Origin: Gluconacetobacter azotocaptans
GTDB taxonomy: Bacteria > Pseudomonadota > Alphaproteobacteria > Acetobacterales > Acetobacteraceae
Length of the DNA stretch: 64,000 nucleotides
Direction of reading: 5' to 3'
NCBI RefSeq assembly: GCF_014174355.1
Contig: NZ_JABEQF010000016.1
Coordinates: 1 to 64,000 of the forward strand
Part shown: piece after piece, positions 1-64,000 of the stretch
Layout: every line of letters starts with the position of its first letter
Numbering within the stretch: the stretch's first letter is position 1
Translations under genes and position numbers: made by a program
The notes under the pieces: generated by a model
Told to the model about the DNA's origin: nothing
What the model saw: only the letters and a program-made list of their open reading frames with translations
Databases searched by the model: none

Positions 1-207
1 ATAGAACAGCGCCAGGCCCGGAATGGTCATCATCAGCACCAGCGCCGTGCTGACCAGCATCCACGCCGTGTCGCCCGTGTCGATCGCGGGGTCCGCCGCC
101 AGCGCCGGGGTAGCGAGGAAAAGGGACGCGATCGCGAAAAGGGAGAGAAACGCCTTGATGGTACCCGAAACATGGGGACCCCGTATCGTGGGGGAGGAAG
201 TGCTCAT
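1..207 (-). CDS. amtB: ammonium transporter AmtB, N-terminal part (runs off the window)
   Basis: Only the first 69 codons are present. They encode a positively charged start, a hydrophobic signal peptide ending in an ALA-AD type cleavage site near residue 38, and the opening of the first transmembrane helix ([19 protein letters not shown]), which is typical of Amt/MEP ammonium channels. The ATG overlaps the glnK stop codon in an ATGA (204-207), so the two genes are translationally coupled. This matches the standard glnK-amtB operon, in which the PII protein plugs the channel when nitrogen is plentiful. The rest of the gene lies to the left of the window. Confidence 0.9.
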
Positions 208-542
208 AGGGCGCCTTCTCCCGTTTCTCCTGTACGAATGCGCATGGCTTGCTCCAGATCAAAGACGAAGATTTTCCCGTCACCAATTTTGCCGGTATTC
301 GCGGCCAGACGGATGGCTTCCACCGCACGATCGGCAAAAGCGCTGGGAACAGCGACTTCCAGTTTCGATTTCGCTATGAAATTCGTCTGGTATTCTGCGC
401 CACGATAGATCTCGGTCTGGCCTTTCTGCCGGCCAAACCCCTTCACGTCCGTCACGGTCAGGCCAACCACGCCAATGGCGGCGAGAGCCTCGCGAACATC
501 TTCGAGCTTGAAGGGCTTTATGATTGCTACGATCAGTTTCAT
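204..542 (-). CDS. glnK: nitrogen regulatory protein P-II (GlnK)
   Basis: This is a 112-residue PII signal protein, the usual family length. It starts with [20 protein letters not shown] and has the T-loop with the uridylylation tyrosine at residue 51 (YRGAEY). The B-loop glycine-rich stretch ([10 protein letters not shown]) follows, and the C-terminal loop has RIRTGE. The start at 542 was chosen over an ATG 27 bases upstream because it gives the canonical N-terminus and has a GGAACAGG ribosome site just before it. It senses ATP/ADP and 2-oxoglutarate and regulates the adjacent AmtB. No clear sigma-54 -24/-12 site was seen upstream. Confidence 0.95.
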
Positions 543-569
543 GACCTGTTCCCATCCAGGATGCGACAA

Positions 570-1393
570 ATTATTTCATTGTCGTTTGTTGAGCGCAATA
601 GATTTGATCGAAAATTCGACTGTCGGAAAATTTACTATCGGCCGCCGCCAAATGCGCGATCGGGAACTATATAAATAAAATATCTATAATATATATCATC
701 TTCACGGATATGTTTCCTCCGTGAAGATGATCCACATCCGACGGATCCGGTAAACGCGCCCGCAATGGTTCAGGCCCGGCCTCCTGACCGGATGAAGCAA
801 TATTTTTAATTTTAATAAACTATTTATACTTACAACTTCCCCCGAAGTGCCTTATCCTATCTCGGACAGTATTTTTTACGTAATAATCTTTTCGTTCAAC
901 GAAACAACACCCTCAATTACCCAATGTCGAACACAATAATGTCATAAGTCCGGAACGGTCCGGCCGGGCTCGCCGTTCGGGATGATCCGCATGACGCAAC
1001 GTTCGGGTTCCGATGTGGTTCCCGGCAACGGCGCGACTTCATGGCAATTTTGTGGCGGCCGGCTCCGCTGCTGCTGGCGGCGCGCGACCCGCGCCACCCG
1101 CCGGCCAGGGCGACGTTCCGCAGCTCGAAAGCCATACGATAATACCCGGCGAGACGATCACGCAGCCCGCACGAAGGGCGCGGCCCCCGAACAGGGTGCC
1201 GTCCGGTCAGGATCGGGGGACGCCAGGCAAGATGCGGCGACAGACCATCGGTTGCACCGCATCTCATATCAGTTTGTGAAATTTAGGGTATATCTTTCAT
1301 TTTTCCTCATGCCGAATAGATTGGCGCAGCATGAAATACATCCGGATGCCGGTCGCAATGGCCTTTCGACTGGATATGGAACAGACCCTGATG
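570..1393. other. long intergenic region without a supported gene
   Basis: About 820 bases. The part next to glnK (570-900) is AT-rich and holds a perfect inverted repeat at 696-730. The part at 960-1270 is GC-rich and open in several frames, but none of the translations resembles a known family and no ribosome site supports a start. It may contain further decayed coding sequence, given the two pseudogenes immediately to the right. Confidence 0.5.
696..730. repeat. 13-bp perfect inverted repeat upstream of glnK
   Basis: Arms TCATCTTCACGGA (696-708) and TCCGTGAAGATGA (718-730) are separated by 9 bases. The element lies about 150 bases upstream of the glnK start. It is flanked on the glnK side by a very AT-rich stretch (ATATATATTATAG when read on the glnK strand), but there is no uninterrupted T-run. 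It could be an intrinsic terminator of a lost upstream gene, or an operator for glnK-amtB. Confidence 0.6.
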
Positions 1394-1750
1394 AACGATA
1401 CCGACAAGATCGGCATTCTCGCCGGGGAATATGACCAGGCGCGCTTGGACAGAAGCGCCGGTGGTCGGAATTCGTCACGCCGTAAACTCTATTTCCGCGA
1501 ACTGCCCAAGTGACAGGACTGGTCAGGCAGACAGGCCATCGTATGCAAGTGGTCTTCGAAGGGCGTGACGCCGTGGGCAAGGGGGATCAAGCGGATCGCC
1601 CAGCGCTGCAATCGGCATATCTGCCACATCGCCGCCCTGTCCGCCCCAACGACCGCGAGCGCGCCCAATGGCATTTCCAGCGCTGAAGCAGCGGAAGATC
1701 AGCCCAAGAGATCTGGAAGCCGCCGCCGCTGGGAGGCCTATACCGAGGCG
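1394..1750 (+). pseudogene. ppk2: relic of polyphosphate kinase 2 (PPK2)
   Basis: PPK2 signature pieces occur in the right order but in different frames. RRKLYFRELPK (to 1510) resembles the entry helix. VVFEGRDAVGKG (1549-1584) is the PPK2 Walker A loop. GIKRIAQRCN follows one frame away, RERAQWHFQR comes after another shift (about 1655-1682), then KISPRDLE and RRRWEAYTEA (to about 1750). Between WHFQR and KISPRDLE the family normally has roughly 80 residues, including the Walker B region; these are missing. The gene therefore has several frameshifts plus an internal deletion and cannot make an enzyme. It converges on the pit pseudogene. Boundaries are approximate. Confidence 0.8.
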
Positions 1751-1819
1751 TCAGCACCGGTCGACCCCGGTGCCGCCCGGCCAACGGCACCGGCGACCGT
1801 CACGTCCGCGACGGTCTTG

Positions 1820-3061
1820 TCATGACATGCTCAGGGCATAGAACAGACCCGCCGCGACGGCGATGGTAACCGGCAGGGTGAAGATCCAGGCCGGTGTAAC
1901 CGGCGGTGGCAATCAGCCCCGCCCCCACCAGTTCGGCTGAAGCCCCCTGCGCCGGGGTCAGATGGGTATTGCCGATCTTCTTCCCCAGCGTATGAACGAT
2001 GCGCCGATAGCCCACCATCGTGCCGATACCAAGGCATAGCGCGCTGAGCAGACGGACCCACCAGGGCGCATACTCGACCGTGGGGCGCAACTGGTTGCCG
2101 ACCGCCTTCGCGGTCTTCCTGTCCTGGGCCGAGGTGGCCGGGTCGGCGGCAACTGTCTTCAGCCCGGCCACGACCTCGTAGATGTCGGCGCGCAGCTGCG
2201 ACGGCACTACAGTGTCAGGCGTCGTCTGCCGCAGGCGCGCGACCGACGCCAGGGCCTCGTCGCGCAAGCCGTGATGGTCGTAGGTATCGAGCAGCGGGGC
2301 CACGATCGCCGCGCGTTCGGCCACATGCGTCACGTCCGGCGTGGCGCCGGGGTTGAGCGCGAAGGTCGCAGGCAGAATGCCGATGATGGTCAGCATGATC
2401 AGGCCGATGCTCTTCTGCCCGTCATTGCTGCCGTGCGAGAAGCTGACCCCTGTGCAGGTCAGGATCAGCAGGCCGCGCACCCAACCGTGCGGCGGCTTGT
2501 CGCCCTTGGGCGGGCTGTACAGATCGGGATCCTTCACCAGATGCTTCAGGATGAAATAGAGCCCCCCGGCGCCGACCAGGCCCAGAACGGGCGAGATCGC
2601 CAGCGCCCGCAGCACCTTCCAGATCTGCGACCAGTCGACGCTGTCCCCCAGCGCGCGCGTGTGCAGCAGCGCGTCGCCGATCGCCCCCCCCCGATCACGC
2701 AATGGGAACTGGAATTGGGGATGCCGAACCACCAGGTGAACAGGTTCCACGCCAGCGTTCCGAACAGCGCCATCAGCATCGGCACCGCCGGGTCCCCGTT
2801 GGGCGGCGACAGCACATCCGCCGGCAATAACTCCACCAGGCCGTAGGCGACACTGATGCCGCCCAGAATGACCCCCACGAAGTTCATCAGGCCCGACCAG
2901 ACGGCCGCGACCTTGGGCTTGAGCGAGTTGGTGTAGATCACCGTCGCGACCGCATTGGCGGTATCGTGAAATCCGTTCACGAATTCAAAGACGCAGACCA
3001 GAAGGAAGCAGGCAACAAGAGCCAGGATGGAAAACGCTGAATAGGGGGCGAAATGCAGCAT
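1820..3061 (-). pseudogene. pit: low-affinity inorganic phosphate transporter PiT, inactivated
   Basis: The N-terminal half is intact PiT: FVNGFHDTANAVATVIYT, WNLFTWWFGIPNSSSHCVIGG. It then breaks at a run of nine Cs on the + strand (2684-2692). Removing one base restores AIGDALLHTRALGDSVDWSQ, and the second half is readable with GVSFSHGSNDGQKSIGL. After the repeat-like SAELVGAGLIATAGYTG the expected LPVSTTH block is absent, and the sequence jumps in a third frame to AWIFTLPVTIAVAAGLFYAL, ending at 1820. So there is one frameshift plus a C-terminal in-gene deletion of roughly 35 to 40 residues. The start is uncertain: 3061 gives MLHFAPYSAF, and an ATG at 3121 is also in frame. Confidence 0.85.
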
Positions 3062-3212
3062 GGGAATGCACCCCGGGGTTGTTTCGGCCTGCTCATAGTC
3101 GAAACATTGAGAAATTTTCATCCACGGCGTTCGTATGTCATGAAATATTCACGGCATTTCGTATTTCGGATGTCCACACAACCCTGCCTACCCTGTCGGG
3201 CCGAAAAGCCGC

Positions 3213-4484
3213 TCAGGCTGGCGCATGCGCCGCGATTCCGGCCCGGACCCCTTTTTCCAGTGTTGCCAGCGGGCATTCCCTCTCCTGCGCGCACGAAGCA
3301 ATCCGCAGGTCCATCCCCCAGCCCGTGTCGTCCAGCGGAAGGGCGTTCCGCAGTTCCGCCAGGCTCTGATGGAAGATGACGGCCTTGACGATCTGCACCC
3401 CGTCCGGCCGGCGCCAGAGTTCGAGCCCCAGCGTCGTGTCGGGTGCGGTCCGGTCGGGCTGGTCCGCGAAATGCCAGTCCAGGCCGAAGATCGTCGCCAG
3501 CATGTCCAGCGTCGTGTCATGGCCGGCGAACATCACCAGGCGCGCATGGCCGCCGACGACCGTTCCATCCGGCAGGGTCACCGGATTCCCGTCCAGAATA
3601 TCAAGGATGGCGGACGTCAGGCCCCGGCCACGCGGATAGGCGATGGCGGGCAGCCGGCGCAGCATATCGCTGGCATAGGCATGCGCCGGCATGATGTCCT
3701 CCAGCAGCGCCGGGACGTCGCGCCGCCCCCAGGCGATCGCCTCTTCGGGCATGCCCTGAAGATATTCCAGCAACAGATTTTCCGCCGACGTGGCCGCCAG
3801 GGCCAGGCCGGCGGACAGGTGCGGCGCGCCATGCGTCCAGTCGACACCCAACGCCGCGGTAAAGCAGGCGCCGCCCGAGGCGCATCCGTCCGGAGCGACC
3901 ACCGCCTGCACCGTCGAGAGCGCCTGCCGCACGGTCGCGGAACCCTCGGGGTCGCGTTGCCGCACAACAGACAGTTCGCGCATGATTTCGGCTCGGTTCA
4001 GCGTGGCGGCGCCGGCGGCCATCGCGTTGAACATCGGGTCGTGCCGGCCCGCCGGCAGAGACCCCGAGATAGTCGGGCAGCCGCCCGCCAGGGTCCGGGC
4101 CATGATCTCGCCGCTCTGGCGTGTGCGATCGTCGGCGGAATCGCCCCAGACGACCACCTCCTCCTTTCGCGGGCACCCTGCCGTCGGCAGCAGGCCCGCC
4201 GCCTGGTAATGGTGGGCCAGAAAGCCGCCCATCAGGGCAAGGTCGGCCCGGCCGTGGTCCGTCAATTGCCCCGGCGGTACCGGCCATGCGGGCCAATCCC
4301 GGCCGGTCGCCTCCCTCAGCCGTTCGACCGGTTGCGTGGGGCTGCGGATGCCATGCCGGGAAATCAGCACGATTTTTTCCAGAACCGGCTGCGCGGCCGT
4401 GGTCCGGCACTGGGCGGCCGACAGGCCGCCCGACATCGTGCTGCCGACGACAAGCGTCAGGCGCAAGAGGGAGGAAAAGCGCAT
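3213..4484 (-). CDS. secreted histidine acid phosphatase (AppA/Agp-like phytase or glucose-1-phosphatase family)
   Basis: This 423-residue protein has a signal peptide (residues 1 to about 24). The histidine acid phosphatase motif RHGIRSPT lies at 43-50, with nucleophile His44, and the distal GHDTT at 321-325 supplies the proton donor (His322-Asp323). Six or more cysteines suggest disulfides, as in periplasmic AppA. It hydrolyses phosphomonoesters outside the cytoplasm; whether it prefers phytate, sugar phosphates or others cannot be read from sequence. Its ATG shares one base with the stop of the TonB receptor gene (TGATG, 4482-4486), so it is the last gene of the sigma-FecR-receptor operon. 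The motif identification is strong and the substrate is unknown. Confidence 0.9.
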   Translation of the reverse strand: MRFSSLLRLTLVVGSTMSGGLSAAQCRTTAAQPVLEKIVLISRHGIRSPTQPVERLREATGRDWPAWPVPPGQLTDHGRADLALMGGFLAHHYQAAGLLPTAGCPRKEEVVVWGDSADDRTRQSGEIMARTLAGGCPTISGSLPAGRHDPMFNAMAAGAATLNRAEIMRELSVVRQRDPEGSATVRQALSTVQAVVAPDGCASGGACFTAALGVDWTHGAPHLSAGLALAATSAENLLLEYLQGMPEEAIAWGRRDVPALLEDIMPAHAYASDMLRRLPAIAYPRGRGLTSAILDILDGNPVTLPDGTVVGGHARLVMFAGHDTTLDMLATIFGLDWHFADQPDRTAPDTTLGLELWRRPDGVQIVKAVIFHQSLAELRNALPLDDTGWGMDLRIASCAQERECPLATLEKGVRAGIAAHAPA

Positions 4485-7027
4485 CAGGGCACCGTCATCG
4501 TCAGGTTGAAGAAGACGCTGCGCCCCGACAGGCGCCAGTACAGGGGCGCCCCGTCGGGATATCCGGCGCTGGCGGCGGACTGGTTCCCGGCGAAATCGCT
4601 GATGGCATGGCTGTCGAACAGATTGGCGATCTTCAGGCTGGGCGTCAGGTCGCGCAGCACCCCGCCGACATTGCGGAAATGCCAGCCCAGCGCCAAATCG
4701 GCCGTCACGACGCTGTGGATGCGATACTGGTTGGCGAAAACGGTCTTGCCGGCCTCGTCCGTCGTGCTGTCCAGGCCCCAATGGTTTCCGACATATTTCC
4801 CGATGATCGAGAAGTACGGTCCCTTCGGATTTTCATAGAGCAGGCCGAAGGAGGCGAGCGCATTCGGTGTCTCGGCCACGCGGGTGTGCGTGCCTTTGTA
4901 TTCCGCGTCGTTCACGCTGTAGTTGCCGTAGAGCGACAGGCCGAGACCAAGGGCATATTGCCCCTCGACCTCCAGGCCCTTGTAGACGGCGCCACCGCTG
5001 TTGACGTAGGTGGATTCCGTGCCGATACCCGGCACGTTGATCTGCGCCGAGGCAATGTAGTTGGAAAAATCAATGTAGTAGGCGTCGGCCGACAACGTCC
5101 ATTTCTTCTTCTGGACGACCGTCCCGACCTGATAGTTCCAGGTCGCCTCGGGCTTGACCGAACCGACGCTCTGCACCTGGAAGACGCTCAGCGGCGGCGC
5201 CAGGAAGCCCCGCGCGACCTGCGCGTAGGCGCTCCAGCCGGGCAGGATGATCTGGTTAAGCGCAATGGACGGCTGCCAGGACGTGAAGGTCTGCCGGTCG
5301 TTCAGGGGCGTCTTCGTGCCCTTGTTGATCGGCGCGTCATAATCGCGATGGAAATAGGAATATTTGATTCCCGGCTTGACCGTCATGCCCCGCAGCGGGT
5401 GCCAGTCGAACTCCAGATACGGCTGCAGCGTCGTGTTGAGATCGTGAATATCATAGCTATAGGCCGATCCGGTCTTTCCGGGCACCGCGACGCCGCCCTG
5501 CGACAGATCCAGCGCATAGGTATAGCGTCGATCGTCCTGCACATCCGCCCACACCCCGGCCAGCACATCGCCCACCGGCGTCCGGGCTTTGAAGCCCAGC
5601 GTATCACCGTACGAGCGGAAAGCGGCGTCGGCATATTTCCCGGGAATGTCGTTCTTGTAGGTGGCCACTTTCTTGCCGGCGGCATTGTAGAAGGTGACCC
5701 CGTTCGCCGACGGGTCGTCCTGGCTGGCATCCGTCGATTCCGTATAGGAATGTTCGAACCCGTTCATGTACAGGCGATTTTCAAAATCGAGCCAGGGCGT
5801 CAGCTTCGTCTTGAGATTGATGTAGCTGAAATCGGACTGATAGGCACTCGGATTATAGCCGTAGAAGCATTGCAGCTTGGCGTTGTCGCACAGGCCGTAA
5901 TTGTTGCCGTAGCGCGCATATTCGTCCAGGGTCGCCCCCTGCGTGGTATATTGCCATTCCTTGTTGTAGGTCGTGGCGATTGTCAGCGTCGTCTCATCGC
6001 CGAGACGCACGACATCCTTGAACAGGATATTGCTCCGCCGTTCGGCGGAACGGGTGAGGTAGCCGTCGGTTTCCTCGTGCTGCAGGTCCAGCACCATCTT
6101 GCCCAGGCCGGTCTTGCCGCTATCGACCTCCACCCCCCCGGCGCGGGTGTTGAAGCTGCCATAGGTGCCGTAGGGCGTCACCCCGAAATGGTCGGCCGGC
6201 GTCCGGGACGTGAAGCCGATCGTGCCGCCGAACGTCGCGTTACCGATCGTGGACGCCGTTCCGGGACCGCGATCGACCTCGGCCTGCCCCAGGAAATGCG
6301 AGATGAACAGCGAAGATGTCGTGTGATGCAGGTCGCTGGCATCGCCGAACGGGATGCCGTCGAAGGTCATGTTGTACTGACCGTCCTGGAAACCGCGCAG
6401 GCTCATGGTCTCGGCCTTGCCGATTCCGGGGCCGTTGGGGTTCTGCGTCCAGACGCTGGGCTGGAACTTGATGATGTCATCGACGCTGGCCAGCGGGATG
6501 ATATTATTGGCGATGAATTTGCTCTGGATGATCGAGGTCGGCTGCGTGATCCACAGCGGCACCGTCGAGGGCGCCAGACGTTCAGCCCGACCGATCACCG
6601 TGATGGTCTCGGCCTTGCCGTCCCACCGATCCGTGCTACGCGCCTTGCGCGCCGCTGCCCCATCGGCGGCGACCGCGTGCGGTTGCCCAATCAGCACGCT
6701 GCCGTCGGCCTGCGTGACCAGCCGCAATCCCGTCCCGGCCAGCAATCGGCCGACGGCGTCCTGCACGCTGATCCGGCCGTCGATTGCCGGCGCCGTGCGG
6801 TTGCCGATATCGCCGGGAGCAAACAGGATGTCGTGTCCGCTTATGCGTGACAGATCCTCGAGAGATTGCGAAAGCGGTTGCGCCTTCAGATGCACGGTGA
6901 CGACATCCGGCGCCGCGTGCGCCATGGATGCGGCCACCCCGCCCAGGCTCATGGTCATCAGAACGATCGAGGGCCGCAGGCCCGGCAGGCGGGGCATCGA
7001 GGAATTCCCATCAGTGGTGCCGATCAC
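4484..7027 (-). CDS. TonB-dependent outer-membrane receptor with N-terminal STN signalling domain
   Basis: About 847 residues. It has a signal peptide, then an STN (secretin/TonB short N-terminal) domain around residues 44-105 (LSQSLEDLSRISGHDILFAP, then GRISVQDAVGRLLAGTGL). The TonB box region with ETITVIG follows, then a plug domain with MSLRGF and GTIGFTSR near 200-280, and a long beta-barrel. STN domains contact FecR-type anti-sigma factors, and fecR and fecI homologues lie directly upstream. The partner phosphatase overlaps its stop codon, so the likely cargo is a phosphorylated compound or a product of its cleavage. An in-frame ATG at 6997 is an alternative start; neither has a strong ribosome site. 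Confidence 0.93.
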   Translation of the reverse strand: MIGTTDGNSSMPRLPGLRPSIVLMTMSLGGVAASMAHAAPDVVTVHLKAQPLSQSLEDLSRISGHDILFAPGDIGNRTAPAIDGRISVQDAVGRLLAGTGLRLVTQADGSVLIGQPHAVAADGAAARKARSTDRWDGKAETITVIGRAERLAPSTVPLWITQPTSIIQSKFIANNIIPLASVDDIIKFQPSVWTQNPNGPGIGKAETMSLRGFQDGQYNMTFDGIPFGDASDLHHTTSSLFISHFLGQAEVDRGPGTASTIGNATFGGTIGFTSRTPADHFGVTPYGTYGSFNTRAGGVEVDSGKTGLGKMVLDLQHEETDGYLTRSAERRSNILFKDVVRLGDETTLTIATTYNKEWQYTTQGATLDEYARYGNNYGLCDNAKLQCFYGYNPSAYQSDFSYINLKTKLTPWLDFENRLYMNGFEHSYTESTDASQDDPSANGVTFYNAAGKKVATYKNDIPGKYADAAFRSYGDTLGFKARTPVGDVLAGVWADVQDDRRYTYALDLSQGGVAVPGKTGSAYSYDIHDLNTTLQPYLEFDWHPLRGMTVKPGIKYSYFHRDYDAPINKGTKTPLNDRQTFTSWQPSIALNQIILPGWSAYAQVARGFLAPPLSVFQVQSVGSVKPEATWNYQVGTVVQKKKWTLSADAYYIDFSNYIASAQINVPGIGTESTYVNSGGAVYKGLEVEGQYALGLGLSLYGNYSVNDAEYKGTHTRVAETPNALASFGLLYENPKGPYFSIIGKYVGNHWGLDSTTDEAGKTVFANQYRIHSVVTADLALGWHFRNVGGVLRDLTPSLKIANLFDSHAISDFAGNQSAASAGYPDGAPLYWRLSGRSVFFNLTMTVP

Positions 7028-7084
7028 TCGGCTTGCTGACAGGACGAACGAGGGTGCGGCGACCTCAGTAAAAATTGAGTGCTT

Positions 7085-8029
7085 TCATAAAAGCTTCATG
7101 ATGTGGATAGTCTGCCCCTGCCTGACCTTCACAGGCAGCAGCGCCTGCAGGGCACGGACGAAGCCGGCCGTATTGCCCGCATGGTAAAAGCCGCTGATGC
7201 GCAGCGTCGCCACGCCATCGGGCGCCAGTTCCATCTTGGTGATGCTGTAGCGGTTCATTTCCCGCACGGCATCACCCAGGGGAGTCTCGCGAAAGGCCAG
7301 GCGTCCGCTCTGCCAGGCCATCAGGTCCTCGACCGGCGGGCGATCAATGCGCGGCGGCAGGTCCGGATCGACGCGCAGGCGCTGCCCGGCCTCCAGCCTG
7401 ACCGGCTGCCCCGCCCCGGCCGTGCGGGGCAGAACCGCGAGACTTCCCGCCAGGACCGTCGCCGTCAGCCGGCGGTCGATCAGGCGAATGTCGAACTGCC
7501 CGCAATCGGCCAGCAGGGCATGGGTGGGGGTTTCGACACGATAGGGATGGTCGCGCTGCGCCAGCCCGATCGCCGCCTGTCCGCACCTGAGGACAAGGCG
7601 GCGGTGCCGCGCGTGCGGCGGCACCAGAATTGTCGTGTCGGTGTCGAGCAGGATATCAATCTTCGGGCCGAGGTGCAGACGACGCTGCTGCCCGATGGCC
7701 GTCGTGTAGATCTCGGCTTCGGCCGGACGCGGCGCATCGACCAGCAGGCCCGCCCCCAGCAGCATCCCACCGGCCAGCACCGCGCGGCGCGTGGGCATCC
7801 GGTGTCCCGCCCGCAACGGGGCGCGCCTGGAAATGGCGGCCGATGGCGCGTGCGACGGCGCAAGACCGCCGGCCTCGGCCCATACGTCCGACGCCTGCTC
7901 GAAGATCGCGCGATGGCGGGCGTCTTCCGCCAGCCACGCGCGGAAGGCCTGCCGGTCGGCTTCCGAACAATCCTCTGCATGGAGCCGCGCCATCCAGCGC
8001 GCGGCCGTCCGTGTGATCGACGATGACAT
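7085..8029 (-). CDS. FecR-type anti-sigma factor / signal transducer
   Basis: This 314-residue protein has the FecR layout. An N-terminal DUF4880 helix bundle (WLAEDARHRAIFEQASDVW, about 10-50) binds the sigma factor. One transmembrane helix spans about 83-98. A periplasmic FecR beta domain runs about 108-215, and the C-terminal STN-like portion (LGDAVREMNRYS, about 255-310) meets the receptor. It lies 6 bases downstream of the ECF sigma gene and 57 bases upstream of the receptor gene, giving the classic FecI-FecR-receptor order. It should relay the substrate-loaded state of the receptor to the sigma factor. Confidence 0.92.
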   Translation of the reverse strand: MSSSITRTAARWMARLHAEDCSEADRQAFRAWLAEDARHRAIFEQASDVWAEAGGLAPSHAPSAAISRRAPLRAGHRMPTRRAVLAGGMLLGAGLLVDAPRPAEAEIYTTAIGQQRRLHLGPKIDILLDTDTTILVPPHARHRRLVLRCGQAAIGLAQRDHPYRVETPTHALLADCGQFDIRLIDRRLTATVLAGSLAVLPRTAGAGQPVRLEAGQRLRVDPDLPPRIDRPPVEDLMAWQSGRLAFRETPLGDAVREMNRYSITKMELAPDGVATLRISGFYHAGNTAGFVRALQALLPVKVRQGQTIHIMKLL

Positions 8030-8035
8030 GGCCGT

Positions 8036-8518
8036 TCAGTCCATGACCCATTCGGTCAGGAAACAGATCGCCTTGCTGACATGCTTTTCGACAGCACTGA
8101 CACTTATCTCCAGCCGCAGGGCGATATCGCGGTACGAAAGCCCTTCCAGCCGATGCAGCAGGAAGATCTCGCGGGTCCGGGCGTCCAGTTGCGCACACCC
8201 CTCGCGCAGCCTCTGCAAACGCTGCCGCGCCATAAGCACCGCGTCGGGCTGCGGGCTCGGGCACGGCACCGATCCGACGTCGTCCCCTTCATACGGCGCA
8301 ACCGCGCCATGCCGTTCACGCCGGGCCTGATCCACGGCCAGGTTGCGGGCCGAGCGGACGAGGTAGGCGTCCGGATTCTGGACCCCCTCCGGACCACGTT
8401 CAAGAAAGCGCTGAACGGCGGCCTGCAACAGATCTTCGGCATCGTGGCGCCCCGTGATGCGCCTGATCCGGGCATGCAACGACAGCCAGCGCGGATGGGG
8501 AATGGCCCAGGCTGTCAT
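8036..8518 (-). CDS. FecI-type ECF RNA polymerase sigma factor
   Basis: This 160-residue protein has the region 2 motif HDAEDLLQAAVQRFLE (about 24-40) and the NPDAYLVRSARNLAVDQARR stretch (about 48-67). Region 4 holds REIFLLHRLEGLSYRDIA and a helix-turn-helix (RLEISVSAVEKHVSKA). The size and the C-terminal VEKHVSKA motif are typical of FecI-family iron or substrate starvation sigma factors. It is the first gene of an operon with fecR, a TonB receptor and an acid phosphatase, and probably activates the receptor promoter. REP-like hairpins lie upstream. Confidence 0.93.
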   Translation of the reverse strand: MTAWAIPHPRWLSLHARIRRITGRHDAEDLLQAAVQRFLERGPEGVQNPDAYLVRSARNLAVDQARRERHGAVAPYEGDDVGSVPCPSPQPDAVLMARQRLQRLREGCAQLDARTREIFLLHRLEGLSYRDIALRLEISVSAVEKHVSKAICFLTEWVMD

Positions 8519-8867
8519 GAACTTGCCGTCATGAACTTAATCCGTCATGGGTCGAACCGGCGCCCCTGTTGGATGCCCCGCCCTGCCTTCGCATCATCGC
8601 CGATCCCGCCGTTCCGCCGTCCCGAGGCCATCGCCAAGATCGCGGCCTTGCGGCGTGGTAGGGGCGGGTTGCCGCCATGTCATCAGGCCGAAGCCTGTTT
8701 TCATGAAATCTTCACCAAAGCCGGCGGCAGGGCACTGCCCTCCACCCCCTGGTCGTCAGGGTCGGCAAGGGCCACGACCCTTGCATCCCATTCCATTCAT
8801 AATTTCTGGTGTTTTCCAAAGGGCTATGCCCTTTGGAGGGTCAAGGGCAACGCCCTTGCCTTCGCCC
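8519..8867. other. intergenic region carrying modular GC-rich hairpins
   Basis: About 350 bases between the sigma gene and a diiron protein gene. No gene was supported. Its right half is a string of short inverted repeats (see 8726-8858). The left part must contain the sigma-operon promoter, but no clear -35/-10 pair was recognised. Confidence 0.6.
8726..8858. repeat. REP-like cluster of four short inverted repeats
   Basis: Four hairpins follow each other: GGCAG/CTGCC (8726-8730, 8735-8739), GCAAGGG/CCCTTGC (8765-8771, 8778-8784), CCAAAGGGC/GCCCTTTGG with a TAT loop (8816-8836), and CAAGGGC/GCCCTTG with an AAC loop (8842-8858). The loops are only 3 to 6 bases and the stems share an AAGGGC/GCCCTT core, so this looks like a composite extragenic palindromic element rather than one terminator. 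It lies just after the stop of the diiron gene, which is transcribed leftward, so it may also end that transcript. Confidence 0.75.
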
Positions 8868-9731
8868 CTACCGCACCGCGGCGCGCAGGTGCGGGCGGCG
8901 GCGGTCCCACAGGCGCATGCCGCGCAGGGCCATGTCGGCCATGGCGGGTAGCAGGCGGGGCTGCATCAGGTCGGGGTCGAATTCCTTCATCCGCCGCGCG
9001 TTCTCGCGGTAGCAATCCTCGACGAACTGCGCGAACGAGAACTCGTCGAGGAAGACGTTGGCCTGCGTCACCGCGAAGTCGCGCCCGTCATTGGGCTGCT
9101 GCCCACGCCGCACCATCGCCAGCAGTCGCCCCAGCGCCCGGCCGTAGAAGCGCGTCGATTTCAGCGCGCGCCGCACCCGCCCCAGCCCGCGCTGCCGTTC
9201 ACGCCAAGCCATGTAGTTGATGAAGAAGACGATATGCCGCGTTTCCTCGAACATCAGCACATCGAAGATCTCGAACAATCCTTCGGGCAGGAAGTGCGAC
9301 TGGCGGGCGTTCTTGAACGCGCCGAAGCCCAGGAAGGCGTCGAGGCATTCGCCGAAGCCGAAATCGATGAAGGCGGTTTCCAGATCGGCGGGAAAAGTCT
9401 CGATCGGCTGTTCGGTCGCGTCGAGGCCGTAGCGGTCGATCATCACGCGGATCAGCCTGGCGTGGCGCGCCTCCTCCAGCCCCTGCAGGGCCACGGCCTC
9501 GCGCACTACCGGGTCATCGATCTGCGGAGTGAAGGCGTCGACGATCGCGCCGGCGCGGCGTTCGGTGTGGTACACCTCCTGCCAGAAGGGGATGGTCCGC
9601 AGGCGGGCCAGTTCCTCGTCCGTCAGTTCGGGCCAGGGCAGGGTCTCGGGGTCGAAGACCTGATGAGTGGCGACGAACTGGCGGCAGAACAGGTCTTTAT
9701 GGGCCTCGGACCCGGCTTCGATACGGCTCAA
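8868..9731 (-). CDS. ferritin-like diiron-carboxylate protein, second of a tandem pair
   Basis: A 287-residue protein when started from the TTG at 9731. That TTG overlaps the stop of the upstream paralogue (TTGA) and has GGTGGAG eight bases before it; no ATG gives a sensible N-terminus. It carries a complete ferritin-like diiron ligand set: Glu57, Glu87-x-x-His90 (EEARH), Glu128 (FGECLD) and Glu163-x-x-His166 (EETRH). The protein is helical with no signal peptide. The ligand pattern fits a small diiron oxygenase or oxidase, but no substrate or named family can be given. It is translationally coupled to its paralogue, suggesting a heterodimer or sequential use. Confidence 0.75.
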   Translation of the reverse strand: MSRIEAGSEAHKDLFCRQFVATHQVFDPETLPWPELTDEELARLRTIPFWQEVYHTERRAGAIVDAFTPQIDDPVVREAVALQGLEEARHARLIRVMIDRYGLDATEQPIETFPADLETAFIDFGFGECLDAFLGFGAFKNARQSHFLPEGLFEIFDVLMFEETRHIVFFINYMAWRERQRGLGRVRRALKSTRFYGRALGRLLAMVRRGQQPNDGRDFAVTQANVFLDEFSFAQFVEDCYRENARRMKEFDPDLMQPRLLPAMADMALRGMRLWDRRRPHLRAAVR

Positions 9732-10726
9732 GCAGCGTGCTCCACCTGCCGGGCGGCCGAGGGTTTCTTCATGAACCGGCGGATGAAGCGGGCCAGGTTC
9801 GGCGCCAGTTTCGGCCGCAGCAGGCGCGGGTCGTACCCCGCGAAGCGACGATCGTTTTCCTCCAGGCACAGATCCATCAGCTCGCCCACGCTGATATCCA
9901 TGTCCGCAACATCCTTGGCGCCGCTGACGGTGAAATTATTGTCCTGTTCGTGGACGTTGCCGTCGGCGTCCATGGTGCGGGCCAGCCCCATCCGTTCGTA
10001 GGCCAGGAACACCCATACCGCCAGGACCCGGATCTCGAACCACGGGCGCTTCCAGGCCGGCATCGTCGCGCGGTGCCAGGCCAGCCAGTTGGCGAACAGC
10101 AGGATGTGGCGACATTCCTCCTGCATCACGGGCTCGAACGTCTCGATCAGTTCGGCGGGGAAGAAGCCGGATTGCCGGGCCAGCGCGAACAGGCCGAAGG
10201 CGAAGAAGCTGTCGACGCATTCCGAGAACCCGGTGACCAGGTACGCCCATTCGACGTCACGCGGTTCGATGTACGGGGGCTCGGGGGCCATCTTGATGTC
10301 GTAGGCCTCGACCAGCCGCGACAGGACCTCCTTATGGCGGTTTTCCTCCCACGCATTGCGCGACAGGGCATCCTTCATGTCGGGGTCGTCGATCAGCCGC
10401 GCATAGGCGGCCATGCGCAGGCGGGCCTTGCCTTCGGTCTGCACCGCAATGTCCCAGATCGGCAGCGAGGTCACGCGCTTCAGCGTCGCCGGATCCAGCT
10501 TGGGCCAGTCGATGACCGAGGGCTTGTAGGGATTGAACGTGTCGCGGAACATCGCGGCGACGGCGCGCTTGTGCTCGGTGCTGCCGGGTTTCAGGGGGCC
10601 GGGAACCGGGCTGGACCAGTGGCGGGCGTTGAAATCGGCCTCGGCCACCGTGCGGGCGTCGGCGCCCTTGGGGTCAATGGCCTCGGGCAGCGAGGAATAG
10701 ATATCGGCAAGAGAGTTCATGGTCAT
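9728..10726 (-). CDS. ferritin-like diiron-carboxylate protein, first of a tandem pair
   Basis: This 332-residue protein shares layout and motifs with the downstream gene: Glu98 (QTEGKAR), Glu128-x-x-His131 (EENRH), Glu169 (FSECVD) and Glu204-x-x-His207 (EECRH). These are the two ExxH pairs plus two lone glutamates of a ferritin-like diiron site. It is predicted cytoplasmic. The paralogues clearly arose by duplication, but their N-terminal thirds and loops differ. Function is unknown; hydroxylation, desaturation or decarboxylation chemistry are all possible for this fold. A second in-frame ATG at 10720 is an alternative start. Confidence 0.75.
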   Translation of the reverse strand: MTMNSLADIYSSLPEAIDPKGADARTVAEADFNARHWSSPVPGPLKPGSTEHKRAVAAMFRDTFNPYKPSVIDWPKLDPATLKRVTSLPIWDIAVQTEGKARLRMAAYARLIDDPDMKDALSRNAWEENRHKEVLSRLVEAYDIKMAPEPPYIEPRDVEWAYLVTGFSECVDSFFAFGLFALARQSGFFPAELIETFEPVMQEECRHILLFANWLAWHRATMPAWKRPWFEIRVLAVWVFLAYERMGLARTMDADGNVHEQDNNFTVSGAKDVADMDISVGELMDLCLEENDRRFAGYDPRLLRPKLAPNLARFIRRFMKKPSAARQVEHAA

Positions 10727-10840
10727 GCGGGCTCATTAAGCAGAACGGCGCCGCCCGACCACAGGGCCGGCGCGACACCACCTGGCAAGAGCGCCCCGCC
10801 CGGCCGCGCGGGCGGCAGGCGGACGGGGCGTTCCCGTCGG

Positions 10841-11515
10841 CTAGCGGATGTCGTTCAGGGCGGTGATGACCCGGGTGACGAGGCCGTAGGCGATCGCCTC
10901 GTCGGCCGACATCCAGTAATTGCGGTCGGTGTCCTTGCAGATCTTTTCGTAGCTCTGCCCGGTTTCGCGCGCGAACAGGCGATTCAGGCGCTCGCGCATC
11001 TTCACGATTTCCCGCGCCTCGATGTCGATATCGGTCGCGGGGCCGCGCACGCCGCCCATCGGCTGATGCAGCAGGAAGCGCGTATTGGGCAGGCAGAAGC
11101 GGCGCTGCGGGTTGCCGGCGGCAAAGATCAACGCGCCGGCCGAGGCCACCCAGCCGGTGCCGATCACGTTCACCGGGGCCACCGAATCGACGAACCGGAT
11201 CATGTCGTGGATCGTGTCGCCGCTTTCGACATGGCCGCCGGGCGAGTTGACATAGACGTCGATCGGGTGGTCCGACGCGCCGGCCAGCGCCAGCAGGCGG
11301 CCGGTGACGTCACGGGCCAGCTTGTCGTTGATCGCACCGAAGATCAGCACCTTGCGCTGGTCGAACAGCCGGCTTTCCAGCTCGCTGATCGGCGAGGACA
11401 GGGTCTTGTTGTCGCCCGGCTCCTTGGGTTCGGGGCCCTGGGGTTCGGGGATGTCGGGACCGTCCGGATCCTCATCATCCATCCGGATGCGGTTTTTCGG
11501 CTGCATGCCGGTCAT
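10841..11515 (-). CDS. clpP: ClpP-family serine protease (ATP-dependent Clp protease proteolytic subunit paralogue)
   Basis: A 224-residue protein with an unusual acidic, proline-rich N-terminal extension (residues 14-40). The ClpP fold follows: oxyanion SPGGHVESGD (91-100), catalytic Ser125 in VASAGA, and His150 in FLLHQPMGG. The position that carries the catalytic Asp in E. coli ClpP aligns here with Asn199 (TDRNYW). The start at 11515 was chosen because GGGAG lies 6 bases upstream; an ATG at 11521 sits directly on that site. It is a second-type ClpP rather than the clpP-clpX-lon gene, since neither partner is nearby. Confidence 0.88.
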   Translation of the reverse strand: MTGMQPKNRIRMDDEDPDGPDIPEPQGPEPKEPGDNKTLSSPISELESRLFDQRKVLIFGAINDKLARDVTGRLLALAGASDHPIDVYVNSPGGHVESGDTIHDMIRFVDSVAPVNVIGTGWVASAGALIFAAGNPQRRFCLPNTRFLLHQPMGGVRGPATDIDIEAREIVKMRERLNRLFARETGQSYEKICKDTDRNYWMSADEAIAYGLVTRVITALNDIR

Positions 11516-11722
11516 TCTCATCTCCCTGTATCCAGGACTGTAATAGTCACGTGTTCCATCCTGCGCCGCCTTCGCCCCGGTGCCAAGACCCGACCTGCCC
11601 CCCATTGCCGGGAGGGGGACGGGCGATGCGGTATCGCACGCTCTCTCGCTAATGGCGGGAGAGCGGGCTAGAAGAGCGGATCGCCCCTGTTCGTCGCGAT
11701 CAGGATTCGTCATGGAGAGAAG

Positions 11723-12745
11723 ATGGGTATGACGGCGCCGCTGCCAAGAGAGCGTTCTGCACGCGCCGACACGCGCCGCGCCGTCCGGGCCGGGCGGGCA
11801 GCGCCCACGCTGGCCCTGCTGCTGCTGGCGGGGTGCGGGCACCGCGATGCGTTCGACGCGACGCTGGACTGGTGGCACCAGTACGAAGGCGGGGTGATCG
11901 CCCAGCAGCGCCCGCCGCCGCCCGGCATCCACGATCCCTATCCCGCGGTGGGCCTGACGCCCACCACGCCACCTGCCGTCCCGTCTGCCGCCCTGCGTCA
12001 GAGCATCACCGAAAACCTGGTCGAACAGCGGAACCTGGCCCATCGCCAGGCGGTCGAGATCGGCCCGCTGACCGTCACGGCGCCTGGAACGCCCCCGGGG
12101 GCGGCGAAAGGCGGCCCGGCCCGACCGGCCCCGCCCGCCGGCCCCGAACAGCCATCCGCCACGCTGGAGGCCGCCGAACGCCCGCCGCAGGCCGCCCCAA
12201 CACCGACCGCCCCCACGACATCGGCCCCGCCGGCCCGCGCCACCCGCACCGACGAGGCGCCGGCGGCCATGCCGGAGGTCGCCATGCCCGAGGTCGGGGC
12301 CGATGTCGGCGGCGTCGGTGGCCCGGCCGTGCAGGCCGCCGCCCCGCCGGACGTCGCGGCGCGGCCGCCGGCGCCGCCCCGATTCCCCGGATTCGCCGTA
12401 CCCGAGGACGGCGCGCTGGCGACGCCCGAGCGGCCGGCCTACGATCTGGCCGACCCCCAGGGCACGCGCATCCGCTTCCTGACGGCGTCGGACCAGCCGG
12501 TGCGGGGTCAGGACCGCCCCCTCGCCGAACTGGCGGGGCAACGGGGCACGCGGCCGATCTTCGTCCATGGCTATGGCGAGGCCACGTCCACCGACCCCGC
12601 CGAGCAGGCGCGGTCGATGAGCCTGGCCCTGTTGCGGGCACAGACGGTGGCCGACCTGCTGGCCGCGCGCGGCGTGCCGGCGAACATGATCCATCTGCGC
12701 GCCCATCCGTTCGGCGACGGCGTGCGGGTCAGCCTGAACCAGTAA
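11723..12745 (+). CDS. OmpA-like lipoprotein, proline/alanine-rich
   Basis: About 340 residues. It has a basic N-terminus, a hydrophobic stretch and a lipobox LLLAGC near residue 38, so it is a likely outer-membrane-anchored lipoprotein. The middle (about 115-225) is a low-complexity Pro/Ala linker. The C-terminal 90 residues (IRFLTASDQP, FVHGYGEA, ARSMSLALLRAQTVADLL, VPANMIHLRAHPFGD) resemble an OmpA peptidoglycan-associated domain. The ribosome site GGAGAGAAG serves either ATG at 11723 or 11729. It is transcribed divergently from clpP. Its precise role is unknown. Confidence 0.75.
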   Translation: MGMTAPLPRERSARADTRRAVRAGRAAPTLALLLLAGCGHRDAFDATLDWWHQYEGGVIAQQRPPPPGIHDPYPAVGLTPTTPPAVPSAALRQSITENLVEQRNLAHRQAVEIGPLTVTAPGTPPGAAKGGPARPAPPAGPEQPSATLEAAERPPQAAPTPTAPTTSAPPARATRTDEAPAAMPEVAMPEVGADVGGVGGPAVQAAAPPDVAARPPAPPRFPGFAVPEDGALATPERPAYDLADPQGTRIRFLTASDQPVRGQDRPLAELAGQRGTRPIFVHGYGEATSTDPAEQARSMSLALLRAQTVADLLAARGVPANMIHLRAHPFGDGVRVSLNQ

Positions 12746-12919
12746 GCGCGGCAAGATGACGCGCGCGCCCCTTCGGCGCGGTTGCCTGCCGGGCGGCGGC
12801 GTCGCTATACCTAGAGGGGACCGGACCCGTTCCTGCCATTTTCCGATATGCCGCCGACAAGAAGCGGCCCGGAACGGCGCCCCGGCGACCGTCCTGAACC
12901 AGCGTCCCACGAGCGACCA

Positions 12920-14185
12920 ATGACCGAAGAATTCCACCGCATCCGCCGCCTGCCGCCCTACGTCTTCGCCGAAGTCAACAAGGCCAAGGCCGCGGCGCGC
13001 GTCCGGGGCGAGGACATCATCGATCTGGGCATGGGCAACCCCGACACCCCCACCCCGCCGCACATCGTGCAGAAGCTGGTGGAAACCGTGGCCGACCCGC
13101 GGTCGCACCGCTATTCCGTCAGCCGGGGCATTCCCGGCCTGCGGCGGGCGCTGGCGGGCTATTACGCGCGCCGCTTCGACGTGAAGCTGGACCCCGAGAC
13201 CGAGGTGATCGCCACCCTCGGCTCGAAGGAAGGGCTGGCAAACCTGTCGGCAGCCATCACCAGCCCGGGCGACACCATTCTGGTGCCCAACCCTTCCTAC
13301 CCGATCCATCAGTTCGGCTTCATCATCGCCGGCGCGTCGGTCCGCTCGATCCCCGCCACGCCGGACGAGGAGATGCTGCGCGCGCTGGACCGCGCGGTGC
13401 GCCATTCGGTGCCCAAGCCGACGGCGCTGATCGTCAATTTCCCGTCGAACCCCACGGCCTATGTGGCGGACCTCGATTTCTATCGCGAACTGGTGGCCCT
13501 GGCCCGCCGGCACGACATCTGGATCATGTCCGACCTGGCCTATGCCGAGATCTATTTCGGCGACCGGGTGCCGCCGTCGATCCTGCAGGTGCCCGGCGCG
13601 CGCGACATCGCGGTGGAATTCACGTCGCTGTCCAAGACCTATTCGATGGCGGGCTGGCGCATGGGCTTCGCGGCGGGCAATCCGCGCCTGATCACCGCGC
13701 TGACGCGGATCAAATCCTATCTGGACTACGGCGCGTTCACGCCCATCCAGGTCGCGGCGGTCGCGGCGCTGAGTGGCCCGCAGGATTGCGTGGCCGAGAT
13801 CCGGACCATGTATCGCGACCGGCGCGACGTGCTGATCCGCGGGCTGCACGCGGCAGGATGGGACGTACCCTCGCCCGAAGGCTCGATGTTCGCCTGGGCG
13901 CCCCTGCCCCCCGCCTTCCGCGAGATGGGCAGCGTCGATTTCTCGAAGCTGCTGCTGAAAGAAGCCGGCGTGGCCGTGGCCCCGGGCCTGGGCTTCGGCG
14001 AGTATGGCGAAGGTTTCGTGCGGATCGGCCTGGTCGAGAACACCCAGCGCCTGCGCCAGGCGACACGGGCGATCAAGCAGTTCATGATCCGCCACGGCGT
14101 GACGCCGCCCCCGGCGCGGCCGGAAACCGGCGGCGCGGCCGTCCCCCGCACAGAAGCCGAGGCGGTGGCGAACGCCGACGCCTGA
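12920..14185 (+). CDS. PLP-dependent class I/II aminotransferase (AlaC / LL-diaminopimelate aminotransferase-like)
   Basis: A 421-residue fold-type I aminotransferase. Features include GMGNPDTPTP (38-47), the substrate-site SRGIPGLR, NPSYPIH (124-130), NFPSNPTA (173-180), the Asp of MSDLAYAEIYF, and the PLP lysine Lys239 in SLSKTYSMAGWRMGF. The start at 12920 (MTEEFHRIRR) matches the family; the longer frame from 12848 adds a low-quality arginine/proline extension. It lies 64 bases upstream of hom on the same strand, consistent with a role in aspartate-family or alanine/methionine metabolism. The substrate cannot be fixed from sequence. Confidence 0.9.
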   Translation: MTEEFHRIRRLPPYVFAEVNKAKAAARVRGEDIIDLGMGNPDTPTPPHIVQKLVETVADPRSHRYSVSRGIPGLRRALAGYYARRFDVKLDPETEVIATLGSKEGLANLSAAITSPGDTILVPNPSYPIHQFGFIIAGASVRSIPATPDEEMLRALDRAVRHSVPKPTALIVNFPSNPTAYVADLDFYRELVALARRHDIWIMSDLAYAEIYFGDRVPPSILQVPGARDIAVEFTSLSKTYSMAGWRMGFAAGNPRLITALTRIKSYLDYGAFTPIQVAAVAALSGPQDCVAEIRTMYRDRRDVLIRGLHAAGWDVPSPEGSMFAWAPLPPAFREMGSVDFSKLLLKEAGVAVAPGLGFGEYGEGFVRIGLVENTQRLRQATRAIKQFMIRHGVTPPPARPETGGAAVPRTEAEAVANADA

Positions 14186-14249
14186 CATTCCGGCGGACGG
14201 CGCCCCCGGAAGACGACACACGATTGACGAGACGACGACAGGATATCAG

Positions 14250-15623
14250 GTGACCGGACAGAACATGATTGCTGACAGCGCGGGCGGACAGGCACGGGGG
14301 GCAATTACGGCCCCGCTGCGGATCGGCATTGCCGGGCTGGGCACCGTGGGCGCGGGCCTGGTCAAGCTGCTGCGCGGGAACGAGACGATCGTGGCCGCGC
14401 GGGCCGGTCGGCCGATCACGATCACCGCCGTGGCCGCGCGCGACCGCACGCGCGACCGGGGCGTCGATCTGTCGGGCCTGACCTGGCATGACGACGCGGC
14501 GGCGCTGGCGACCGACCCCGATGTCGATGTGGTGGTGGAACTGATCGGCGGGGCCGAGGGCGTGGCCCGCCGGCTGGTCACCACGGCGCTGGAGGCCGGG
14601 CGGCCGGTCGTCACCGCCAACAAGGCGCTGATCGCGGTCCATGGCGCCGAACTGGCCGCCCTGGCCGAGCGCGCCGGCGTGCCGCTGATGTTCGAGGCCG
14701 CTGTCGCCGGCGGCATCCCGGCCATCAAGACGGTGCGCGAGGGGCTGGCGGCCGACCGGCTGACGCGGGTCGGCGGCATCCTGAACGGCACCTGCAACTA
14801 CATCATGACCGCGATGCGCGAAAGCGGCCGCCCCTTCGCCGACGTGCTGGCCGAGGCCCAGGCCCTGGGCTATGCCGAGGCCGACCCGTCGACCGACGTG
14901 GACGGCATCGACGCGGCGCACAAGCTGGCGATCCTGGCCGGGCTGGCCTTCGGCCGGCCGGTCGCGTTCGCCTCGGTGCATGTCGAGGGGATCCGGGGCA
15001 TCGATGCGCTGGACCTCGATTTCGCGCGGGCGCTGGGCTACCGGATCAAGCTGCTGGGCCTGGCGCGGCGGCGGGACGACGGGGTCGAGGCCCGCGTCCA
15101 TCCCTGCCTGGTGCCCGAGAAAGCCCCGATCGCGCAGGTCGACGGCGTATTCAACGCCGTGGTGGTCGAGGGCGCGTTCGTCGGCCGCCTGATGCTGGAA
15201 GGGCGCGGCGCGGGCGAAGGCCCGACCGCCACCGCCGTCGCCGCCGACCTGATCGACGTCGCGCGCGGCAGCGCGGTGCCGGTCTGGGGCCGCAGCGCCG
15301 ACGGGCTGACGCAGATCGAGGCCCTGCCGCGCACCGCCTTCCACGAGGAATATTACCTGCGCCTGAACGTCCACGACCGCCCCGGCGTGATCGCCGACGT
15401 CACCGCCGTGCTGCGCGACCATGGCGTGTCCCTGCGCAGCATGCTGCAACATGGGCGGGCCGACGCCGTGCCGCAGGATGGCACGGCAGGCGACCCCTCG
15501 GTGCCGCTGGTCCTGGTCACCCACCGCACGCGGGAATCCGCGATGATGGAGGCGCTGGGACGCATCGCGGCACTGTCGGCCGTGATCGGCGCGCCGGCGA
15601 TGATCCGGATCGACCCCGGCTGA
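14250..15623 (+). CDS. hom: homoserine dehydrogenase
   Basis: A 457-residue protein from a GTG at 14250 (AGGA seven bases upstream; an ATG at 14265 is an alternative). The NAD(P)-binding GIAGLGTVGAGLVKLL is near residues 26-41, VTANKALIA is near 125-133, and the catalytic domain has ILNGTCNYIMTAM and AEADPSTDVDGIDAAHKLAIL. A C-terminal ACT domain (LNVHDRPGVIADVTAVLRDH) gives feedback control by threonine. It reduces aspartate semialdehyde to homoserine for threonine and methionine synthesis. The aminotransferase gene lies directly upstream and glpX follows. Confidence 0.96.
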   Translation: MTGQNMIADSAGGQARGAITAPLRIGIAGLGTVGAGLVKLLRGNETIVAARAGRPITITAVAARDRTRDRGVDLSGLTWHDDAAALATDPDVDVVVELIGGAEGVARRLVTTALEAGRPVVTANKALIAVHGAELAALAERAGVPLMFEAAVAGGIPAIKTVREGLAADRLTRVGGILNGTCNYIMTAMRESGRPFADVLAEAQALGYAEADPSTDVDGIDAAHKLAILAGLAFGRPVAFASVHVEGIRGIDALDLDFARALGYRIKLLGLARRRDDGVEARVHPCLVPEKAPIAQVDGVFNAVVVEGAFVGRLMLEGRGAGEGPTATAVAADLIDVARGSAVPVWGRSADGLTQIEALPRTAFHEEYYLRLNVHDRPGVIADVTAVLRDHGVSLRSMLQHGRADAVPQDGTAGDPSVPLVLVTHRTRESAMMEALGRIAALSAVIGAPAMIRIDPG

Positions 15624-15741
15624 CGCCCGCCCTCGCCGTGCGCGCCCCGGCCGGGCGCGCGTGGCAGACCCCATACGGGGCGGCCCCTCGCCCCGGACGT
15701 GCCGGCATCCAGAACCGGCAAGCAGAAGAGGATCATCGACG

Positions 15742-16737
15742 ATGACGTCCACACCGAACCCGGGCTACAAGGTTACCGACCGCAACCTGGCGCTGGAACT
15801 GGTCCGCGTGACCGAGGCGGCGGCCATGTCGGCGTCGCAATGGACGGGCCGGGGCAAGAAGAACGAGGCCGACGGCGCCGCCGTCGAGGCCATGCGCCTG
15901 GCCTTCGACACGGTCGCGATCAACGGCACCGTGGTCATCGGCGAGGGCGAGATGGACGAGGCGCCGATGCTGTATATCGGCGAGAAGGTGGGCGCCGGCG
16001 GCCCGGCGATGGACATCGCCGTGGACCCGCTGGAAGGCACCAACCTGTGCGCCAAGAACATGCCCAACGCCCTGACGGTGCTGGCGCTGGCCGAGGCCGG
16101 GAATTTCCTGCACGCGCCCGACATCTACATGGAAAAGATCGTGGTCGGCCCCGACCTGCCCGAAGGCGTGGTGGATCTGGATGCGTCGATCGGCGCCAAC
16201 CTGCGCGAACTGGCGCGGGCCAAGCGCAAGGATATCGGCGACCTGACCCTGTGCGCACTGGAGCGCGAGCGGCATGAGGAACTGATCGCCAAGACGCGCG
16301 AGGCCGGGGCCCGCGTCATGCTGCTGAGCGACGGCGACGTCGCGGCCGCCATCGCTGCCTGCCTGCCCAACGGACGCGTCGACATCTATGCCGGGTCAGG
16401 CGGCGCGCCGGAAGGCGTGCTGGCCGCCGCCGCCGTGCGCTGCGTCCATGGCCAGATGCAGGGCCGCCTGCTGTTCGAGGATGACGAGCAGATCCGCCGT
16501 GCGCAGGAAATGGACCCGGGCAAGGACCCCTCGCGCAAGCTGGGCCTGTATGACATGGCGCGGGGCGATGTCCTGTTCTCGGCCACCGGGGTCACCACCG
16601 GGCCGCTGCTGCGCGGCATCCGCCGCGACGGCAACCGGGCGATCACCCATTCCATCGTGATGCGCTCCAAATCCGGGACCGTCCGGTTCGTCGAGGGGCA
16701 TCATGATTTCTCGACCAAGACCTGGGGTGCGATCTGA
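15742..16737 (+). CDS. glpX: class II fructose-1,6-bisphosphatase (GlpX type)
   Basis: A 331-residue GlpX-family enzyme. Metal and phosphate site motifs are GEGEMDEAPML (about 71-81) and DPLEGTNL (about 95-102), followed by GSGGAPEGVLAAAA and RGDVLFSATGVTTGPLL near the C-terminus. It dephosphorylates fructose-1,6-bisphosphate (some members also sedoheptulose-1,7-bisphosphate) in gluconeogenesis and the pentose-phosphate/Calvin-type cycles. The start at 15742 (MTSTPNPGYK) has AGAGGA upstream; the frame from 15661 adds a non-conserved tail. It follows hom in the same direction after 118 bases containing a GC-rich hairpin. Confidence 0.95.
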   Translation: MTSTPNPGYKVTDRNLALELVRVTEAAAMSASQWTGRGKKNEADGAAVEAMRLAFDTVAINGTVVIGEGEMDEAPMLYIGEKVGAGGPAMDIAVDPLEGTNLCAKNMPNALTVLALAEAGNFLHAPDIYMEKIVVGPDLPEGVVDLDASIGANLRELARAKRKDIGDLTLCALERERHEELIAKTREAGARVMLLSDGDVAAAIAACLPNGRVDIYAGSGGAPEGVLAAAAVRCVHGQMQGRLLFEDDEQIRRAQEMDPGKDPSRKLGLYDMARGDVLFSATGVTTGPLLRGIRRDGNRAITHSIVMRSKSGTVRFVEGHHDFSTKTWGAI

Positions 16738-16746
16738 CGCGTCCCA

Positions 16747-16792
16747 TGTCTCCTGCTGCCCAATGTCCTGCTGCCCAGTGTCCTGCCGCCCG
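16747..16792 (+). repeat. three imperfect 15-bp direct repeats
   Basis: TGTCTCCTGCTGCCCAA, TGTCCTGCTGCCCAG and TGTCCTGCCGCCCGG follow head to tail between glpX and recJ. They look like a small tandem expansion by slippage. No function is suggested. Confidence 0.6.
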
Positions 16793-16944
16793 GCTTCCCG
16801 CCCGGCACCCCGGCCTTGAGACCGGCCGTGCCGGTGTCTGACAGTCTGCTCCCGCCCCAGGTGCCGACAGCCGAGCATCCCGTCTCCGATGGTGCGCGTC
16901 CCCGTGCAGCCGGTCCGGGGACGGGGCCTGGACCAGGTATCGGC

Positions 16945-18768
16945 ATGGAAGACACCGGGATGGACGAAGCGGATCTGGTGCTGGGCGTGCGCACCAGCCT
17001 CGGCGGCCGGCGCTGGCGGTGGCGCGACCGGCTGCTGGCCGACCCGGACGGCCGGGCCGGGCTGATGATCGCGCAGCAGGCCGGCGTGCCGGAGATCGTC
17101 GGCCGGATGCTGGCCGCACGCGGCCTGGACGGACGCACGGCGGCCAATTTCCTGGACCCCACCCTGCGCGCCCTGATGCCCGATCCGTCCGCCCTGCGCG
17201 ACATGGACGCCGCTGCCGCCCGGTTGGCCGACGCGGCGCGCTGGGGAGAAACGGTGGGGGTATTTGGCGATTACGACGTCGATGGGGCCTGCGCGGCGGC
17301 CGTGATGACGCAATTGCTGCGCGGCCTGGGCTGCCCGGTGACGACGCATGTGCCTGACCGGATGACCGAGGGCTACGGCCCCAACGTCCCGGCGCTGGAC
17401 GGGCTGGTGGCGCGGGGGGCGACGCTGATCGTCTGCGTCGATTGCGGCACGGCGGCGGCCGACGTGCTGGCGACCCTGGCCGGCCGGGCCGACATCGTGG
17501 TGCTGGACCACCATAAGGCCGAAGGCCCGCCGCCGCCGGTCCTGGCCACCGTCAATCCCAACCGGCTGGATTGCGACTCCGGCCAGCGCGGCCTGTGCGC
17601 GGCGGGGGTCGCGTTCCTGACGGCGGTGGCGACCCTGCGGGCGCTGCGTCGCGCGGGCTGGTTCGCCGGCCGGCCGGAACCCGATCTGATAGCCTTGCTG
17701 GATGTGGTCGCGCTGGCGACCGTGTGCGACGTGATGCCGCTGACCGGTCTGAACCGCGCGCTGGTAACGCAGGGGCTGAAGATCATGGCGCGACGGCAGC
17801 GCACCGGCCTGGACGCACTGCTGGAGGTCGCGGGCGCGCGCGATCCGCTGTCGGCCTTTACCTGCGGGTTCGCGCTGGGGCCGCGCATCAATGCCGGCGG
17901 GCGCATCGCCGAATCGGGCCTGGGGCTGGAATTGCTGCTGTGCGATGACGCGGTCGAGGCCCGGCGCCTGGCCGAGCGTCTGGACGCCGTCAATCGCCGC
18001 CGCCAGACGGTGGAAACCGGCATCCTGGACCGCGCGATGGAGGCCGCCGAGGCCCAGCGCGCGGCGGGGCACCCGGTGCTGGTGCTGTCGGGCCAGGACT
18101 GGCACCCCGGCGTGGTGGGCATCGTCGCGGGCCGCATCAAGGAACGGTTCAACCGCCCCGTCCTGGTGGGGGCGGAACTGGAGGATGGCACCGTCAAGGG
18201 ATCGGGGCGCTCGGTCGCGGATATCGACCTGGGCGCCGCCATCATCGCGGCGCGTCAGGCCGGATTGCTGACGACGGGCGGCGGCCATGCGATGGCGGCC
18301 GGCTTCTCGCTGCCGCGCGTGGGCGTCGCGGCGCTGCACGATTTCCTGAACGATCGGCTGGCGGCGGCGGCGGCACTGCCCGACGCAGTGGACCTGCCGA
18401 TCGAAGGCGTGATCCATGTCGCGGGCGCCACCACCGAACTGGCGGCCGAGATCGGGCGTCTGGCCCCCTTCGGCGCGGGCAATGACGAACCGCTGCTGGC
18501 CATCCCGCGCGTGCGGGTGGTGCGCGCCGACCGGATCGGGCGTGAGGGCAACACCCTGCGCGTGCTGGTCGAAGGCGAAGGCGGCGGCCCGCGCCTGAAG
18601 GCGCTGCTGTTCCGCGCCGACGACCACCCCGCCGCCGCGATCCTGGAAGACCGCAACGCCCCGCCCCTGCATCTGGCGGGCTGGCTGCGCGCGGAAAGCT
18701 GGAACGGACGGGTCAGCGCCGGCTTCTTTATCCGCGACGTGGCGATGGTCGCGCACCCGCCCCGGTGA
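16945..18768 (+). CDS. recJ: single-stranded-DNA-specific exonuclease RecJ
   Basis: About 607 residues from the ATG at 16945; starts at 16816 or 16960 are also in frame and the N-terminus is uncertain. DHH-family motifs are all present: VFGDYDVDGACAAA (motif I), VCVDCGTAA (motif II), VVLDHHKAE (motif III, the name-giving DHH) and VCDVMPLTGLN (motif IV). The DHHA1 domain has GGGHAMAAGFSL and the OB-fold region lies at the C-terminus. RecJ degrades 5' single-stranded DNA ends in recombination and mismatch or base excision repair. The length is normal for alphaproteobacterial RecJ. Confidence 0.95.
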   Translation: MEDTGMDEADLVLGVRTSLGGRRWRWRDRLLADPDGRAGLMIAQQAGVPEIVGRMLAARGLDGRTAANFLDPTLRALMPDPSALRDMDAAAARLADAARWGETVGVFGDYDVDGACAAAVMTQLLRGLGCPVTTHVPDRMTEGYGPNVPALDGLVARGATLIVCVDCGTAAADVLATLAGRADIVVLDHHKAEGPPPPVLATVNPNRLDCDSGQRGLCAAGVAFLTAVATLRALRRAGWFAGRPEPDLIALLDVVALATVCDVMPLTGLNRALVTQGLKIMARRQRTGLDALLEVAGARDPLSAFTCGFALGPRINAGGRIAESGLGLELLLCDDAVEARRLAERLDAVNRRRQTVETGILDRAMEAAEAQRAAGHPVLVLSGQDWHPGVVGIVAGRIKERFNRPVLVGAELEDGTVKGSGRSVADIDLGAAIIAARQAGLLTTGGGHAMAAGFSLPRVGVAALHDFLNDRLAAAAALPDAVDLPIEGVIHVAGATTELAAEIGRLAPFGAGNDEPLLAIPRVRVVRADRIGREGNTLRVLVEGEGGGPRLKALLFRADDHPAAAILEDRNAPPLHLAGWLRAESWNGRVSAGFFIRDVAMVAHPPR

Positions 18769-18849
18769 CTGCGACCATAAAATCACCCCGATCCGATCTT
18801 GGGGCTTGACCGCCCGCCCCGACCGCGATACCAACCCGCCAAGCCTGAT

Positions 18850-18925
18850 GTCCCATTCGTCTAGAGGCCTAGGACGCCGCCCTCTCACGGCGGCAACAGG
18901 GGTTCGAATCCCCTATGGGACGCCA
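18850..18925 (+). tRNA. tRNA-Glu (anticodon CTC)
   Basis: A 76-base cloverleaf with encoded CCA. Acceptor arms GTCCCAT (18850-18856) and ATGGGAC (18915-18921) pair fully. The anticodon stem is CCGCC/GGCGG with loop CTCTCAC, placing CTC as anticodon (reads GAG, glutamate). The T-arm is AGGGG TTCGAAT CCCCT, the discriminator base is G, and the 3' end is CCA. It sits at the exact left edge of the accessory region, a common integration site for genomic islands. Confidence 0.95.
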
Positions 18926-19240
18926 AGGCTAAAATTTCCATTATAAATCAATATCTTGATCGGGCGTTTAGAAACGCCGGGATTGAGTTTTACACGCACG
19001 ATCCGCTCCATGGCCTCGTGCGCAAGGCCCACTTGGTCAGCGGGCGCGCGTGTGGCGCTTCGCCTCAGGCAGAGTCTTGTAGCCGGTGATGGCCAAGGGG
19101 CGCCTGCGCGTGCTGGCGCTTCAGAGCACGCTGGACCTTACAGAAGAAGATTGGCGAGCGCTTACCGGCCGTATCTGCACAATCGCATACACCACGCTCT
19201 CCTCCCGGACGCCGCACCGGCGCCCGGAAGCGGCCCAACG
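18926..19240. other. junction region after tRNA-Glu, no supported gene
   Basis: About 315 bases with an AT-rich start (TAAAATTTCCATTATAAATC) and a hairpin at 18963-18978. Short open frames (for example from 19086) show no recognisable family and no ribosome site. It may hold remnants left by the event that placed the accessory genes here. Confidence 0.5.
18963..18978 (+). terminator. possible terminator downstream of tRNA-Glu
   Basis: A 6-bp stem GGCGTT/AACGCC with TAGA loop, about 37 bases after the tRNA end, followed by GGGATTGAGTTTT. The stem is short and the T-run is weak, so this is only a candidate. Confidence 0.35.
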
Positions 19241-20188
19241 TCACGTATTCTTCGGATCTACGCTGCGGAAGCCATAGGTCCTGTATTCGGTCGAAACGTG
19301 ATTACCATTCACATGCACGACCATGTACCCCTCGGGGGTTCCCAGATGCGTGCCGTGCCACCAGTTGCCGCTCACCGCGCCGCCGGTAATGAAGGGAATG
19401 CCACCGTGCACCACCCGCTCCAGAACATGCGTATGGCCCTGAAGAACCGCCAGCACATTATGTGAGGCGATGAGTTGCAGGATTTCGCGCGTGTTGACCG
19501 TGCTCAACGCCTGGTGCTTGAAAAGAGAGGGGCTCTCGTCGGCATAGGTGTAGAAGGCCGTCACGATTGGAATATGCGACGATATGATCAGCGGCGTTCC
19601 GGTCGGGATGGCCGAGAGATAGGCCTTGAGCCAGGCAACCTGCTCCGCGCTGATCCTTCCTTCGTAATCCCGGTCGGGGGTGATGGTGACCGAGTCGAGA
19701 ACGATGAAATGCACCCCCTTGTGCACGAAGGCGTAATACGTCTCGCCAAACGCCTTGCGGAAATAGTTCTTGCCGAACTCCGGGTCTCCCGTCGAGCAAC
19801 CGCTGCTGGCATAGACACCGAAGCAATCGTGATTGCCGACCGTGTGATACACCTTCTTGCCAAGAATCTGCTCGGTCATTTCGTACAGATCCAGCAGTTT
19901 TCCTGCTCTTTCATGCGTGACCTCCATGGCGTCGAAGACATGGTCGCCACCTTGGAGGACAAAATCGGCCGCCTCACCCGACGCCTGACGGAAGCACATC
20001 CTGCAGCCCTTCTGCGCATCGAGCTCGGGCTGCAGGTGCGTGTCCGTGATGAAGAGAAACGAAAACTTCTCTCGTGTCCCGGTGTCAGCACCGCCCGCGA
20101 ATGCGGGCGGCGTTCCCAGTAACGACGTTCCGAGCGCAGCCGAAGCCGAAAGCAGCGCTTCGCGCCGGCGAATGATTGTATTTGCCAT
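19241..20188 (-). CDS. exported calcineurin-like metallophosphoesterase
   Basis: A 315-residue protein with a Tat-like signal (RRREALLSASAALG, residues 7-20; cleavage near AFAGG). The metal ligands are in canonical order: Asp49 and His51 (ITDTHL), Asp82 (GGDH), Asn119-His120-Asp121 (VGNHDC), a His in SSHIP, and the terminal GHTHV. The start at 20188 has GGAAGGGG seven bases upstream. It hydrolyses a phosphomono- or diester outside the cytoplasm. It is the last gene after a TonB receptor with STN domain, FecR and ECF sigma. This gene order repeats the system at 3.2-8.5 kb, but with an unrelated phosphatase fold. Confidence 0.88.
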   Translation of the reverse strand: MANTIIRRREALLSASAALGTSLLGTPPAFAGGADTGTREKFSFLFITDTHLQPELDAQKGCRMCFRQASGEAADFVLQGGDHVFDAMEVTHERAGKLLDLYEMTEQILGKKVYHTVGNHDCFGVYASSGCSTGDPEFGKNYFRKAFGETYYAFVHKGVHFIVLDSVTITPDRDYEGRISAEQVAWLKAYLSAIPTGTPLIISSHIPIVTAFYTYADESPSLFKHQALSTVNTREILQLIASHNVLAVLQGHTHVLERVVHGGIPFITGGAVSGNWWHGTHLGTPEGYMVVHVNGNHVSTEYRTYGFRSVDPKNT

Positions 20189-20226
20189 GACAGCCCCTTC
20201 CGGAAACATAAATCAACTTCGGCCGA

Positions 20227-22764
20227 TCAAAAGAAATGCTTGCTGAGCGTGAAGAATACCTGCCGCGGCGGCGCGGCCTGCAGCGTCTGGTAGGTTCCGC
20301 CCGGATCGGAATTGACAAACCCCGTCGTGCCGACACTCGAGATGTAGCGCTTGTCGAAAAGGTTCACGACGTTCACCTGGGCTTCGAGGTTGTTCAACCA
20401 GCCCTGACGGTGGAAACGGTATCCGGCGGCGAGGTTGAAGACGATCCTCCCTTTGATCGGGGAATCATTGAGGTAGGTATAGAAGCGGCGACTCTGATAC
20501 TGCCCGCTGAACTGGCCCCAGACCGTGCCGTCGTCATAGGCCAGCTTTACATTGCCGATGTTGCGCGGCGCCGCCACGACCTGCTTGCCTTTGATCGGCA
20601 CGACGACGGAACTTCCGGGCACGGCGATATTGTCATCATAATGCGCGTCGTTATACGACCAGGCCCCATACAGCGACCAATTGCGGGCGAAGCGCCAGTT
20701 TGCAGCGGTTTCGACACCGCGCGACGTGACGCTGCCGACGTTTTCAAGCACGTTCTGGTTTCCAACGATCACCGAGCTGATCGACGACGCCAGAAGCCTG
20801 TTGGCGAAATTGACATAATATCCGGTCAGCGAGAACTGCAGCGCCGCATTGTGGAAGCGGTAGCCCACTTCTTCCGTGTTGGTCGTCTCGGGCTTCAAAT
20901 TCCCATGCACGTAGTCAAAACCGGCCTGCGTGGTCGAGAAAGGACCGGTCGATGCCGACGCGGTGTAGGCCGCCATGTTCCGCGTGAAATCGGCGAAGAC
21001 TTCGTTGTGACTATCGAACGTATAGAGAGCGCCTGCCTGCGGGAGAAAACCGTTGGACGCCGATATCGACGCGTTGATCGGGTTTTTGCTTGAAATGGTT
21101 TGGGCCGAGCTGTCGGAAACGAGAGACTTGAATCCGGCGTTCAGGCGCAATTTTGGCGTCACGCGCCAGGTATCGCCAATGTGGAACTGATAGACCTTGG
21201 TGCGGAACACATATTGCCACTGCACGTCGAACGGATTGTCGTAGAATCTCTCGAAATCGTCCGGTGCTACGCCCGCCTGAAGCGGGTAGAGCTTCGCGGC
21301 CTGGCTGAACAGGTTATGCTCGAACCAGAAGCCGGCTTCGATGCGGTGATGCCGAAACCTGTAGGCAAGGCTCGTTGTGACGCCCTCGCGATGCATGTTG
21401 TATTCGGTCGTGGACACGGACAGGGGCGAACCCCCGAACTCAGCCGGTGTGGGGTCGTAGGGGTCCGCCCAGGTCCCGGGGCCCCGATCGAGATGTCCGT
21501 ACACCGTGGTCGCGCCGCTGAGATGGGACGAGATGTCGTAATCGATCCGTCCATACCCCAGCACGTCCTGGCGGACGCCACCGCCCCGATAGTATGTATC
21601 GTCCGCGCTCTGATAGGGGGCGGGAATCGGCGTGCCGTTCTGGACGGCTCGGGCAATCTGTTCGGCCAGGGCGTAATTTCTGCTGATATCGTCATGATCA
21701 TAGCCAAATCGGCCAATCAGGGACTTCGACAGGTCGAGATAGTCGTCCTCTCGTCGGTCATCGAGGTCGAGGTAGGTCGTTACCCTCACCGCGCTGCCGA
21801 GCGGCTGGATATATTTGATGTTAAGCTGCTGCTGCTTCTGCTGGCCCCAGCCCTTCCATTTGTCCGCGAACTGGTAATCATAGCTGATGTAGGCCTTGCC
21901 GCCACCGGGCAGGATACCCGTATTCACGCGCGCAAAGGTCCGCCACATGTTCGAACTGCCGACCGAGCCGGCAACATCCACCCCATAGTGATCCGTGGGA
22001 TCGATCGAGGTGAACTGGATCGTCCCCCCCAGATTGCTGGTCGAGGCCGTACCCAGCGCGCCCGCCCCCTGCGCCAGGGTGACGGGGCCGTTGTTCTCGT
22101 TTTCGAGCGCGCGCCCGATGCTCAGGCCGTTGTTGTTGCGATATTGCATATTGCCAAGCGGCACGCCATCGAGCGTGTATCCCAGCTGGTCGGTAATGAA
22201 CCCGCGCACCGTTATCTGCTGCGCCCACTCGTAGGCACCCAGCGGGTCCGACGACTGGAAATTCACGCCCGGCAGTTCGGACAATGTCGCCAGAGGCGAC
22301 GTGCCCGGCACGGATTTGCGCAACTCGGCCCGCGACAGGATCTGAACCTGGCGGGAATGTCCGGCGCCCAGTACGATGACGCTCTCGGAAGCGCCGGCAT
22401 CCGCCTTGCCTTGGCCGCCACCCTTGCGGGAATTGCCGGTCGCATCAGGGGCGGGTGCGCTTTCGATCAGGATGGTTCCATCAGCTTGATGCAGACTTTC
22501 CAACCCGGTACCCAGCAGCAATGTCGAGAGCGCCGCGTCAGGCTCCAGCACCCCTTTGACCGGATGAGCAATTACGCCGTTGGCTGTGGCCGCTTTCAAC
22601 ACGATCCTGACATTGGCCTGGCGACCGTAAGCAAGAATCGCATCCGCAACAGGCTGACGTGGCAGATCGAACGCGGCAGGACGGGCCTGCGCGGCAGAGA
22701 GGAACGGCAGGAACGTGCCGAGGCACGAACAGAGAACGAGGGCCTGGCGATATGTCGGTTTCAC
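20227..22764 (-). CDS. TonB-dependent outer-membrane receptor with STN domain (second system)
   Basis: An 845-residue protein. It has a signal peptide (cleaved near AQARPAA, residues 24-30), an STN domain about 32-100 (VADAILAYGRQANVRIVLKA, then LLLGTGLESLHQADGT), and a Gly/Ala linker. The plug domain (LATLSELPGVNFQSSDP, ITVRGFITDQLGYTLDGVPL, about 150-250) and a barrel ending in the typical terminal phenylalanine (FTLSKHFF) follow. It lies 38 bases upstream of the phosphoesterase gene and 115 bases downstream of fecR. Substrate is unknown; the linked phosphoesterase suggests a phosphorylated ligand. Confidence 0.93.
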   Translation of the reverse strand: MKPTYRQALVLCSCLGTFLPFLSAAQARPAAFDLPRQPVADAILAYGRQANVRIVLKAATANGVIAHPVKGVLEPDAALSTLLLGTGLESLHQADGTILIESAPAPDATGNSRKGGGQGKADAGASESVIVLGAGHSRQVQILSRAELRKSVPGTSPLATLSELPGVNFQSSDPLGAYEWAQQITVRGFITDQLGYTLDGVPLGNMQYRNNNGLSIGRALENENNGPVTLAQGAGALGTASTSNLGGTIQFTSIDPTDHYGVDVAGSVGSSNMWRTFARVNTGILPGGGKAYISYDYQFADKWKGWGQQKQQQLNIKYIQPLGSAVRVTTYLDLDDRREDDYLDLSKSLIGRFGYDHDDISRNYALAEQIARAVQNGTPIPAPYQSADDTYYRGGGVRQDVLGYGRIDYDISSHLSGATTVYGHLDRGPGTWADPYDPTPAEFGGSPLSVSTTEYNMHREGVTTSLAYRFRHHRIEAGFWFEHNLFSQAAKLYPLQAGVAPDDFERFYDNPFDVQWQYVFRTKVYQFHIGDTWRVTPKLRLNAGFKSLVSDSSAQTISSKNPINASISASNGFLPQAGALYTFDSHNEVFADFTRNMAAYTASASTGPFSTTQAGFDYVHGNLKPETTNTEEVGYRFHNAALQFSLTGYYVNFANRLLASSISSVIVGNQNVLENVGSVTSRGVETAANWRFARNWSLYGAWSYNDAHYDDNIAVPGSSVVVPIKGKQVVAAPRNIGNVKLAYDDGTVWGQFSGQYQSRRFYTYLNDSPIKGRIVFNLAAGYRFHRQGWLNNLEAQVNVVNLFDKRYISSVGTTGFVNSDPGGTYQTLQAAPPRQVFFTLSKHFF

Positions 22765-22879
22765 AGCAATCCGCTTCCTGGCTGAATGAGCGTTTCAACG
22801 GAAGGATGCGTAGGAGAGCTGAATCCGCCGCAACGCACATCAGGAAGATTGTGAAACCTTCATGACAGGCTGAACGATT

Positions 22880-23887
22880 TCAAAATATGTCGATTTTATC
22901 CGGTGATTCGACGTGTTCCGCCCCCAGGATCGAGCAGACCGCGCGTGCGAACGCGGACGGATCGCTCAGACGAAACACGCCGACCAGACGCTGCGCTGAC
23001 AACGCTGCGCCATGCACCACAATGCGACGCTGATTGTAGAGATTGAGAATTGCGGCAGCCTCGGCCAATGTTTCCGTGCGCAATTCGAGTGTATCGCGAC
23101 TCCAGGCCGTCCGGCGATACATCTCATCGGCGGACAGCGTCCCCACGCGCGGCGGCATGCCGTCGCCCGCACGCATCCATTGACCCGTTCCGAGGGACCA
23201 TTCTTGCGATCCGGCATCGGCGCGCACCGCGCCGGCCAGGACAAGTATTTCGGTAGCGCGGGCCGATTGCTGAACCACGAAAGACGCGGCAGCGGGAAAA
23301 ATCAGCGTCTGTCCCGCCTTCATCACGGGCGCATTCGACCGACCTGCGGTCCAGTCACCTCGAACCCGCCCGCACAGCAGCCGGGTCTCGACCGGACGCC
23401 CCTGCTGCACGTATCCCATCAGTAAAGTGTCGCGATCAAGGATAAGGCGACCACCTGGCAAGGGCACGGGGGCCGAGGCGCCGACGGTGGTACGCCAGAC
23501 ATGTTCATGCCCCTGCGAGCGCCCTGGCACCACCAGCGCGGCACATGCCGCGGCGGCCGCAAAGCGCATGACGTGCCGCCGCCCCTGGGACTGAGGGGCA
23601 CCAGGCGTAACCGCGGGCGGGGCTGGCGCATGAAGGGCACGGGCGCGATCCAGCGACAGCCAGATCGCCTGCGCCCTGACGAAAGCCCCCCGATGCCGCG
23701 TGTCCGACGCCAGCCACGCGTCAAGGGCCGCCTGCGCTTGGGCAGGCAGCGCCCCACGATCGAGGCGCGCAACCCAGCCGAACGCAATATCGTCCGGATT
23801 ATCCGGGGCGATGGTGCCGCCGGATGGATCGGTGTTGCGCCGTTTCACTCCGGGCCACCTCATTTTGGTCCGGGCCGCCCCGGCCAA
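22880..23887 (-). CDS. FecR-type anti-sigma factor (second system)
   Basis: A 335-residue protein in FecR order: DUF4880-type helices about 33-80 (FGWVARLDRGALPAQAQAAL, RHRGAFVRAQAIWL), a short transmembrane helix about 104-122, a periplasmic FecR beta domain about 128-250, and a C-terminal STN-like part (LAEAAAILNLYNQRRI). The frame overlaps the end of the sigma gene by up to 89 bases. An ATG at 23863 or a GTG at 23845 may be the real start. It should transmit receptor occupancy to the adjacent ECF sigma factor. Confidence 0.88.
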   Translation of the reverse strand: MAGAARTKMRWPGVKRRNTDPSGGTIAPDNPDDIAFGWVARLDRGALPAQAQAALDAWLASDTRHRGAFVRAQAIWLSLDRARALHAPAPPAVTPGAPQSQGRRHVMRFAAAAACAALVVPGRSQGHEHVWRTTVGASAPVPLPGGRLILDRDTLLMGYVQQGRPVETRLLCGRVRGDWTAGRSNAPVMKAGQTLIFPAAASFVVQQSARATEILVLAGAVRADAGSQEWSLGTGQWMRAGDGMPPRVGTLSADEMYRRTAWSRDTLELRTETLAEAAAILNLYNQRRIVVHGAALSAQRLVGVFRLSDPSAFARAVCSILGAEHVESPDKIDIF

Positions 23888-24386
23888 ACGCGCGTCCCAG
23901 CAGTCTCAGCGCACGCGCAAGCTGCTTTTCCACGACGTTTTCTGAAACGCCCAGATGATGCGCGACCTGTTTCTGCGACCATCCTTCGACCCTCCTCAAC
24001 ACCAGGACATCGCGGCATTTTTCCGGCAACTCCGCCATCGTCGCATGGAGCCGCGCCAGTTCCTGCCGGGCACCCACGACCTCATCGACCGGCGGTGCAT
24101 CTTCCATGATGCTTTGGGCGTCGAAATCCGCCAGTGCGACGATCGAAATAATTTTGGCGCGGCGATAGTGCTGCAGGACCAGGTTGCGCGCGACCGTAAA
24201 GAGATAGGCCCGTGGCGACTGGATATGTGCGACATCGGCCTCGATCAGGATGGCGTAGGTGTCCTGGACGATATCATCGACCTCGATGCCGGAAAGCCCA
24301 CGAAGCCACACGCGCAGATGCGGCTCATGCGGGAGAATGTGCTTTGCAATCCATTCCAGCCGGTCCGCCTGCACGACCATGTCCAC
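23799..24386 (-). CDS. FecI-type ECF sigma factor (second system)
   Basis: A 195-residue protein with region 2 (GIEVDDIVQDTYAILIE about 33-50; SPRAYLFTVARNLVLQHYRR about 57-76) and region 4 (CRDVLVLRRVEGWSQKQVAHHLGVSENVVEKQLARAL). It is first in the order sigma - FecR - STN receptor - phosphoesterase. The C-terminal tail past residue 170 is basic and overlaps fecR. Upstream, 24387-24648 carries no recognised gene and should hold its promoter. Confidence 0.92.
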   Translation of the reverse strand: MDMVVQADRLEWIAKHILPHEPHLRVWLRGLSGIEVDDIVQDTYAILIEADVAHIQSPRAYLFTVARNLVLQHYRRAKIISIVALADFDAQSIMEDAPPVDEVVGARQELARLHATMAELPEKCRDVLVLRRVEGWSQKQVAHHLGVSENVVEKQLARALRLLGRAFGRGGPDQNEVARSETAQHRSIRRHHRPG

Positions 24387-24648
24387 GGTACCTCAATGCC
24401 CACGCGATCCTGGCGGCGTGCGTAGCAGCTTCGCCGGTTCAGAAATGTGACATCTTGATGACGAGAGAGGATGCAGCCCCTCTCTCTACGGGTCATGTCC
24501 CGGCGGCGCTCGACAGGGCCAGCCAGCAGCCTCAGGCGCCGGGCCTCGGATTGCACCTCTGTTGTAACGAAGCAGGTTCGTCTACGTCGCCTGCGTCATC
24601 GACGTCCTCGGACGACCGCGTCATGCGCACCGGCTTCCCTTGTCCGCT

Positions 24649-25488
24649 TCAAAGCGTCGCGATCGGCAAATCCGGCAATGAACCCCATTCCGCCCACGAG
24701 CCATCATAAACCGCCCCGCGCGGAAAGCCCGCCACCACGAGTGCAGCCGCGAGAACACAGGCCGTCAGGCCGGACCCGCATGTCGTGATGACCGGCCGCC
24801 CCCCGTCCACGCCTTCCTGCTCCAGCCGGGCTCTGATGTCCGGCACGGGCAGAAAACGGTTTTCGGCATCGAGAAGTTCACCAAAGGGAACATTCCGCGA
24901 CCCCGGAATATGGCCGCTCCGGACGCCGGGGCGTGGCTCCTTCGCCGTTCCCGCAAAACGTGCTTTCGATCGCGCGTCGAGAATAACGGCATCGGACGTG
25001 CCCAGCAGAGACAGCACGTCCCCCAGCCCCTTGAGGCGGGTATAACGCGGGCTGGCGTAATAGGTCTTCGACACGGGTGCGGCCGCCGGGCCGCTTTCCA
25101 CAGGACCGTCGACCCGGCTCCATGCGGGCAGCCCACCATTCAGCACACGGATATTGGCATGACCGAACAAGTCGGCCAGCCACCAGCCCCGGCATGCCGA
25201 CGCGACACCCGTCTGGTCGTAGAAGACCACCTCGGATGACGTCTCGACACCCAACGCCCCGAACAGCCTGCCGAAACGCCCCTGACCGGGTACCATATGC
25301 GTCAGTGTCGTGTCGGGATCGGAGAAGCATTCGATGTCGAACCGGCGCGCCCCCACGATCCGGCGCGCCCGGAAATTTTCATCCGGGTCGAACGATTGCC
25401 CGGGCAATACGGATGTCGCATCCAGAATGACAAGACTCGGGCGCCCGATCCTGGCCACCAGCTCTTCGGCTTCGATCAACAAGGACAT
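24649..25488 (-). CDS. sseA: thiosulfate / 3-mercaptopyruvate sulfurtransferase (tandem rhodanese)
   Basis: A 279-residue protein with two rhodanese domains. The inactive N-terminal one runs about 1-125 (ILDATSVLPG, GARRFDIECFSDPD, GGLPAW). The catalytic C-terminal one runs about 150-279, with Cys237 in CGSGLTA, the loop type linked to 3-mercaptopyruvate preference. AAAGGAAAAG precedes the ATG at 25488, which supports this start over the longer frame from 25539. It transfers sulfane sulfur to cyanide or thiols. It is the promoter-distal member of a leftward gene set with a NIPSNAP protein, MFS carrier and FMN monooxygenase. Confidence 0.9.
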   Translation of the reverse strand: MSLLIEAEELVARIGRPSLVILDATSVLPGQSFDPDENFRARRIVGARRFDIECFSDPDTTLTHMVPGQGRFGRLFGALGVETSSEVVFYDQTGVASACRGWWLADLFGHANIRVLNGGLPAWSRVDGPVESGPAAAPVSKTYYASPRYTRLKGLGDVLSLLGTSDAVILDARSKARFAGTAKEPRPGVRSGHIPGSRNVPFGELLDAENRFLPVPDIRARLEQEGVDGGRPVITTCGSGLTACVLAAALVVAGFPRGAVYDGSWAEWGSLPDLPIATL

Positions 25489-25560
25489 TCGCTTTTCCTT
25501 TCCTCTCTTCCCGAGCAGACACGCCGGAAAATCCCGCACAATCCGCCCTGCGGCGGCCTG

Positions 25561-26175
25561 TCAACGCAAGGGTGAAAAGGCAACCGGAACCACTACTTGC
25601 GACCGCATATCCTCGGTCAGAAAGCCTGCCGAGCCGCGTGGCGGCCAGACACCTGCCGCAACCGCTTCCCTGCGGATGCGTGCACGCTCATCAAGGCTGC
25701 CGTAAGGCCAGATATGTGCAAACCGCGCAGGGCCATCCAGGCTATACATCGCCGTCAACAGGGGGGAGAGCGGTGTCCGACCGGGCAGCGTCTTCCTGAA
25801 ACCCTCGGCGACATCCGACAGATGGCCCGGACGGACATGGTAAGTCCGTATTTCGTAAATTTTTCCATATTCGCCGGGCTGGACACAGGGCAGAAACGGC
25901 AGGCCGCGCCAACTTTGGTACGAAACGTCGCGGACGCCGATCTCCCTGTCGGGAAAGAGACCCGATTCCAGCAAAGCCTGTCTTGCCTCGGCCAGATCGT
26001 CCATCAGCGCGAAGGCGCGCAAGATGATGATCTGGTTCAGCGGCCCGATTTCGCTCACCCAGCAGCCAAGGAAGGTTCCGCCGTCATTCAACGACAGAAG
26101 CAAGGGGTGAAGATCCGCCAGAACCTTCGTCTGTGTCCCCGGCAATACGGTGACCGTAATGGTTTCATACAGCAT
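25561..26175 (-). CDS. NIPSNAP-family protein
   Basis: A 204-residue protein made of two ferredoxin-like alpha-beta repeats. The first begins MLYETITVTVLPGTQTKVLA and the second IYEIRTYHVRPGHLSDVAEG, the latter a clear NIPSNAP signature. No signal peptide or membrane helix is seen. Bacterial NIPSNAP genes are often found with catabolic operons and their biochemical role is undefined. Here it lies between a sulfurtransferase and an MFS carrier, all on the same strand with short gaps, so it probably belongs to the same degradation pathway. Confidence 0.85.
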   Translation of the reverse strand: MLYETITVTVLPGTQTKVLADLHPLLLSLNDGGTFLGCWVSEIGPLNQIIILRAFALMDDLAEARQALLESGLFPDREIGVRDVSYQSWRGLPFLPCVQPGEYGKIYEIRTYHVRPGHLSDVAEGFRKTLPGRTPLSPLLTAMYSLDGPARFAHIWPYGSLDERARIRREAVAAGVWPPRGSAGFLTEDMRSQVVVPVAFSPLR

Positions 26176-26202
26176 CTGATAACCCTGTCGTCCGCTCGCG
26201 GA

Positions 26203-27482
26203 TCATAACGGGACGTTTCCCGATTTCTCTGTGCTGATCACATAGAATATCAGAAACGAAAGAAACATGACGACCGAGTCCATCATCAGGCCGACGGTGT
26301 AATGGCCGGTCTCCTGAACCAGCCCCGAGAATATGCTCGGACCGAAAAAATTTCCCAGATTCCCGATACTGTTGATCAACGCGATCCCCCCCGCGGCGGC
26401 CGGTCCCTGCAGAATCTGCCCCGGAACCACCCACATCAGACCCAGAACGGTAAACAGCGATGCGATGGCTATCGTGATGAATATTCCCTTCATCATCAGC
26501 GGTTGGCAGACAATCGTCAGGATCAGACACAGGAATGCCAGCCCCATCGGAATCAGGATATTCCAGCGACGCTTTCCCGATCGATCCGACCGTGCCGCGC
26601 AAATGATCAACGCCACCGCCCCGACGAAATACGGAATCGGCAGAAGATGCATGACCGCGTATTTATCGAACCCGACCGATCCGATCATTTGCGGAAGCCA
26701 GAAATGAATCGTACCGTTCACAAAAGACAGACAGAAGAAAATACTGGCCAGTTTCCAGACGTACGGATCGCGGGCCACCGCCAGGAACGAACGGGCCGTA
26801 CGATCGGTTTTGACTTGCGCGCGTCGGTGCCGGACCTCGAAGAGGTATTCCTTTTCCTCACGGCTCAGCCATCCTGCCTCGCTGACGGAGTTCGGGAGGC
26901 AGATAAACAGCAGCATCCCCAGAAACGTGGACGGCAGCCCTTCCAGAAGAAAGATCCACTGCCATCCATGAAAACCCCATGTCCCGGATAAATGCAGGAT
27001 CATGCCCGACAGGAGGGACGAAACGGCGCTGGAAACCGGAATCACCACGATCAGATAGCTGATGACCCGGCCGTGCCATTTTTCCGGAAAGCTCTGCATC
27101 AGGAAAAACAGCGTGCCGGGATAGAAGCCGGCCTCCGCAATTCCCAGCAGGAACCGCAGCAGCAGCAGCTCCCGCCCGTTGCCGATGAACGCCATCCCGG
27201 CCGAGATAATGCCCCACGTGACCATCGTCACCGCAAGCCATGTCCTGGCCCCGACTTTCGTCAGGATGTAGTTCCCGGGTATTTCGAAAATGAAATACCC
27301 CAGGAAAAATATTCCGGCGCCAAGACCGTATGTCGTGGCCGGAATCGACAGATCGCGCCGCATGTCCATCGCGGCGAAGCTGATGTTTACGCGATCAATA
27401 AACGCAAAAAAAAACACAGGATCAAAAGAGGGACCAGCCTCAGGATAATCTTTCTATGCAATGCATCTTCGTCGATGGGCAT
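26203..27482 (-). CDS. MFS transporter of the anion:cation symporter (ACS) family, N-terminus out of frame
   Basis: From a GTG at 27417 the frame encodes 404 residues with about 12 transmembrane helices and ACS-family features (FFFAFIDRVNISFA, GYFIFEIPGNYIL, RFLLGIAEAGFYPGTLFFL, GISLI-like GGIALINSIGNLGNFFGP). The natural start is almost surely the ATG at 27480-27482. That start has GAGAGG upstream and encodes MPIDEDALHRKIILRLVPLL, the normal family beginning, but it lies in another frame. The two frames meet at a run of nine Ts (27406-27414 on the + strand as As); ten would restore one continuous protein. This is a frameshift mutation, a slippage site or a sequencing error. It would import an organic anion. 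Confidence 0.82.
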
Positions 27483-27512
27483 ATCGGCCTCTCAAAGCAC
27501 GTCTTGAAACAA

Positions 27513-28817
27513 TCAGGCTATACGGAGCCCCAGATTTTTTCTCAGGGTGTCACCCTCATATTCTGTCCTGAACAGGCCACGGCGCTGCAGTTCCGGTATC
27601 ACGAACCGGCAGAATTTCTCCAGGTCCGGTGGGGACGGCGGCATGATATTGAACCCGTCCGCCCCCCGGTTGACGAACCATTCTTCCAACTGGTCGGCCA
27701 CCTGCTTGTAGGTGCCGATCGGCTGCCAGTGGCCACGGCCGCAGATGATTTTCTCGTACAGCTGGCGGATCGTCAGATTCTCCCGCCTGGCCTGTTCGAC
27801 GATGACGCCCTGACGCCCCTTTCCGGCCTCGGTCTCCGGAATCTCCGGAAGCGGGCCGTCCACCGGATATCCGGAAAGATCGAACCCGCCCAGCAATGTG
27901 GAGAGAAGTGAGATACCGACCGCGGGATGAAGAAACGACTGCAGTTCCTCGTATTTCTCCTGCGCCTCGCTCTCGGTTTCCCCCATGATCGGGGAGACCC
28001 CTGGAAGGATCAGCAGCTCATTTTCGGTGCGGCCGTACTGGGCCAGCCGCCCTTTCAGATCCTGGTAGAAGGCCGAAGCCTCCTCCAGTTTCTGCATCGC
28101 GGTGAACACGATTTCCGCGGTACGGGCCGCCAGGTCCCGCCCGGGCTCGGATGAGCCCGCCTGAACGATGACCGGATGTCCCTGCTCGGAACGGGGAACG
28201 TTGAGCGGCCCCCGGACCGAGAAGAACTCGCCGACATGATTCAGCACATGCATCTTCTCCGGATCGACGTAAAGGCCGCTTTCCTTGTCCCGGACGAATG
28301 CGTCATGATCGAAGCTCCTCCAGAGCCCTTTCACGACATCCACAAATTCCTCGGCCCTTTTATATCTGTCGGCGTGCGCCATATGACGATCGCCGACAAA
28401 ATTCTTGGATTCACCGGGGAACATGGAGGTCACGACGTTCCAGCCCGCCCGGCCGTGGCTGACCAGGTCGAGGGAGGCGAAACTCCGCGCCAGGTGGAAC
28501 GGCTGCGTGTAGGTTGTCGAGATCGTCGCGATGAGGCCGACATGTTTCGTATGCTGCGACAGCACCGTCAGCACGAGCATCGGATCGATGACCGATGCAC
28601 GCTCGATTCTCTTGAAATACTCCATGTCTTCCCAGACATTGTTCGTGTCCGCGATAAAGACAAAATCCATCAATCCCCGTTCGGCCGCCTGCGCGATCTG
28701 CACCATGTTTTCGGTGCTGACGCTGGCCTGGGGGTGTGCTTTCGGATGGCGCCAGGCGCTGATATGGCGTCCTGACGGTTCGAAGAACAATCCCAGTTTC
28801 ATTTTTCGTGAATTCAT
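27513..28817 (-). CDS. FMN-dependent LLM-class monooxygenase (NtaA/SnaA/DszA family)
   Basis: A 434-residue TIM-barrel flavin monooxygenase. Family hallmarks are FIADTNNVW, VLTVLSQHTKHVGLIATIST, the FHLARSFASLDLVSHGRAGWNVVTS block (about 105-135), PVIVQAGSSEPGRDLAAR (about 215-232) and the C-terminal GADGFNIMPP. These enzymes use FMNH2 supplied by a separate reductase to oxidise chelates, sulfones, sulfonates or N-heterocycles. A flavin reductase gene is present at 53299-53805 in the same island. GAGGCAGG precedes the ATG. The MFS gene starts 30 bases downstream, so import and oxidation are probably coupled. The substrate is unknown. Confidence 0.92.
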   Translation of the reverse strand: MNSRKMKLGLFFEPSGRHISAWRHPKAHPQASVSTENMVQIAQAAERGLMDFVFIADTNNVWEDMEYFKRIERASVIDPMLVLTVLSQHTKHVGLIATISTTYTQPFHLARSFASLDLVSHGRAGWNVVTSMFPGESKNFVGDRHMAHADRYKRAEEFVDVVKGLWRSFDHDAFVRDKESGLYVDPEKMHVLNHVGEFFSVRGPLNVPRSEQGHPVIVQAGSSEPGRDLAARTAEIVFTAMQKLEEASAFYQDLKGRLAQYGRTENELLILPGVSPIMGETESEAQEKYEELQSFLHPAVGISLLSTLLGGFDLSGYPVDGPLPEIPETEAGKGRQGVIVEQARRENLTIRQLYEKIICGRGHWQPIGTYKQVADQLEEWFVNRGADGFNIMPPSPPDLEKFCRFVIPELQRRGLFRTEYEGDTLRKNLGLRIA

Positions 28818-28885
28818 GGACCTGCCTCACGCATGAGAAAAAACGGCGCTATTAAAAATACAATAAATATTGTTATGCCGGATGC

Positions 28886-29857
28886 TTACACGACCCTGTT
28901 TCGCAAAGGCGTCCCGTTTTCCATGTTGGTTATATTGTCGAGCAGGATGTCCACGACATTGCGTGCATAGAATTGGCTGTCGCCTGCATTATGGGGGGTG
29001 ACGATCACATTTTCCCTGGACCAGAACGTCGAACCCTCAGGCAGGGGTTCATCTACAAACGTGTCCAGCGCCGCGCCGGCAATCGTCCCCTTGTCCAGTG
29101 CGTCCAGCAACGCCGCTTCGTCCACAACCTTGCCGCGCGACACGTTGATCAGATACGCATCCCGCCGCATGGACGACAGGAACGCGGCATCGACCAGACC
29201 GTGCGTTTCCGGCGTCAAGGGGCAGCTCAGGACCACGAAATCGGCTTCGGCCACGGCTTCGTGCAGCCGATCCGATGCGACGATATGGATGCCGTCCTCC
29301 ACCTCCTGCACCACGGTGCGACGCACCCCGGTCACCGTCATATCGAACGCCTGGCAAAGATGGGCGACGCGCCGGCCGATGCTTCCAAGACCGACAACCA
29401 GAACGCGCTTTCCGGTCAGTTCCTGAACACGGTTCGTGGCGTCCCGCACCGGCGTACGCCATAGTCCGGCCTTCTGGTCGTCTCGCGCCTCGAAGAGGCG
29501 GCGGGATATGTTCAGAATGAACGAGAGAACATGTTCCGACACCGCCCGCGCGTTCACGCCACGCGCGCTGCACAACGGGATGTTCCGGTCCTGCAGCACC
29601 TTCTGTGGAAAATGGTCCACCCCTGCGCTGATGGATTGCACCAGCTTCAGTCGCGGCGCGCGATCGAGAAGATAGTCCTTCCATAGCATGGAAATGCAGA
29701 GGATTTCGGCCTCTTCTATATAGTTATCGAGATCCGAAAGAGAAAACACCTGTGTGCACGCCGAATCGTCCTGCCGGATGTCCAGCGCCGCCTTCAGATC
29801 GTACAGCGGATGCGCGCATACGATGCGCGGGCGACGGTCGAGCCACAATGTCTTCAT
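28886..29857 (-). CDS. D-2-hydroxyacid dehydrogenase (NAD-binding)
   Basis: A 323-residue protein from the ATG at 29857 (a longer frame from 29902 lacks conservation). The dinucleotide fold has VVGLGSIGRRVA (Gly156-x-Gly-x-x-Gly161). Catalytic residues appear in the expected order: Arg in NVSRGKVVDE, Glu in DTFVDEPLPEGS, and His in TPHNAGDSQF. The specific oxidant or reductant cannot be read; glyoxylate/hydroxypyruvate reductases and formate dehydrogenases share this fold. It is the promoter-proximal gene of the leftward set that includes the FMN monooxygenase and is divergent from the LysR regulator, its likely controller. Confidence 0.9.
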   Translation of the reverse strand: MKTLWLDRRPRIVCAHPLYDLKAALDIRQDDSACTQVFSLSDLDNYIEEAEILCISMLWKDYLLDRAPRLKLVQSISAGVDHFPQKVLQDRNIPLCSARGVNARAVSEHVLSFILNISRRLFEARDDQKAGLWRTPVRDATNRVQELTGKRVLVVGLGSIGRRVAHLCQAFDMTVTGVRRTVVQEVEDGIHIVASDRLHEAVAEADFVVLSCPLTPETHGLVDAAFLSSMRRDAYLINVSRGKVVDEAALLDALDKGTIAGAALDTFVDEPLPEGSTFWSRENVIVTPHNAGDSQFYARNVVDILLDNITNMENGTPLRNRVV

Positions 29858-30193
29858 TCTCAACAAAATCCCACATAGCGTGAAGCGTAAGATAACCGGC
29901 AATGGCCAGGCGCCCCGCGCGGGCGACCTTATTTCACACGGTCTTCCCGTATATACAGGGCAGACACATTACGTAATATCGTTATATCATAAGGAAAAAT
30001 GAAACATCATCAGACACCGGGAAACCTGCACGCGCGTCACGACACGCCGCTCTGGACGAGCCGGATCGAACGAATGTTCCATGTCGCCACGTGTCAGAGC
30101 GTGATCCATTTTTGTAACGCTATCGGATGAATTTCGCTTTAGCAATTGGTTTCACCATGATAAAACGCCTCATACTATTCATGGTGGTTATCG
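29858..30193. promoter_or_regulatory. divergent promoter region between the dehydrogenase operon and the LysR gene
   Basis: 336 bases, more AT-rich than the neighbours. It contains a perfect palindrome ATTACGTAAT (29968-29977) with ATATCGTTATAT just after it. Near the lysR start, a 38-base element (30141-30178) has a partial copy at 37210-37247. A divergent LysR arrangement normally means autoregulation plus control of the opposite operon. No -35/-10 pair is certain. Confidence 0.55.
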
Positions 30194-31084
30194 ATGAATT
30201 TGCGGCAGCTCGAAATTTTGCGCGCCATCGTTCGTTACAATACGACGGTTGCAACAGGCCGTGCCCTTGGGCTTTCCCAGCCCGCCATCAGCAATGCCCT
30301 CAAGGCGATGGAGGAACAGGTTGGTTTCGCCCTGTTCCAGCGCGTCAATAACCGTATTTACCCAACCGCGGAAACAAAAATCCTGCTGGCGGACGCCGAG
30401 TCGATTTTCGAGATCCACAAACGCCTGGAAACCCGAATCCGCGACCTTCGGGATAACCGGGCCGGGCAGCTTCGCGTTGTTGCAACACCACCGCTTGGAT
30501 ATGGCGTCATCGCGAAGTCGATCCATGTGATGCAGATCCGCCGGCCGCGCGTCCGCACCTTCTTCGACGTGAAACGGTACGAAGAAATCATGGAGAGCAT
30601 CGAGACGCACCAGGCCGAATTGGGCTTTATCATGGGCTTCGCGGAACAGCCGGGCATCCGCTCCGAAGTCATGTACGAAGGCGAGATGATCTGCGTCATG
30701 CAGGCCACACACCCGCTTACCGAACTCGATGTCATTACACCGAGAGATCTGCGCCGGCATTGCTTTATCGCACTGGAAGGCGGCACGAAACTGGGAAGCG
30801 CCCTTCGTCAGTCGTTCGAGCAGGCGGAAGAGGAGTTCCATTTTTCCGTCGAGGTCAGATACGGCCTCACCGCCTGCGTCCTGGCCGATGCAGGGGTGGG
30901 CGTCGCCGTGGTCGATCCCCTCACCGCGTCGTCCGCCGGGCGGTTCTCTCTGGTTCACCGGCCGTTTCGTCCGCAGATTTCCGTTTCCGCGTCGGTCGTC
31001 TGGGCCGAGAACCGTTCCCTGACACGACTGGCCCACACATTCCTTAACGAGGTGCGTACGGTGATCGCGACGCAGGACCCATGA
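30194..31084 (+). CDS. LysR-family transcriptional regulator
   Basis: A 296-residue protein. The N-terminal winged helix-turn-helix runs about 1-60 (MNLRQLEILRAIVRY, GRALGLSQPAISNALKAMEE, GFALFQR). The effector-binding domain runs about 90-290 (LRVVATPPLGYGVIAKSI, GFIMGFAEQPG, VRYGLTACVLADAGVGVAVVDPL). The layout resembles LysR regulators of opine or amino acid catabolism (OccR/LysR-like substrate domains). It is divergent from the dehydrogenase-monooxygenase operon and is the only DNA-binding regulator other than the sigma factors in the island, so it may control several of its operons. The inducer is unknown. Confidence 0.93.
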   Translation: MNLRQLEILRAIVRYNTTVATGRALGLSQPAISNALKAMEEQVGFALFQRVNNRIYPTAETKILLADAESIFEIHKRLETRIRDLRDNRAGQLRVVATPPLGYGVIAKSIHVMQIRRPRVRTFFDVKRYEEIMESIETHQAELGFIMGFAEQPGIRSEVMYEGEMICVMQATHPLTELDVITPRDLRRHCFIALEGGTKLGSALRQSFEQAEEEFHFSVEVRYGLTACVLADAGVGVAVVDPLTASSAGRFSLVHRPFRPQISVSASVVWAENRSLTRLAHTFLNEVRTVIATQDP

Positions 31085-31110
31085 CCGATGGCGCTGGCGT
31101 TGCCCGGCCG

Positions 31111-32253
31111 TCAGGACGCAGAAAATAGCCGGATGTCCGCCGGCCGGCCCTTTCCCAGAAGGGCCATCGCCGTCTCCATTTCGTTGCGCAGCATCCCGAT
31201 CATGGCGACGGCACCGGTCTCGCCCCCTGATGCAAGCCCGTACAGGCCCGCCCGCCCCACCAGGACCATCCGTGCCCCGAGGGCAAGGTATTTCAGGATG
31301 TCGGTTCCCCGGCGCACGCCGCTGTCGGCCATGATCGTCATCCGCCCCCCGACGGCCTCGGCAATCCGGGGCAGCACATCGATCGGTCCGGGCTGGGGGT
31401 CGAGATTCCGGCCGCCATGCACCGAGACCACGAGTCCGTCGACACCCAGTTGTGCCGCCCTGCGCGCATCGTCGACATTCACGATGCCCTTGACGATCAG
31501 TTCCCCGTCCCATCGCTTCCGCAGTTCGGCGATGTCCTGCCAGTCGAGCGACCGCTTCAGCCCCACGGCGGACGCGGATGCCCGCATCACATTCCCCTCG
31601 AGGCCGGAGGGATAATGTCCGTAGCGCGGCACGCCGGACGTGGCCAGAAGAGGCAGGAGGACCCGCGCCACCCAGCGTGGATGACGCGCAAGATCCAGCA
31701 TTCCGGGCACCGAACACCGGAACGGCACCGTGAAGCCATTTCGCGCATTATATTCGCGGTTCAGCGGTACCGGCGTATCCGCCGTCACGACCAGCGTCCT
31801 GACCCCGCTGGCACCTGCGCGTCGTATCAACGCATAGGACAGGGACACATCATTCCAGACGTAAAGCTGAAACCAGAGGTCGGCATCGGGTGCGCCGGCC
31901 CGTATCCGCTCGATCGTCGTGATCGACTGGGTTGCGACACAGAAGGGAATGCCACATCGGGCCGCCGCCCGCGCCAGTTCGGTTTCGCCATCATGCCATA
32001 CCATGCCCGCCAGTGCCGTCGGTGCGATCGCGATCGGCAGCGCCGAGGTGTGGCCGAACAGCGGGGTCGACAGATCGACGACCGGCGCGCCGGCCAGAAC
32101 CGACGGCATCAGCATGACGCGATCGAAGCTCTGGCGGAGATAACGCAGCGCGTTCTCGTCTTCCGTGCCCCGATCGATATATTCGAAGAGCCCCCGGGGC
32201 AGGACGGATTTGGCACGCGCCCGATAATCGTCGTAATTCAGCAAAGACGGCAC
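31111..32253 (-). CDS. FMN-dependent alpha-hydroxy-acid dehydrogenase/oxidase (LldD family)
   Basis: A 380-residue TIM-barrel flavoenzyme. It has SALPIAIAPTALAGM (about 70-84), the phosphate and substrate residues TADTPV (Asp160) and Lys255 (IVKGI), catalytic His279 and Arg282 in VHGGRNLD (normally NHGGRQLD), and the FMN phosphate motif DSGVRRGTD. It oxidises an L-2-hydroxy acid such as lactate, glycolate or mandelate to the keto acid. The end faces the LysR gene tail to tail, and the dihydroorotase-like gene lies 35 bases upstream on the same strand. Confidence 0.92.
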   Translation of the reverse strand: MPSLLNYDDYRARAKSVLPRGLFEYIDRGTEDENALRYLRQSFDRVMLMPSVLAGAPVVDLSTPLFGHTSALPIAIAPTALAGMVWHDGETELARAAARCGIPFCVATQSITTIERIRAGAPDADLWFQLYVWNDVSLSYALIRRAGASGVRTLVVTADTPVPLNREYNARNGFTVPFRCSVPGMLDLARHPRWVARVLLPLLATSGVPRYGHYPSGLEGNVMRASASAVGLKRSLDWQDIAELRKRWDGELIVKGIVNVDDARRAAQLGVDGLVVSVHGGRNLDPQPGPIDVLPRIAEAVGGRMTIMADSGVRRGTDILKYLALGARMVLVGRAGLYGLASGGETGAVAMIGMLRNEMETAMALLGKGRPADIRLFSAS

Positions 32254-32287
32254 GGGCCGCTCCCGATGTTATGGCAGGGGGCCGGGC

Positions 32288-33619
32288 CTACGACAGTCCT
32301 GCCGTGGAAAAGCCCGCCGGCCGGCCGGACGGGGAACCCAGCACCTCATCCTCACGCATCACGATTTGGCCCCGGATCACCGTCATGGCCGGCCAGCCCG
32401 TGCACTCATATCCGTCAAACGGGGTCCAGCCACAGGGGGAGGCAATCCAGTCCTGTTCGATGGTGCGACGACGGTCGGGGTCCACCACCGTAAAGTCGGC
32501 ATCGTATCCGATCGCGATCCGGCCCTTGTTGGCCAGGCCGTAGACGCGGGCGGGTCCTTCAGCCATCAGCTGGACCATGCGCTCCAGGCTCAATCGCCCT
32601 TCGCTGACATGATTCAGCATGACCGGAACCAGTGTCTGAACGCCCGTCAGGCCTGCTGCCGTCTCCGGCCACGGCCGTTCCTTCGCTTCGCGGGAATGGG
32701 GGGCGTGATCGGACCCGATACAATCCACCATGCCATCGCGCACTGCCGCCCATGCGGCGTCATAATGCCGCCTGTCCCGGATGGGCGGATTCATGACCGC
32801 GAACCCACCATGCGTGTCGTAGATATCCGGCCCGAAATGCGTCAGGTGATTGACCAGAAGTTCGGTCGTCACAAGGTCGCGGAAATCCTGGAGATAGGAC
32901 AGCTCTTCCGCCGTGGAGACATGCAGGATGTGGATCGGCCGCCCCGTACGCCGCGCCAGCGCCGCCAGCCGGCGCGTCCCCAGGAAAGCGCATTCCACAT
33001 CATGCCAGTCGGCATGCAGCCGATGGGGACCACCGGCCAGGAACAGTTTTTTCCGCTCCTGCAGACGCGTTTCGTCCTCCGAATGGAAACAGATGCGCCG
33101 CGCGCCATCACGCATGATCGTCTCGACGCTGGCATCATCATCCACCAGCAGTTCGCCCTTGGCGGATCCCAGGAAAACCTTGATGGCGCAGACGTTCTCC
33201 TGCTGCTCCAGCGTCCCCAGTTCCACCGAATTGGTTTTGGTGGCGGCCAGATACAGTCCAACGTCACACCAGATCTGGCCCGACATCAGTTCGATTTTCC
33301 GCTCCAGCCGGTCGCGACTGGTGACGGGTTCGGCCGTGTTGGGCATGTCGAACAGCGTGGTGATGCCGCCCAGCACCGCACCGCGCGTGCCGCCCAGGAA
33401 GGTTTCCACGCGCGGGTCGCCCGGGTCGCGCAGATGCACGTGCGGATCGATCAACCCCGGCAGGACCGTCAGGTTCGTGCAGTCGATGACCTGCGCACCC
33501 GACGCGGTACGGAGATCCCCGATCGCGGCGATTTTTCCGCCGATGCATCCGACATCGGCCCGACAGCGCCCGTCGGCGATCACAACGCCATTGCGCAGGA
33601 TCAGGTCGTAATGGTCCAT
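32288..33619 (-). CDS. cyclic amidohydrolase, dihydroorotase/allantoinase/hydantoinase family
   Basis: A 443-residue metal-dependent amidohydrolase. The metal ligands are in PGLIDPHVHLRDPG (His60, His62), the bridging lysine is Lys147 in IKVFLGSAKG, two more histidines lie in RICFHSED and IHILHVSTAEE, and the Asp is in GSDHAPH. The DMPNT and LTGVQTLVPV motifs are closest to class I dihydroorotase. Its setting beside catabolic genes and far from pyrimidine synthesis genes points to ring opening of a cyclic ureide rather than biosynthesis. GGGGGAGAC precedes the ATG at 33619. With the D-carbamoylase and hydantoin racemase at 50.8-52.5 kb it may act as the hydantoinase step; that is inference. 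Confidence 0.85.
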   Translation of the reverse strand: MDHYDLILRNGVVIADGRCRADVGCIGGKIAAIGDLRTASGAQVIDCTNLTVLPGLIDPHVHLRDPGDPRVETFLGGTRGAVLGGITTLFDMPNTAEPVTSRDRLERKIELMSGQIWCDVGLYLAATKTNSVELGTLEQQENVCAIKVFLGSAKGELLVDDDASVETIMRDGARRICFHSEDETRLQERKKLFLAGGPHRLHADWHDVECAFLGTRRLAALARRTGRPIHILHVSTAEELSYLQDFRDLVTTELLVNHLTHFGPDIYDTHGGFAVMNPPIRDRRHYDAAWAAVRDGMVDCIGSDHAPHSREAKERPWPETAAGLTGVQTLVPVMLNHVSEGRLSLERMVQLMAEGPARVYGLANKGRIAIGYDADFTVVDPDRRRTIEQDWIASPCGWTPFDGYECTGWPAMTVIRGQIVMREDEVLGSPSGRPAGFSTAGLS

Positions 33620-33743
33620 AATGTCTCCCCCGGCGGGCAATGGCCACAGGGCTCACCTGCGGGACAGGGAGGCCACTGGGCGGGTCGCCCCCTCCTATCG
33701 GGCAGAGGACACCCGATAGGATGGCCCCGCCCCTATCCGCCTG

Positions 33744-34499
33744 TTACAGGCGGAAATCCGTTCCCACGTTTTCGATCAGGCGCAGGCAGGCATTCCACGC
33801 CATCCGCTCGATATAGAGCTGCTTGTCAGAAACCGCCTGTTGCCCCATCCGGGTCTGGATCGCCTCGGGCGGCACCACGAGTTCCGATCCGCCGGCCAGA
33901 GCCGCCACCTGAATCTCGCAGGCGCGTTCGATATTGTAGATGCGGTTCCACGCCTCGGCCGCCGTCGATCCCACTGCGATGAGGCCATGGTTGCGCAGGA
34001 TGACGGCTTTGTGGTTCCCCAGATCGCGCACCAGACTGGCCCGCTCGGACTGCGAGAGGACGAACCCTTCGAACTCGTGATATCCGACCGCGCCGTGGAA
34101 CATCATGGCCTGCTGGCTGATCGGCAACAGGCCATGGCGCTGCGCCGACACCGCGGCGCCGGCGCGCGTATGGGTGTGAATCACCACCCCGACATCGGGC
34201 AATGCCTCATGAATGGCGCTGTGGATGTTGCAGCCGGCGTCGTTGATGTCCGCCCCTTCATATTCGGGGCTCAGCGCACCGCTTTCGTCGATTTCAATCA
34301 GGCTGGATGCCGTGACCTCATCAAAGAGAAGATTGTACCTGTTGATCAGCAGTGTGTTCGATTTGTCCGGCACCCGCGCCGAGGCATGGGTGTGGATCAG
34401 ATCGGTCATACGAAAATGCGCAAGGATCCGGAAGATCGCCGCCAGTTCCTGCCGGATGGACAGCCCCGCAGGGTCGATAGGAAGATTGTTCCAGGCCAA
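33744..34499 (-). CDS. class II aldolase / adducin family protein
   Basis: A 251-residue protein with the class II aldolase fold (FucA/AraD type). Zinc-site histidines are visible in CNIHSAIHEALPDVGVVIHT (His93, His108, His110) and in RNHGL. The acidic catalytic position and the IHTHASARVP entry (about 35-44) are also present. Such enzymes cleave or decarboxylate phosphorylated or free hydroxy-keto acids. It lies between the cyclic amidohydrolase and the third TonB receptor, all on the - strand, and probably handles a carbon fragment released by the pathway. Confidence 0.87.
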   Translation of the reverse strand: MAWNNLPIDPAGLSIRQELAAIFRILAHFRMTDLIHTHASARVPDKSNTLLINRYNLLFDEVTASSLIEIDESGALSPEYEGADINDAGCNIHSAIHEALPDVGVVIHTHTRAGAAVSAQRHGLLPISQQAMMFHGAVGYHEFEGFVLSQSERASLVRDLGNHKAVILRNHGLIAVGSTAAEAWNRIYNIERACEIQVAALAGGSELVVPPEAIQTRMGQQAVSDKQLYIERMAWNACLRLIENVGTDFRL

Positions 34500-34573
34500 T
34501 GCTCAACTCCATCAAGAAATTTCGTGCGGAAACGATAACAGATCGTACCTCTGGGGAGAGGCATAAAATGAAC

Positions 34574-34597
34574 AGGCTGCCCCGAACGGGGCAGCCT
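34574..34597 (-). terminator. intrinsic terminator after the third TonB receptor gene
   Basis: A 10-bp perfect stem AGGCTGCCCC/GGGGCAGCCT with a 4-base loop, starting 5 bases past the receptor stop. On the - strand it is followed by GTTCATTTTATG, a modest T-rich tail. It separates the receptor from the aldolase gene. Confidence 0.75.
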
Positions 34598-34601
34598 CTT
34601 C

Positions 34602-37067
34602 TTACAGGGCGGCCGAGACGGAGAACATGGCGGCAAAGCCCGACCCCACGATATAAAGCGGCGCGCTTCCCGAAACCATGGTCCCGTTCACGGCACGGGT
34701 TGTCTTGGCATTGAACTGGGTGCTGTAAATTCCTGCCAGATAATGATTGTTTGTCAAATTCACGAGGTTCAGCTGAAGCTTCGGCGCCTTGACCGGCCCC
34801 ACATTGGGGAAACGATAGCCGAGTGACATATCCACCGTCTTGTAGCCCGGCAGCTTCTCATCGTTCATGAACGTCGCATACTGCCCGCTGACGTAGTGCA
34901 TCTGGATGTTGCCGAAAAACTTCGAGTCATCGTAGCTCAGACTGACGTTTCCGGTCCAGGTCGGCGAACCCGTCGCCGTCTTGCCGGCCGTGGGCAGATA
35001 GGTCCCCTGCCGGGGCACGTTGTTGTCGATCGTCGCATGCAGATACTCGCCCGAGAGGAAGAGCGAGAAATGATGGAACGGCCGCGACCCCACGGACACG
35101 TCGGCGCCACGGCTGGTCTGGCCACCGGCGTTCACATACTGGGTGACCAGTGTGTTGTTCTGGTTGACGACGGTGGAAACCTGGCGGTTCGTGAAATTGT
35201 AATTGAATAAAGTTGCCTGGGCGGTCAGGTAATTGTCGTTATAACGATAACCGAGCTCCTCGATGATCGAGTTCTCGATCTTCTGGTCGCGGGAGGCCCG
35301 TCCCGTAATTTTGCCGGTCGTCGCCGAAACCGAGTCCGCGATCTGGCTGGGATCCGGCACCCGCGAATTTACGCCGGCATCGAGGAAGACCTCGTGATGG
35401 CTGTTGAAATCGTAGCGCGCCCCAAGGCTGGGCATGGGCGCCGTCTGGTTGTTGTTGGTGTTGTAGGTGACGCCCGGAATACGATTGAAGTTCTGCGCAC
35501 GGTAGAACAGATATTTGAAGCCGAATTCCAGCGACAGCCGGTGATCGAGGTAGTTCATCCGGTCGCCCAGAAAGATCTGGTCGGTCTGGACACGGTTCAG
35601 GACGTCGGCGAACGAATAGATCTTGCCGTTGGGCAGGTAAACGGCCGAGCTACGCGCACCCCAGAGGCTCTCGGGCGAACCGGAGGCGTTCAGATAATTG
35701 AACTGCCCGAACGAGGACTGCTCGGTGAAGGCATACCAGTCGCCGAAGATGAACCTGTTATGACGGTCGATATCCCAGGCCAGGCTTGCGTTGATGCCCG
35801 AACGCAGGAACAGCGCCGGCGATCCGGAATAGAGGGTGGCAGAGTTCGCGGTCGGTCCGTTCTGGGTCTCGAGCTGAAGGCCCTCGATCTTCTGCGTTCC
35901 GGTGTAGGCCGACGTGGGCGACAGATTCACGGCACCCGGCGCCGCGGCGCGGGCATAATAGACGTACGGCGCCACGTTCAGCATCAGGTTGTGACGCAGG
36001 ATGATCTTGTTGTTCAGGGTCGCGAACATGCCCTCGTAGACGTTCTGGTGCAGCTTGTAATAGTTCGTGTCGCCGGGCGTGAAGGTTGAGGTATAATTGT
36101 AGTTTTTTCCATACGTATTCCACGCCGCCATGGTCGGCGGACGCTCGAGCTGGAAATTGAGGTCCGTCCATTCGACCGACAGCGCGGTCTGGCTGCCGTT
36201 GTGCCAGTCCTTGATGATCTTCGAATCGACGTGCTGCCGCCAGGTGTTGCCCGGCCCCCGCCAGTCGTTACCCAGGAAATTCGAGTACGACACGAACGCG
36301 CGCAGGCCCGTATGCCCGATATCGCCCGTTTCGAACCGTCCGAACACCTGCCGCGTGTCATACGATCCATAGGTGACGTTCACCATTCCACCCATCTTGT
36401 GCGACGGGTCATGGAGCGCCATGCGAATGGTGCCCGCCGCACCGTTGGACCCCGGCACATCGAAATTTGTCGAACCCGGGCTCAGCCGCACCTCTTCGAG
36501 GTTCAGGGCGTCGACCGCCTCGTTGGGGTAGAAGGTCCCGTCATTGGTGATCGGGGAATCTTCGAAAAGCCAGATGATTTCGTTATTATTCAGTCCACGA
36601 ACCGTGATGCCGCCCGGCTGCACACCATAGGGGTCCTGCGACGCCACGACGGCCCCCGGCTGCATGGCGATCAATCGCTGTGGATTGGTCGTCGCCGGCT
36701 GGGTCTGGATATAGGCGCGCGTGGATGCGACCGACGATTTCACGCTGTTCGAAATGGCCAGCAGGCCGCCACCGGCGGAACGGTGCGTCAGCCCGGTAAC
36801 CGCCACGTCCTCAGCGCTGCCGCTTCCGTCGATCGTGGAATCGTCTTCGGCCGACGGCGCAGGACCGGGTTTCGACGCCGGCTTCGCGACGGTCTTCGCC
36901 GTCCCCTTGCCATGGGCGGCATCGGGCTGTGACGCGACGGGCGCGGCGGCAGTGGCCGCACGGGCAGCGGGCATCGCGCCGGCAATGCTCAAAACCGTGG
37001 TAGAAAGAAGTATCAGTCGAGAAATCGACAGGGGCACCATAACGCCGAATTCCTTCTTCATCAGCAT
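34602..37067 (-). CDS. TonB-dependent outer-membrane receptor without STN domain
   Basis: An 821-residue protein with a signal peptide (cleaved near ARAATAA, about 37), then a Pro/Ala/Lys-rich linker to about residue 85 in place of an STN domain. The plug domain (NPQRLIAMQPGAVVASQDP, GGITVRGLNNNEIIWLFED, VPGSNGAAGTIRMAL, about 125-220) and a beta-barrel follow. Lacking STN, it should not signal through a FecR, unlike the other two receptors. It lies at the head of the leftward aldolase/amidohydrolase group and is divergent from the amidohydrolase at 37761, so it may import the pathway substrate. Confidence 0.9.
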   Translation of the reverse strand: MLMKKEFGVMVPLSISRLILLSTTVLSIAGAMPAARAATAAAPVASQPDAAHGKGTAKTVAKPASKPGPAPSAEDDSTIDGSGSAEDVAVTGLTHRSAGGGLLAISNSVKSSVASTRAYIQTQPATTNPQRLIAMQPGAVVASQDPYGVQPGGITVRGLNNNEIIWLFEDSPITNDGTFYPNEAVDALNLEEVRLSPGSTNFDVPGSNGAAGTIRMALHDPSHKMGGMVNVTYGSYDTRQVFGRFETGDIGHTGLRAFVSYSNFLGNDWRGPGNTWRQHVDSKIIKDWHNGSQTALSVEWTDLNFQLERPPTMAAWNTYGKNYNYTSTFTPGDTNYYKLHQNVYEGMFATLNNKIILRHNLMLNVAPYVYYARAAAPGAVNLSPTSAYTGTQKIEGLQLETQNGPTANSATLYSGSPALFLRSGINASLAWDIDRHNRFIFGDWYAFTEQSSFGQFNYLNASGSPESLWGARSSAVYLPNGKIYSFADVLNRVQTDQIFLGDRMNYLDHRLSLEFGFKYLFYRAQNFNRIPGVTYNTNNNQTAPMPSLGARYDFNSHHEVFLDAGVNSRVPDPSQIADSVSATTGKITGRASRDQKIENSIIEELGYRYNDNYLTAQATLFNYNFTNRQVSTVVNQNNTLVTQYVNAGGQTSRGADVSVGSRPFHHFSLFLSGEYLHATIDNNVPRQGTYLPTAGKTATGSPTWTGNVSLSYDDSKFFGNIQMHYVSGQYATFMNDEKLPGYKTVDMSLGYRFPNVGPVKAPKLQLNLVNLTNNHYLAGIYSTQFNAKTTRAVNGTMVSGSAPLYIVGSGFAAMFSVSAAL

Positions 37068-37760
37068 TCCATCCTCCGATTACGTTCCGAGGGACAAATT
37101 ATATTTCTAATTCCGGGCGCGCTTTTTCCGTTCCATGATCGGATTTCCGGATAAGCCACGCCGGTATGTTGCGTTATCGTCACAAGGTAAGCATAGCCGC
37201 TGCCGGATCAGCAATTAGGTTCACTATCATCATATCGGGCACACTATACTGAAGAGTTATAGGGCACGTCCCGCCGATTCGGAATTTTCAGAATTATTCT
37301 TCTGATTCAATATCTTAAATCCATACGCCTCCGTCACCACGAAGGGCACGAAGTCTCTTTCAACACGGCTGAGAGTCGGATAAATTGTGCCACAACAGAA
37401 TGAAACAGGCCGGCAATCAAACATCACATAGTCCAGTTTCCATCGGCGGCCATTCGATTTGACGTTGCAGAGGATCACTGATGTGGCGTTACAAAGGGTT
37501 TCAATTCCCTTCACCTGAAGGCCTTCGGGAAGGAAAGAATCTTCTCTTGCTATATCGTAAATTTTCTGCTGCCTATCGGCCCTTCATTCATCTTCATCCG
37601 CGTGCGCGATCCTGTGTGCCGCATGGCGTCATGTGCAGGGTGACGGGTTAAAGGTATCGCACCGATCCGAATGTGTACGGGCCCTGATGCGAAACCTTCA
37701 GACAATTAACGATGTTTAATACTCAAATATAGAAAAATCTTTTCTTTTCATGAGGTACCG
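37068..37760. promoter_or_regulatory. long divergent intergenic region, AT-rich
   Basis: About 690 bases between the third TonB receptor and the amidohydrolase. A 38-base element at 37210-37247 matches 26 of 38 positions with one in front of the LysR gene. An 85-codon open frame (37257-37514, - strand) has no recognised family, no good ribosome site and unusual composition, so it is not called as a gene. The lower GC than surrounding genes suggests imported DNA. Confidence 0.55.
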
Positions 37761-39290
37761 ATGCTAATCAGAGGTGGGTGGGTCGTTGTCGATCCGCAGA
37801 CAATCGTCAAGGACGCCGCGATTCACGTCGTTGACAATCGGGTCGCCGAAGTCGGGACATGGTCCGCGCTGCGCGAAAGATACCCCGATGACGAGGTCGT
37901 CGGCGGTGCGACCTCCATTGTCATGCCGGGCCTGATCGATGCCCATTCCCACGGACGCGGGCTCTCACCCATTCAGAAAGGCGTCCTGTACGACTATCTC
38001 GAGAACGCGTTTCTCGACTGGTCGTCCATGGTGTACCTGCCCAACGATCTCTGCGCCGCCCTTTCGGCCGTACGGCATCTGCGCATGGGCTGCACCAGCA
38101 TCCACCACACGGGCTGGAATGACGAAGGGCCGAAAGCGCTGGAAAACGCGCATCTGGCGATCGGCAGCTACCGCACATCCGGGATTCGCCTGGCCTATTC
38201 CCCGGCCGTCCGGGACCGTAACCGGTTCTGCATCGACGAGGAAGGGTTCGTCGACACGCTCCCGCCGGAACTGCGGGAATTCGTGACGCCGATGACGCGA
38301 TACGATGCGAAAGCGATCGCCGACGACTACATGAATCTGTTCGAGACGCTCCATGCCTCGGACAATTCGCCGATGACCCGCGTCCTCCACGGGCCGTCAT
38401 GGGCCCACGGCACCACCGACGATTTTTTCACGCGAATCCGCGACAGCGCCGCGGCCCACGACAATACACCCGTCCATATCCATACGCTGCAGACGCCGCA
38501 TCAGCGGGCATGGAGCATCAAGACCTTCGGCTGCTCGCTCGTCGAACATCTCGACCGCCTGGGCGTTCTGGGGTCGAACACGACGCTGGGCCATGCCGTA
38601 TGGCTGTCCGAACGCGATATCGAACTGATTGCCGCGCGAGGCACCAGCACCACCCATCATGCATCGTGCAACCTTCATGTCCGGAACGGCATTTCTCCGA
38701 TCTGGCACATGATGAAGCAGGGCGTGAACGTCGCGCTGGGGATCGACGACAAGTCGCTGAACGATGACGACGATCCGTTCATGGAACTGCGCATGTCGGC
38801 GGTGCTCTCGCGCGTGCCGGGCTTCGACCTTGGCGAGACCCCCGCCCTGACCTCGGCGCAGATCCTGTCCATGGGCACGGTCAATGCGGCCAGAACCCTC
38901 GGTTTCGATCGTCTGCATGGAACGCTGCAACCGGGCGCCCCCGCCGATGCCGCGATTCTGGATACGGCGTCCATGTTGCATGATCCGTGGACGTCGGACA
39001 GGCTGGCCATTCCCGATCTTCTCGTCTGGCGCGCCAAGGGCCAGGACGTGACCGACGTCGTCGTCGACGGCAAGGTCGTCATCCGGGACCGCCGTTTCAC
39101 GACCATGGACGTCGAGGCGCTGTACGCCGAGGTCCGGGACTACGTGAAGCATTACGAGGCCAAGCCGGCTTCGCCGGAGCGTACTGCGGCACTGGCCGCC
39201 CTGCGGCCCCATTTCCACGCCTGGCATCGCAAGATGCTGACCCATCTGGATGTCAGCGAGCCGTTCTATCGCGTGAACGGCCGCGCCTGA
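37761..39290 (+). CDS. metal-dependent amidohydrolase (cytosine/S-adenosylhomocysteine deaminase-like, TrzA/SsnA group)
   Basis: A 509-residue amidohydrolase with a beta-sandwich start (MLIRGGWVVVDPQTIVKD). Metal histidines are in MPGLIDAHSHGRGL (His62, His64), and further ligands are in VHIHTLQTP, LGHAVWL and the IDDKSLNDDDDP block, where Asp replaces part of the typical DG/DS motif. SNTTLGH and HHASCNLHVRNGI are characteristic of the deaminase/chlorohydrolase group. It probably hydrolyses or deaminates a nitrogenous ring. It is the first gene of the rightward group, with an amino acid ABC transporter 205 bases downstream. Confidence 0.88.
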   Translation: MLIRGGWVVVDPQTIVKDAAIHVVDNRVAEVGTWSALRERYPDDEVVGGATSIVMPGLIDAHSHGRGLSPIQKGVLYDYLENAFLDWSSMVYLPNDLCAALSAVRHLRMGCTSIHHTGWNDEGPKALENAHLAIGSYRTSGIRLAYSPAVRDRNRFCIDEEGFVDTLPPELREFVTPMTRYDAKAIADDYMNLFETLHASDNSPMTRVLHGPSWAHGTTDDFFTRIRDSAAAHDNTPVHIHTLQTPHQRAWSIKTFGCSLVEHLDRLGVLGSNTTLGHAVWLSERDIELIAARGTSTTHHASCNLHVRNGISPIWHMMKQGVNVALGIDDKSLNDDDDPFMELRMSAVLSRVPGFDLGETPALTSAQILSMGTVNAARTLGFDRLHGTLQPGAPADAAILDTASMLHDPWTSDRLAIPDLLVWRAKGQDVTDVVVDGKVVIRDRRFTTMDVEALYAEVRDYVKHYEAKPASPERTAALAALRPHFHAWHRKMLTHLDVSEPFYRVNGRA

Positions 39291-39495
39291 TCGCACGGCG
39301 GGTCGCGCGCATCATTCCGATGCGCGCGATCCGCCAGGGCCTGGAGCGTTTTCGATAAATTAATTTGACCGAGGAACGTTTCCGGGTGTGTTGGCGGACC
39401 CCGCCCGATGGCAATCGGCGAGACGGACCATTACGAACTGTTCGCCAGACACGATCCGTGCCCCGCGCGGACGACACGCATATTACGGAGGATCC

Positions 39496-40269
39496 ATGCT
39501 TCGACGTCGTTCCCTGATGCTTGGCGCCGCCGCCACGATCGGATCCGGCCTTGTCGGCACGGCCCGGGCCGCGACGCCCACCGCGGACGATATTCGTCGG
39601 CAGGGCTATATGCGCATCGCGACCACCGGCCTGGACGCGCCTTACAATTATGTCGATCCGGATGGGCAGGTCATGGGCTTCGACATCGACTGGTCCAGGA
39701 TGATCTGCGCCAGCCTGGGGGTCGAGGCCCGGTTTTCATGCCTGGCATGGCACGGCATCCTGCCCGGCCTGATGGCGGGGCAGTTCGACGGCGTCATGAG
39801 CGCGGTGCGAATCACGCCCGAGCGCCAGGCGAATTTCACCTTCTCCGCCCCCTATACGACAGATTCCGTCGCCGTCCTGGTGCGACAGGACAACACCACG
39901 ATCAAGGAGATCGAGGACCTGAAAGGTCTGGTCGTGGGCACCGCATCGGGCAGCATCCTGGAAGCCACGGCAAACGAGATGGCCCATGCCGCCACGCTGC
40001 GCTCCTATCCAGGCCTGCCCGACATTCTCATGGACCTGATTTCCGGCCGGCTGGACGGCGCCGTCGTGGGACGGGCTGGCGCGCTCTACGCCATTCACAC
40101 CCACAACCTGCCGTTGAAGGTGGTCGGACGCGCCATCCGGCCGCAGCCCATCGCGATGATCCTGCCCAAGGGCGCCACGGACCTGGCATCGGCGGTCTCG
40201 AAGGCCATTGCCGACCGGCAGGCCGACGGGCAGGCCAGGACCCTTGCCGACCGCTGGTTCAAAGCTTGA
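39496..40269 (+). CDS. ABC transporter substrate-binding protein, polar amino acid family
   Basis: A 257-residue periplasmic protein. GGAGGATCC precedes the ATG at 39496. The signal peptide has twin arginines (RRRSLMLGAAATIGSGLVG) and ends near ARAATPT (about 23-27). The SBP family 3 core is clear: APYNYVDPDGQVMGFDIDWS, GVMSAVRITPERQANFTFSAPY, LKGLVVGTASGS and DGAVVGRAGALYAI. It binds an amino acid or similar small charged molecule. The permease (40280) and ATPase (40941) follow directly, giving a complete importer. Confidence 0.9.
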   Translation: MLRRRSLMLGAAATIGSGLVGTARAATPTADDIRRQGYMRIATTGLDAPYNYVDPDGQVMGFDIDWSRMICASLGVEARFSCLAWHGILPGLMAGQFDGVMSAVRITPERQANFTFSAPYTTDSVAVLVRQDNTTIKEIEDLKGLVVGTASGSILEATANEMAHAATLRSYPGLPDILMDLISGRLDGAVVGRAGALYAIHTHNLPLKVVGRAIRPQPIAMILPKGATDLASAVSKAIADRQADGQARTLADRWFKA

Positions 40270-40279
40270 GTATCGTCAG

Positions 40280-40939
40280 ATGATCGACTGGAATTTCATG
40301 GTCACCTATAGCCCGCGGCTGCTGAAGGCCTGCGAGGTGACGTTCGGGATCAGCGTCACCTCGCTGGCCCTTTCGACGGTCGCGGGCCTTGGCATCGCCC
40401 TGCTGCGCCTGTCCCCCCGCCGGATCCTGTCGTCGACCGCATGGATCTATGTCTGGATCGTGCGGGGCACCCCCCTGCTGCTGCAGCTGTTCGCGATCTA
40501 CTATGCCATGCCGATGACGGGACTCCGCCTCGACCCGTGGACGGCGGGCATCCTGACGCTGAGTTTGAATTCTTCGGCGTATTTTTCCGAAATCTTCCGA
40601 TCGGCCATTCAGTCCATTCCCACCGGACAGACCGAAGCCGCGATCGCGATCGGCATGGGGCCGCTGCAGACCCTGCGGCGCATCGTCATCCCCCTGTCGC
40701 TGCGCCCGGCCCTGCCGCCCTATGTCGGCCAGGCCATCACGCTGCTCAAGAATTCGTCGCTGGTTTCGATCATCGCGGTGCCCGACCTGATGCAGACGGC
40801 CCAGAGCATCTATTCCACGACGTTCAAGGTGGTGGAGGTCATGCTGATGACCGGTGTGCTCTACCTCATCATGACCAGCCTGCTGCAGATCGCCCAGACG
40901 TCCCTGGAACGCCGCCTCAGCTATTATACGGTGAAATGA
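40280..40939 (+). CDS. ABC transporter permease, HisM/GlnP family
   Basis: A 219-residue inner-membrane protein with about five helices. The family EAA loop [20 protein letters not shown] lies at about 138-157. The motif [18 protein letters not shown] (about 62-80) is diagnostic of polar amino acid transporters. The ATG at 40280 (MIDWNFMV) lies 10 bases after the substrate-binding protein stop. A longer frame into that gene is unlikely. Confidence 0.92.
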
Positions 40940-40940
40940 T

Positions 40941-41681
40941 ATGAGCATCGTATCCTTCCGGGACGTCTCCAAGACGTTCGGTTCCCACCCGGTGCTGCGA
41001 AACGTATCTCTGGATATCGAGGAAGGCCAGGTCGTTGCCATCATCGGCCCCTCGGGGGCCGGAAAATCGACCCTGCTGCGCTGCGTCAATCAGCTTGAGC
41101 GTCACAGCACGGGCGAAATCCTGATCGACGGTATGCCCATCGGCGGCAACCAGCGGAACCGCGACCTGATCCGGCTGCGCCAGACGGTCGGCATGGTCTT
41201 CCAGTCCTTCAACCTGTGGCCGCATCTTTCGGCGCTGGGCAACGTGATGGAGGGCCCCGTCACCGTGCTCAAGACCCCGGTCGCCGTCGCCCGCCAGCAG
41301 GCCGAGGCACTGCTGAAGCAGGTCGGCCTTGCCGATCATGCCGCCAAATATCCCGGCCAGCTTTCCGGCGGCCAGCAACAGCGCGTCGCGATCGCCCGGG
41401 CCCTGGCCATGAAGCCGCGCGTCATGCTGTTCGACGAGGCGACCAGCGCGCTGGATCCCGAAATGGTTCAGGAGGTCCTGCGGGTTATGGAAAGCCTGGC
41501 CGCCGACGGCATGACGATGCTGGTCGTCACGCACGAGATGGGGTTCGCCCGCAAGGTCGCCGACCGCGTGGTGCTGATGGCCAACGGGCAGGTCGTCGAG
41601 GAGGATGTGCCCGAAACCTTCTTCACCAACCCCAAAGAGGAGCGCAGCCGGGCCTTCCTGAGCCGCGTGCTGTCATCATGA
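40941..41681 (+). CDS. ABC transporter ATP-binding protein, polar amino acid family (GlnQ/HisP-like)
   Basis: A 246-residue ATPase with Walker [10 protein letters not shown] (36-44), Q-loop [12 protein letters not shown], signature LSGGQQQR (141-148), Walker [15 protein letters not shown] and the switch histidine in VVTHEMGFA. It completes the importer with the two genes upstream. Its stop codon overlaps the next ATG (ATGA, 41678-41681), tying transport to the enolase-superfamily enzyme. Confidence 0.95.
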
Positions 41682-42781
41682 GCCGGATCGAATCTGTCGA
41701 ACCCTATGCGATCCGTCTGCCGCTTCACCTGTCGGGGGGCGGCCGCACGGAGGAATGCTTCCTTCTGCGCATCGTCACCGAAGACGGTCTGGAAGGGTGG
41801 GGCGAGGCCCATGGCAGCCCCTACCTGTCCCGCGCGGCCATAGACGCCCCGACGACCCACGTCACGGCACAGGGCGTGCGAACGCTGCTGCTGGGGCAGG
41901 ATTCCTCCGACATCGCGGGCCTGCGCCACCGGATGGAGAAGGGCACCCAATGGATCGGCCGCGACGGCGCCGTGATGCAGGCCATCGCCGCCGCCGAATT
42001 GGCCTTGTGGGACCTCGCGGGGCATCGCGCGATGCTGCCGGTCGCCCGGCTGTTGCACGACGCACCACGGATGCGCCTGCCCTGCTATGCCAGCGACAAG
42101 GTTGCCGCGACACCGGCGCTGACCGAACGGCGCATCGCCGCCGAACGCGCGGCCGGCTTTGTCGCCCACAAGATCGGCTGGCCGCCCTTCGGCCAATCGG
42201 AAGAGGGCGACGTCGCTTTCCTCGAAGCCGCACGGCGCGCCGCCCCGGACGCCACCCTGATGGTCGACGCCGCACAGGCGTTCGACGAAGCGACCGCCGT
42301 GGCCCGTGCCCGGGCCTTCGAACGCTTCGGCCTGGCCTGGATCGAAGAGCCGCTCGACCGCGACGATCTTGACGGGCAGGCACGCCTGAAGCAGGCAAGC
42401 CCGGTCCCGATCGCCTCGGGCGAAGGGGAATGCGGATTGCCCGGCCTGATGCGCGTGGCCCCGCTGGTCGACATATTGCAGGCCGATATCACCCGCTGCG
42501 GCATTCTGGCGGCGCAGGCAGCAGCGCGGCATGTGCCACAGGTCTGCAGCCACTCCTTCACCACGCCCCTCAACGTGGCCATGCACGCCCACTGGCTGGC
42601 CGCGACGCCCAATAGCTGGTTCGTGGAATGGCCCATCGCGAAGATCGCGATCTGGCAGCCCTTCTTCCCGGATGGACCGTGCCCCGTCGACGGCGCCATC
42701 AGTCTTGGCGAACAACCGGGATGGGGCGTCCGCCCCGACCTTCCGGCGTTGACGCCGTTTCTGATCCCGGCCGCCGGGTAA
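41678..42781 (+). CDS. mandelate racemase / muconate lactonizing enzyme family protein (enolase superfamily)
   Basis: A 367-residue enzyme with the N-terminal capping domain (about 1-125) and C-terminal barrel. Likely metal ligands are Asp197 (MVDAAQAF), Glu223 (IEEPLD) and Glu249 (ASGEGE). Lys165 (AHKIGW) and His292 (CSHSF) are in acid/base positions. The usual KxK motif is reduced to one lysine. The enzyme abstracts a proton alpha to a carboxylate for racemisation, dehydration or cycloisomerisation. It is translationally coupled to the amino acid ABC ATPase, so it probably acts on the imported compound. A terminator follows. Confidence 0.88.
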
Positions 42782-42799
42782 GCCCCCCGACAGGCGAGG

Positions 42800-42827
42800 A
42801 GGGACGCCATTCCCCGATGGCGTCCCT
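42800..42827. terminator. bidirectional terminator between convergent genes
   Basis: An 11-bp perfect stem AGGGACGCCAT/ATGGCGTCCCT with a 6-base loop, located 18 bases after the enolase-superfamily stop and 10 bases before the SDR stop on the other strand. T-runs are short, but position and symmetry fit a shared terminator. Confidence 0.75.
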
Positions 42828-42836
42828 TCCGCCGCG

Positions 42837-43622
42837 TCAGACGCTCCTGATCAGCCCGCCGTCCACGCGGACGCTGCTGCCGGTGATATAGGACGCACGC
42901 TCGCTCGCCAGAAACGTCACGACGTCGGCGAATTCCTCGGGGCGACCATAGCGATGGGCCGGAATCGTGCTCCAGGATTCGGCCGCGATGTCATCGGGCG
43001 TCAGGCCCCGGCGGCGGGCCGCCAGCCCATCGAGCTGATCGACCCGGTCCGTGTGGATCCGGCCCGGAATGACCATGTTGACCGTAACTCCGTCGGCCGC
43101 GACCTCATTGCTGAGTGTCTTGGACCATCCGGAAATGGCGGACCGGATACTGTTCGACAGGGCCAGATTGGGAATCGGCTGGATGATTCCGGATGAGGCC
43201 ACCGTCAGGACCCGTCCCCATTTCTTCCTCTGCATCGCGGGCAGAAGCAGATTGGTCAGCAGGAAGATCCGGCCGGCCATCATGTTGAACTGGGCCGTCC
43301 ACACATCCGGCCCCAGCGACGCGACCGCCCCTGGTGGCGGACCACCGCTGTTATTGACCAGAATATCCACGCCGCCCGCCGCGGTCACGGTGTCGGCCGC
43401 GGACATGACGGATGCGTCGTCGGACAGGTCGAGCGAGAGAGGCATGACACGCGCCTGCTGCTCCATCGGCAATGCGTCTTTCCATTCCCGCACGGCGTCC
43501 AGATTTCGCGCCGCCGCATAAACGGCGACGCCTTCCGCCAGAAGAGACCGCGCAACGGCACGTCCCAGGCCGCGGCTCGCCCCCAGAACCAGCGCCGTTC
43601 GTCCATTCAGTCCGAGGTCCAT
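42837..43622 (-). CDS. short-chain dehydrogenase/reductase (FabG-like subgroup lacking YxxxK)
   Basis: About 261 residues from the ATG at 43622, which has GGAG six bases before it (an ATG at 43634 is also in frame). The Rossmann motif GASRGLGRA is near 14-22 and NNSGGPPPG near 90-98. The catalytic region reads VASSGIIQPIPNLALSNSIR, so the usual Tyr-x-x-x-Lys is replaced by Ser/Asn and Arg. The GGPPPG/QPIPNL subgroup is known to differ this way. The C-terminal SSVRVDGGLIRS is normal. Substrate is unknown. It lies alone between two rightward groups. Confidence 0.88.
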   Translation of the reverse strand: MDLGLNGRTALVLGASRGLGRAVARSLLAEGVAVYAAARNLDAVREWKDALPMEQQARVMPLSLDLSDDASVMSAADTVTAAGGVDILVNNSGGPPPGAVASLGPDVWTAQFNMMAGRIFLLTNLLLPAMQRKKWGRVLTVASSGIIQPIPNLALSNSIRSAISGWSKTLSNEVAADGVTVNMVIPGRIHTDRVDQLDGLAARRRGLTPDDIAAESWSTIPAHRYGRPEEFADVVTFLASERASYITGSSVRVDGGLIRSV

Positions 43623-43911
43623 TGGCAACTCCATCCATCGAAAGAGAGAAAGGTATTATCCGTCCCGCGGACAGGCCCGTCGCAATCGCCTGGGGCAAGG
43701 ACCATGGCGGAACGTCTTGTCCCGAAGATGAACGCATACAGCAGGATGTTTCGACCGCGCCACTCTTTCTCCACCACCCTTGCCTGTCGATAAGTTTTAA
43801 AAATAGTCTCCGTCCATTTTTCATAGAGACCCTGCCGGACCCGCCTTGCATGTCGAACCCGGAATGATAGCCTTTCGACATCTGCATCGGATCCAGGAGC
43901 GTCCCTTTGTC

Positions 43912-45357
43912 ATGCATCAAGATCCGATCAAGGCCAGTGACCATCGCCTGCAGGCCCTGCGTCATCGGGCCCGCGACGAACTGGTCCGGATCGCCCATCC
44001 CCAGCGCCCGTGGACCATTCCCCATCCAGGCCCTGACGGAACGCCCGTTCTTGACGTCCTGATCGTCGGGGCCGGACAGAGCGGCATCGCCGCAGGCTTT
44101 GGCCTGCAACGCGCGCAGGTGACGAATTTCCTGATCGTCGATCAGGCCGAACGCGGCATGGAGGGGCCATGGCTGACCTACGCGCGCATGCGCACGCTCA
44201 GAAGCCCGAAGGAGTTCACCGGCCCCGACCTCGACATCCCGGCTCTGACGTACCAGACATGGCACGAGGAAAAATTCGGAAAGCAGGACTGGGACGATCT
44301 GAACCTGATTCCACGCGAAGACTGGGCGGAGTATCTGCTCTGGCTGCGTGATACGCTCGAACTTCCGGTCCATAACGGCATGAGCCTGGCCGGTGTCGCA
44401 CCGTGGAGCGATTATCTCGCCGTCACCTTGCGCGATGCCGCCGGCGTCGAACAGGTCCGATACGCACGCAAGCTGGTTCTGGCCACGGGCCAGGACAGTC
44501 TGGGGCGCTGGACGATGCCCTCGTTCATCGCGGAACTGCCATCCGCGTTGCGCGCCCACACGGCCGATCCGATCGATTTTTCCGCCCTTCGCAATAAGCG
44601 CGTCGCCGTGCTGGGCGCCGGAGCATCGGCTTTCGATAACGCCGCCATGGCCCTTGAGGCCGGCGCGAAAGAGGTCCACCTCTTCTGCCGGCGTCCGGAC
44701 CTTCAGCTTGTCCAGCCCTATCTTTGGCTGACATTTACGGGATTTCTCTGTCACTTTTCGGAACTGGACGATGCGTGGAAGTGGCGGATCATGCAACATG
44801 TCCTGAGCCTGCGCGAAGGCTTTCCGCAGGCGACCTGGGACCGGTGCGCACGTCATCCGAATTTTTTCCTGCATACGCAAAGCCCGTGGACGGACGCACG
44901 CGTCCACGCCGGTGGCGTCGAACTGACGATCCCGACCGGCACCTTTCAGGCCGATTTCGCGATTTGCGGCACCGGGATCGAGATCGACCCGGGCACCCGT
45001 CCCGAACTGTCCCACGTCGCCTACAATATCGCCAGTTGGGGTGACCGCTACGCGCCGCCGCCGGACGAATGCAATCCACGGCTGTCGCGTTTCCCATACC
45101 TGGGGGCGGATTACACCTTGCAGGAAAAGACACCCGGCCTGACGCCCTGGCTGAAACACATCCATCTCTTCTCCATCGCGTCGACCATGAGCTTCGGGCC
45201 GTCCGGATCCTCGATCAACGCCATGAAATTCGCCGTCCCGAAACTGGTCAGCGGCATCACCAGCCATCTGTTCCGGGACGATATCGAGGCCTATTGGGGC
45301 GACCTGCTGCGGTACGACGTCCGCCAGGCGGAGATTCGATGGCCGTCGCGGGCGTGA
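43912..45357 (+). CDS. flavin-containing monooxygenase-like FAD/NAD(P)-binding protein
   Basis: About 481 residues from the ATG at 43912. Starts at 43846 and 43864 are also in frame; AGGAG lies a little far upstream of 43912, so this is uncertain. FAD site DVLIVGAGQSGIAAGFGL is near 47-64, then FLIVDQAERGMEGPWLTYAR. The NADPH site is VAVLGAGASAFDNAA. A further ATG-type motif is LVLATGQDSLGRW. The FMO fingerprint FxGxxxHxxx(Y/F) is not clear, so it may be a distant family member. It leads the rightward group that continues with the dipeptide-type ABC transporter. Confidence 0.83.
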   Translation: MHQDPIKASDHRLQALRHRARDELVRIAHPQRPWTIPHPGPDGTPVLDVLIVGAGQSGIAAGFGLQRAQVTNFLIVDQAERGMEGPWLTYARMRTLRSPKEFTGPDLDIPALTYQTWHEEKFGKQDWDDLNLIPREDWAEYLLWLRDTLELPVHNGMSLAGVAPWSDYLAVTLRDAAGVEQVRYARKLVLATGQDSLGRWTMPSFIAELPSALRAHTADPIDFSALRNKRVAVLGAGASAFDNAAMALEAGAKEVHLFCRRPDLQLVQPYLWLTFTGFLCHFSELDDAWKWRIMQHVLSLREGFPQATWDRCARHPNFFLHTQSPWTDARVHAGGVELTIPTGTFQADFAICGTGIEIDPGTRPELSHVAYNIASWGDRYAPPPDECNPRLSRFPYLGADYTLQEKTPGLTPWLKHIHLFSIASTMSFGPSGSSINAMKFAVPKLVSGITSHLFRDDIEAYWGDLLRYDVRQAEIRWPSRA

Positions 45358-45404
45358 CCTCGGGCACGCCATGCGGTGGCATCGGTCATGAAGGAGCACG
45401 CGGC

Positions 45405-47018
45405 ATGGGCATTACCCGCAGGCAGGGTCTTCTCGGCGCACTCTCCTTCGCCACGCCGGCCGTTCTGCCTGTCATGGCCAATGCGCGGCAGAACGGAACG
45501 ACCCTCCGGCATATCACCGGAAATACCGTCAACACGCTGGACCCGACCATGCTGGGCGCCACGCACGAATCATTCGGCGTCAGCATGAATGTCTACGATC
45601 GGCTGGTGACGTTCGGCAGAAAACAATCCGGGTCCATCTGGACATTCGATCCGGACGTCATCACGGGCGAACTGGCCGAACGGTACGAGATCAGCGACGA
45701 CGGATGCACGATCACATTGCATCTGCGTCCCGATGCCACATGGCATGACGGAACGCCGGTTACGGTCGACGACGTCAAATGGTCTCTCGACCGTGGCGTT
45801 TCGGCCAGATCGCTGACCGCCCCCCAATTTTCCAGCGGTTCCCTGACATCGACCGAACAGTTCCGGGTTGCCGGAGCGCGGACGATCGAAATCCTGCTGC
45901 CCCGGCCGGACCGTCTGGCGCTGGCCAATCTTGCCATGCCGTACGCGATCATGATCAACAGCCGGCTGGCCCGCCGACATGCCACGCCCGACGATCCCTG
46001 GGCCCAGCAATGGATGCAGCAGAATACGGCCGCCGGAGGAGCCTACCGGGTCGAACGCTTTACCCCCGGCGTCAATATCATCCTGACCCGAAATGATGCA
46101 TGGGGCGCCCGTTCGTCCGGCACATCGCCCTTTTTCGAACGGGTCATCAGCCAGACGGTCCCCGAAGCCACGACGCGCGCCAGCCTGATCGAGCGTGGCG
46201 ACGCGGACATCGTCATCGATCTGGAAGCCTACGACGTCATCGCCATGACGGCCCGCAGGCGTGTCAGGATCAATTCGGTTTTCCAAAGCAACTGCTTCAC
46301 GCACCTCGCCTTCGACACGCAGAGCCCGCCATTCGACAATGTGAAAGTCCGGCGGGCCGTCGCATCGGCGCTGCCCTACCAGGACATGTTTACCGCCAGC
46401 CTGTTCGGGCGGGGCCATCCTCTGTTCGATGCGGACTGGCGGGAAGTGCCGCCGGATATTTCCTTCCCCCAGGCCCTGCCACTGGCGACCGACCTGAAGC
46501 TGGCACGACGCCTGCTGGCCGAGGCCGGATTTCCCGACGGGTTCGCCACGACCTTCTCCTACGCCACCAGCCAGGCCACGACGGCCGAACCCATGGCTGC
46601 GCTGATACAGGAAGCCCTCAAGCGGATCGGCATCCAGGTCGATATCCGCAAATTGCCGGATGCCGAGTTCAATACGCTCGAGGCCGAAAAGAGACTGCCG
46701 TTCTACACGGACACCGCCGCCGGCTGGATCCAGCGCACGTATTATTTCTTTTATCTCTATTTCACCCGCAATCAGCGCTGGAACTTCTCCAGCTGGCGCT
46801 CTCCCGAAATGGTCGAGCTGACCGGCACCGCACGCTTCGAAACCGACAGGGCCCGATACGAGGACGCATGCCGGAAGATGATCGCGCTTCTGGCCGATCA
46901 GGTCCCGCTGATCATGCTCTGGCAGCCGAACATGGATGCGGTGACCTCGCCGGACATCGACGGCTTTACCTACCAGTTCCATCGCCAGATCGATTTTCGA
47001 AATCTGCGCCGCGTCTGA
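45405..47018 (+). CDS. ABC transporter substrate-binding protein, dipeptide/oligopeptide family 5
   Basis: A 537-residue periplasmic protein. AAGGAG lies eight bases before the ATG at 45405. A Tat-type signal (ITRRQGLLGALSFATPAVL) precedes a cleavage site near ANARQ. SBP family 5 motifs are GNTVNTLDPTMLGA, ELAERYEISDDGCTITLHLR, and ATWHDGTPVTVDDVKWSLDR (about 122-141). It probably binds a peptide or other zwitterionic ligand, possibly the ureide or carbamoyl compound handled by the enzymes downstream. Confidence 0.92.
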   Translation: MGITRRQGLLGALSFATPAVLPVMANARQNGTTLRHITGNTVNTLDPTMLGATHESFGVSMNVYDRLVTFGRKQSGSIWTFDPDVITGELAERYEISDDGCTITLHLRPDATWHDGTPVTVDDVKWSLDRGVSARSLTAPQFSSGSLTSTEQFRVAGARTIEILLPRPDRLALANLAMPYAIMINSRLARRHATPDDPWAQQWMQQNTAAGGAYRVERFTPGVNIILTRNDAWGARSSGTSPFFERVISQTVPEATTRASLIERGDADIVIDLEAYDVIAMTARRRVRINSVFQSNCFTHLAFDTQSPPFDNVKVRRAVASALPYQDMFTASLFGRGHPLFDADWREVPPDISFPQALPLATDLKLARRLLAEAGFPDGFATTFSYATSQATTAEPMAALIQEALKRIGIQVDIRKLPDAEFNTLEAEKRLPFYTDTAAGWIQRTYYFFYLYFTRNQRWNFSSWRSPEMVELTGTARFETDRARYEDACRKMIALLADQVPLIMLWQPNMDAVTSPDIDGFTYQFHRQIDFRNLRRV

Positions 47019-47030
47019 CGGGAAGGAACG

Positions 47031-48062
47031 ATGTCCATGATGCAGACATTCCGGCGACGGATCGGCGCACGCGCCCTGGCGTCACTGCCCGCATTGCTGG
47101 GGGTGATCGTCTTTACGTTTATCCTGATGCGGGTTCTCCCCGGCGATCCGGCGGTGTATTTCGCCTCGGGCCCCAATGCCGGCCAGGCCGAAATCGACGG
47201 TCTGCGCCACAAGATGGGTCTGGACCGGCCGATGCCCATTCAGCTGGCGCACTATGTCGCGGGGATCGTGACCGGCGATCTTGGCAATTCCCTGACCACC
47301 GGTCAGCCGGTGATGCACGATATTCGGGCCCGGCTTCCGGCGTCGCTCGAACTGACCCTGACGGCATTGGGCCTGAGCCTGCTGCTCTCGCTGCCGCTGG
47401 GCATTGTCTCGGCATGGTACGCAAACAGCCGGTGGGATCAATGCATCCGCACGCTATGCACAATATGCTTCTGCATTCCGCCTTTCGTATCGGCTATTTT
47501 CCTGATCTATGTCTTCTATTACATCTTCGGCCTCGTGCCGGACCCTACCGGCCGCATCAACATATTCACGCCGCTGCCGCATGACATCACCGGCTTTCTG
47601 CTCGTCGATTTTCTGTTGACGGGCGACCCCGCCGGGTGGCGGGAGGCCGCGGGGCAGCTTCTGCTCCCGGCCGTCACGATGGCGTTGTTCGTGCTGTCTC
47701 CCTTGACGCGCATGACGCGCGCCTCGCTGCTGACGGTCATGAATTCCGACTTCATCCGCACGGCACGCGCCATGGGTCTTCCGACATGGCGCATCGTCAC
47801 CGTCTATGCGTTGCGCAATGCCCTGTCGCCGATCCTGACGACGGTCGGCATCGTCTTTTCGACCATGCTCGGTGCGAACGTTCTGGTCGAGAAGGTTTTC
47901 TCATGGCCCGGCGTCGCGTCCTATGCCCTCGACGCGCTCGTTGCGTCGGATTACGCGCCCGTGCAGGGCTTTATCCTGCTGATGGCGATCCTGTTCATCA
48001 TGGTCAATCTGCTGGTCGATATACTGCAAGGCCTCGTCGATCCACGCGTATCGATGGAGTGA
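47031..48062 (+). CDS. ABC transporter permease, DppB/OppB family
   Basis: A 343-residue inner-membrane protein with about six helices. It has the N-terminal LLGVIVFTFILMRVLPGDPA (about 22-41), the EAA-type loop RTARAMGLPTWRIVTVYALR (about 243-262), and the terminal DYAPVQGFILLMAILFIMVNLLVD. GGAAGGA precedes the ATG. It is 12 bases after the substrate-binding gene and two bases from a GTGA overlap with the next permease. Confidence 0.93.
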   Translation: MSMMQTFRRRIGARALASLPALLGVIVFTFILMRVLPGDPAVYFASGPNAGQAEIDGLRHKMGLDRPMPIQLAHYVAGIVTGDLGNSLTTGQPVMHDIRARLPASLELTLTALGLSLLLSLPLGIVSAWYANSRWDQCIRTLCTICFCIPPFVSAIFLIYVFYYIFGLVPDPTGRINIFTPLPHDITGFLLVDFLLTGDPAGWREAAGQLLLPAVTMALFVLSPLTRMTRASLLTVMNSDFIRTARAMGLPTWRIVTVYALRNALSPILTTVGIVFSTMLGANVLVEKVFSWPGVASYALDALVASDYAPVQGFILLMAILFIMVNLLVDILQGLVDPRVSME

Positions 48063-48070
48063 AAACGACA

Positions 48071-48928
48071 ATGCCCTCCCTGACGGCAAGACGGGTGTCT
48101 CCCGCCGCTCGATTTTTCAGCCATAGCCCGACGACCGGCATCGCCGCGGGCGGCACCCTTATGCTGGCGTTTCTCGCGCTTACCGCCCCATGGATCTCGC
48201 CGTACGATCCGCTGGCCTCGGACGTGCCGCATGCCCTGCAGGCGCCCGGACCGCACCACTGGTTCGGAACGGACGAACTGGGGCGCGACGTTCTCAGCCG
48301 TGTTCTGGCGGCCGGTCGTCTCGACCTGACCATCGCGGTGTCCGCCGTCAGCCTGTCGCTGGCCGCCGGCGTGACCGTGGGTTGCTTCTGCGGTTATCTC
48401 GGCGGCCGGCTGGACCGTCTGGTGGGGCGGGTGGTGGATGTGCTGACGGCGTTTCCCCTGTTTGTCCTGGCGATGGCGCTGGTCGCGGCACTGGGAAATT
48501 CGGTTGAAAACCTGATTTACGCGACCGCGATCATCAATTTTCCCTTCTATATTCGCGTAGCAAGGGCCGAGGTCGCCGCCCGCCGCCACCTGGGCTGGGT
48601 GGAGGCCGCGCATCTGTCCGGCAACGGCACATCGCGCATCGTCATCGCCTTCCTGCTGCCGAACATCCTGCCGACCGTCGCCATCCAGGCATCGCTCAAT
48701 CTGGGATGGGCGATCCTGAACGCGGCGGGCCTGTCCTTTCTTGGCCTGGGCATCACGGTTCCGACCCCCGAATGGGGGGTAATGGTTGCGAACGGGGCGC
48801 ATTTCATGTCGTCGGGCCGGTGGTGGCTGGTGCTTTTCCCGGGCTCGGTCCTGATGCTGACGATCCTGTGTTTCAATCTTCTGGGCGACGGACTGCGCGA
48901 CCTTCTGGATCCAAGGACACGGACATGA
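48071..48928 (+). CDS. ABC transporter permease, DppC/OppC family
   Basis: A 285-residue protein with the family start APWISPYDPLASD, then FGTDELGRDVLSRVLAAGRLDL (about 65-86), GRVVDVLTAFPLFVLAMALVA, and the EAA-like loop HLSGNGTSRIVIAFLLPNIL. Start 48071 has GGAG upstream; a GTG at 48059 overlapping the previous stop is an alternative. With DppB and the fused ATPase it forms a complete importer. Confidence 0.93.
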   Translation: MPSLTARRVSPAARFFSHSPTTGIAAGGTLMLAFLALTAPWISPYDPLASDVPHALQAPGPHHWFGTDELGRDVLSRVLAAGRLDLTIAVSAVSLSLAAGVTVGCFCGYLGGRLDRLVGRVVDVLTAFPLFVLAMALVAALGNSVENLIYATAIINFPFYIRVARAEVAARRHLGWVEAAHLSGNGTSRIVIAFLLPNILPTVAIQASLNLGWAILNAAGLSFLGLGITVPTPEWGVMVANGAHFMSSGRWWLVLFPGSVLMLTILCFNLLGDGLRDLLDPRTRT

Positions 48929-50565
48929 TGCAGGGCATACTGGACATCGATGCCCTCAGCGTCAGGTTCGCGGGCCGGAACAGCCATTTCGATGCACTGC
49001 GCGGCGTATCCCTGTCCCTGGAACAGGGCAGGATTCTTGGCGTCGTCGGCGAAAGCGGGTCGGGAAAATCCGTTACCGGTCTTTCGGTCATGGGCTTGCT
49101 GCCGCAGCAGGCATCCATAACTGGCGGACGTATCCGGTTCAAGGATCAGGATATTACCGCCCGAACGCCGCGCCACCTGCGCGGCGCATCCATCGCCATG
49201 GTCTTCCAGAACCCACGCGCGGCACTGAACCCGACCCGGCGAATCTGCGATCAGCTGTCGGATGTCATTCGGGCCCATGAGTCCCTCGACAGCGGCGCGA
49301 TCAGGCAACGTGTCATACATCTTCTGGAATCGGTCAATTTTCCGGATATTTCCCGTCGAATGGGTGTCTATCCGCACGAACTGTCCGGGGGACTCTGCCA
49401 GCGCGTCATGATCGCCATGGCTATAGCATGCTCGCCATCCGTCATTATCGCCGATGAACCGACGACGGGCCTCGACGTCCTGACCCAGAAAGCGGTGATG
49501 GACCTGCTGTTCCGCCTGTCGCGGGAACGGGCCATGTCGATGATGCTGATCACGCACGATCTCGGTCTGGCGGCACAATACTGCGATTCCATCGCCGTCA
49601 TGCAGAAAGGCACGGTTGTCGAATCCGGCTCGCCAGCCAGGATCTTTTCGAACCCCCAACACGCCTATACGCAGCGGCTGGTCGATGCCTGCATGACCAT
49701 GCACCCGGCCCAACCCCACCCGGCCGGGAAGACGACCTCCCGGAAGCGGCGCCCCCTCCTGGAAGTCTCAAACCTTCGCAAGCGCTACGCCAATGGCCAT
49801 CTCGCGGTCGACGGTGTTTCGTTCGCCATCGCACCGGGCGAGAGCCTCGGCCTGATCGGGGAATCCGGGTCGGGCAAAAGCACCCTGTCCCGCCTTGTCG
49901 GCCGACTGCTGGATCCGGACGACGGCGCCATCAGGTTCGAGGGCCGGTCGATCGGCACGATCGGGGCGCGCGACTTCTTTCGGGCGGAACAGAGACCCCA
50001 TATACAACTCGTGTTTCAGGATGCGGCCGGAAGCCTCAATCCCCGTTTCACCGCATTTGACTCGATCGCCGACCCGGTGCGCCGGCTGGGCCCCGCCAGA
50101 AACCCCGGCGCGCTGCGGCATCACGTCGAGAAATGCGCGGCAGATGTCGGCCTGGCTCCCGCTCTGCTCGACCGTTACCCCCATCAGCTTTCGGGTGGAC
50201 AATGCGCGCGCGTAGGTATCGCACGGGCCATCTCCGTGGATCCGAAACTGCTGATTCTGGACGAACCGACGGCCGCGCTCGACGTCCTGGCCCAATCCGA
50301 AATTCTTGCATTGCTGGAACGGCTGCGACGCGAGAAGGGCATGTCCTATCTTTTCGTCAGTCACGACCTGCACATCGTCAGGATGATCTGCGACAGGATG
50401 GTCATCCTGCAGAACGGCAAGATCGTCGAAACCGGAAACTGCGAGGAGGTTTTCCAGAACCCACGGGCACCCTATACGGCGCAGCTTCTGGCTGCGATCC
50501 CACATTTCCGACCCGCATCACAGGAGGCCGCAGCAGCCACCGGAACCGAGTTCGCCGGATCGTAA
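48925..50565 (+). CDS. fused dual ATP-binding protein of the dipeptide ABC transporter (DppD-DppF type)
   Basis: A 546-residue protein with two complete ABC domains. Domain 1: Walker A GESGSGKS (about 43-50), signature LSGGLCQR (about 153), DEPTTGLDV and THDLGLAA. Domain 2: Walker A GESGSGKS (about 312), signature LSGGQCAR (about 422), DEPTAALDVLAQ and SHDLHIVR. Both have degenerate signature glutamines (C in place of Q). Fusion of the two ATPases resembles YejF/GsiA, where one chain energises the DppBC pair. The ATG overlaps the permease stop (ATGATG, 48925-48930). Confidence 0.93.
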   Translation: MMQGILDIDALSVRFAGRNSHFDALRGVSLSLEQGRILGVVGESGSGKSVTGLSVMGLLPQQASITGGRIRFKDQDITARTPRHLRGASIAMVFQNPRAALNPTRRICDQLSDVIRAHESLDSGAIRQRVIHLLESVNFPDISRRMGVYPHELSGGLCQRVMIAMAIACSPSVIIADEPTTGLDVLTQKAVMDLLFRLSRERAMSMMLITHDLGLAAQYCDSIAVMQKGTVVESGSPARIFSNPQHAYTQRLVDACMTMHPAQPHPAGKTTSRKRRPLLEVSNLRKRYANGHLAVDGVSFAIAPGESLGLIGESGSGKSTLSRLVGRLLDPDDGAIRFEGRSIGTIGARDFFRAEQRPHIQLVFQDAAGSLNPRFTAFDSIADPVRRLGPARNPGALRHHVEKCAADVGLAPALLDRYPHQLSGGQCARVGIARAISVDPKLLILDEPTAALDVLAQSEILALLERLRREKGMSYLFVSHDLHIVRMICDRMVILQNGKIVETGNCEEVFQNPRAPYTAQLLAAIPHFRPASQEAAAATGTEFAGS

Positions 50566-50689
50566 AGCACCCGAGACGACGACAGAGGCAAGCGCCATCG
50601 GCCAGGCATCGGCGGCGCCTCGGACGGACACCCGTTCATATAACCAATCCAAATAGGATCGAGGTTTTCTTTATAAGGGGTAATATTGA

Positions 50690-50709
50690 ATCCAATCAGG
50701 CGATTGGAT
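50690..50709. promoter_or_regulatory. operator-like palindrome upstream of the carbamoylase gene
   Basis: Perfect inverted repeat ATCCAATC (50690-50697) and GATTGGAT (50702-50709) with a 4-base centre, 73 bases before the D-carbamoylase ATG. It fits the size of a dimeric regulator site. Part of it resembles the element in front of the LysR gene (GATTGGATACCAT against AATTGGTTTCACCAT). Confidence 0.5.
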
Positions 50710-50781
50710 ACCATCAGTATTACCATATACCTGTGGCCGGATCATGAATCCTTCCATTCCCAACATCGATGCGAGAGAAAT

Positions 50782-51738
50782 ATGAGTCGCGTTATTCGGA
50801 TCGCTGCGGCCCAGATGGGACCGACCCAAAAGAACGACAGTCGGGAGGCCACCCTCAACCGGATCATCGCACTCCTCGAAAAAGCGTCCGATGCGGGCGC
50901 GAATCTGGTCGTTTTTCCGGAACTGGCGTTCACAACGTTTTTCCCCCGCTGGATACTGGACGGCCAGAGCCTGGACTCTCAGTTCGAGAGCGCGATGCCC
51001 AATCCGAACGTCCAGCCCCTGTTCGACCGGGCGCGTGAACTCAAGATCGGTTTTTATATCGGATACGCCGAAATCACGCCGGACAACCGCCGGTTCAATT
51101 CGTCCATCATGGTCGATACGAAGGGCAATATTGTCGGCAAATACCGGAAGGTTCACCTTCCCGGTTCTGTCGAGCCCCGGCCGAATGCCGTCTATCAGCA
51201 GCTTGAAAAGCGTTACTTCGAATACGGCGACATGGGGTTCCCCGCATTCCGGGGCGGCAAGGATCTTCAGGATGCCATCATGGGCATGCTGATCTGCAAC
51301 GACCGTCGCTGGCCCGAGGGTTGGCGGTGCCTCGCCCTGCAAGGGATGGAACTGCTGTGTGTGGGATATAATTCCGCGGCGTACGATCCCAATGGCGGAG
51401 AGTCGGAATCCGCCGAACTGCGCACCTTCCATGCGCAGCTGGTCGTTCAGGCCAATGCCTACATGAACGCGTGCTGGGCCGTCGCGGTCGCCAAGGCCGG
51501 CAATGAGGATGGATCGGGGCTGATCGGTGGCTCCTGCATCGTGGACCCCAACGGCCGCATCGTCGCCGAAACCAAAACGCTTGCCGATGAAATTGCGGTT
51601 GCAGATTGCGATCTCGATTTGTGCGAGCAGGGAAAATCGAAAATGTTCAACTTCGAATCCCATCGTCGTCCCCACTGGTATTCCCGCATCGTCGAACAGA
51701 CGGGCGTCGGGTGCGTGCCGGAGACGGTTGCGGAATAA
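50782..51738 (+). CDS. N-carbamoyl-D-amino acid amidohydrolase (nitrilase superfamily)
   Basis: A 318-residue enzyme from the ATG at 50782 (GAGAGAAAT before it). The nitrilase triad is at the positions known for Agrobacterium D-carbamoylase: Glu47 in FPELAF, Lys123 in KYRKVHLPG, Cys172 in MLICNDRRWPEGWR. The C-terminal SCIVDPNGRIVAET and FNFESHRRPHWY also match. It hydrolyses N-carbamoyl-D-amino acids, the product of D-hydantoinase, to D-amino acid, ammonia and CO2. Hydantoin racemase and an aspartate/glutamate racemase follow, which supports a hydantoin-type pathway. Confidence 0.92.
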   Translation: MSRVIRIAAAQMGPTQKNDSREATLNRIIALLEKASDAGANLVVFPELAFTTFFPRWILDGQSLDSQFESAMPNPNVQPLFDRARELKIGFYIGYAEITPDNRRFNSSIMVDTKGNIVGKYRKVHLPGSVEPRPNAVYQQLEKRYFEYGDMGFPAFRGGKDLQDAIMGMLICNDRRWPEGWRCLALQGMELLCVGYNSAAYDPNGGESESAELRTFHAQLVVQANAYMNACWAVAVAKAGNEDGSGLIGGSCIVDPNGRIVAETKTLADEIAVADCDLDLCEQGKSKMFNFESHRRPHWYSRIVEQTGVGCVPETVAE

Positions 51739-51839
51739 CCGCAGGCCGAAAGATGGTTCCCACGTTCGTGGAAACGACGCCGCTTCTCAAGCCTTGACCT
51801 GTGATAACCTGGGGCAACACGCAAGATAGGCTGCCTTCC

Positions 51840-52520
51840 ATGTCGGACAAAAAACGAATACTGGTCATCAACCCGAACGCGTCCACGCGCGTGACCCAGG
51901 TCATTGACCGCGAATTGAATGCGATACGGAAGCAGACGTCGTTCACAATCGACGTCTGCGACCATCCCTCGGCTCCCCCGGGAATTGCCCGGCAGCAGGA
52001 CGCCGATATGGTCGCCCCCCTGGTGCAGCAGACCATCCGCAGGGAACGGGCATCGGCCTATGTCGTCGCCTGTTTCAGCGACCCGGGACTGACCGGAGCC
52101 CGGGAGGAGTCGAAAGGTTCTCTCGTTCTTGGCTGCGGTGAAAGCGCCATCTTGCATGCCCTGACGATCGGCGACCAGTTCGGCATCATTTCCCTGTCCG
52201 ATCTGTCGACCCTTCGTCAGCGCCGGATGGTCCGCATGATGGGGCTGACGTCCCGCTATGCCGGCAGCGCCGCCATTTCCGCCACGGCCGAGGAAGCGAC
52301 GTCCCCCCTGCTGATCGAAAAGATGGTGGAAGCCGGTCGCGCGCTGGCATCCGGGGGGGCCAATGTCATCCTCATGGGATGCGCCGGGATGGCCCATTTC
52401 CGGTCGTCTCTGGAAGACAGGCTTGGAATGCCCGTTATCGATCCGACAAGTTCGGCGGTTGCGATGGCGCTCGGCCTGTGCACCCTTCGCGAAAGCAGAC
52501 TGAATGAATCCGACCCATAA
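51840..52520 (+). CDS. hydantoin racemase (aspartate/glutamate/hydantoin racemase family)
   Basis: A 226-residue protein beginning RILVINPNAST, the family hallmark. Two cysteines occur in the expected positions for a two-base racemase: Cys78 (VVACFSDPG) and Cys181 (LMGCAGM). It should epimerise 5-monosubstituted hydantoins or a related compound so that a D-specific hydantoinase/carbamoylase can use both isomers. Its end overlaps the next gene by 17 bases, and the D-carbamoylase is 101 bases upstream. A longer frame from 51801 has no support. Confidence 0.88.
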   Translation: MSDKKRILVINPNASTRVTQVIDRELNAIRKQTSFTIDVCDHPSAPPGIARQQDADMVAPLVQQTIRRERASAYVVACFSDPGLTGAREESKGSLVLGCGESAILHALTIGDQFGIISLSDLSTLRQRRMVRMMGLTSRYAGSAAISATAEEATSPLLIEKMVEAGRALASGGANVILMGCAGMAHFRSSLEDRLGMPVIDPTSSAVAMALGLCTLRESRLNESDP

Positions 52521-53217
52521 GATGATCGGCGTCCTGGGGGGAATGGGGCCCGCGGCAACAGCCGATTTCATGAGACAGGTGATCCTGTCCACCCCGGCCA
52601 GGCGCGATCAGGACCATGTTCCGCTCCTGATCTTTTCCGATCCGACAATACCGGATCGCAGTTCATCGATTATCGATTCGACCGTCCCTTCGCCGCTGCC
52701 CATGTTGCGCGACTACGCCTTGCGCCTGCAGCGCGCCGGGGCGACGGCAATCGTGATCCCCTGCAACACGGCTCATCATTTCTACGACCAGATCGCCGGC
52801 TGCGTCACCATCCCGATTCTTCATATCGTCGATGCGGTGCGCGAAGAACTGGATGAAAACACCGACCTGCGCTCCGGTGGCGTCGCAATCATGGCAACGG
52901 CGGGGACCCTTCGCTCGCGCTTCTACGAACGCAAACTTGCCCAGGCCGGATATGGGTGCATCGTCCCGACCGAGACGGAACAGCATCTGGTGGACCGGAC
53001 CATACAATTGATAAAGGGTGGACAATCCGAAATGGCAAAGCCGTTTGCCATACAGGCGGTTCAGTCTTTTCGTCAGAGAGGCGCCGGGTCCGTCATACTG
53101 GGCTGCACGGAGCTTCCTCTTATCAAGGAGGTGTTTGACGATATCCTGCCTCATGTCGACTCGACGAAAGCGCTGGCCCGGCGCTGCATAAGATATATTT
53201 CGGACGGTACGTCCTGA
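52504..53217 (+). CDS. aspartate/glutamate racemase family protein
   Basis: A 237-residue protein with the family start MIGVLGGMGPAATADF, and two catalytic cysteines at Cys87 (IPCNTAHHFYD) and Cys201 (LGCTELPL). The motifs match aspartate racemase. It is co-translated with hydantoin racemase. In context it may interconvert D- and L-amino acids made from the carbamoyl compound so that they enter central metabolism. Confidence 0.9.
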   Translation: MNPTHKMIGVLGGMGPAATADFMRQVILSTPARRDQDHVPLLIFSDPTIPDRSSSIIDSTVPSPLPMLRDYALRLQRAGATAIVIPCNTAHHFYDQIAGCVTIPILHIVDAVREELDENTDLRSGGVAIMATAGTLRSRFYERKLAQAGYGCIVPTETEQHLVDRTIQLIKGGQSEMAKPFAIQAVQSFRQRGAGSVILGCTELPLIKEVFDDILPHVDSTKALARRCIRYISDGTS

Positions 53218-53298
53218 TTTTTCGAACGACGTGAATTTTCAGAGACTTTATACCAATGACGCCTCGCGAACTCAGAATGACTGGATACATTAAAAGCC

Positions 53299-53805
53299 AT
53301 GGTTGAAAGTGCATTATTCCGGGAAGGCATGTCGTGGCTTGGATCGGCCGTCAATATCATCACAACGGATGGGGCCGCTGGGCGACACGGCTTCACGGCC
53401 TCCGCCGTATGCAGTGTCACGGACACCCCACCGACCTTGCTTGTCTGCATGAACCGGACCGTCAGTTCCCATGAGGCTTTTCTTCAAAACAAAGTCCTGT
53501 GCGTCAATGTCCTCAGGGGCGACCACAAGACGCTTGCCAATGGCTTCGCAAGCCGGCGCTTGTCCATGGATGACCGTTTCGGCCAGGCCGAATGGACCCG
53601 TCTGAAGACGCAGGCGCCTGCCCTGGTCGGCGCGACGGTGAATTTCGACTGCATCATCGATAAAGTCACCAGCGTCGGAACGCATGACGTTTTGTTCTGT
53701 ACCGTTCAGGCCGTCAGGCTGGCAGACAATCGGGAAGGCCTGATCTGGCTCGGCCGCAGCTATCATGAACTGCAGGACCCATCCGCCTTCGGAAGCCAAA
53801 TTTAA
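53299..53805 (+). CDS. flavin reductase (HpaC/RutF/NtaB family)
   Basis: A 168-residue protein with the flavin reductase-like fold: FREGMSWLGSAVNIITTDG (8-26), GFTASAVCSVTDTPPTLLVC, and VNVLRGDHKTLANGFA. It supplies reduced FMN to a partner monooxygenase. The LLM-class monooxygenase at 27.5-28.8 kb is the only such partner in the island. Putting the pair in separate operons is unusual, so another partner elsewhere is possible. Confidence 0.88.
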   Translation: MVESALFREGMSWLGSAVNIITTDGAAGRHGFTASAVCSVTDTPPTLLVCMNRTVSSHEAFLQNKVLCVNVLRGDHKTLANGFASRRLSMDDRFGQAEWTRLKTQAPALVGATVNFDCIIDKVTSVGTHDVLFCTVQAVRLADNREGLIWLGRSYHELQDPSAFGSQI

Positions 53806-54141
53806 AACTCTATAACTCTCTCGTATGATGGGGCCAATCTGCTGATAATCAGGACGGTTGTCAGTGGCGGCAACACTGTCTAGTTTGACCCCTGCCAGCC
53901 CCTGACCAGGCCGGATATATTTACTTACATAGTTCGCTACCATCTATATATGGATAATTATATTATTTTATACTCGCGATCGTTTCGTTCGAAATTATCG
54001 GCCGGGCGGATGATTTCCAAAGACGACCGTTTTCATGGCTACCGATTCTCCGGCCGCGACTTGCAAGCGGCGCCCTTCACCTTGCCCGCGTGGGGCCGGT
54101 CTCCACAGTTAAAGTAAAGATATGAAAAGGAGAAGTTTTCC
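53806..54141. other. AT-rich intergenic region at the right end of the island
   Basis: 336 bases with no gene. The right half is strongly AT-rich (53911-53980). GTTCGCTACCATCTATAT at 53932-53949 resembles the element near 37219 (GTTCACTATCATCATAT). Nothing like the tRNA-Glu 3' end was seen here, so no attachment-site copy is supported. Confidence 0.5.
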
Positions 54142-54744
54142 ATGACTCGCGCCGACAATCGTACTGCGGATCCTTCGATCCTCCGGCTTCTGGTCGACCG
54201 CTGGTCTCCTCGCGCCTTTACCGGGGAAACCATTTCCGAGGAAGAACTGAAGGCGATTCTCGAGGCCGGGCGCTGGGCGCCTTCCCAATATAATTCGCAG
54301 CCCTGGCGGTTCATGTACGCCCGCCGGGATACGCCGCACTGGGGGCACCTGCTGTCCTTGCTGAAACCCGTCAACCAGCGCTGGGCGAAGTCTGCGGCGG
54401 CCCTGGTGTACGTTGCCTCCTGCAAGACCATGATCCCCCGTACCACGCCGGACCCCGTCTTTTCACGCACGCATTCCTATGATGCCGGCGCCGCCGCGAT
54501 GCTGGTTCTGCTTCAGGCAACCTATGCAGGCTGGTCCGCCCATACCATGAGCGGCGTGAGCAACGTGGACGAAACGCATGCCAGTCTCGGTCTGCCGGCG
54601 TCCTATGCCTTTGAAACAGTCATCGCCATCGGAAAGCAGGGATCGCCGGATCTGTTGCCCGAGGACCTGGCCATCCGAGAGGTTCCCTCGACCCGCCGGC
54701 CGCTTGATGAAATCATGTTTGAAGGTCCCTACCCCGCCAGCTGA
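54142..54744 (+). CDS. nitroreductase family protein
   Basis: A 200-residue flavoprotein with the nitroreductase N-terminal RWSPRAFTGETISEEELKAI, then LEAGRWAPSQYNSQPWRF (about 51-68), and the C-terminal FETVIAIGKQG. It probably uses FMN and NAD(P)H to reduce nitro, quinone or aldehyde substrates; RutE of pyrimidine degradation belongs to this family. AAAAGGAGAAG lies a few bases before the ATG. It is the last gene of the accessory region. Confidence 0.9.
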   Translation: MTRADNRTADPSILRLLVDRWSPRAFTGETISEEELKAILEAGRWAPSQYNSQPWRFMYARRDTPHWGHLLSLLKPVNQRWAKSAAALVYVASCKTMIPRTTPDPVFSRTHSYDAGAAAMLVLLQATYAGWSAHTMSGVSNVDETHASLGLPASYAFETVIAIGKQGSPDLLPEDLAIREVPSTRRPLDEIMFEGPYPAS

Positions 54745-54912
54745 GGCGCCTTTCGGCGGGGGCTGTTCCCGACCAGATCGAACAGGCGGCGGTTGTTGAA
54801 CCCGTCCGCCCGTTCAAGGGAGCGTATTCCACGGCCCCTCCCTCGCCCCGTCCAGACCTCAATTACGGCCATACCACGCACACCGGATGCGCGACCTGCT
54901 GCCTTTCGCCGA

Positions 54913-57063
54913 TCAGACGCCAGACTTCACGAAAGGATAGCGCCGCCGCCGTTGCCCCGTTGCCGCGTAAATTGCATTGCCCAGGGCGGGAAAGGCCGAC
55001 ACCGTACCGACCTCGCCGATGCCGCCCGGCGGTTCGTCGCTGGGGATGATCGAGACCGCGATGGCCGGGCATTCGTTGATCCGCATTACGCGGTAATCAT
55101 TGAAATTTCTTTGCTCGACACGCCCGTTCGCGAACGTGATCTCGCCATAGAGCGCCGCCGAAAACCCGAAGAGCAATCCGCCCTCGATCTGCGCGCGTAC
55201 CGTGTCCGGATTGACCACGATACCGCAATCGACCGCGACCGTGGCCCGCACGATCCGCAGCGCCCCCTCCGGCGGGGCCGAAACCTCCACGATCGCGGCG
55301 CAACAGGACCCGAACGCATTGTGCAGCGAGACGCCCCGCCCCGTCCCCGGCGGCAGCGGACCGCCCCATCCGGCCTCGCGCGCCACACGGTCGAGGACGG
55401 CGCGCGAACGGGGATTTTTCCCCAACAGCCGCCGCCGGTACTCGACGGGGTCCACACCGGCGACCTCGGCCAGCTCGTCGATGAAGCTCTCGACCACATA
55501 GGCATTGTGCGCCGGCCCCACGCCCCGCCACCAGCCGATCGCCACCGGCGGATCGACCCGCGTCCACATCACCCGCATGCGCCCGAGGTCGTAGGGCGTG
55601 TCCACCGCGCCGGCGACGGCGTCATGGTCGAGCTGCCCCGCCGGAAGGCCGCCGGGCATGGACCGGTCGACCACCGACCCGCCGGTGACGTGATGGACCC
55701 AGGCGCGCGGCAGGCCATCCGCCCCCAGCGACGCCGCCATCCGGTCGCAATAGGCGGGGCGGAAATGATCCTGGCGGATGTCCTCCTCGCGGCTCCAGAT
55801 GAATTTGACCGGCCGTGACAGGTGCCCGGCGAAGCGGACCGCCTGCTCGATCGAATCCGTGGCCAACCTGCGCCCGAAGCCACCCCCGATCATCTGGTTG
55901 TGGATGGCGACCCGCCCGGGCGGCAGGCCGGTCAGCCGGGCCACGATCTGACGTGCGCGCGTCGGCACCTGCGTGCCCGCCCAGACGTCGCAGCCATCGG
56001 CGCGCAGATGGATTGTCACGTTGATCGGTTCCATGGCGGCATGCGCCAGGAAAGGCAGCTCATACACCGCCTCGACCCGCCTCCCGCCCTCCGACAGCGC
56101 CGCGTCGATCCCCTCGGCGTCCCGCGCGATGACCGCCGTGCCCCCTGCCGCGCCCTGGCGCAGGGCCTGCATGAGGTCGGCCGACGACAGGCGGGCGTTC
56201 GCCCCGCCGTCCCATTGCGGGTCGAGGGCCGCCAGCCCCTTTTGTGCGGCCCAGTACCGCCGGGCGACCACACAGACGGCGGTGCCGATGCTGACGACAT
56301 CCGTCACGCCCGGCACGGCACGGGCGGCCGCCTCGTTCATCCGCGCCAGCGTGCCGCCCGGCACCGGACAGGCCGACACGGCGCCGTAGCCCATGTCCGG
56401 CACCTGCAGGTCGATGCCGAACATCGCCCGGCCCGTCGTCTTGTCCGGCACGTCCAGACGCGGGACAGGCCGGCCGATCAGCCGCCACGCCGACCGCTCG
56501 CGCAGCGGCACGGCCGTCGGCACCGGCAGCGCGCCGGCGGCCTCCGCCAGGGCACCGTAGCGCGCCTCCAGCCCCCGCGCCGGACAGGACACGACGCCCG
56601 CCTGCGCGCGCAACGCCTCCACCGGCACGCCCCAGCGCCCGGCCGCGGCAGTCAGCAGCATCATCCGCGCGGCCGCCCCGGCCTCGCGCAACGAACGCCA
56701 CCCCTTGCGGATCGATTTCGAACCGCCGGTCGACAATGTCCGCAGCAACTCCGGCGGCGCGGCCGGAAGATCCTGCGGCAGGGCGGTCACGACCCGCACC
56801 TGCTCCAGCGTGACCTCCAGTTCCTCGGCGATCAACATCGCCTCGGCGGTGTAGATGCCCTGCCCCATCTCGATATTCGGCACGACGAGGGAAATCGTGT
56901 CGTCCACGCCAATCCGGACGAAGCCGCCAAGCGACACCGGGCCGGCGTCCGGCCGCGACAGACTGTCGCCCCGCGCGCGGGGCGCGGCGGCAAAGGCCAA
57001 CACCAGGCCGCCGCCGGCCAGCAGGCGCCGCCGCGTCAGGCCCGTGCCGTCAGATGGCGACAT
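54913..57063 (-). CDS. molybdopterin-binding hydroxylase large subunit (isoquinoline 1-oxidoreductase beta / xanthine dehydrogenase family)
   Basis: A 716-residue protein from the ATG at 57063, overlapping the urtE stop by 14 bases. A Tat signal (LTRRRLLAGGGLVLAFAAAP) shows export. Two aldehyde-oxidase/XDH molybdopterin domains follow, with NIEMGQGIYTAEAMLIAEEL, IGGGFGRRLATDS and the C-terminal EVGTVSAFPALGNAIYAATG. The order of domains is that of IorB. The partner [2Fe-2S] small subunit, normally adjacent, is not seen in the window. Cotranscription with a urea transporter is notable. The frame from 57156 adds a non-conserved N-terminus. Confidence 0.88.
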   Translation of the reverse strand: MSPSDGTGLTRRRLLAGGGLVLAFAAAPRARGDSLSRPDAGPVSLGGFVRIGVDDTISLVVPNIEMGQGIYTAEAMLIAEELEVTLEQVRVVTALPQDLPAAPPELLRTLSTGGSKSIRKGWRSLREAGAAARMMLLTAAAGRWGVPVEALRAQAGVVSCPARGLEARYGALAEAAGALPVPTAVPLRERSAWRLIGRPVPRLDVPDKTTGRAMFGIDLQVPDMGYGAVSACPVPGGTLARMNEAAARAVPGVTDVVSIGTAVCVVARRYWAAQKGLAALDPQWDGGANARLSSADLMQALRQGAAGGTAVIARDAEGIDAALSEGGRRVEAVYELPFLAHAAMEPINVTIHLRADGCDVWAGTQVPTRARQIVARLTGLPPGRVAIHNQMIGGGFGRRLATDSIEQAVRFAGHLSRPVKFIWSREEDIRQDHFRPAYCDRMAASLGADGLPRAWVHHVTGGSVVDRSMPGGLPAGQLDHDAVAGAVDTPYDLGRMRVMWTRVDPPVAIGWWRGVGPAHNAYVVESFIDELAEVAGVDPVEYRRRLLGKNPRSRAVLDRVAREAGWGGPLPPGTGRGVSLHNAFGSCCAAIVEVSAPPEGALRIVRATVAVDCGIVVNPDTVRAQIEGGLLFGFSAALYGEITFANGRVEQRNFNDYRVMRINECPAIAVSIIPSDEPPGGIGEVGTVSAFPALGNAIYAATGQRRRRYPFVKSGV

Positions 57064-57745
57064 GGGCCCGGATCGTGTCCACATCCAGCGTCCCGACCGC
57101 GCCGGACGCCACCACCTGCCCGCGATCGAGCACGACGACGGACTGGGCCAGCGCATAGGCGAAGTCGAAATATTGCTCCACCAGCAGAATCGCCATGTCG
57201 CCCCGCTGCCGCAGCAGGGCGATGACGGCGCCGATATCCTTGATGATGCTGGGCTGGATGCCTTCCGTCGGCTCGTCCAGCACCAGCAGGCGGGGCCGGA
57301 TGACCAGCGCGCGGGCGATGGCGAGCTGCTGTTGCTGCCCGCCCGAAAGATCGCCCCCGCGCCGGTTGAGCATCTGCGCCAGCACCGGGAACGTCTCGAA
57401 AATCGTGTCGGGTACCTTGCGCTGTCCGCGCGGAAGCAGCCCGAATCCCGTCTCGAGATTCTCCCGCACGGTCAGCAGCGGAAAGATGTCGCGGCCCTGC
57501 GGCACGGTGGCGATGCCGCGTCGCGCCCGCTCGCAGGCGGGCAGGGCCGTGATGTCCTCCCCTTCCCACAGGATGCGGCCCGACGAGACGGCGTGCATGC
57601 CCGTGACCGCGCGCAAGACACTGGTCTTGCCCACGCCGTTGCGGCCCAGCAGACACGTGACGGCCCCCGGATGGGCCTCCAGCGAGACCCCCCGCAGCGC
57701 GATCGCCGCACCGTAATGAAGGCGGATATCCTCGACCCTGAGCAT
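57050..57745 (-). CDS. urtE: urea ABC transporter ATP-binding protein UrtE
   Basis: A 231-residue ATPase: Walker A GRNGVGKTS (34-42), Q-loop PQGRDIFPLLTVRENLETG, signature LSGGQQQQ, Walker B LLVLDEPTEGIQPS, LVEQYFDFA. The IQPSIIKDIG motif is typical of UrtE. The ATG at 57745 has GAGGGA upstream, so it starts just after the urtD stop. Last gene of urtABCDE, followed by the molybdoenzyme gene. Confidence 0.94.
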   Translation of the reverse strand: MLRVEDIRLHYGAAIALRGVSLEAHPGAVTCLLGRNGVGKTSVLRAVTGMHAVSSGRILWEGEDITALPACERARRGIATVPQGRDIFPLLTVRENLETGFGLLPRGQRKVPDTIFETFPVLAQMLNRRGGDLSGGQQQQLAIARALVIRPRLLVLDEPTEGIQPSIIKDIGAVIALLRQRGDMAILLVEQYFDFAYALAQSVVVLDRGQVVASGAVGTLDVDTIRAHVAI

Positions 57746-57756
57746 GCCGATGTCCC

Positions 57757-58497
57757 TCACCGCCCCAGATAGACGTCGATCACGCGCGGGTCGGCGCTCA
57801 CGGCCTCGAGCGCCCCCTCGGCCAGGACCGACCCCTCGTGCAGCACCGTCACGCCGACGCCCAGCGCACGCACGAATTCCATGTCATGCTCGACCACCAC
57901 GATGCTGCGCGTGCGGTTGATGTCCCGCAGCAGGTCCGCCGTCGCCATCGTCTCGGCATCGGTCATGCCGGCCACTGGTTCGTCCACCAGCAGAAGCTGC
58001 GGCTCCTGCCCCAGCAGCATCCCGATCTCCAGCCACTGCTTCTGCCCGTGGCTGAGCCCCCCCGCCTGCACCCGCGCGTGCGGGGCAAGCCGCGTGGTTT
58101 CAAGCAGCGCGTCGATGCGCCCGGCCTCCTCCGCCGTCTCGCGCGCGAACAACAGCGCAAATGGCGAACGCAGCCCCTTGAGCGAGAGCAGCAGATTGTC
58201 GCGCACCGACAACGCCTCGAAGACGGTCGGCTTCTGGAACTTGCGGCCGATGCCCAGCCGGGCGATCGCGGCTTCGTCGCGCTTCGTCAGATCGTGGCCG
58301 GCGAACCGCACGACGCCGGTGTCGGGGCGCGTCTTGCCGGTGATGATGTCCATCATCGTCGTCTTGCCCGCGCCGTTGGGCCCGACGATGGCGCGCATCT
58401 CGCCCTGCCGCAGGCTGAGCGACAAATCGTTGATCGCGCGGAAACCGTCGAAGCTGACCGACACCCCGCGCAGTTCGAGAAGGGCCTCGCCGCTCAT
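57757..58497 (-). CDS. urtD: urea ABC transporter ATP-binding protein UrtD
   Basis: A 246-residue ATPase: Walker A GPNGAGKTT (39-47), FQKPTVFEALSVRDNLLLSL, signature LSHGQKQWLEIGM, Walker B LLLVDEPVAGMTDAE. LSHGQKQWLEIGM and the VAGMTDAE loop are diagnostic of UrtD. Its ATG overlaps the urtC stop (ATGA, 58494-58497). A longer frame from 58650 would overlap urtC and is rejected. Confidence 0.95.
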   Translation of the reverse strand: MSGEALLELRGVSVSFDGFRAINDLSLSLRQGEMRAIVGPNGAGKTTMMDIITGKTRPDTGVVRFAGHDLTKRDEAAIARLGIGRKFQKPTVFEALSVRDNLLLSLKGLRSPFALLFARETAEEAGRIDALLETTRLAPHARVQAGGLSHGQKQWLEIGMLLGQEPQLLLVDEPVAGMTDAETMATADLLRDINRTRSIVVVEHDMEFVRALGVGVTVLHEGSVLAEGALEAVSADPRVIDVYLGR

Positions 58498-59615
58498 GCC
58501 GCGTCTCCTGCCGGGCGGGTGATTTCGGGCGTCACCTCCGCGCGACGGCGGACGAGATGGCGCCCCAGCCCCATCAGCCCCTGGGGCAGGAACAGCGTCG
58601 TCGCGATGAAGAGCGCGCCAAGCCCATACAGCCACAATTCGGGCAGCCACGCGGTGAACAGCGTCTTGCCCAGATTGACCAGCACCGCCCCGATCACCGC
58701 GCCCGACAGCGTGCCGCGCCCGCCCACCGCCACCCAGATCACGGATTCGATCGAATTGGCGGGCGCGAACTCGCCCGGATTGATGATGCCGACCTGAAGC
58801 ACGTACAGCGCGCCGCCCACTGCCGCGATCAGGGCCGAGACCACCCAGACCAGCAGCTTCACCTGGTCGGGACGATAGCCCAGGAAGCGCGTGCGGCTCT
58901 CGGCGTCGCGCACCGCGATCAGCAGGCGCCCGAAACGGCCCCCGACCAGCGCGCGCGTCGCCAGCATCGCCCCGGCCAGCACCAGCGCGCTGATCATCAG
59001 CAGCGCCGCGCGCGTTCCCGGCCGGTGCAGGTCGAAGCCCAGAACGTCCTTGAAATCGGTCAGGCCGTTATTACCGCCGAAGCCCAGCCCGTTCTGGAAG
59101 AAGGCCAGCATCAGCGCATAGGTCAGGGCCTGGGTGATGATCGACAGATAGACCCCCCCCACGCGTGAGCGAAAGGCCAGCCAGCCGAACAGCGCGGCCA
59201 GCGCGCCCGGCACGGCCAGCACCAGCACCGCCGCCACGACGAAATGGTCCGACCCCCACCAGTACCACGGCAGCGCCTTCCACGACAGGAACACCATGAA
59301 ATCCGGCAGGTCGGGATTGCCATACACTCCCCGCGCCCCGATTTCGCGCACCAGGTACATGCCCATGGCATAGCCCCCCAGCGCGAAGAACGCCGCATGG
59401 CCCAGCGTCAGGATGCCCACGAAGCCCCAGACCAGATCCACCGCCAGCGCCAGCATCGCATAGGCGAGATACTTGCCGGCCAGCGTCACGACGAAGGGCG
59501 AGACGCTCAACGGGGTCGACTGGGGCAGCAGGCTGCCCAGCGCCAGCAGGGCCGCGATGGCGAGCACGGCGGCGGCGGTGCGCACGACACCGCGGAAAGC
59601 AAACCCGCCCGTCAT
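58494..59615 (-). CDS. urtC: urea ABC transporter permease UrtC
   Basis: A 373-residue branched-chain amino acid type permease with about ten helices. Motifs: KYLAYAMLALAVDLVWGFVG, LGHAAFFALGGYAMGMYLV, RVGGVYLSIITQALTYALML, FGGNNGLTDF, and GTLSGAVIGAVLVNLGKTLF. The insertion with GNPDLPDFMVFL is characteristic of UrtC. The ATG at 59615 overlaps the urtB stop (ATGA, 59612-59615). Confidence 0.95.
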   Translation of the reverse strand: MTGGFAFRGVVRTAAAVLAIAALLALGSLLPQSTPLSVSPFVVTLAGKYLAYAMLALAVDLVWGFVGILTLGHAAFFALGGYAMGMYLVREIGARGVYGNPDLPDFMVFLSWKALPWYWWGSDHFVVAAVLVLAVPGALAALFGWLAFRSRVGGVYLSIITQALTYALMLAFFQNGLGFGGNNGLTDFKDVLGFDLHRPGTRAALLMISALVLAGAMLATRALVGGRFGRLLIAVRDAESRTRFLGYRPDQVKLLVWVVSALIAAVGGALYVLQVGIINPGEFAPANSIESVIWVAVGGRGTLSGAVIGAVLVNLGKTLFTAWLPELWLYGLGALFIATTLFLPQGLMGLGRHLVRRRAEVTPEITRPAGDAA

Positions 59616-61258
59616 GATTCCACCCCCCGGCCCCGCAGCGGGAACATGCCGCGCGGATGACGCTGGATGAACAGGATGACCAGGAGCAGCAGCAGGATTT
59701 TGCCCGACACCGCGCCCACCAGCGGTTCCAGCGCCTTGCCTCCCACGCCCAGCGTCATCGCCGCCGCCAGCGTGCCCCACAGATTCCCCACGCCGCCGAA
59801 CACGACGACCAGGAAGCTGTCGATGATATAGCCCTGCCCCAGGTTGGGGCTGACATTGTCGATCTGGCTGACCGCGACCCCCGCCAGGCCTGCGACGCCC
59901 GAGCCCAGCCCGAAGGTCAGCGCGTCCACGCGCGCGGTGCGGATGCCCATCAGCGCCGCCATGCGCCGGTTCTGCGTCACGGCGCGCATCTGCAGGCCCA
60001 GCGCCGTGCGGCGCAGCACAAGGAGCACCGCCCCCATGACCGCCCCGGCGAACAGCATGATCGCGAACCGGTCGAGCGTGATCGTCAGCCCGCCAAGCTG
60101 GAACGACCCCGCAAGCCAGCCCGGCGTCGCCACCGCGACGTTCGTCGGCCCGAACAGCGAGCGCACCGCCTGCTGCAGGACCAGCGACAGCCCCCAGGTG
60201 GCCAGAAGCGTCTCGAGCGGGCGGCCATAGAGAAAACGGATCAGCCCGCGCTCGATCAGCATGCCGGCCGCGCCGCAGACAAGGAAGGCCACCGGAACCG
60301 CCAGCGGCAGGCTGAAGGCCGCCAGTCCCGGCGCCACCGCCGTCAGCGTCTTCTGGGTCAGGTAGGTGGTGTACGCCCCCAGCATCACCAGTTCGCCATG
60401 GGCCATGTTGATGATGCCCATGACGCCGAACGTGATCGCAAGCCCCATCGCCGCCAGCAGCAGGACCGAGCCGAGGCTGAGGCCGTAGAACACCTGCTGC
60501 CCCAGGTTCCACAGGCGGATGCGCCGGTCGATCGTCACGATCGCGCGCCGCGCTGCCTTCCGCGCCTCGGCCGGCGCGGCCTCGTCGGCGGCGAAACGCG
60601 CCAGTACCGCGCGCGCGTCCAGCCCGCCGGCGTCACGCAGGACGCGCACGGCCGCGCTCTGCGCCTGCTCCCCGGTCGTGGGGGCCCCCGGGCTGAGCAG
60701 CATCGCGGCCCGCGCCCGCTGCAGCGGCACATCGAGCCCCGCCTCGTGCGGCGTCGCCAGTGCGCGTTCGACCACCGGCAGCATCGCGGGGTCGGGATGG
60801 TCGGCCAGCCGCACGGCGGCATCGCGGCGCGCGGCCGCGTCGCCGCCCAGAAGGGCCTGCCCGGCCATGGCCTGGGCCAGCGCGCCGCGCACCCGGTTGT
60901 TCTCGCGCACCATCCGTGCCCCGGCCGGCGCGGACGCCACGGGGGCGCCTGTCCGGGCGTCGGTCCAGCTTTCGCCCTCGCGGACGTACAGACCACCGTC
61001 CTCCGCCACGAAGAGATGGTGCGCCGACAGCGCACGCAGCACGGCCTGGGCCTGGGGCGCGCCCTCGGCCCCCAACCGGCCCACCGCCGCCGCGATCGCC
61101 TCGAAGTGCGGCGAGGTCAGTCCGGCAAAGGGGTCGACAGGGGATGCCGCATCGGACGTCGTCCTATCCGACGTCTGGGCGCGCGAAGGGGCCGGGGCGC
61201 CCGCCAGGACCACGCCCAGCAGCACCAGCAGCGCGACCCGGCGCCGTCTTTCAGACAT
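59612..61258 (-). CDS. urtB: urea ABC transporter permease UrtB
   Basis: A 548-residue protein. A signal peptide (about 1-28) and an N-terminal extracytoplasmic domain with HEAT-like helices (about 45-245, RDAAVRLADHPDPAMLPVVE) are typical of UrtB. The permease part (about 255-540) follows with AITFGVMGIINMAHGELVMLGAY, ATWGLSLVLQQAVRSLFG, QNRRMAALMGIRTARVDALT and the terminal FIQRHPRGMFPLRGR. It overlaps urtA by 8 bases and forms the membrane channel with UrtC. Confidence 0.95.
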   Translation of the reverse strand: MSERRRRVALLVLLGVVLAGAPAPSRAQTSDRTTSDAASPVDPFAGLTSPHFEAIAAAVGRLGAEGAPQAQAVLRALSAHHLFVAEDGGLYVREGESWTDARTGAPVASAPAGARMVRENNRVRGALAQAMAGQALLGGDAAARRDAAVRLADHPDPAMLPVVERALATPHEAGLDVPLQRARAAMLLSPGAPTTGEQAQSAAVRVLRDAGGLDARAVLARFAADEAAPAEARKAARRAIVTIDRRIRLWNLGQQVFYGLSLGSVLLLAAMGLAITFGVMGIINMAHGELVMLGAYTTYLTQKTLTAVAPGLAAFSLPLAVPVAFLVCGAAGMLIERGLIRFLYGRPLETLLATWGLSLVLQQAVRSLFGPTNVAVATPGWLAGSFQLGGLTITLDRFAIMLFAGAVMGAVLLVLRRTALGLQMRAVTQNRRMAALMGIRTARVDALTFGLGSGVAGLAGVAVSQIDNVSPNLGQGYIIDSFLVVVFGGVGNLWGTLAAAMTLGVGGKALEPLVGAVSGKILLLLLVILFIQRHPRGMFPLRGRGVES

Positions 61259-62582
61259 GCCGCGTGCCGAGGCAGGCCTTCTTTACCGTGTCGTAATTGC
61301 CGCAGCGAATCGGCGCGCGCCAGTCGCCGATCAGGTTCCGCGTCTCGGGCACGAAGGGCGACCACGCCTGGCCCGGCACCGCGCGGGGCGTCTGCCAGAC
61401 GACGTTGAACTGGCCGTCCTCCTGAATCTCGCCGATATAGACCGGCTTGGTGATGTGATGGTTGGGCAGGACCTCGGCGACGCTGCCCGTCAGGTTGGGC
61501 TGCTTCAGCCCCACCATGGTCTCGATCACCTTGTCATGGTCGGTGGTGCCGGCTTTGGTCACGGCCTGAACCCACAGGTTGAAGCCGATATAATGCGCCT
61601 CCATCGGATCGTTGGTGGTGCGCCTGGGGTTTTTCGTGAATGCGCGCCATTCCTGGATGAAGGCCTGGTTGGCCGGCGTATCGATGCTCTGGAAATAGTT
61701 CCAGGCGGCCAGCTGCCCCACCAGAGGCTTCGTGTCCATGCCTGCAAGCTCTTCCTCGCCGACGCTGAACGCCATGACGGGGATGTCCGTCGCGGAAATG
61801 CCCTGCGCCGCCAGTTCCTTGTAGAAAGGAACGTTGGCGTCGCCATTGATGGTGGAAATCACCGCCGTCTTCCGGCCGGCCGAGCCGAACGTCTTGATCT
61901 GCGAGACGATGGTCTGCCAGTCGGACTGGCCGAACGGCGTGTAATTGACCATGACATCGGCATCGCTGATGCCCTTCTGCTTCAGGTAGCTTTGCAGGAT
62001 CTGGTTGGTGGTGCGCGGATAGACATAATCCGTGCCGACCAGCGCAAAGCGCTTCGCCCCGCCGCCATCCTCGCTCAGCAGGTAGTCGACCGCCGGAATA
62101 GCCTGCTGGTTCGGCGCCGCGCCCATGTAGAAGACGTTGCGGCTGCATTCCTGCCCTTCGTACTGAACGGGATAGAACAGGATGCCGTCGAGTTCCTCGA
62201 AGACCGGCAGGACGGCCTTGCGCGACACGCTGGTCCAGCAGCCGAAGGTGGCGGACACCTTGTCCACGGCCAGAAGCTGCCGTGCCTTTTCGGCAAAGAG
62301 CGGCCAGTTGGAGGCCGGATCGACCACCACCGCCTCCAGCGGCCGGCCCAGCACGCCGCCCTTCCTGTTCTGAAGCTCGACCAGCATCAGGATCACGTCC
62401 TTCAGCGTCGTCTCGCTGATCGCCATCGTGCCGGACAGCGAATGCAGCACGCCGATGCGGATGGGTTCGCCTGACGGGGGCGCCGCGCGCAGCGTCCGGC
62501 TTCCGCCGAGCATCGCCGCCGATGCCGCAAGACTGAAGCGGGCGAAGTCGCGGCGGGTAATGCGCATCGTCGGGTCCGTCAT
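61251..62582 (-). CDS. urtA: urea ABC transporter substrate-binding protein UrtA
   Basis: About 443 residues from the ATG at 62582, which has AAGGA nine bases upstream. A Tat signal (MRITRRDFARFSLAASAAM) precedes the mature protein, which starts IRIGVLHSLSGTMAISETTL, the exact UrtA hallmark. ATFGCWTSVSRKAVLPVFEE, FYPVQYEGQECSRNVFYMGA and PNHHITKPVYIGEI also match. It binds urea and delivers it to UrtBC. The 104 bases upstream hold the operon promoter. No urease genes lie in this window. Confidence 0.96.
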   Translation of the reverse strand: MTDPTMRITRRDFARFSLAASAAMLGGSRTLRAAPPSGEPIRIGVLHSLSGTMAISETTLKDVILMLVELQNRKGGVLGRPLEAVVVDPASNWPLFAEKARQLLAVDKVSATFGCWTSVSRKAVLPVFEELDGILFYPVQYEGQECSRNVFYMGAAPNQQAIPAVDYLLSEDGGGAKRFALVGTDYVYPRTTNQILQSYLKQKGISDADVMVNYTPFGQSDWQTIVSQIKTFGSAGRKTAVISTINGDANVPFYKELAAQGISATDIPVMAFSVGEEELAGMDTKPLVGQLAAWNYFQSIDTPANQAFIQEWRAFTKNPRRTTNDPMEAHYIGFNLWVQAVTKAGTTDHDKVIETMVGLKQPNLTGSVAEVLPNHHITKPVYIGEIQEDGQFNVVWQTPRAVPGQAWSPFVPETRNLIGDWRAPIRCGNYDTVKKACLGTRHV

Positions 62583-62686
62583 GTCGTCCATTCCTTCTGA
62601 CATGGCGCCATTGGTCCCGTATCCGCGAGGGATTGGCCATACGCAATCTGGCGTAGATGCCACCCTTCCCACCGACGTGAAGCGCG

Positions 62687-64000
62687 TCAGTCGATGGCGA
62701 TGCCATGCCTTTCAAGGATGCGCCGCGCCGGTTCCAGCGCGGCCGCATGGCGCCGCCAGCGGGCCAGCGCGTCGCGATAGATCGGGCGACGGACCTGCGC
62801 CGCGCTGGGGGTCGAAACCGGCGACGCATTGGTGTGGAAGGACAGGCACGCATCCGCCCAGTCCAGCCCGCAATGCGCGAGCAGGCGCCGCGTCACCCCT
62901 TCCTGGTCCGCGACGATCTCCTCGTACCGCACCTCCAGCACCCGGCCTGGAACCGCCTGCTGCCAGAAGCGCATCAGCCGGTCGAAGCGCACGTAATATT
63001 CCGCGATGTCCTCGATGCTGTAGCTGTAATCGTAATAACGCGAGGTGGTGGCGAAGAGATTCTTGAAATTGCTCAGCACCGTGTCCATCGGATGGCGCCT
63101 CAGGCACACGATCCGCGCCTGCGGCAGGGCGCGGGCGATCATGCCGGCATAGAGGAAATTGCCGGGCAACTTGTCGCTGAACCGACGGCCGTCCTGCGGC
63201 ACGTGCGCCAGGGCACGCTGCATGTAGGCCCGCCCGATCGCCCCCTGGTCCTTCCCCGCCGCGTGCATGATGGTCTCGGGGTCCAGCACCGTGCGGCTGC
63301 GGGTGCGCGACGCCAGCTTGACCGCGATGGGAAAGGCCTGAAGTTCGCCCGCGCCCACGACATCCGGATGCGACGACAGGATCCGGTCGACCAGGGTGGT
63401 GCCGGTGCGCGGCATGCCGATCACGAAGATCGGCGCATCCTGCGGCGGATCGGTCACCGGGGCAGCCGCGCAGACCGGCCAGTTGGCCTCCATCGCGTCG
63501 AAGACCTCGGCATCGCGTGCAAAGCTGTAGGGCAATGTGCGGCGATGCGCCGCATTGGCGTCCCACAGCCAGCGGAAGGACTCCTCGGTTTCGCCCAGAT
63601 CCTCCAGTTCCTTCGACAGCGCGTAGCCCAGCAGCAGCCGCGCCTCCGGCTCGCGCGCCGCCGCCAGCGCCGCGCGCAGGCGCGGCACGTGGTTGCGTTC
63701 GGCCGTCTGGCGACGCAGGCCGGCCAGCGTGTGATGCGCCCGCGCATGGCCGGGCGCGCGCGCCAGCAGCGCCTCGAACGCCTGTTCCGAATCCGCGACG
63801 CGCCCGACGAAGCTCAGCGCCACCGCATGATTGTAGCGGAACTGCATGTCATCGGGCGTGGCCCGCACCGCGGCCGCGAAATGCGGAATCGACGCCTCGT
63901 GTTCGGTCAGGCGCGCATAGGCGCACCCCAGCGTATCCCGCGTCAGCGCATCCGCCTTCTCGCCCGCGACCAGACAGGCCTCGGCCTCGCGCAGCGCCGC
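62687..64000 (-). CDS. TPR-containing sulfotransferase family protein, partial (start beyond the window)
   Basis: The frame stays open to the window end, giving at least 437 residues. The N-terminal part is tetratricopeptide-like (YARLTEHEASIPHFAAAVRA, YNHAVALSFVGRVADSEQAF, HARAHHTLAGLRRQTAER). The C-terminal sulfotransferase-3 domain has the 5' PAPS loop IFVIGMPRTGTTLVDRIL and the 3' phosphate motif IVCLRRHPMDTVLSNF. Proteins of this build sulfonate proteins, glycans or small molecules using PAPS. It precedes urtA by 104 bases and is likely in its own unit. Confidence 0.88.
   Translation of the reverse strand, partial: AALREAEACLVAGEKADALTRDTLGCAYARLTEHEASIPHFAAAVRATPDDMQFRYNHAVALSFVGRVADSEQAFEALLARAPGHARAHHTLAGLRRQTAERNHVPRLRAALAAAREPEARLLLGYALSKELEDLGETEESFRWLWDANAAHRRTLPYSFARDAEVFDAMEANWPVCAAAPVTDPPQDAPIFVIGMPRTGTTLVDRILSSHPDVVGAGELQAFPIAVKLASRTRSRTVLDPETIMHAAGKDQGAIGRAYMQRALAHVPQDGRRFSDKLPGNFLYAGMIARALPQARIVCLRRHPMDTVLSNFKNLFATTSRYYDYSYSIEDIAEYYVRFDRLMRFWQQAVPGRVLEVRYEEIVADQEGVTRRLLAHCGLDWADACLSFHTNASPVSTPSAAQVRRPIYRDALARWRRHAAALEPARRILERHGIAID

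Follow-up and report, generated by a model that had tools for sequence, protein, structure and literature searches.

A candidate horizontally moving ureide-catabolism island in Gluconacetobacter azotocaptans and other acetic-acid bacteria

Our analysis of a 64,000-nucleotide stretch of the Gluconacetobacter azotocaptans genome (the window) tips towards reading a catabolic gene block within it as a horizontally moving ureide-catabolism island of acetic-acid bacteria, which would act on an acidic substrate and travel with a separate sulfur module. By gene content, we place the island with the hydantoin-utilisation (hyu) kind, in a new form that is mobile and conserved. Its main interest is that D-carbamoylase and hydantoin enzyme sets still have no clear natural role; here, a compact mobile unit in cultivable bacteria couples a D-carbamoylase with its own importers and a dihydroorotase paralogue, making that role directly testable. 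We found no account of the island in a literature search on acetic-acid bacteria with hydantoin and Gluconobacter with D-carbamoylase.

We assigned protein families by Pfam and NCBIfam scans and chose the gene starts ourselves (Table 1). The window comes from a draft genome of 4.13 Mb, and its closest named relative, judged by the D-carbamoylase (98% protein identity), is G. johannae. As the original prediction had claimed, the island region adjoins tRNA-Glu, shows no core genes between 19.2 and 54.7 kb, and has at its far side ABC genes (~57.0-62.7 kb by Pfam) that we take to be urt. GC content is likewise lower than in the flanks, at 0.608 across 18926-24521 and 0.611 across the catabolic block (24522-54924), against 0.682 to the left (1801-18925) and 0.696 to the right (54925-64000). 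Scans and solved relatives agreed with the predicted cyclic amidohydrolase, D-carbamoylase, hydantoin racemase and amino-acid racemase families, and the two ABC importers, LysR regulator, flavin enzymes and enolase-superfamily enzyme were also recovered. The scans also recovered a TonB receptor beyond the one predicted, a DUF4880 protein paired with a sigma factor, rhodanese and NIPSNAP proteins, a TRZ/ATZ amidohydrolase, a class II aldolase and two hydroxyacid dehydrogenases.

Table 1. Features of the tRNA-Glu region and catabolic block, in window coordinates.
Feature	Coordinates	Strand	Remarks
tRNA-Glu (CTC)	18850..18925	+	DNA identity with relatives stops at 3' end
Metallophosphoesterase	19241..20209	-	Pfam PF00149, PF16370; left insertion
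TonB-dependent receptor 1	20227..22764	-	family scan; left insertion
DUF4880 protein, FecR-like	22880..23887	-	PF16220; left insertion
Sigma-70 family factor	23799..24380	-	family scan; left insertion
Whole catabolic block	24522..55026		~95% DNA identity (last piece 91%) to G. johannae C5 64353-34029
Rhodanese / 3-mercaptopyruvate sulfurtransferase-like (MST)	24649..25488	-	putative sulfur module; 214.3 vs NCBIfam cut-off 250
NIPSNAP protein	25561..26175	-	putative sulfur module
MFS transporter	26203..27417	-	family scan
NtaA/DmoA-family FMN monooxygenase (NtaA)	27513..28817	-	closest solved relatives YtnJ/MoxC
D-2-hydroxyacid dehydrogenase-like	28886..29857	-	family scan
LysR regulator	30194..31084	+	60-69% relatives beside D-carbamoylase in other acetic-acid bacteria
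FMN-dependent 2-hydroxyacid dehydrogenase (LldD-like)	31111..32253	-	family scan
Dihydroorotase paralogue, proposed ring-opening enzyme	32288..33619	-	models, motifs, tree
Class II aldolase/adducin family protein	33744..34499	-	family scan
TonB-dependent receptor 2	34602..37067	-	72-73% in other islands
TRZ/ATZ-type amidohydrolase	37761..39290	+	family scan
Family-3 solute-binding protein	39496..40269	+	family scan
ABC permease	40280..40939	+	family scan
ABC ATPase	40941..41681	+	family scan
Mandelate racemase / muconate lactonizing (enolase superfamily) enzyme	41678..42781	+	family scan
Short-chain dehydrogenase (SDR)	42837..43634	-	family scan
NAD(P)/FAD-dependent (FMO-like) oxidoreductase	43912..45357	+	island marker
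Family-5 (oligopeptide type) solute-binding protein	45405..47018	+	family scan
Oligopeptide-type ABC permease	47031..48062	+	family scan
Oligopeptide-type ABC permease	48071..48928	+	family scan
Double ABC ATPase	48925..50565	+	family scan
D-carbamoylase (N-carbamoyl-D-amino acid hydrolase)	50782..51738	+	solved relatives; ICNDRRWPE motif
Hydantoin/allantoin racemase-like (RacA)	51840..52520	+	both Cys motifs
Aspartate/cysteate racemase-like (RacB)	52504..53217	+	both Cys motifs
Flavin reductase (RutF/HpaC-like)	53299..53805	+	RutF model 215.1 vs cut-off 254.75
Nitroreductase-family protein	54142..54744	+	family scan
Molybdopterin-binding enzyme subunit, adjoins block	54913..57156	-	3' end = relic at block end in G. 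johannae

The region from 19.2 to 54.7 kb had been described as one unit with a single TonB receptor, and neither point held. Judged by the DNA shared with G. johannae, which starts at 24522, it is a composite of two insertions (18.9-24.5 kb and 24.5-55.0 kb), and the first of two TonB receptors (20.2-22.8 kb) lies in the left one. The phosphoesterase, this receptor, the DUF4880 protein (presumably FecR, a name we take from its neighbourhood) and the sigma factor sit as a set between tRNA-Glu and the catabolic block. On the G. johannae contig that carries the block (C5), 18926-24521 has no DNA match of at least 300 bases, and none of the four proteins has a match in the G. johannae stretches searched (0/4).

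The catabolic block lies at different sites in the two sister species. DNA common with C5 falls into three pieces (24522-39383, 39437-53986 and 54099-55026), and the last 101 bases of the block are the 3' end of the neighbouring molybdopterin-enzyme gene. In G. azotocaptans, block A (24522-55026) precedes segment B (54925-85507, which carries the urt-type genes). In G. johannae, B comes first (C5 102077-71534), followed by 7.2 kb and then A (64353-34029), and a relic of the molybdopterin-enzyme gene's 3' end lies at A's far end. The window sequence matches this relic at 98/108 and the johannae gene at 97/106, and relic and johannae gene match at 101/121. From this arrangement, with both genomes drafts and the A/B junctions read from draft contigs, we infer that A lay beside the molybdopterin-enzyme gene before the species split and moved in the johannae line. 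The permuted A/B order may reflect an excised circle that re-inserted elsewhere; tandem duplication with loss would explain it equally well. Patchy distribution, atypical GC and different sites in near relatives are all found for this block, as expected of a horizontally acquired island.

Within the genus, the DNA at the end of tRNA-Glu is variable. Coming from recJ, homology with relatives stops at the tRNA 3' end (G. johannae contig C32 and genome G219). Across 13 post-recJ stretches of other Gluconacetobacter, including G. johannae and three short stretches (2.7, 3.3 and 6 kb), we found no island gene at 50% identity or above, and none contains more than 400 bases that also occur in the 15 kb directly following the window tRNA; among the 13, only three pairs have DNA in common. 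The site looks like an integration site because another genome (G218) repeats the tRNA 3' end, with an exact 47-base copy 19.1 kb downstream, as at insertion edges (positions 29-75 and 19193-19268 of its C18 stretch). For the catabolic block itself we rejected tRNA-Glu-targeted integration: a search of the window genome for the last 40 tRNA bases, allowing up to 2 mismatches, gave no further copy, and the proteins scanned include no integrase.

Comparison across strains agreed with the predicted accessory status, the block being patchy across species. Its marker, the FAD oxidoreductase, is present at 70% identity or above in 3/14 Gluconacetobacter genomes, the window genome counted (the remaining 11 have a copy at best 48-49% identical), and at 66-67% in 3/26 Gluconobacter genomes. 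Using tblastn of the window genes against 60 D-carbamoylase loci plus extended stretches, we found 17 block genes together in Gluconobacter Dm-62, kanchanaburiensis and sphaericus and in G. asukensis. These encode the SDR, FAD oxidoreductase, family-5 ABC set (4 genes), D-carbamoylase, RacA, RacB, enolase-superfamily enzyme, family-3 ABC set (3 genes), TRZ/ATZ enzyme, TonB receptor 2, class II aldolase and dihydroorotase. We regard the 17 genes as a travelling unit, as they remain together in a different order in these three Gluconobacter species and in G. asukensis. The LysR and D-hydroxyacid dehydrogenase genes accompany the unit in Dm-62 and asukensis and were not found in the kanchanaburiensis island; the sphaericus island runs off its contig before either could show. 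In Dm-62, a carbamoylase/allantoate-amidohydrolase-like M20 hydrolase and a PuuE-type protein (345.3 against a cut-off of 424.6) lie beside the island (L142:14053-16254).

A second cluster form occurs in Gluconobacter albidus, potus, vitians and cadivus, Acetobacter nitrogenifigens and others. It comprises a D-amino-acid transaminase, which belongs to this form and not to the window island, together with dihydroorotase, LysR, D-carbamoylase, an ABC set, a polysaccharide-deacetylase-fold protein, another TRZ/ATZ enzyme and RacA. D-carbamoylase is found at E<=1e-130 in 8/26 Gluconobacter genomes, three of which have the island form. The Komagataeibacter melaceti (L036) and Nguyenibacter (L043, 11 kb) loci carry D-carbamoylase, LysR and transaminase, with no dihydroorotase in the stretches analysed. 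At the former, a gene without a match to dihydroorotase (L036:7477-8799) fills the dihydroorotase slot between the transaminase and LysR/D-carbamoylase.

We split the 60 loci by record titles into 15 acetic-acid-bacterial loci and 45 others, and chose 16 control stretches with a comparable mean length (ten post-recJ in relatives, six beside islands). RacA accompanies D-carbamoylase beyond chance, at 13/15 acetic-acid-bacterial loci and 0/16 controls; any of three TRZ/ATZ queries matched at 11 and the transaminase at 9 of the 15, and neither matched in a control. The 45 other loci gave 21 matches for RacA (0 at 50% identity), 7 for TRZ/ATZ and 0 for the transaminase. Background matches in the controls were one each for LysR, the ATPase, the family-5 binding protein and TonB receptor 1, and two for the SDR. 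Dihydroorotase was found at 8/15 acetic-acid-bacterial loci with flanks of at most 10 kb, which miss island copies lying farther off; in the window, 17 kb separate it from the D-carbamoylase. Ring-opener family members occur at 28/45 other loci, and since 0/45 reach 50% identity, the dihydroorotase/D-carbamoylase link is, within this sample, special to acetic-acid bacteria.

These linkage data bear on whether the block is instead a collage assembled at an insertion hotspot, with a hyu-like core (dihydroorotase, LysR, D-carbamoylase and RacA) and uptake and oxidation genes as chance neighbours. The separable left insertion and NtaA, and the turnover of DNA after tRNA-Glu in the 13 relatives, are consistent with a collage. 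We nevertheless consider it unlikely, as the 17 genes stay linked in differing orders across two genera, unlike chance neighbours.

Our data identify the proposed ring opener as a dihydroorotase paralogue. The cyclic amidohydrolase passes the dihydroorotase model (631.5 bits, cut-off 482) and fails those for hydantoinase (209.5 vs 393.25) and allantoinase (253.5 vs 357.85); it also lies far below two ErtD models (216.5 vs 650 and 178.6 vs 600). The window genome has a second dihydroorotase copy, 61% identical, and all four island genomes searched have such a copy (58-61%). A tree of 24 rows places 13 cluster copies in one group (92/98) and 7 core copies in another (87/99); neither fork reaches the tool's star, and four rows, three of them long, lie outside. 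The paralogue keeps HVHLRDPG, MPNT and SDHAPH, as do the core copies; we take these HLR, MPNT and DHAPH motifs to be the metal ligands and the Arg/Asn/His ligands of the dihydroorotate carboxylate. Because the carboxylate-binding residues are kept, we favour an acidic ureide as substrate, most likely one resembling dihydroorotate or hydantoin-5-acetate.

The carbon-nitrogen hydrolase is clearly a D-carbamoylase by its relatives: all 11 distinct solved sequences matched at E<=1e-20 are D-carbamoylases (342.7 bits to 8i99, 313.8 bits to 1erz). Its motifs FPELAF, YRKVHLPG and ICNDRRWPE, kept with small changes in relatives, presumably supply the Glu-Lys-Cys residues and ICNDRRW motif of that family. 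Of RacA's five solved relatives, three are hydantoin racemases; the others are an allantoin racemase and OpaE, a fungal epimerase to which the likeness is weaker. The best matches are 3qvj, 3qvk and 2eq5, and the protein appears to be a hydantoin-type racemase. For RacB, aspartate racemases lead among solved relatives, and it passes the cysteate racemase model CuyB (238.3, cut-off 190). The original idea of a ureide converted to a D-amino acid is supported in outline by the D-carbamoylase and the hydantoin-type racemase, with a dihydroorotase paralogue, not a hydantoinase, as the likely ring opener.

We propose that TonB receptor 2 and the oligopeptide-type and amino-acid-type ABC importers take up a ureide-bearing compound, which the TRZ/ATZ amidohydrolase, FAD oxidoreductase and enolase-superfamily enzyme would prepare. 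The dihydroorotase paralogue would then open the cyclic ureide to an N-carbamoyl amino acid, RacA would supply the D-form, and the D-carbamoylase, which we assume accepts an acidic substrate, would release a D-amino acid. RacB may convert this to the L-amino acid, and the dehydrogenases and aldolase would handle the remaining carbon. Both the order of these steps and the direction of the racemases are conjectural.

The island resembles hyu clusters, which according to excerpts of one report combine D-carbamoylase and hydantoin racemase (PMC3546935), in pairing these two enzymes in one cluster. It differs in opening the ring with a dihydroorotase paralogue where hyu has a D-hydantoinase, and it adds a dedicated TonB receptor, two ABC importers, the TRZ/ATZ and enolase-superfamily enzymes and an aspartate-type racemase. 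The ergothioneine / hydantoin-5-propionate pathway (ErtD, ErtE) opens an acidic hydantoin to an N-carbamoyl acidic amino acid, as proposed here, but the island's carbamoylase is D-type and its ring opener scores far from ErtD. The Rut pathway uses the flavin reductase RutF and a luciferase-family monooxygenase, and the island has a counterpart of each; however, its RutF-like protein is below cut-off, and its monooxygenase, which some islands lack, scores above the cut-off of the NtaA/DmoA model.

That monooxygenase probably belongs with MST, NIPSNAP, MFS, RutF and the nitroreductase, at the block ends, to a separate organosulfur module, as its relatives and neighbours suggest. The closest solved relatives of NtaA are YtnJ, which we take to be CmoJ, and MoxC (359 bits), followed by nitrilotriacetate monooxygenases and DszA. 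It is present in G. johannae and G. asukensis, in the latter beside MFS, NIPSNAP, a TauD-family dioxygenase and an NMT1-type importer; the kanchanaburiensis match is 45% identical and on a different contig. The Gluconobacter Dm-62 and sphaericus genomes carry the ureide set with no NtaA match at E<=1e-60, and we rejected on this ground the earlier view of one pathway using all 30 genes. S-alkylcysteine salvage (CmoO/CmoJ) resembles the island through the likeness of NtaA to YtnJ, the sole point of comparison, and differs in that the island's sulfur genes flank a ureide set.

The block could instead encode a single sulfur pathway whose substrate is a ureide or thioether, either derived from cysteine or of cysteate type; RacB would then be a cysteate racemase, MST would transfer sulfur and NtaA would cleave a C-S bond. 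The CuyB score, the MST-like protein and the YtnJ/MoxC likeness fit this pathway, as does the family-3 binding protein, whose best match is a cystine-type model (155.2, below the cut-off of 312). Excerpts of one study describe CmoJ cleaving S-alkylcysteine sulfoxides (PMC10863075). We think a sulfur pathway improbable: RacB and the family-3 importer are kept in the Dm-62 and sphaericus islands, whose genomes lack an NtaA match, and MST has no match in the asukensis or Gluconobacter stretches searched.

There is also a slim chance that the genes form a kit for a complex natural product in which a ureide is joined to a sugar acid or peptide, such as a spiro-hydantoin or peptidyl pyrimidine nucleoside. 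Uptake would run through the TonB and oligopeptide importers, the sugar-acid part would be broken down by dehydrogenases, the aldolase and the enolase-superfamily enzyme, and the ring by the recruited dihydroorotase and D-carbamoylase, which if true would give the hyu-type set a natural role. A purine/allantoin route, with RacA as allantoin racemase and the amidohydrolase as allantoinase, could draw on the allantoin racemase among RacA's matches and the PuuE-type and M20 proteins beside the Dm-62 island, but is very unlikely given the failed allantoinase and passed dihydroorotase models, a carbamoyl hydrolase of D-carbamoylase type, and no PuuE or M20 relative in the window (E<=1e-15, half coverage).

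Returning to the favoured ureide island, substrate names for the TRZ/ATZ enzyme (182.7 vs an NCBIfam cut-off of 522), RutF and MST are weak because their scores fall below NCBIfam cut-offs. The TRZ/ATZ motif HIHTLQT (window 38475-38495) has a Gln, unchanged in aligned island orthologues, at a position where deaminases of the superfamily usually have Glu; the enzyme may not be a simple deaminase. Its plasmid relatives are 31-34% identical in the best 25 of 44. For the FAD oxidoreductase, we found no solved relatives at E<=1e-15, a structure prediction from a 7-row alignment reached a mean pLDDT of 53.7, and among 333 plasmid records none has at least 60% identity; four plasmid regions with relatives show varied gene contexts. 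All 14 Gluconacetobacter genomes have a copy at 48-50%. In the window genome this paralogue (49%; contig C4 372523-382134) has a dihydropyrimidinase and a xanthine dehydrogenase small subunit within ~10 kb, which may hint that the family is tied to purine/pyrimidine chemistry.
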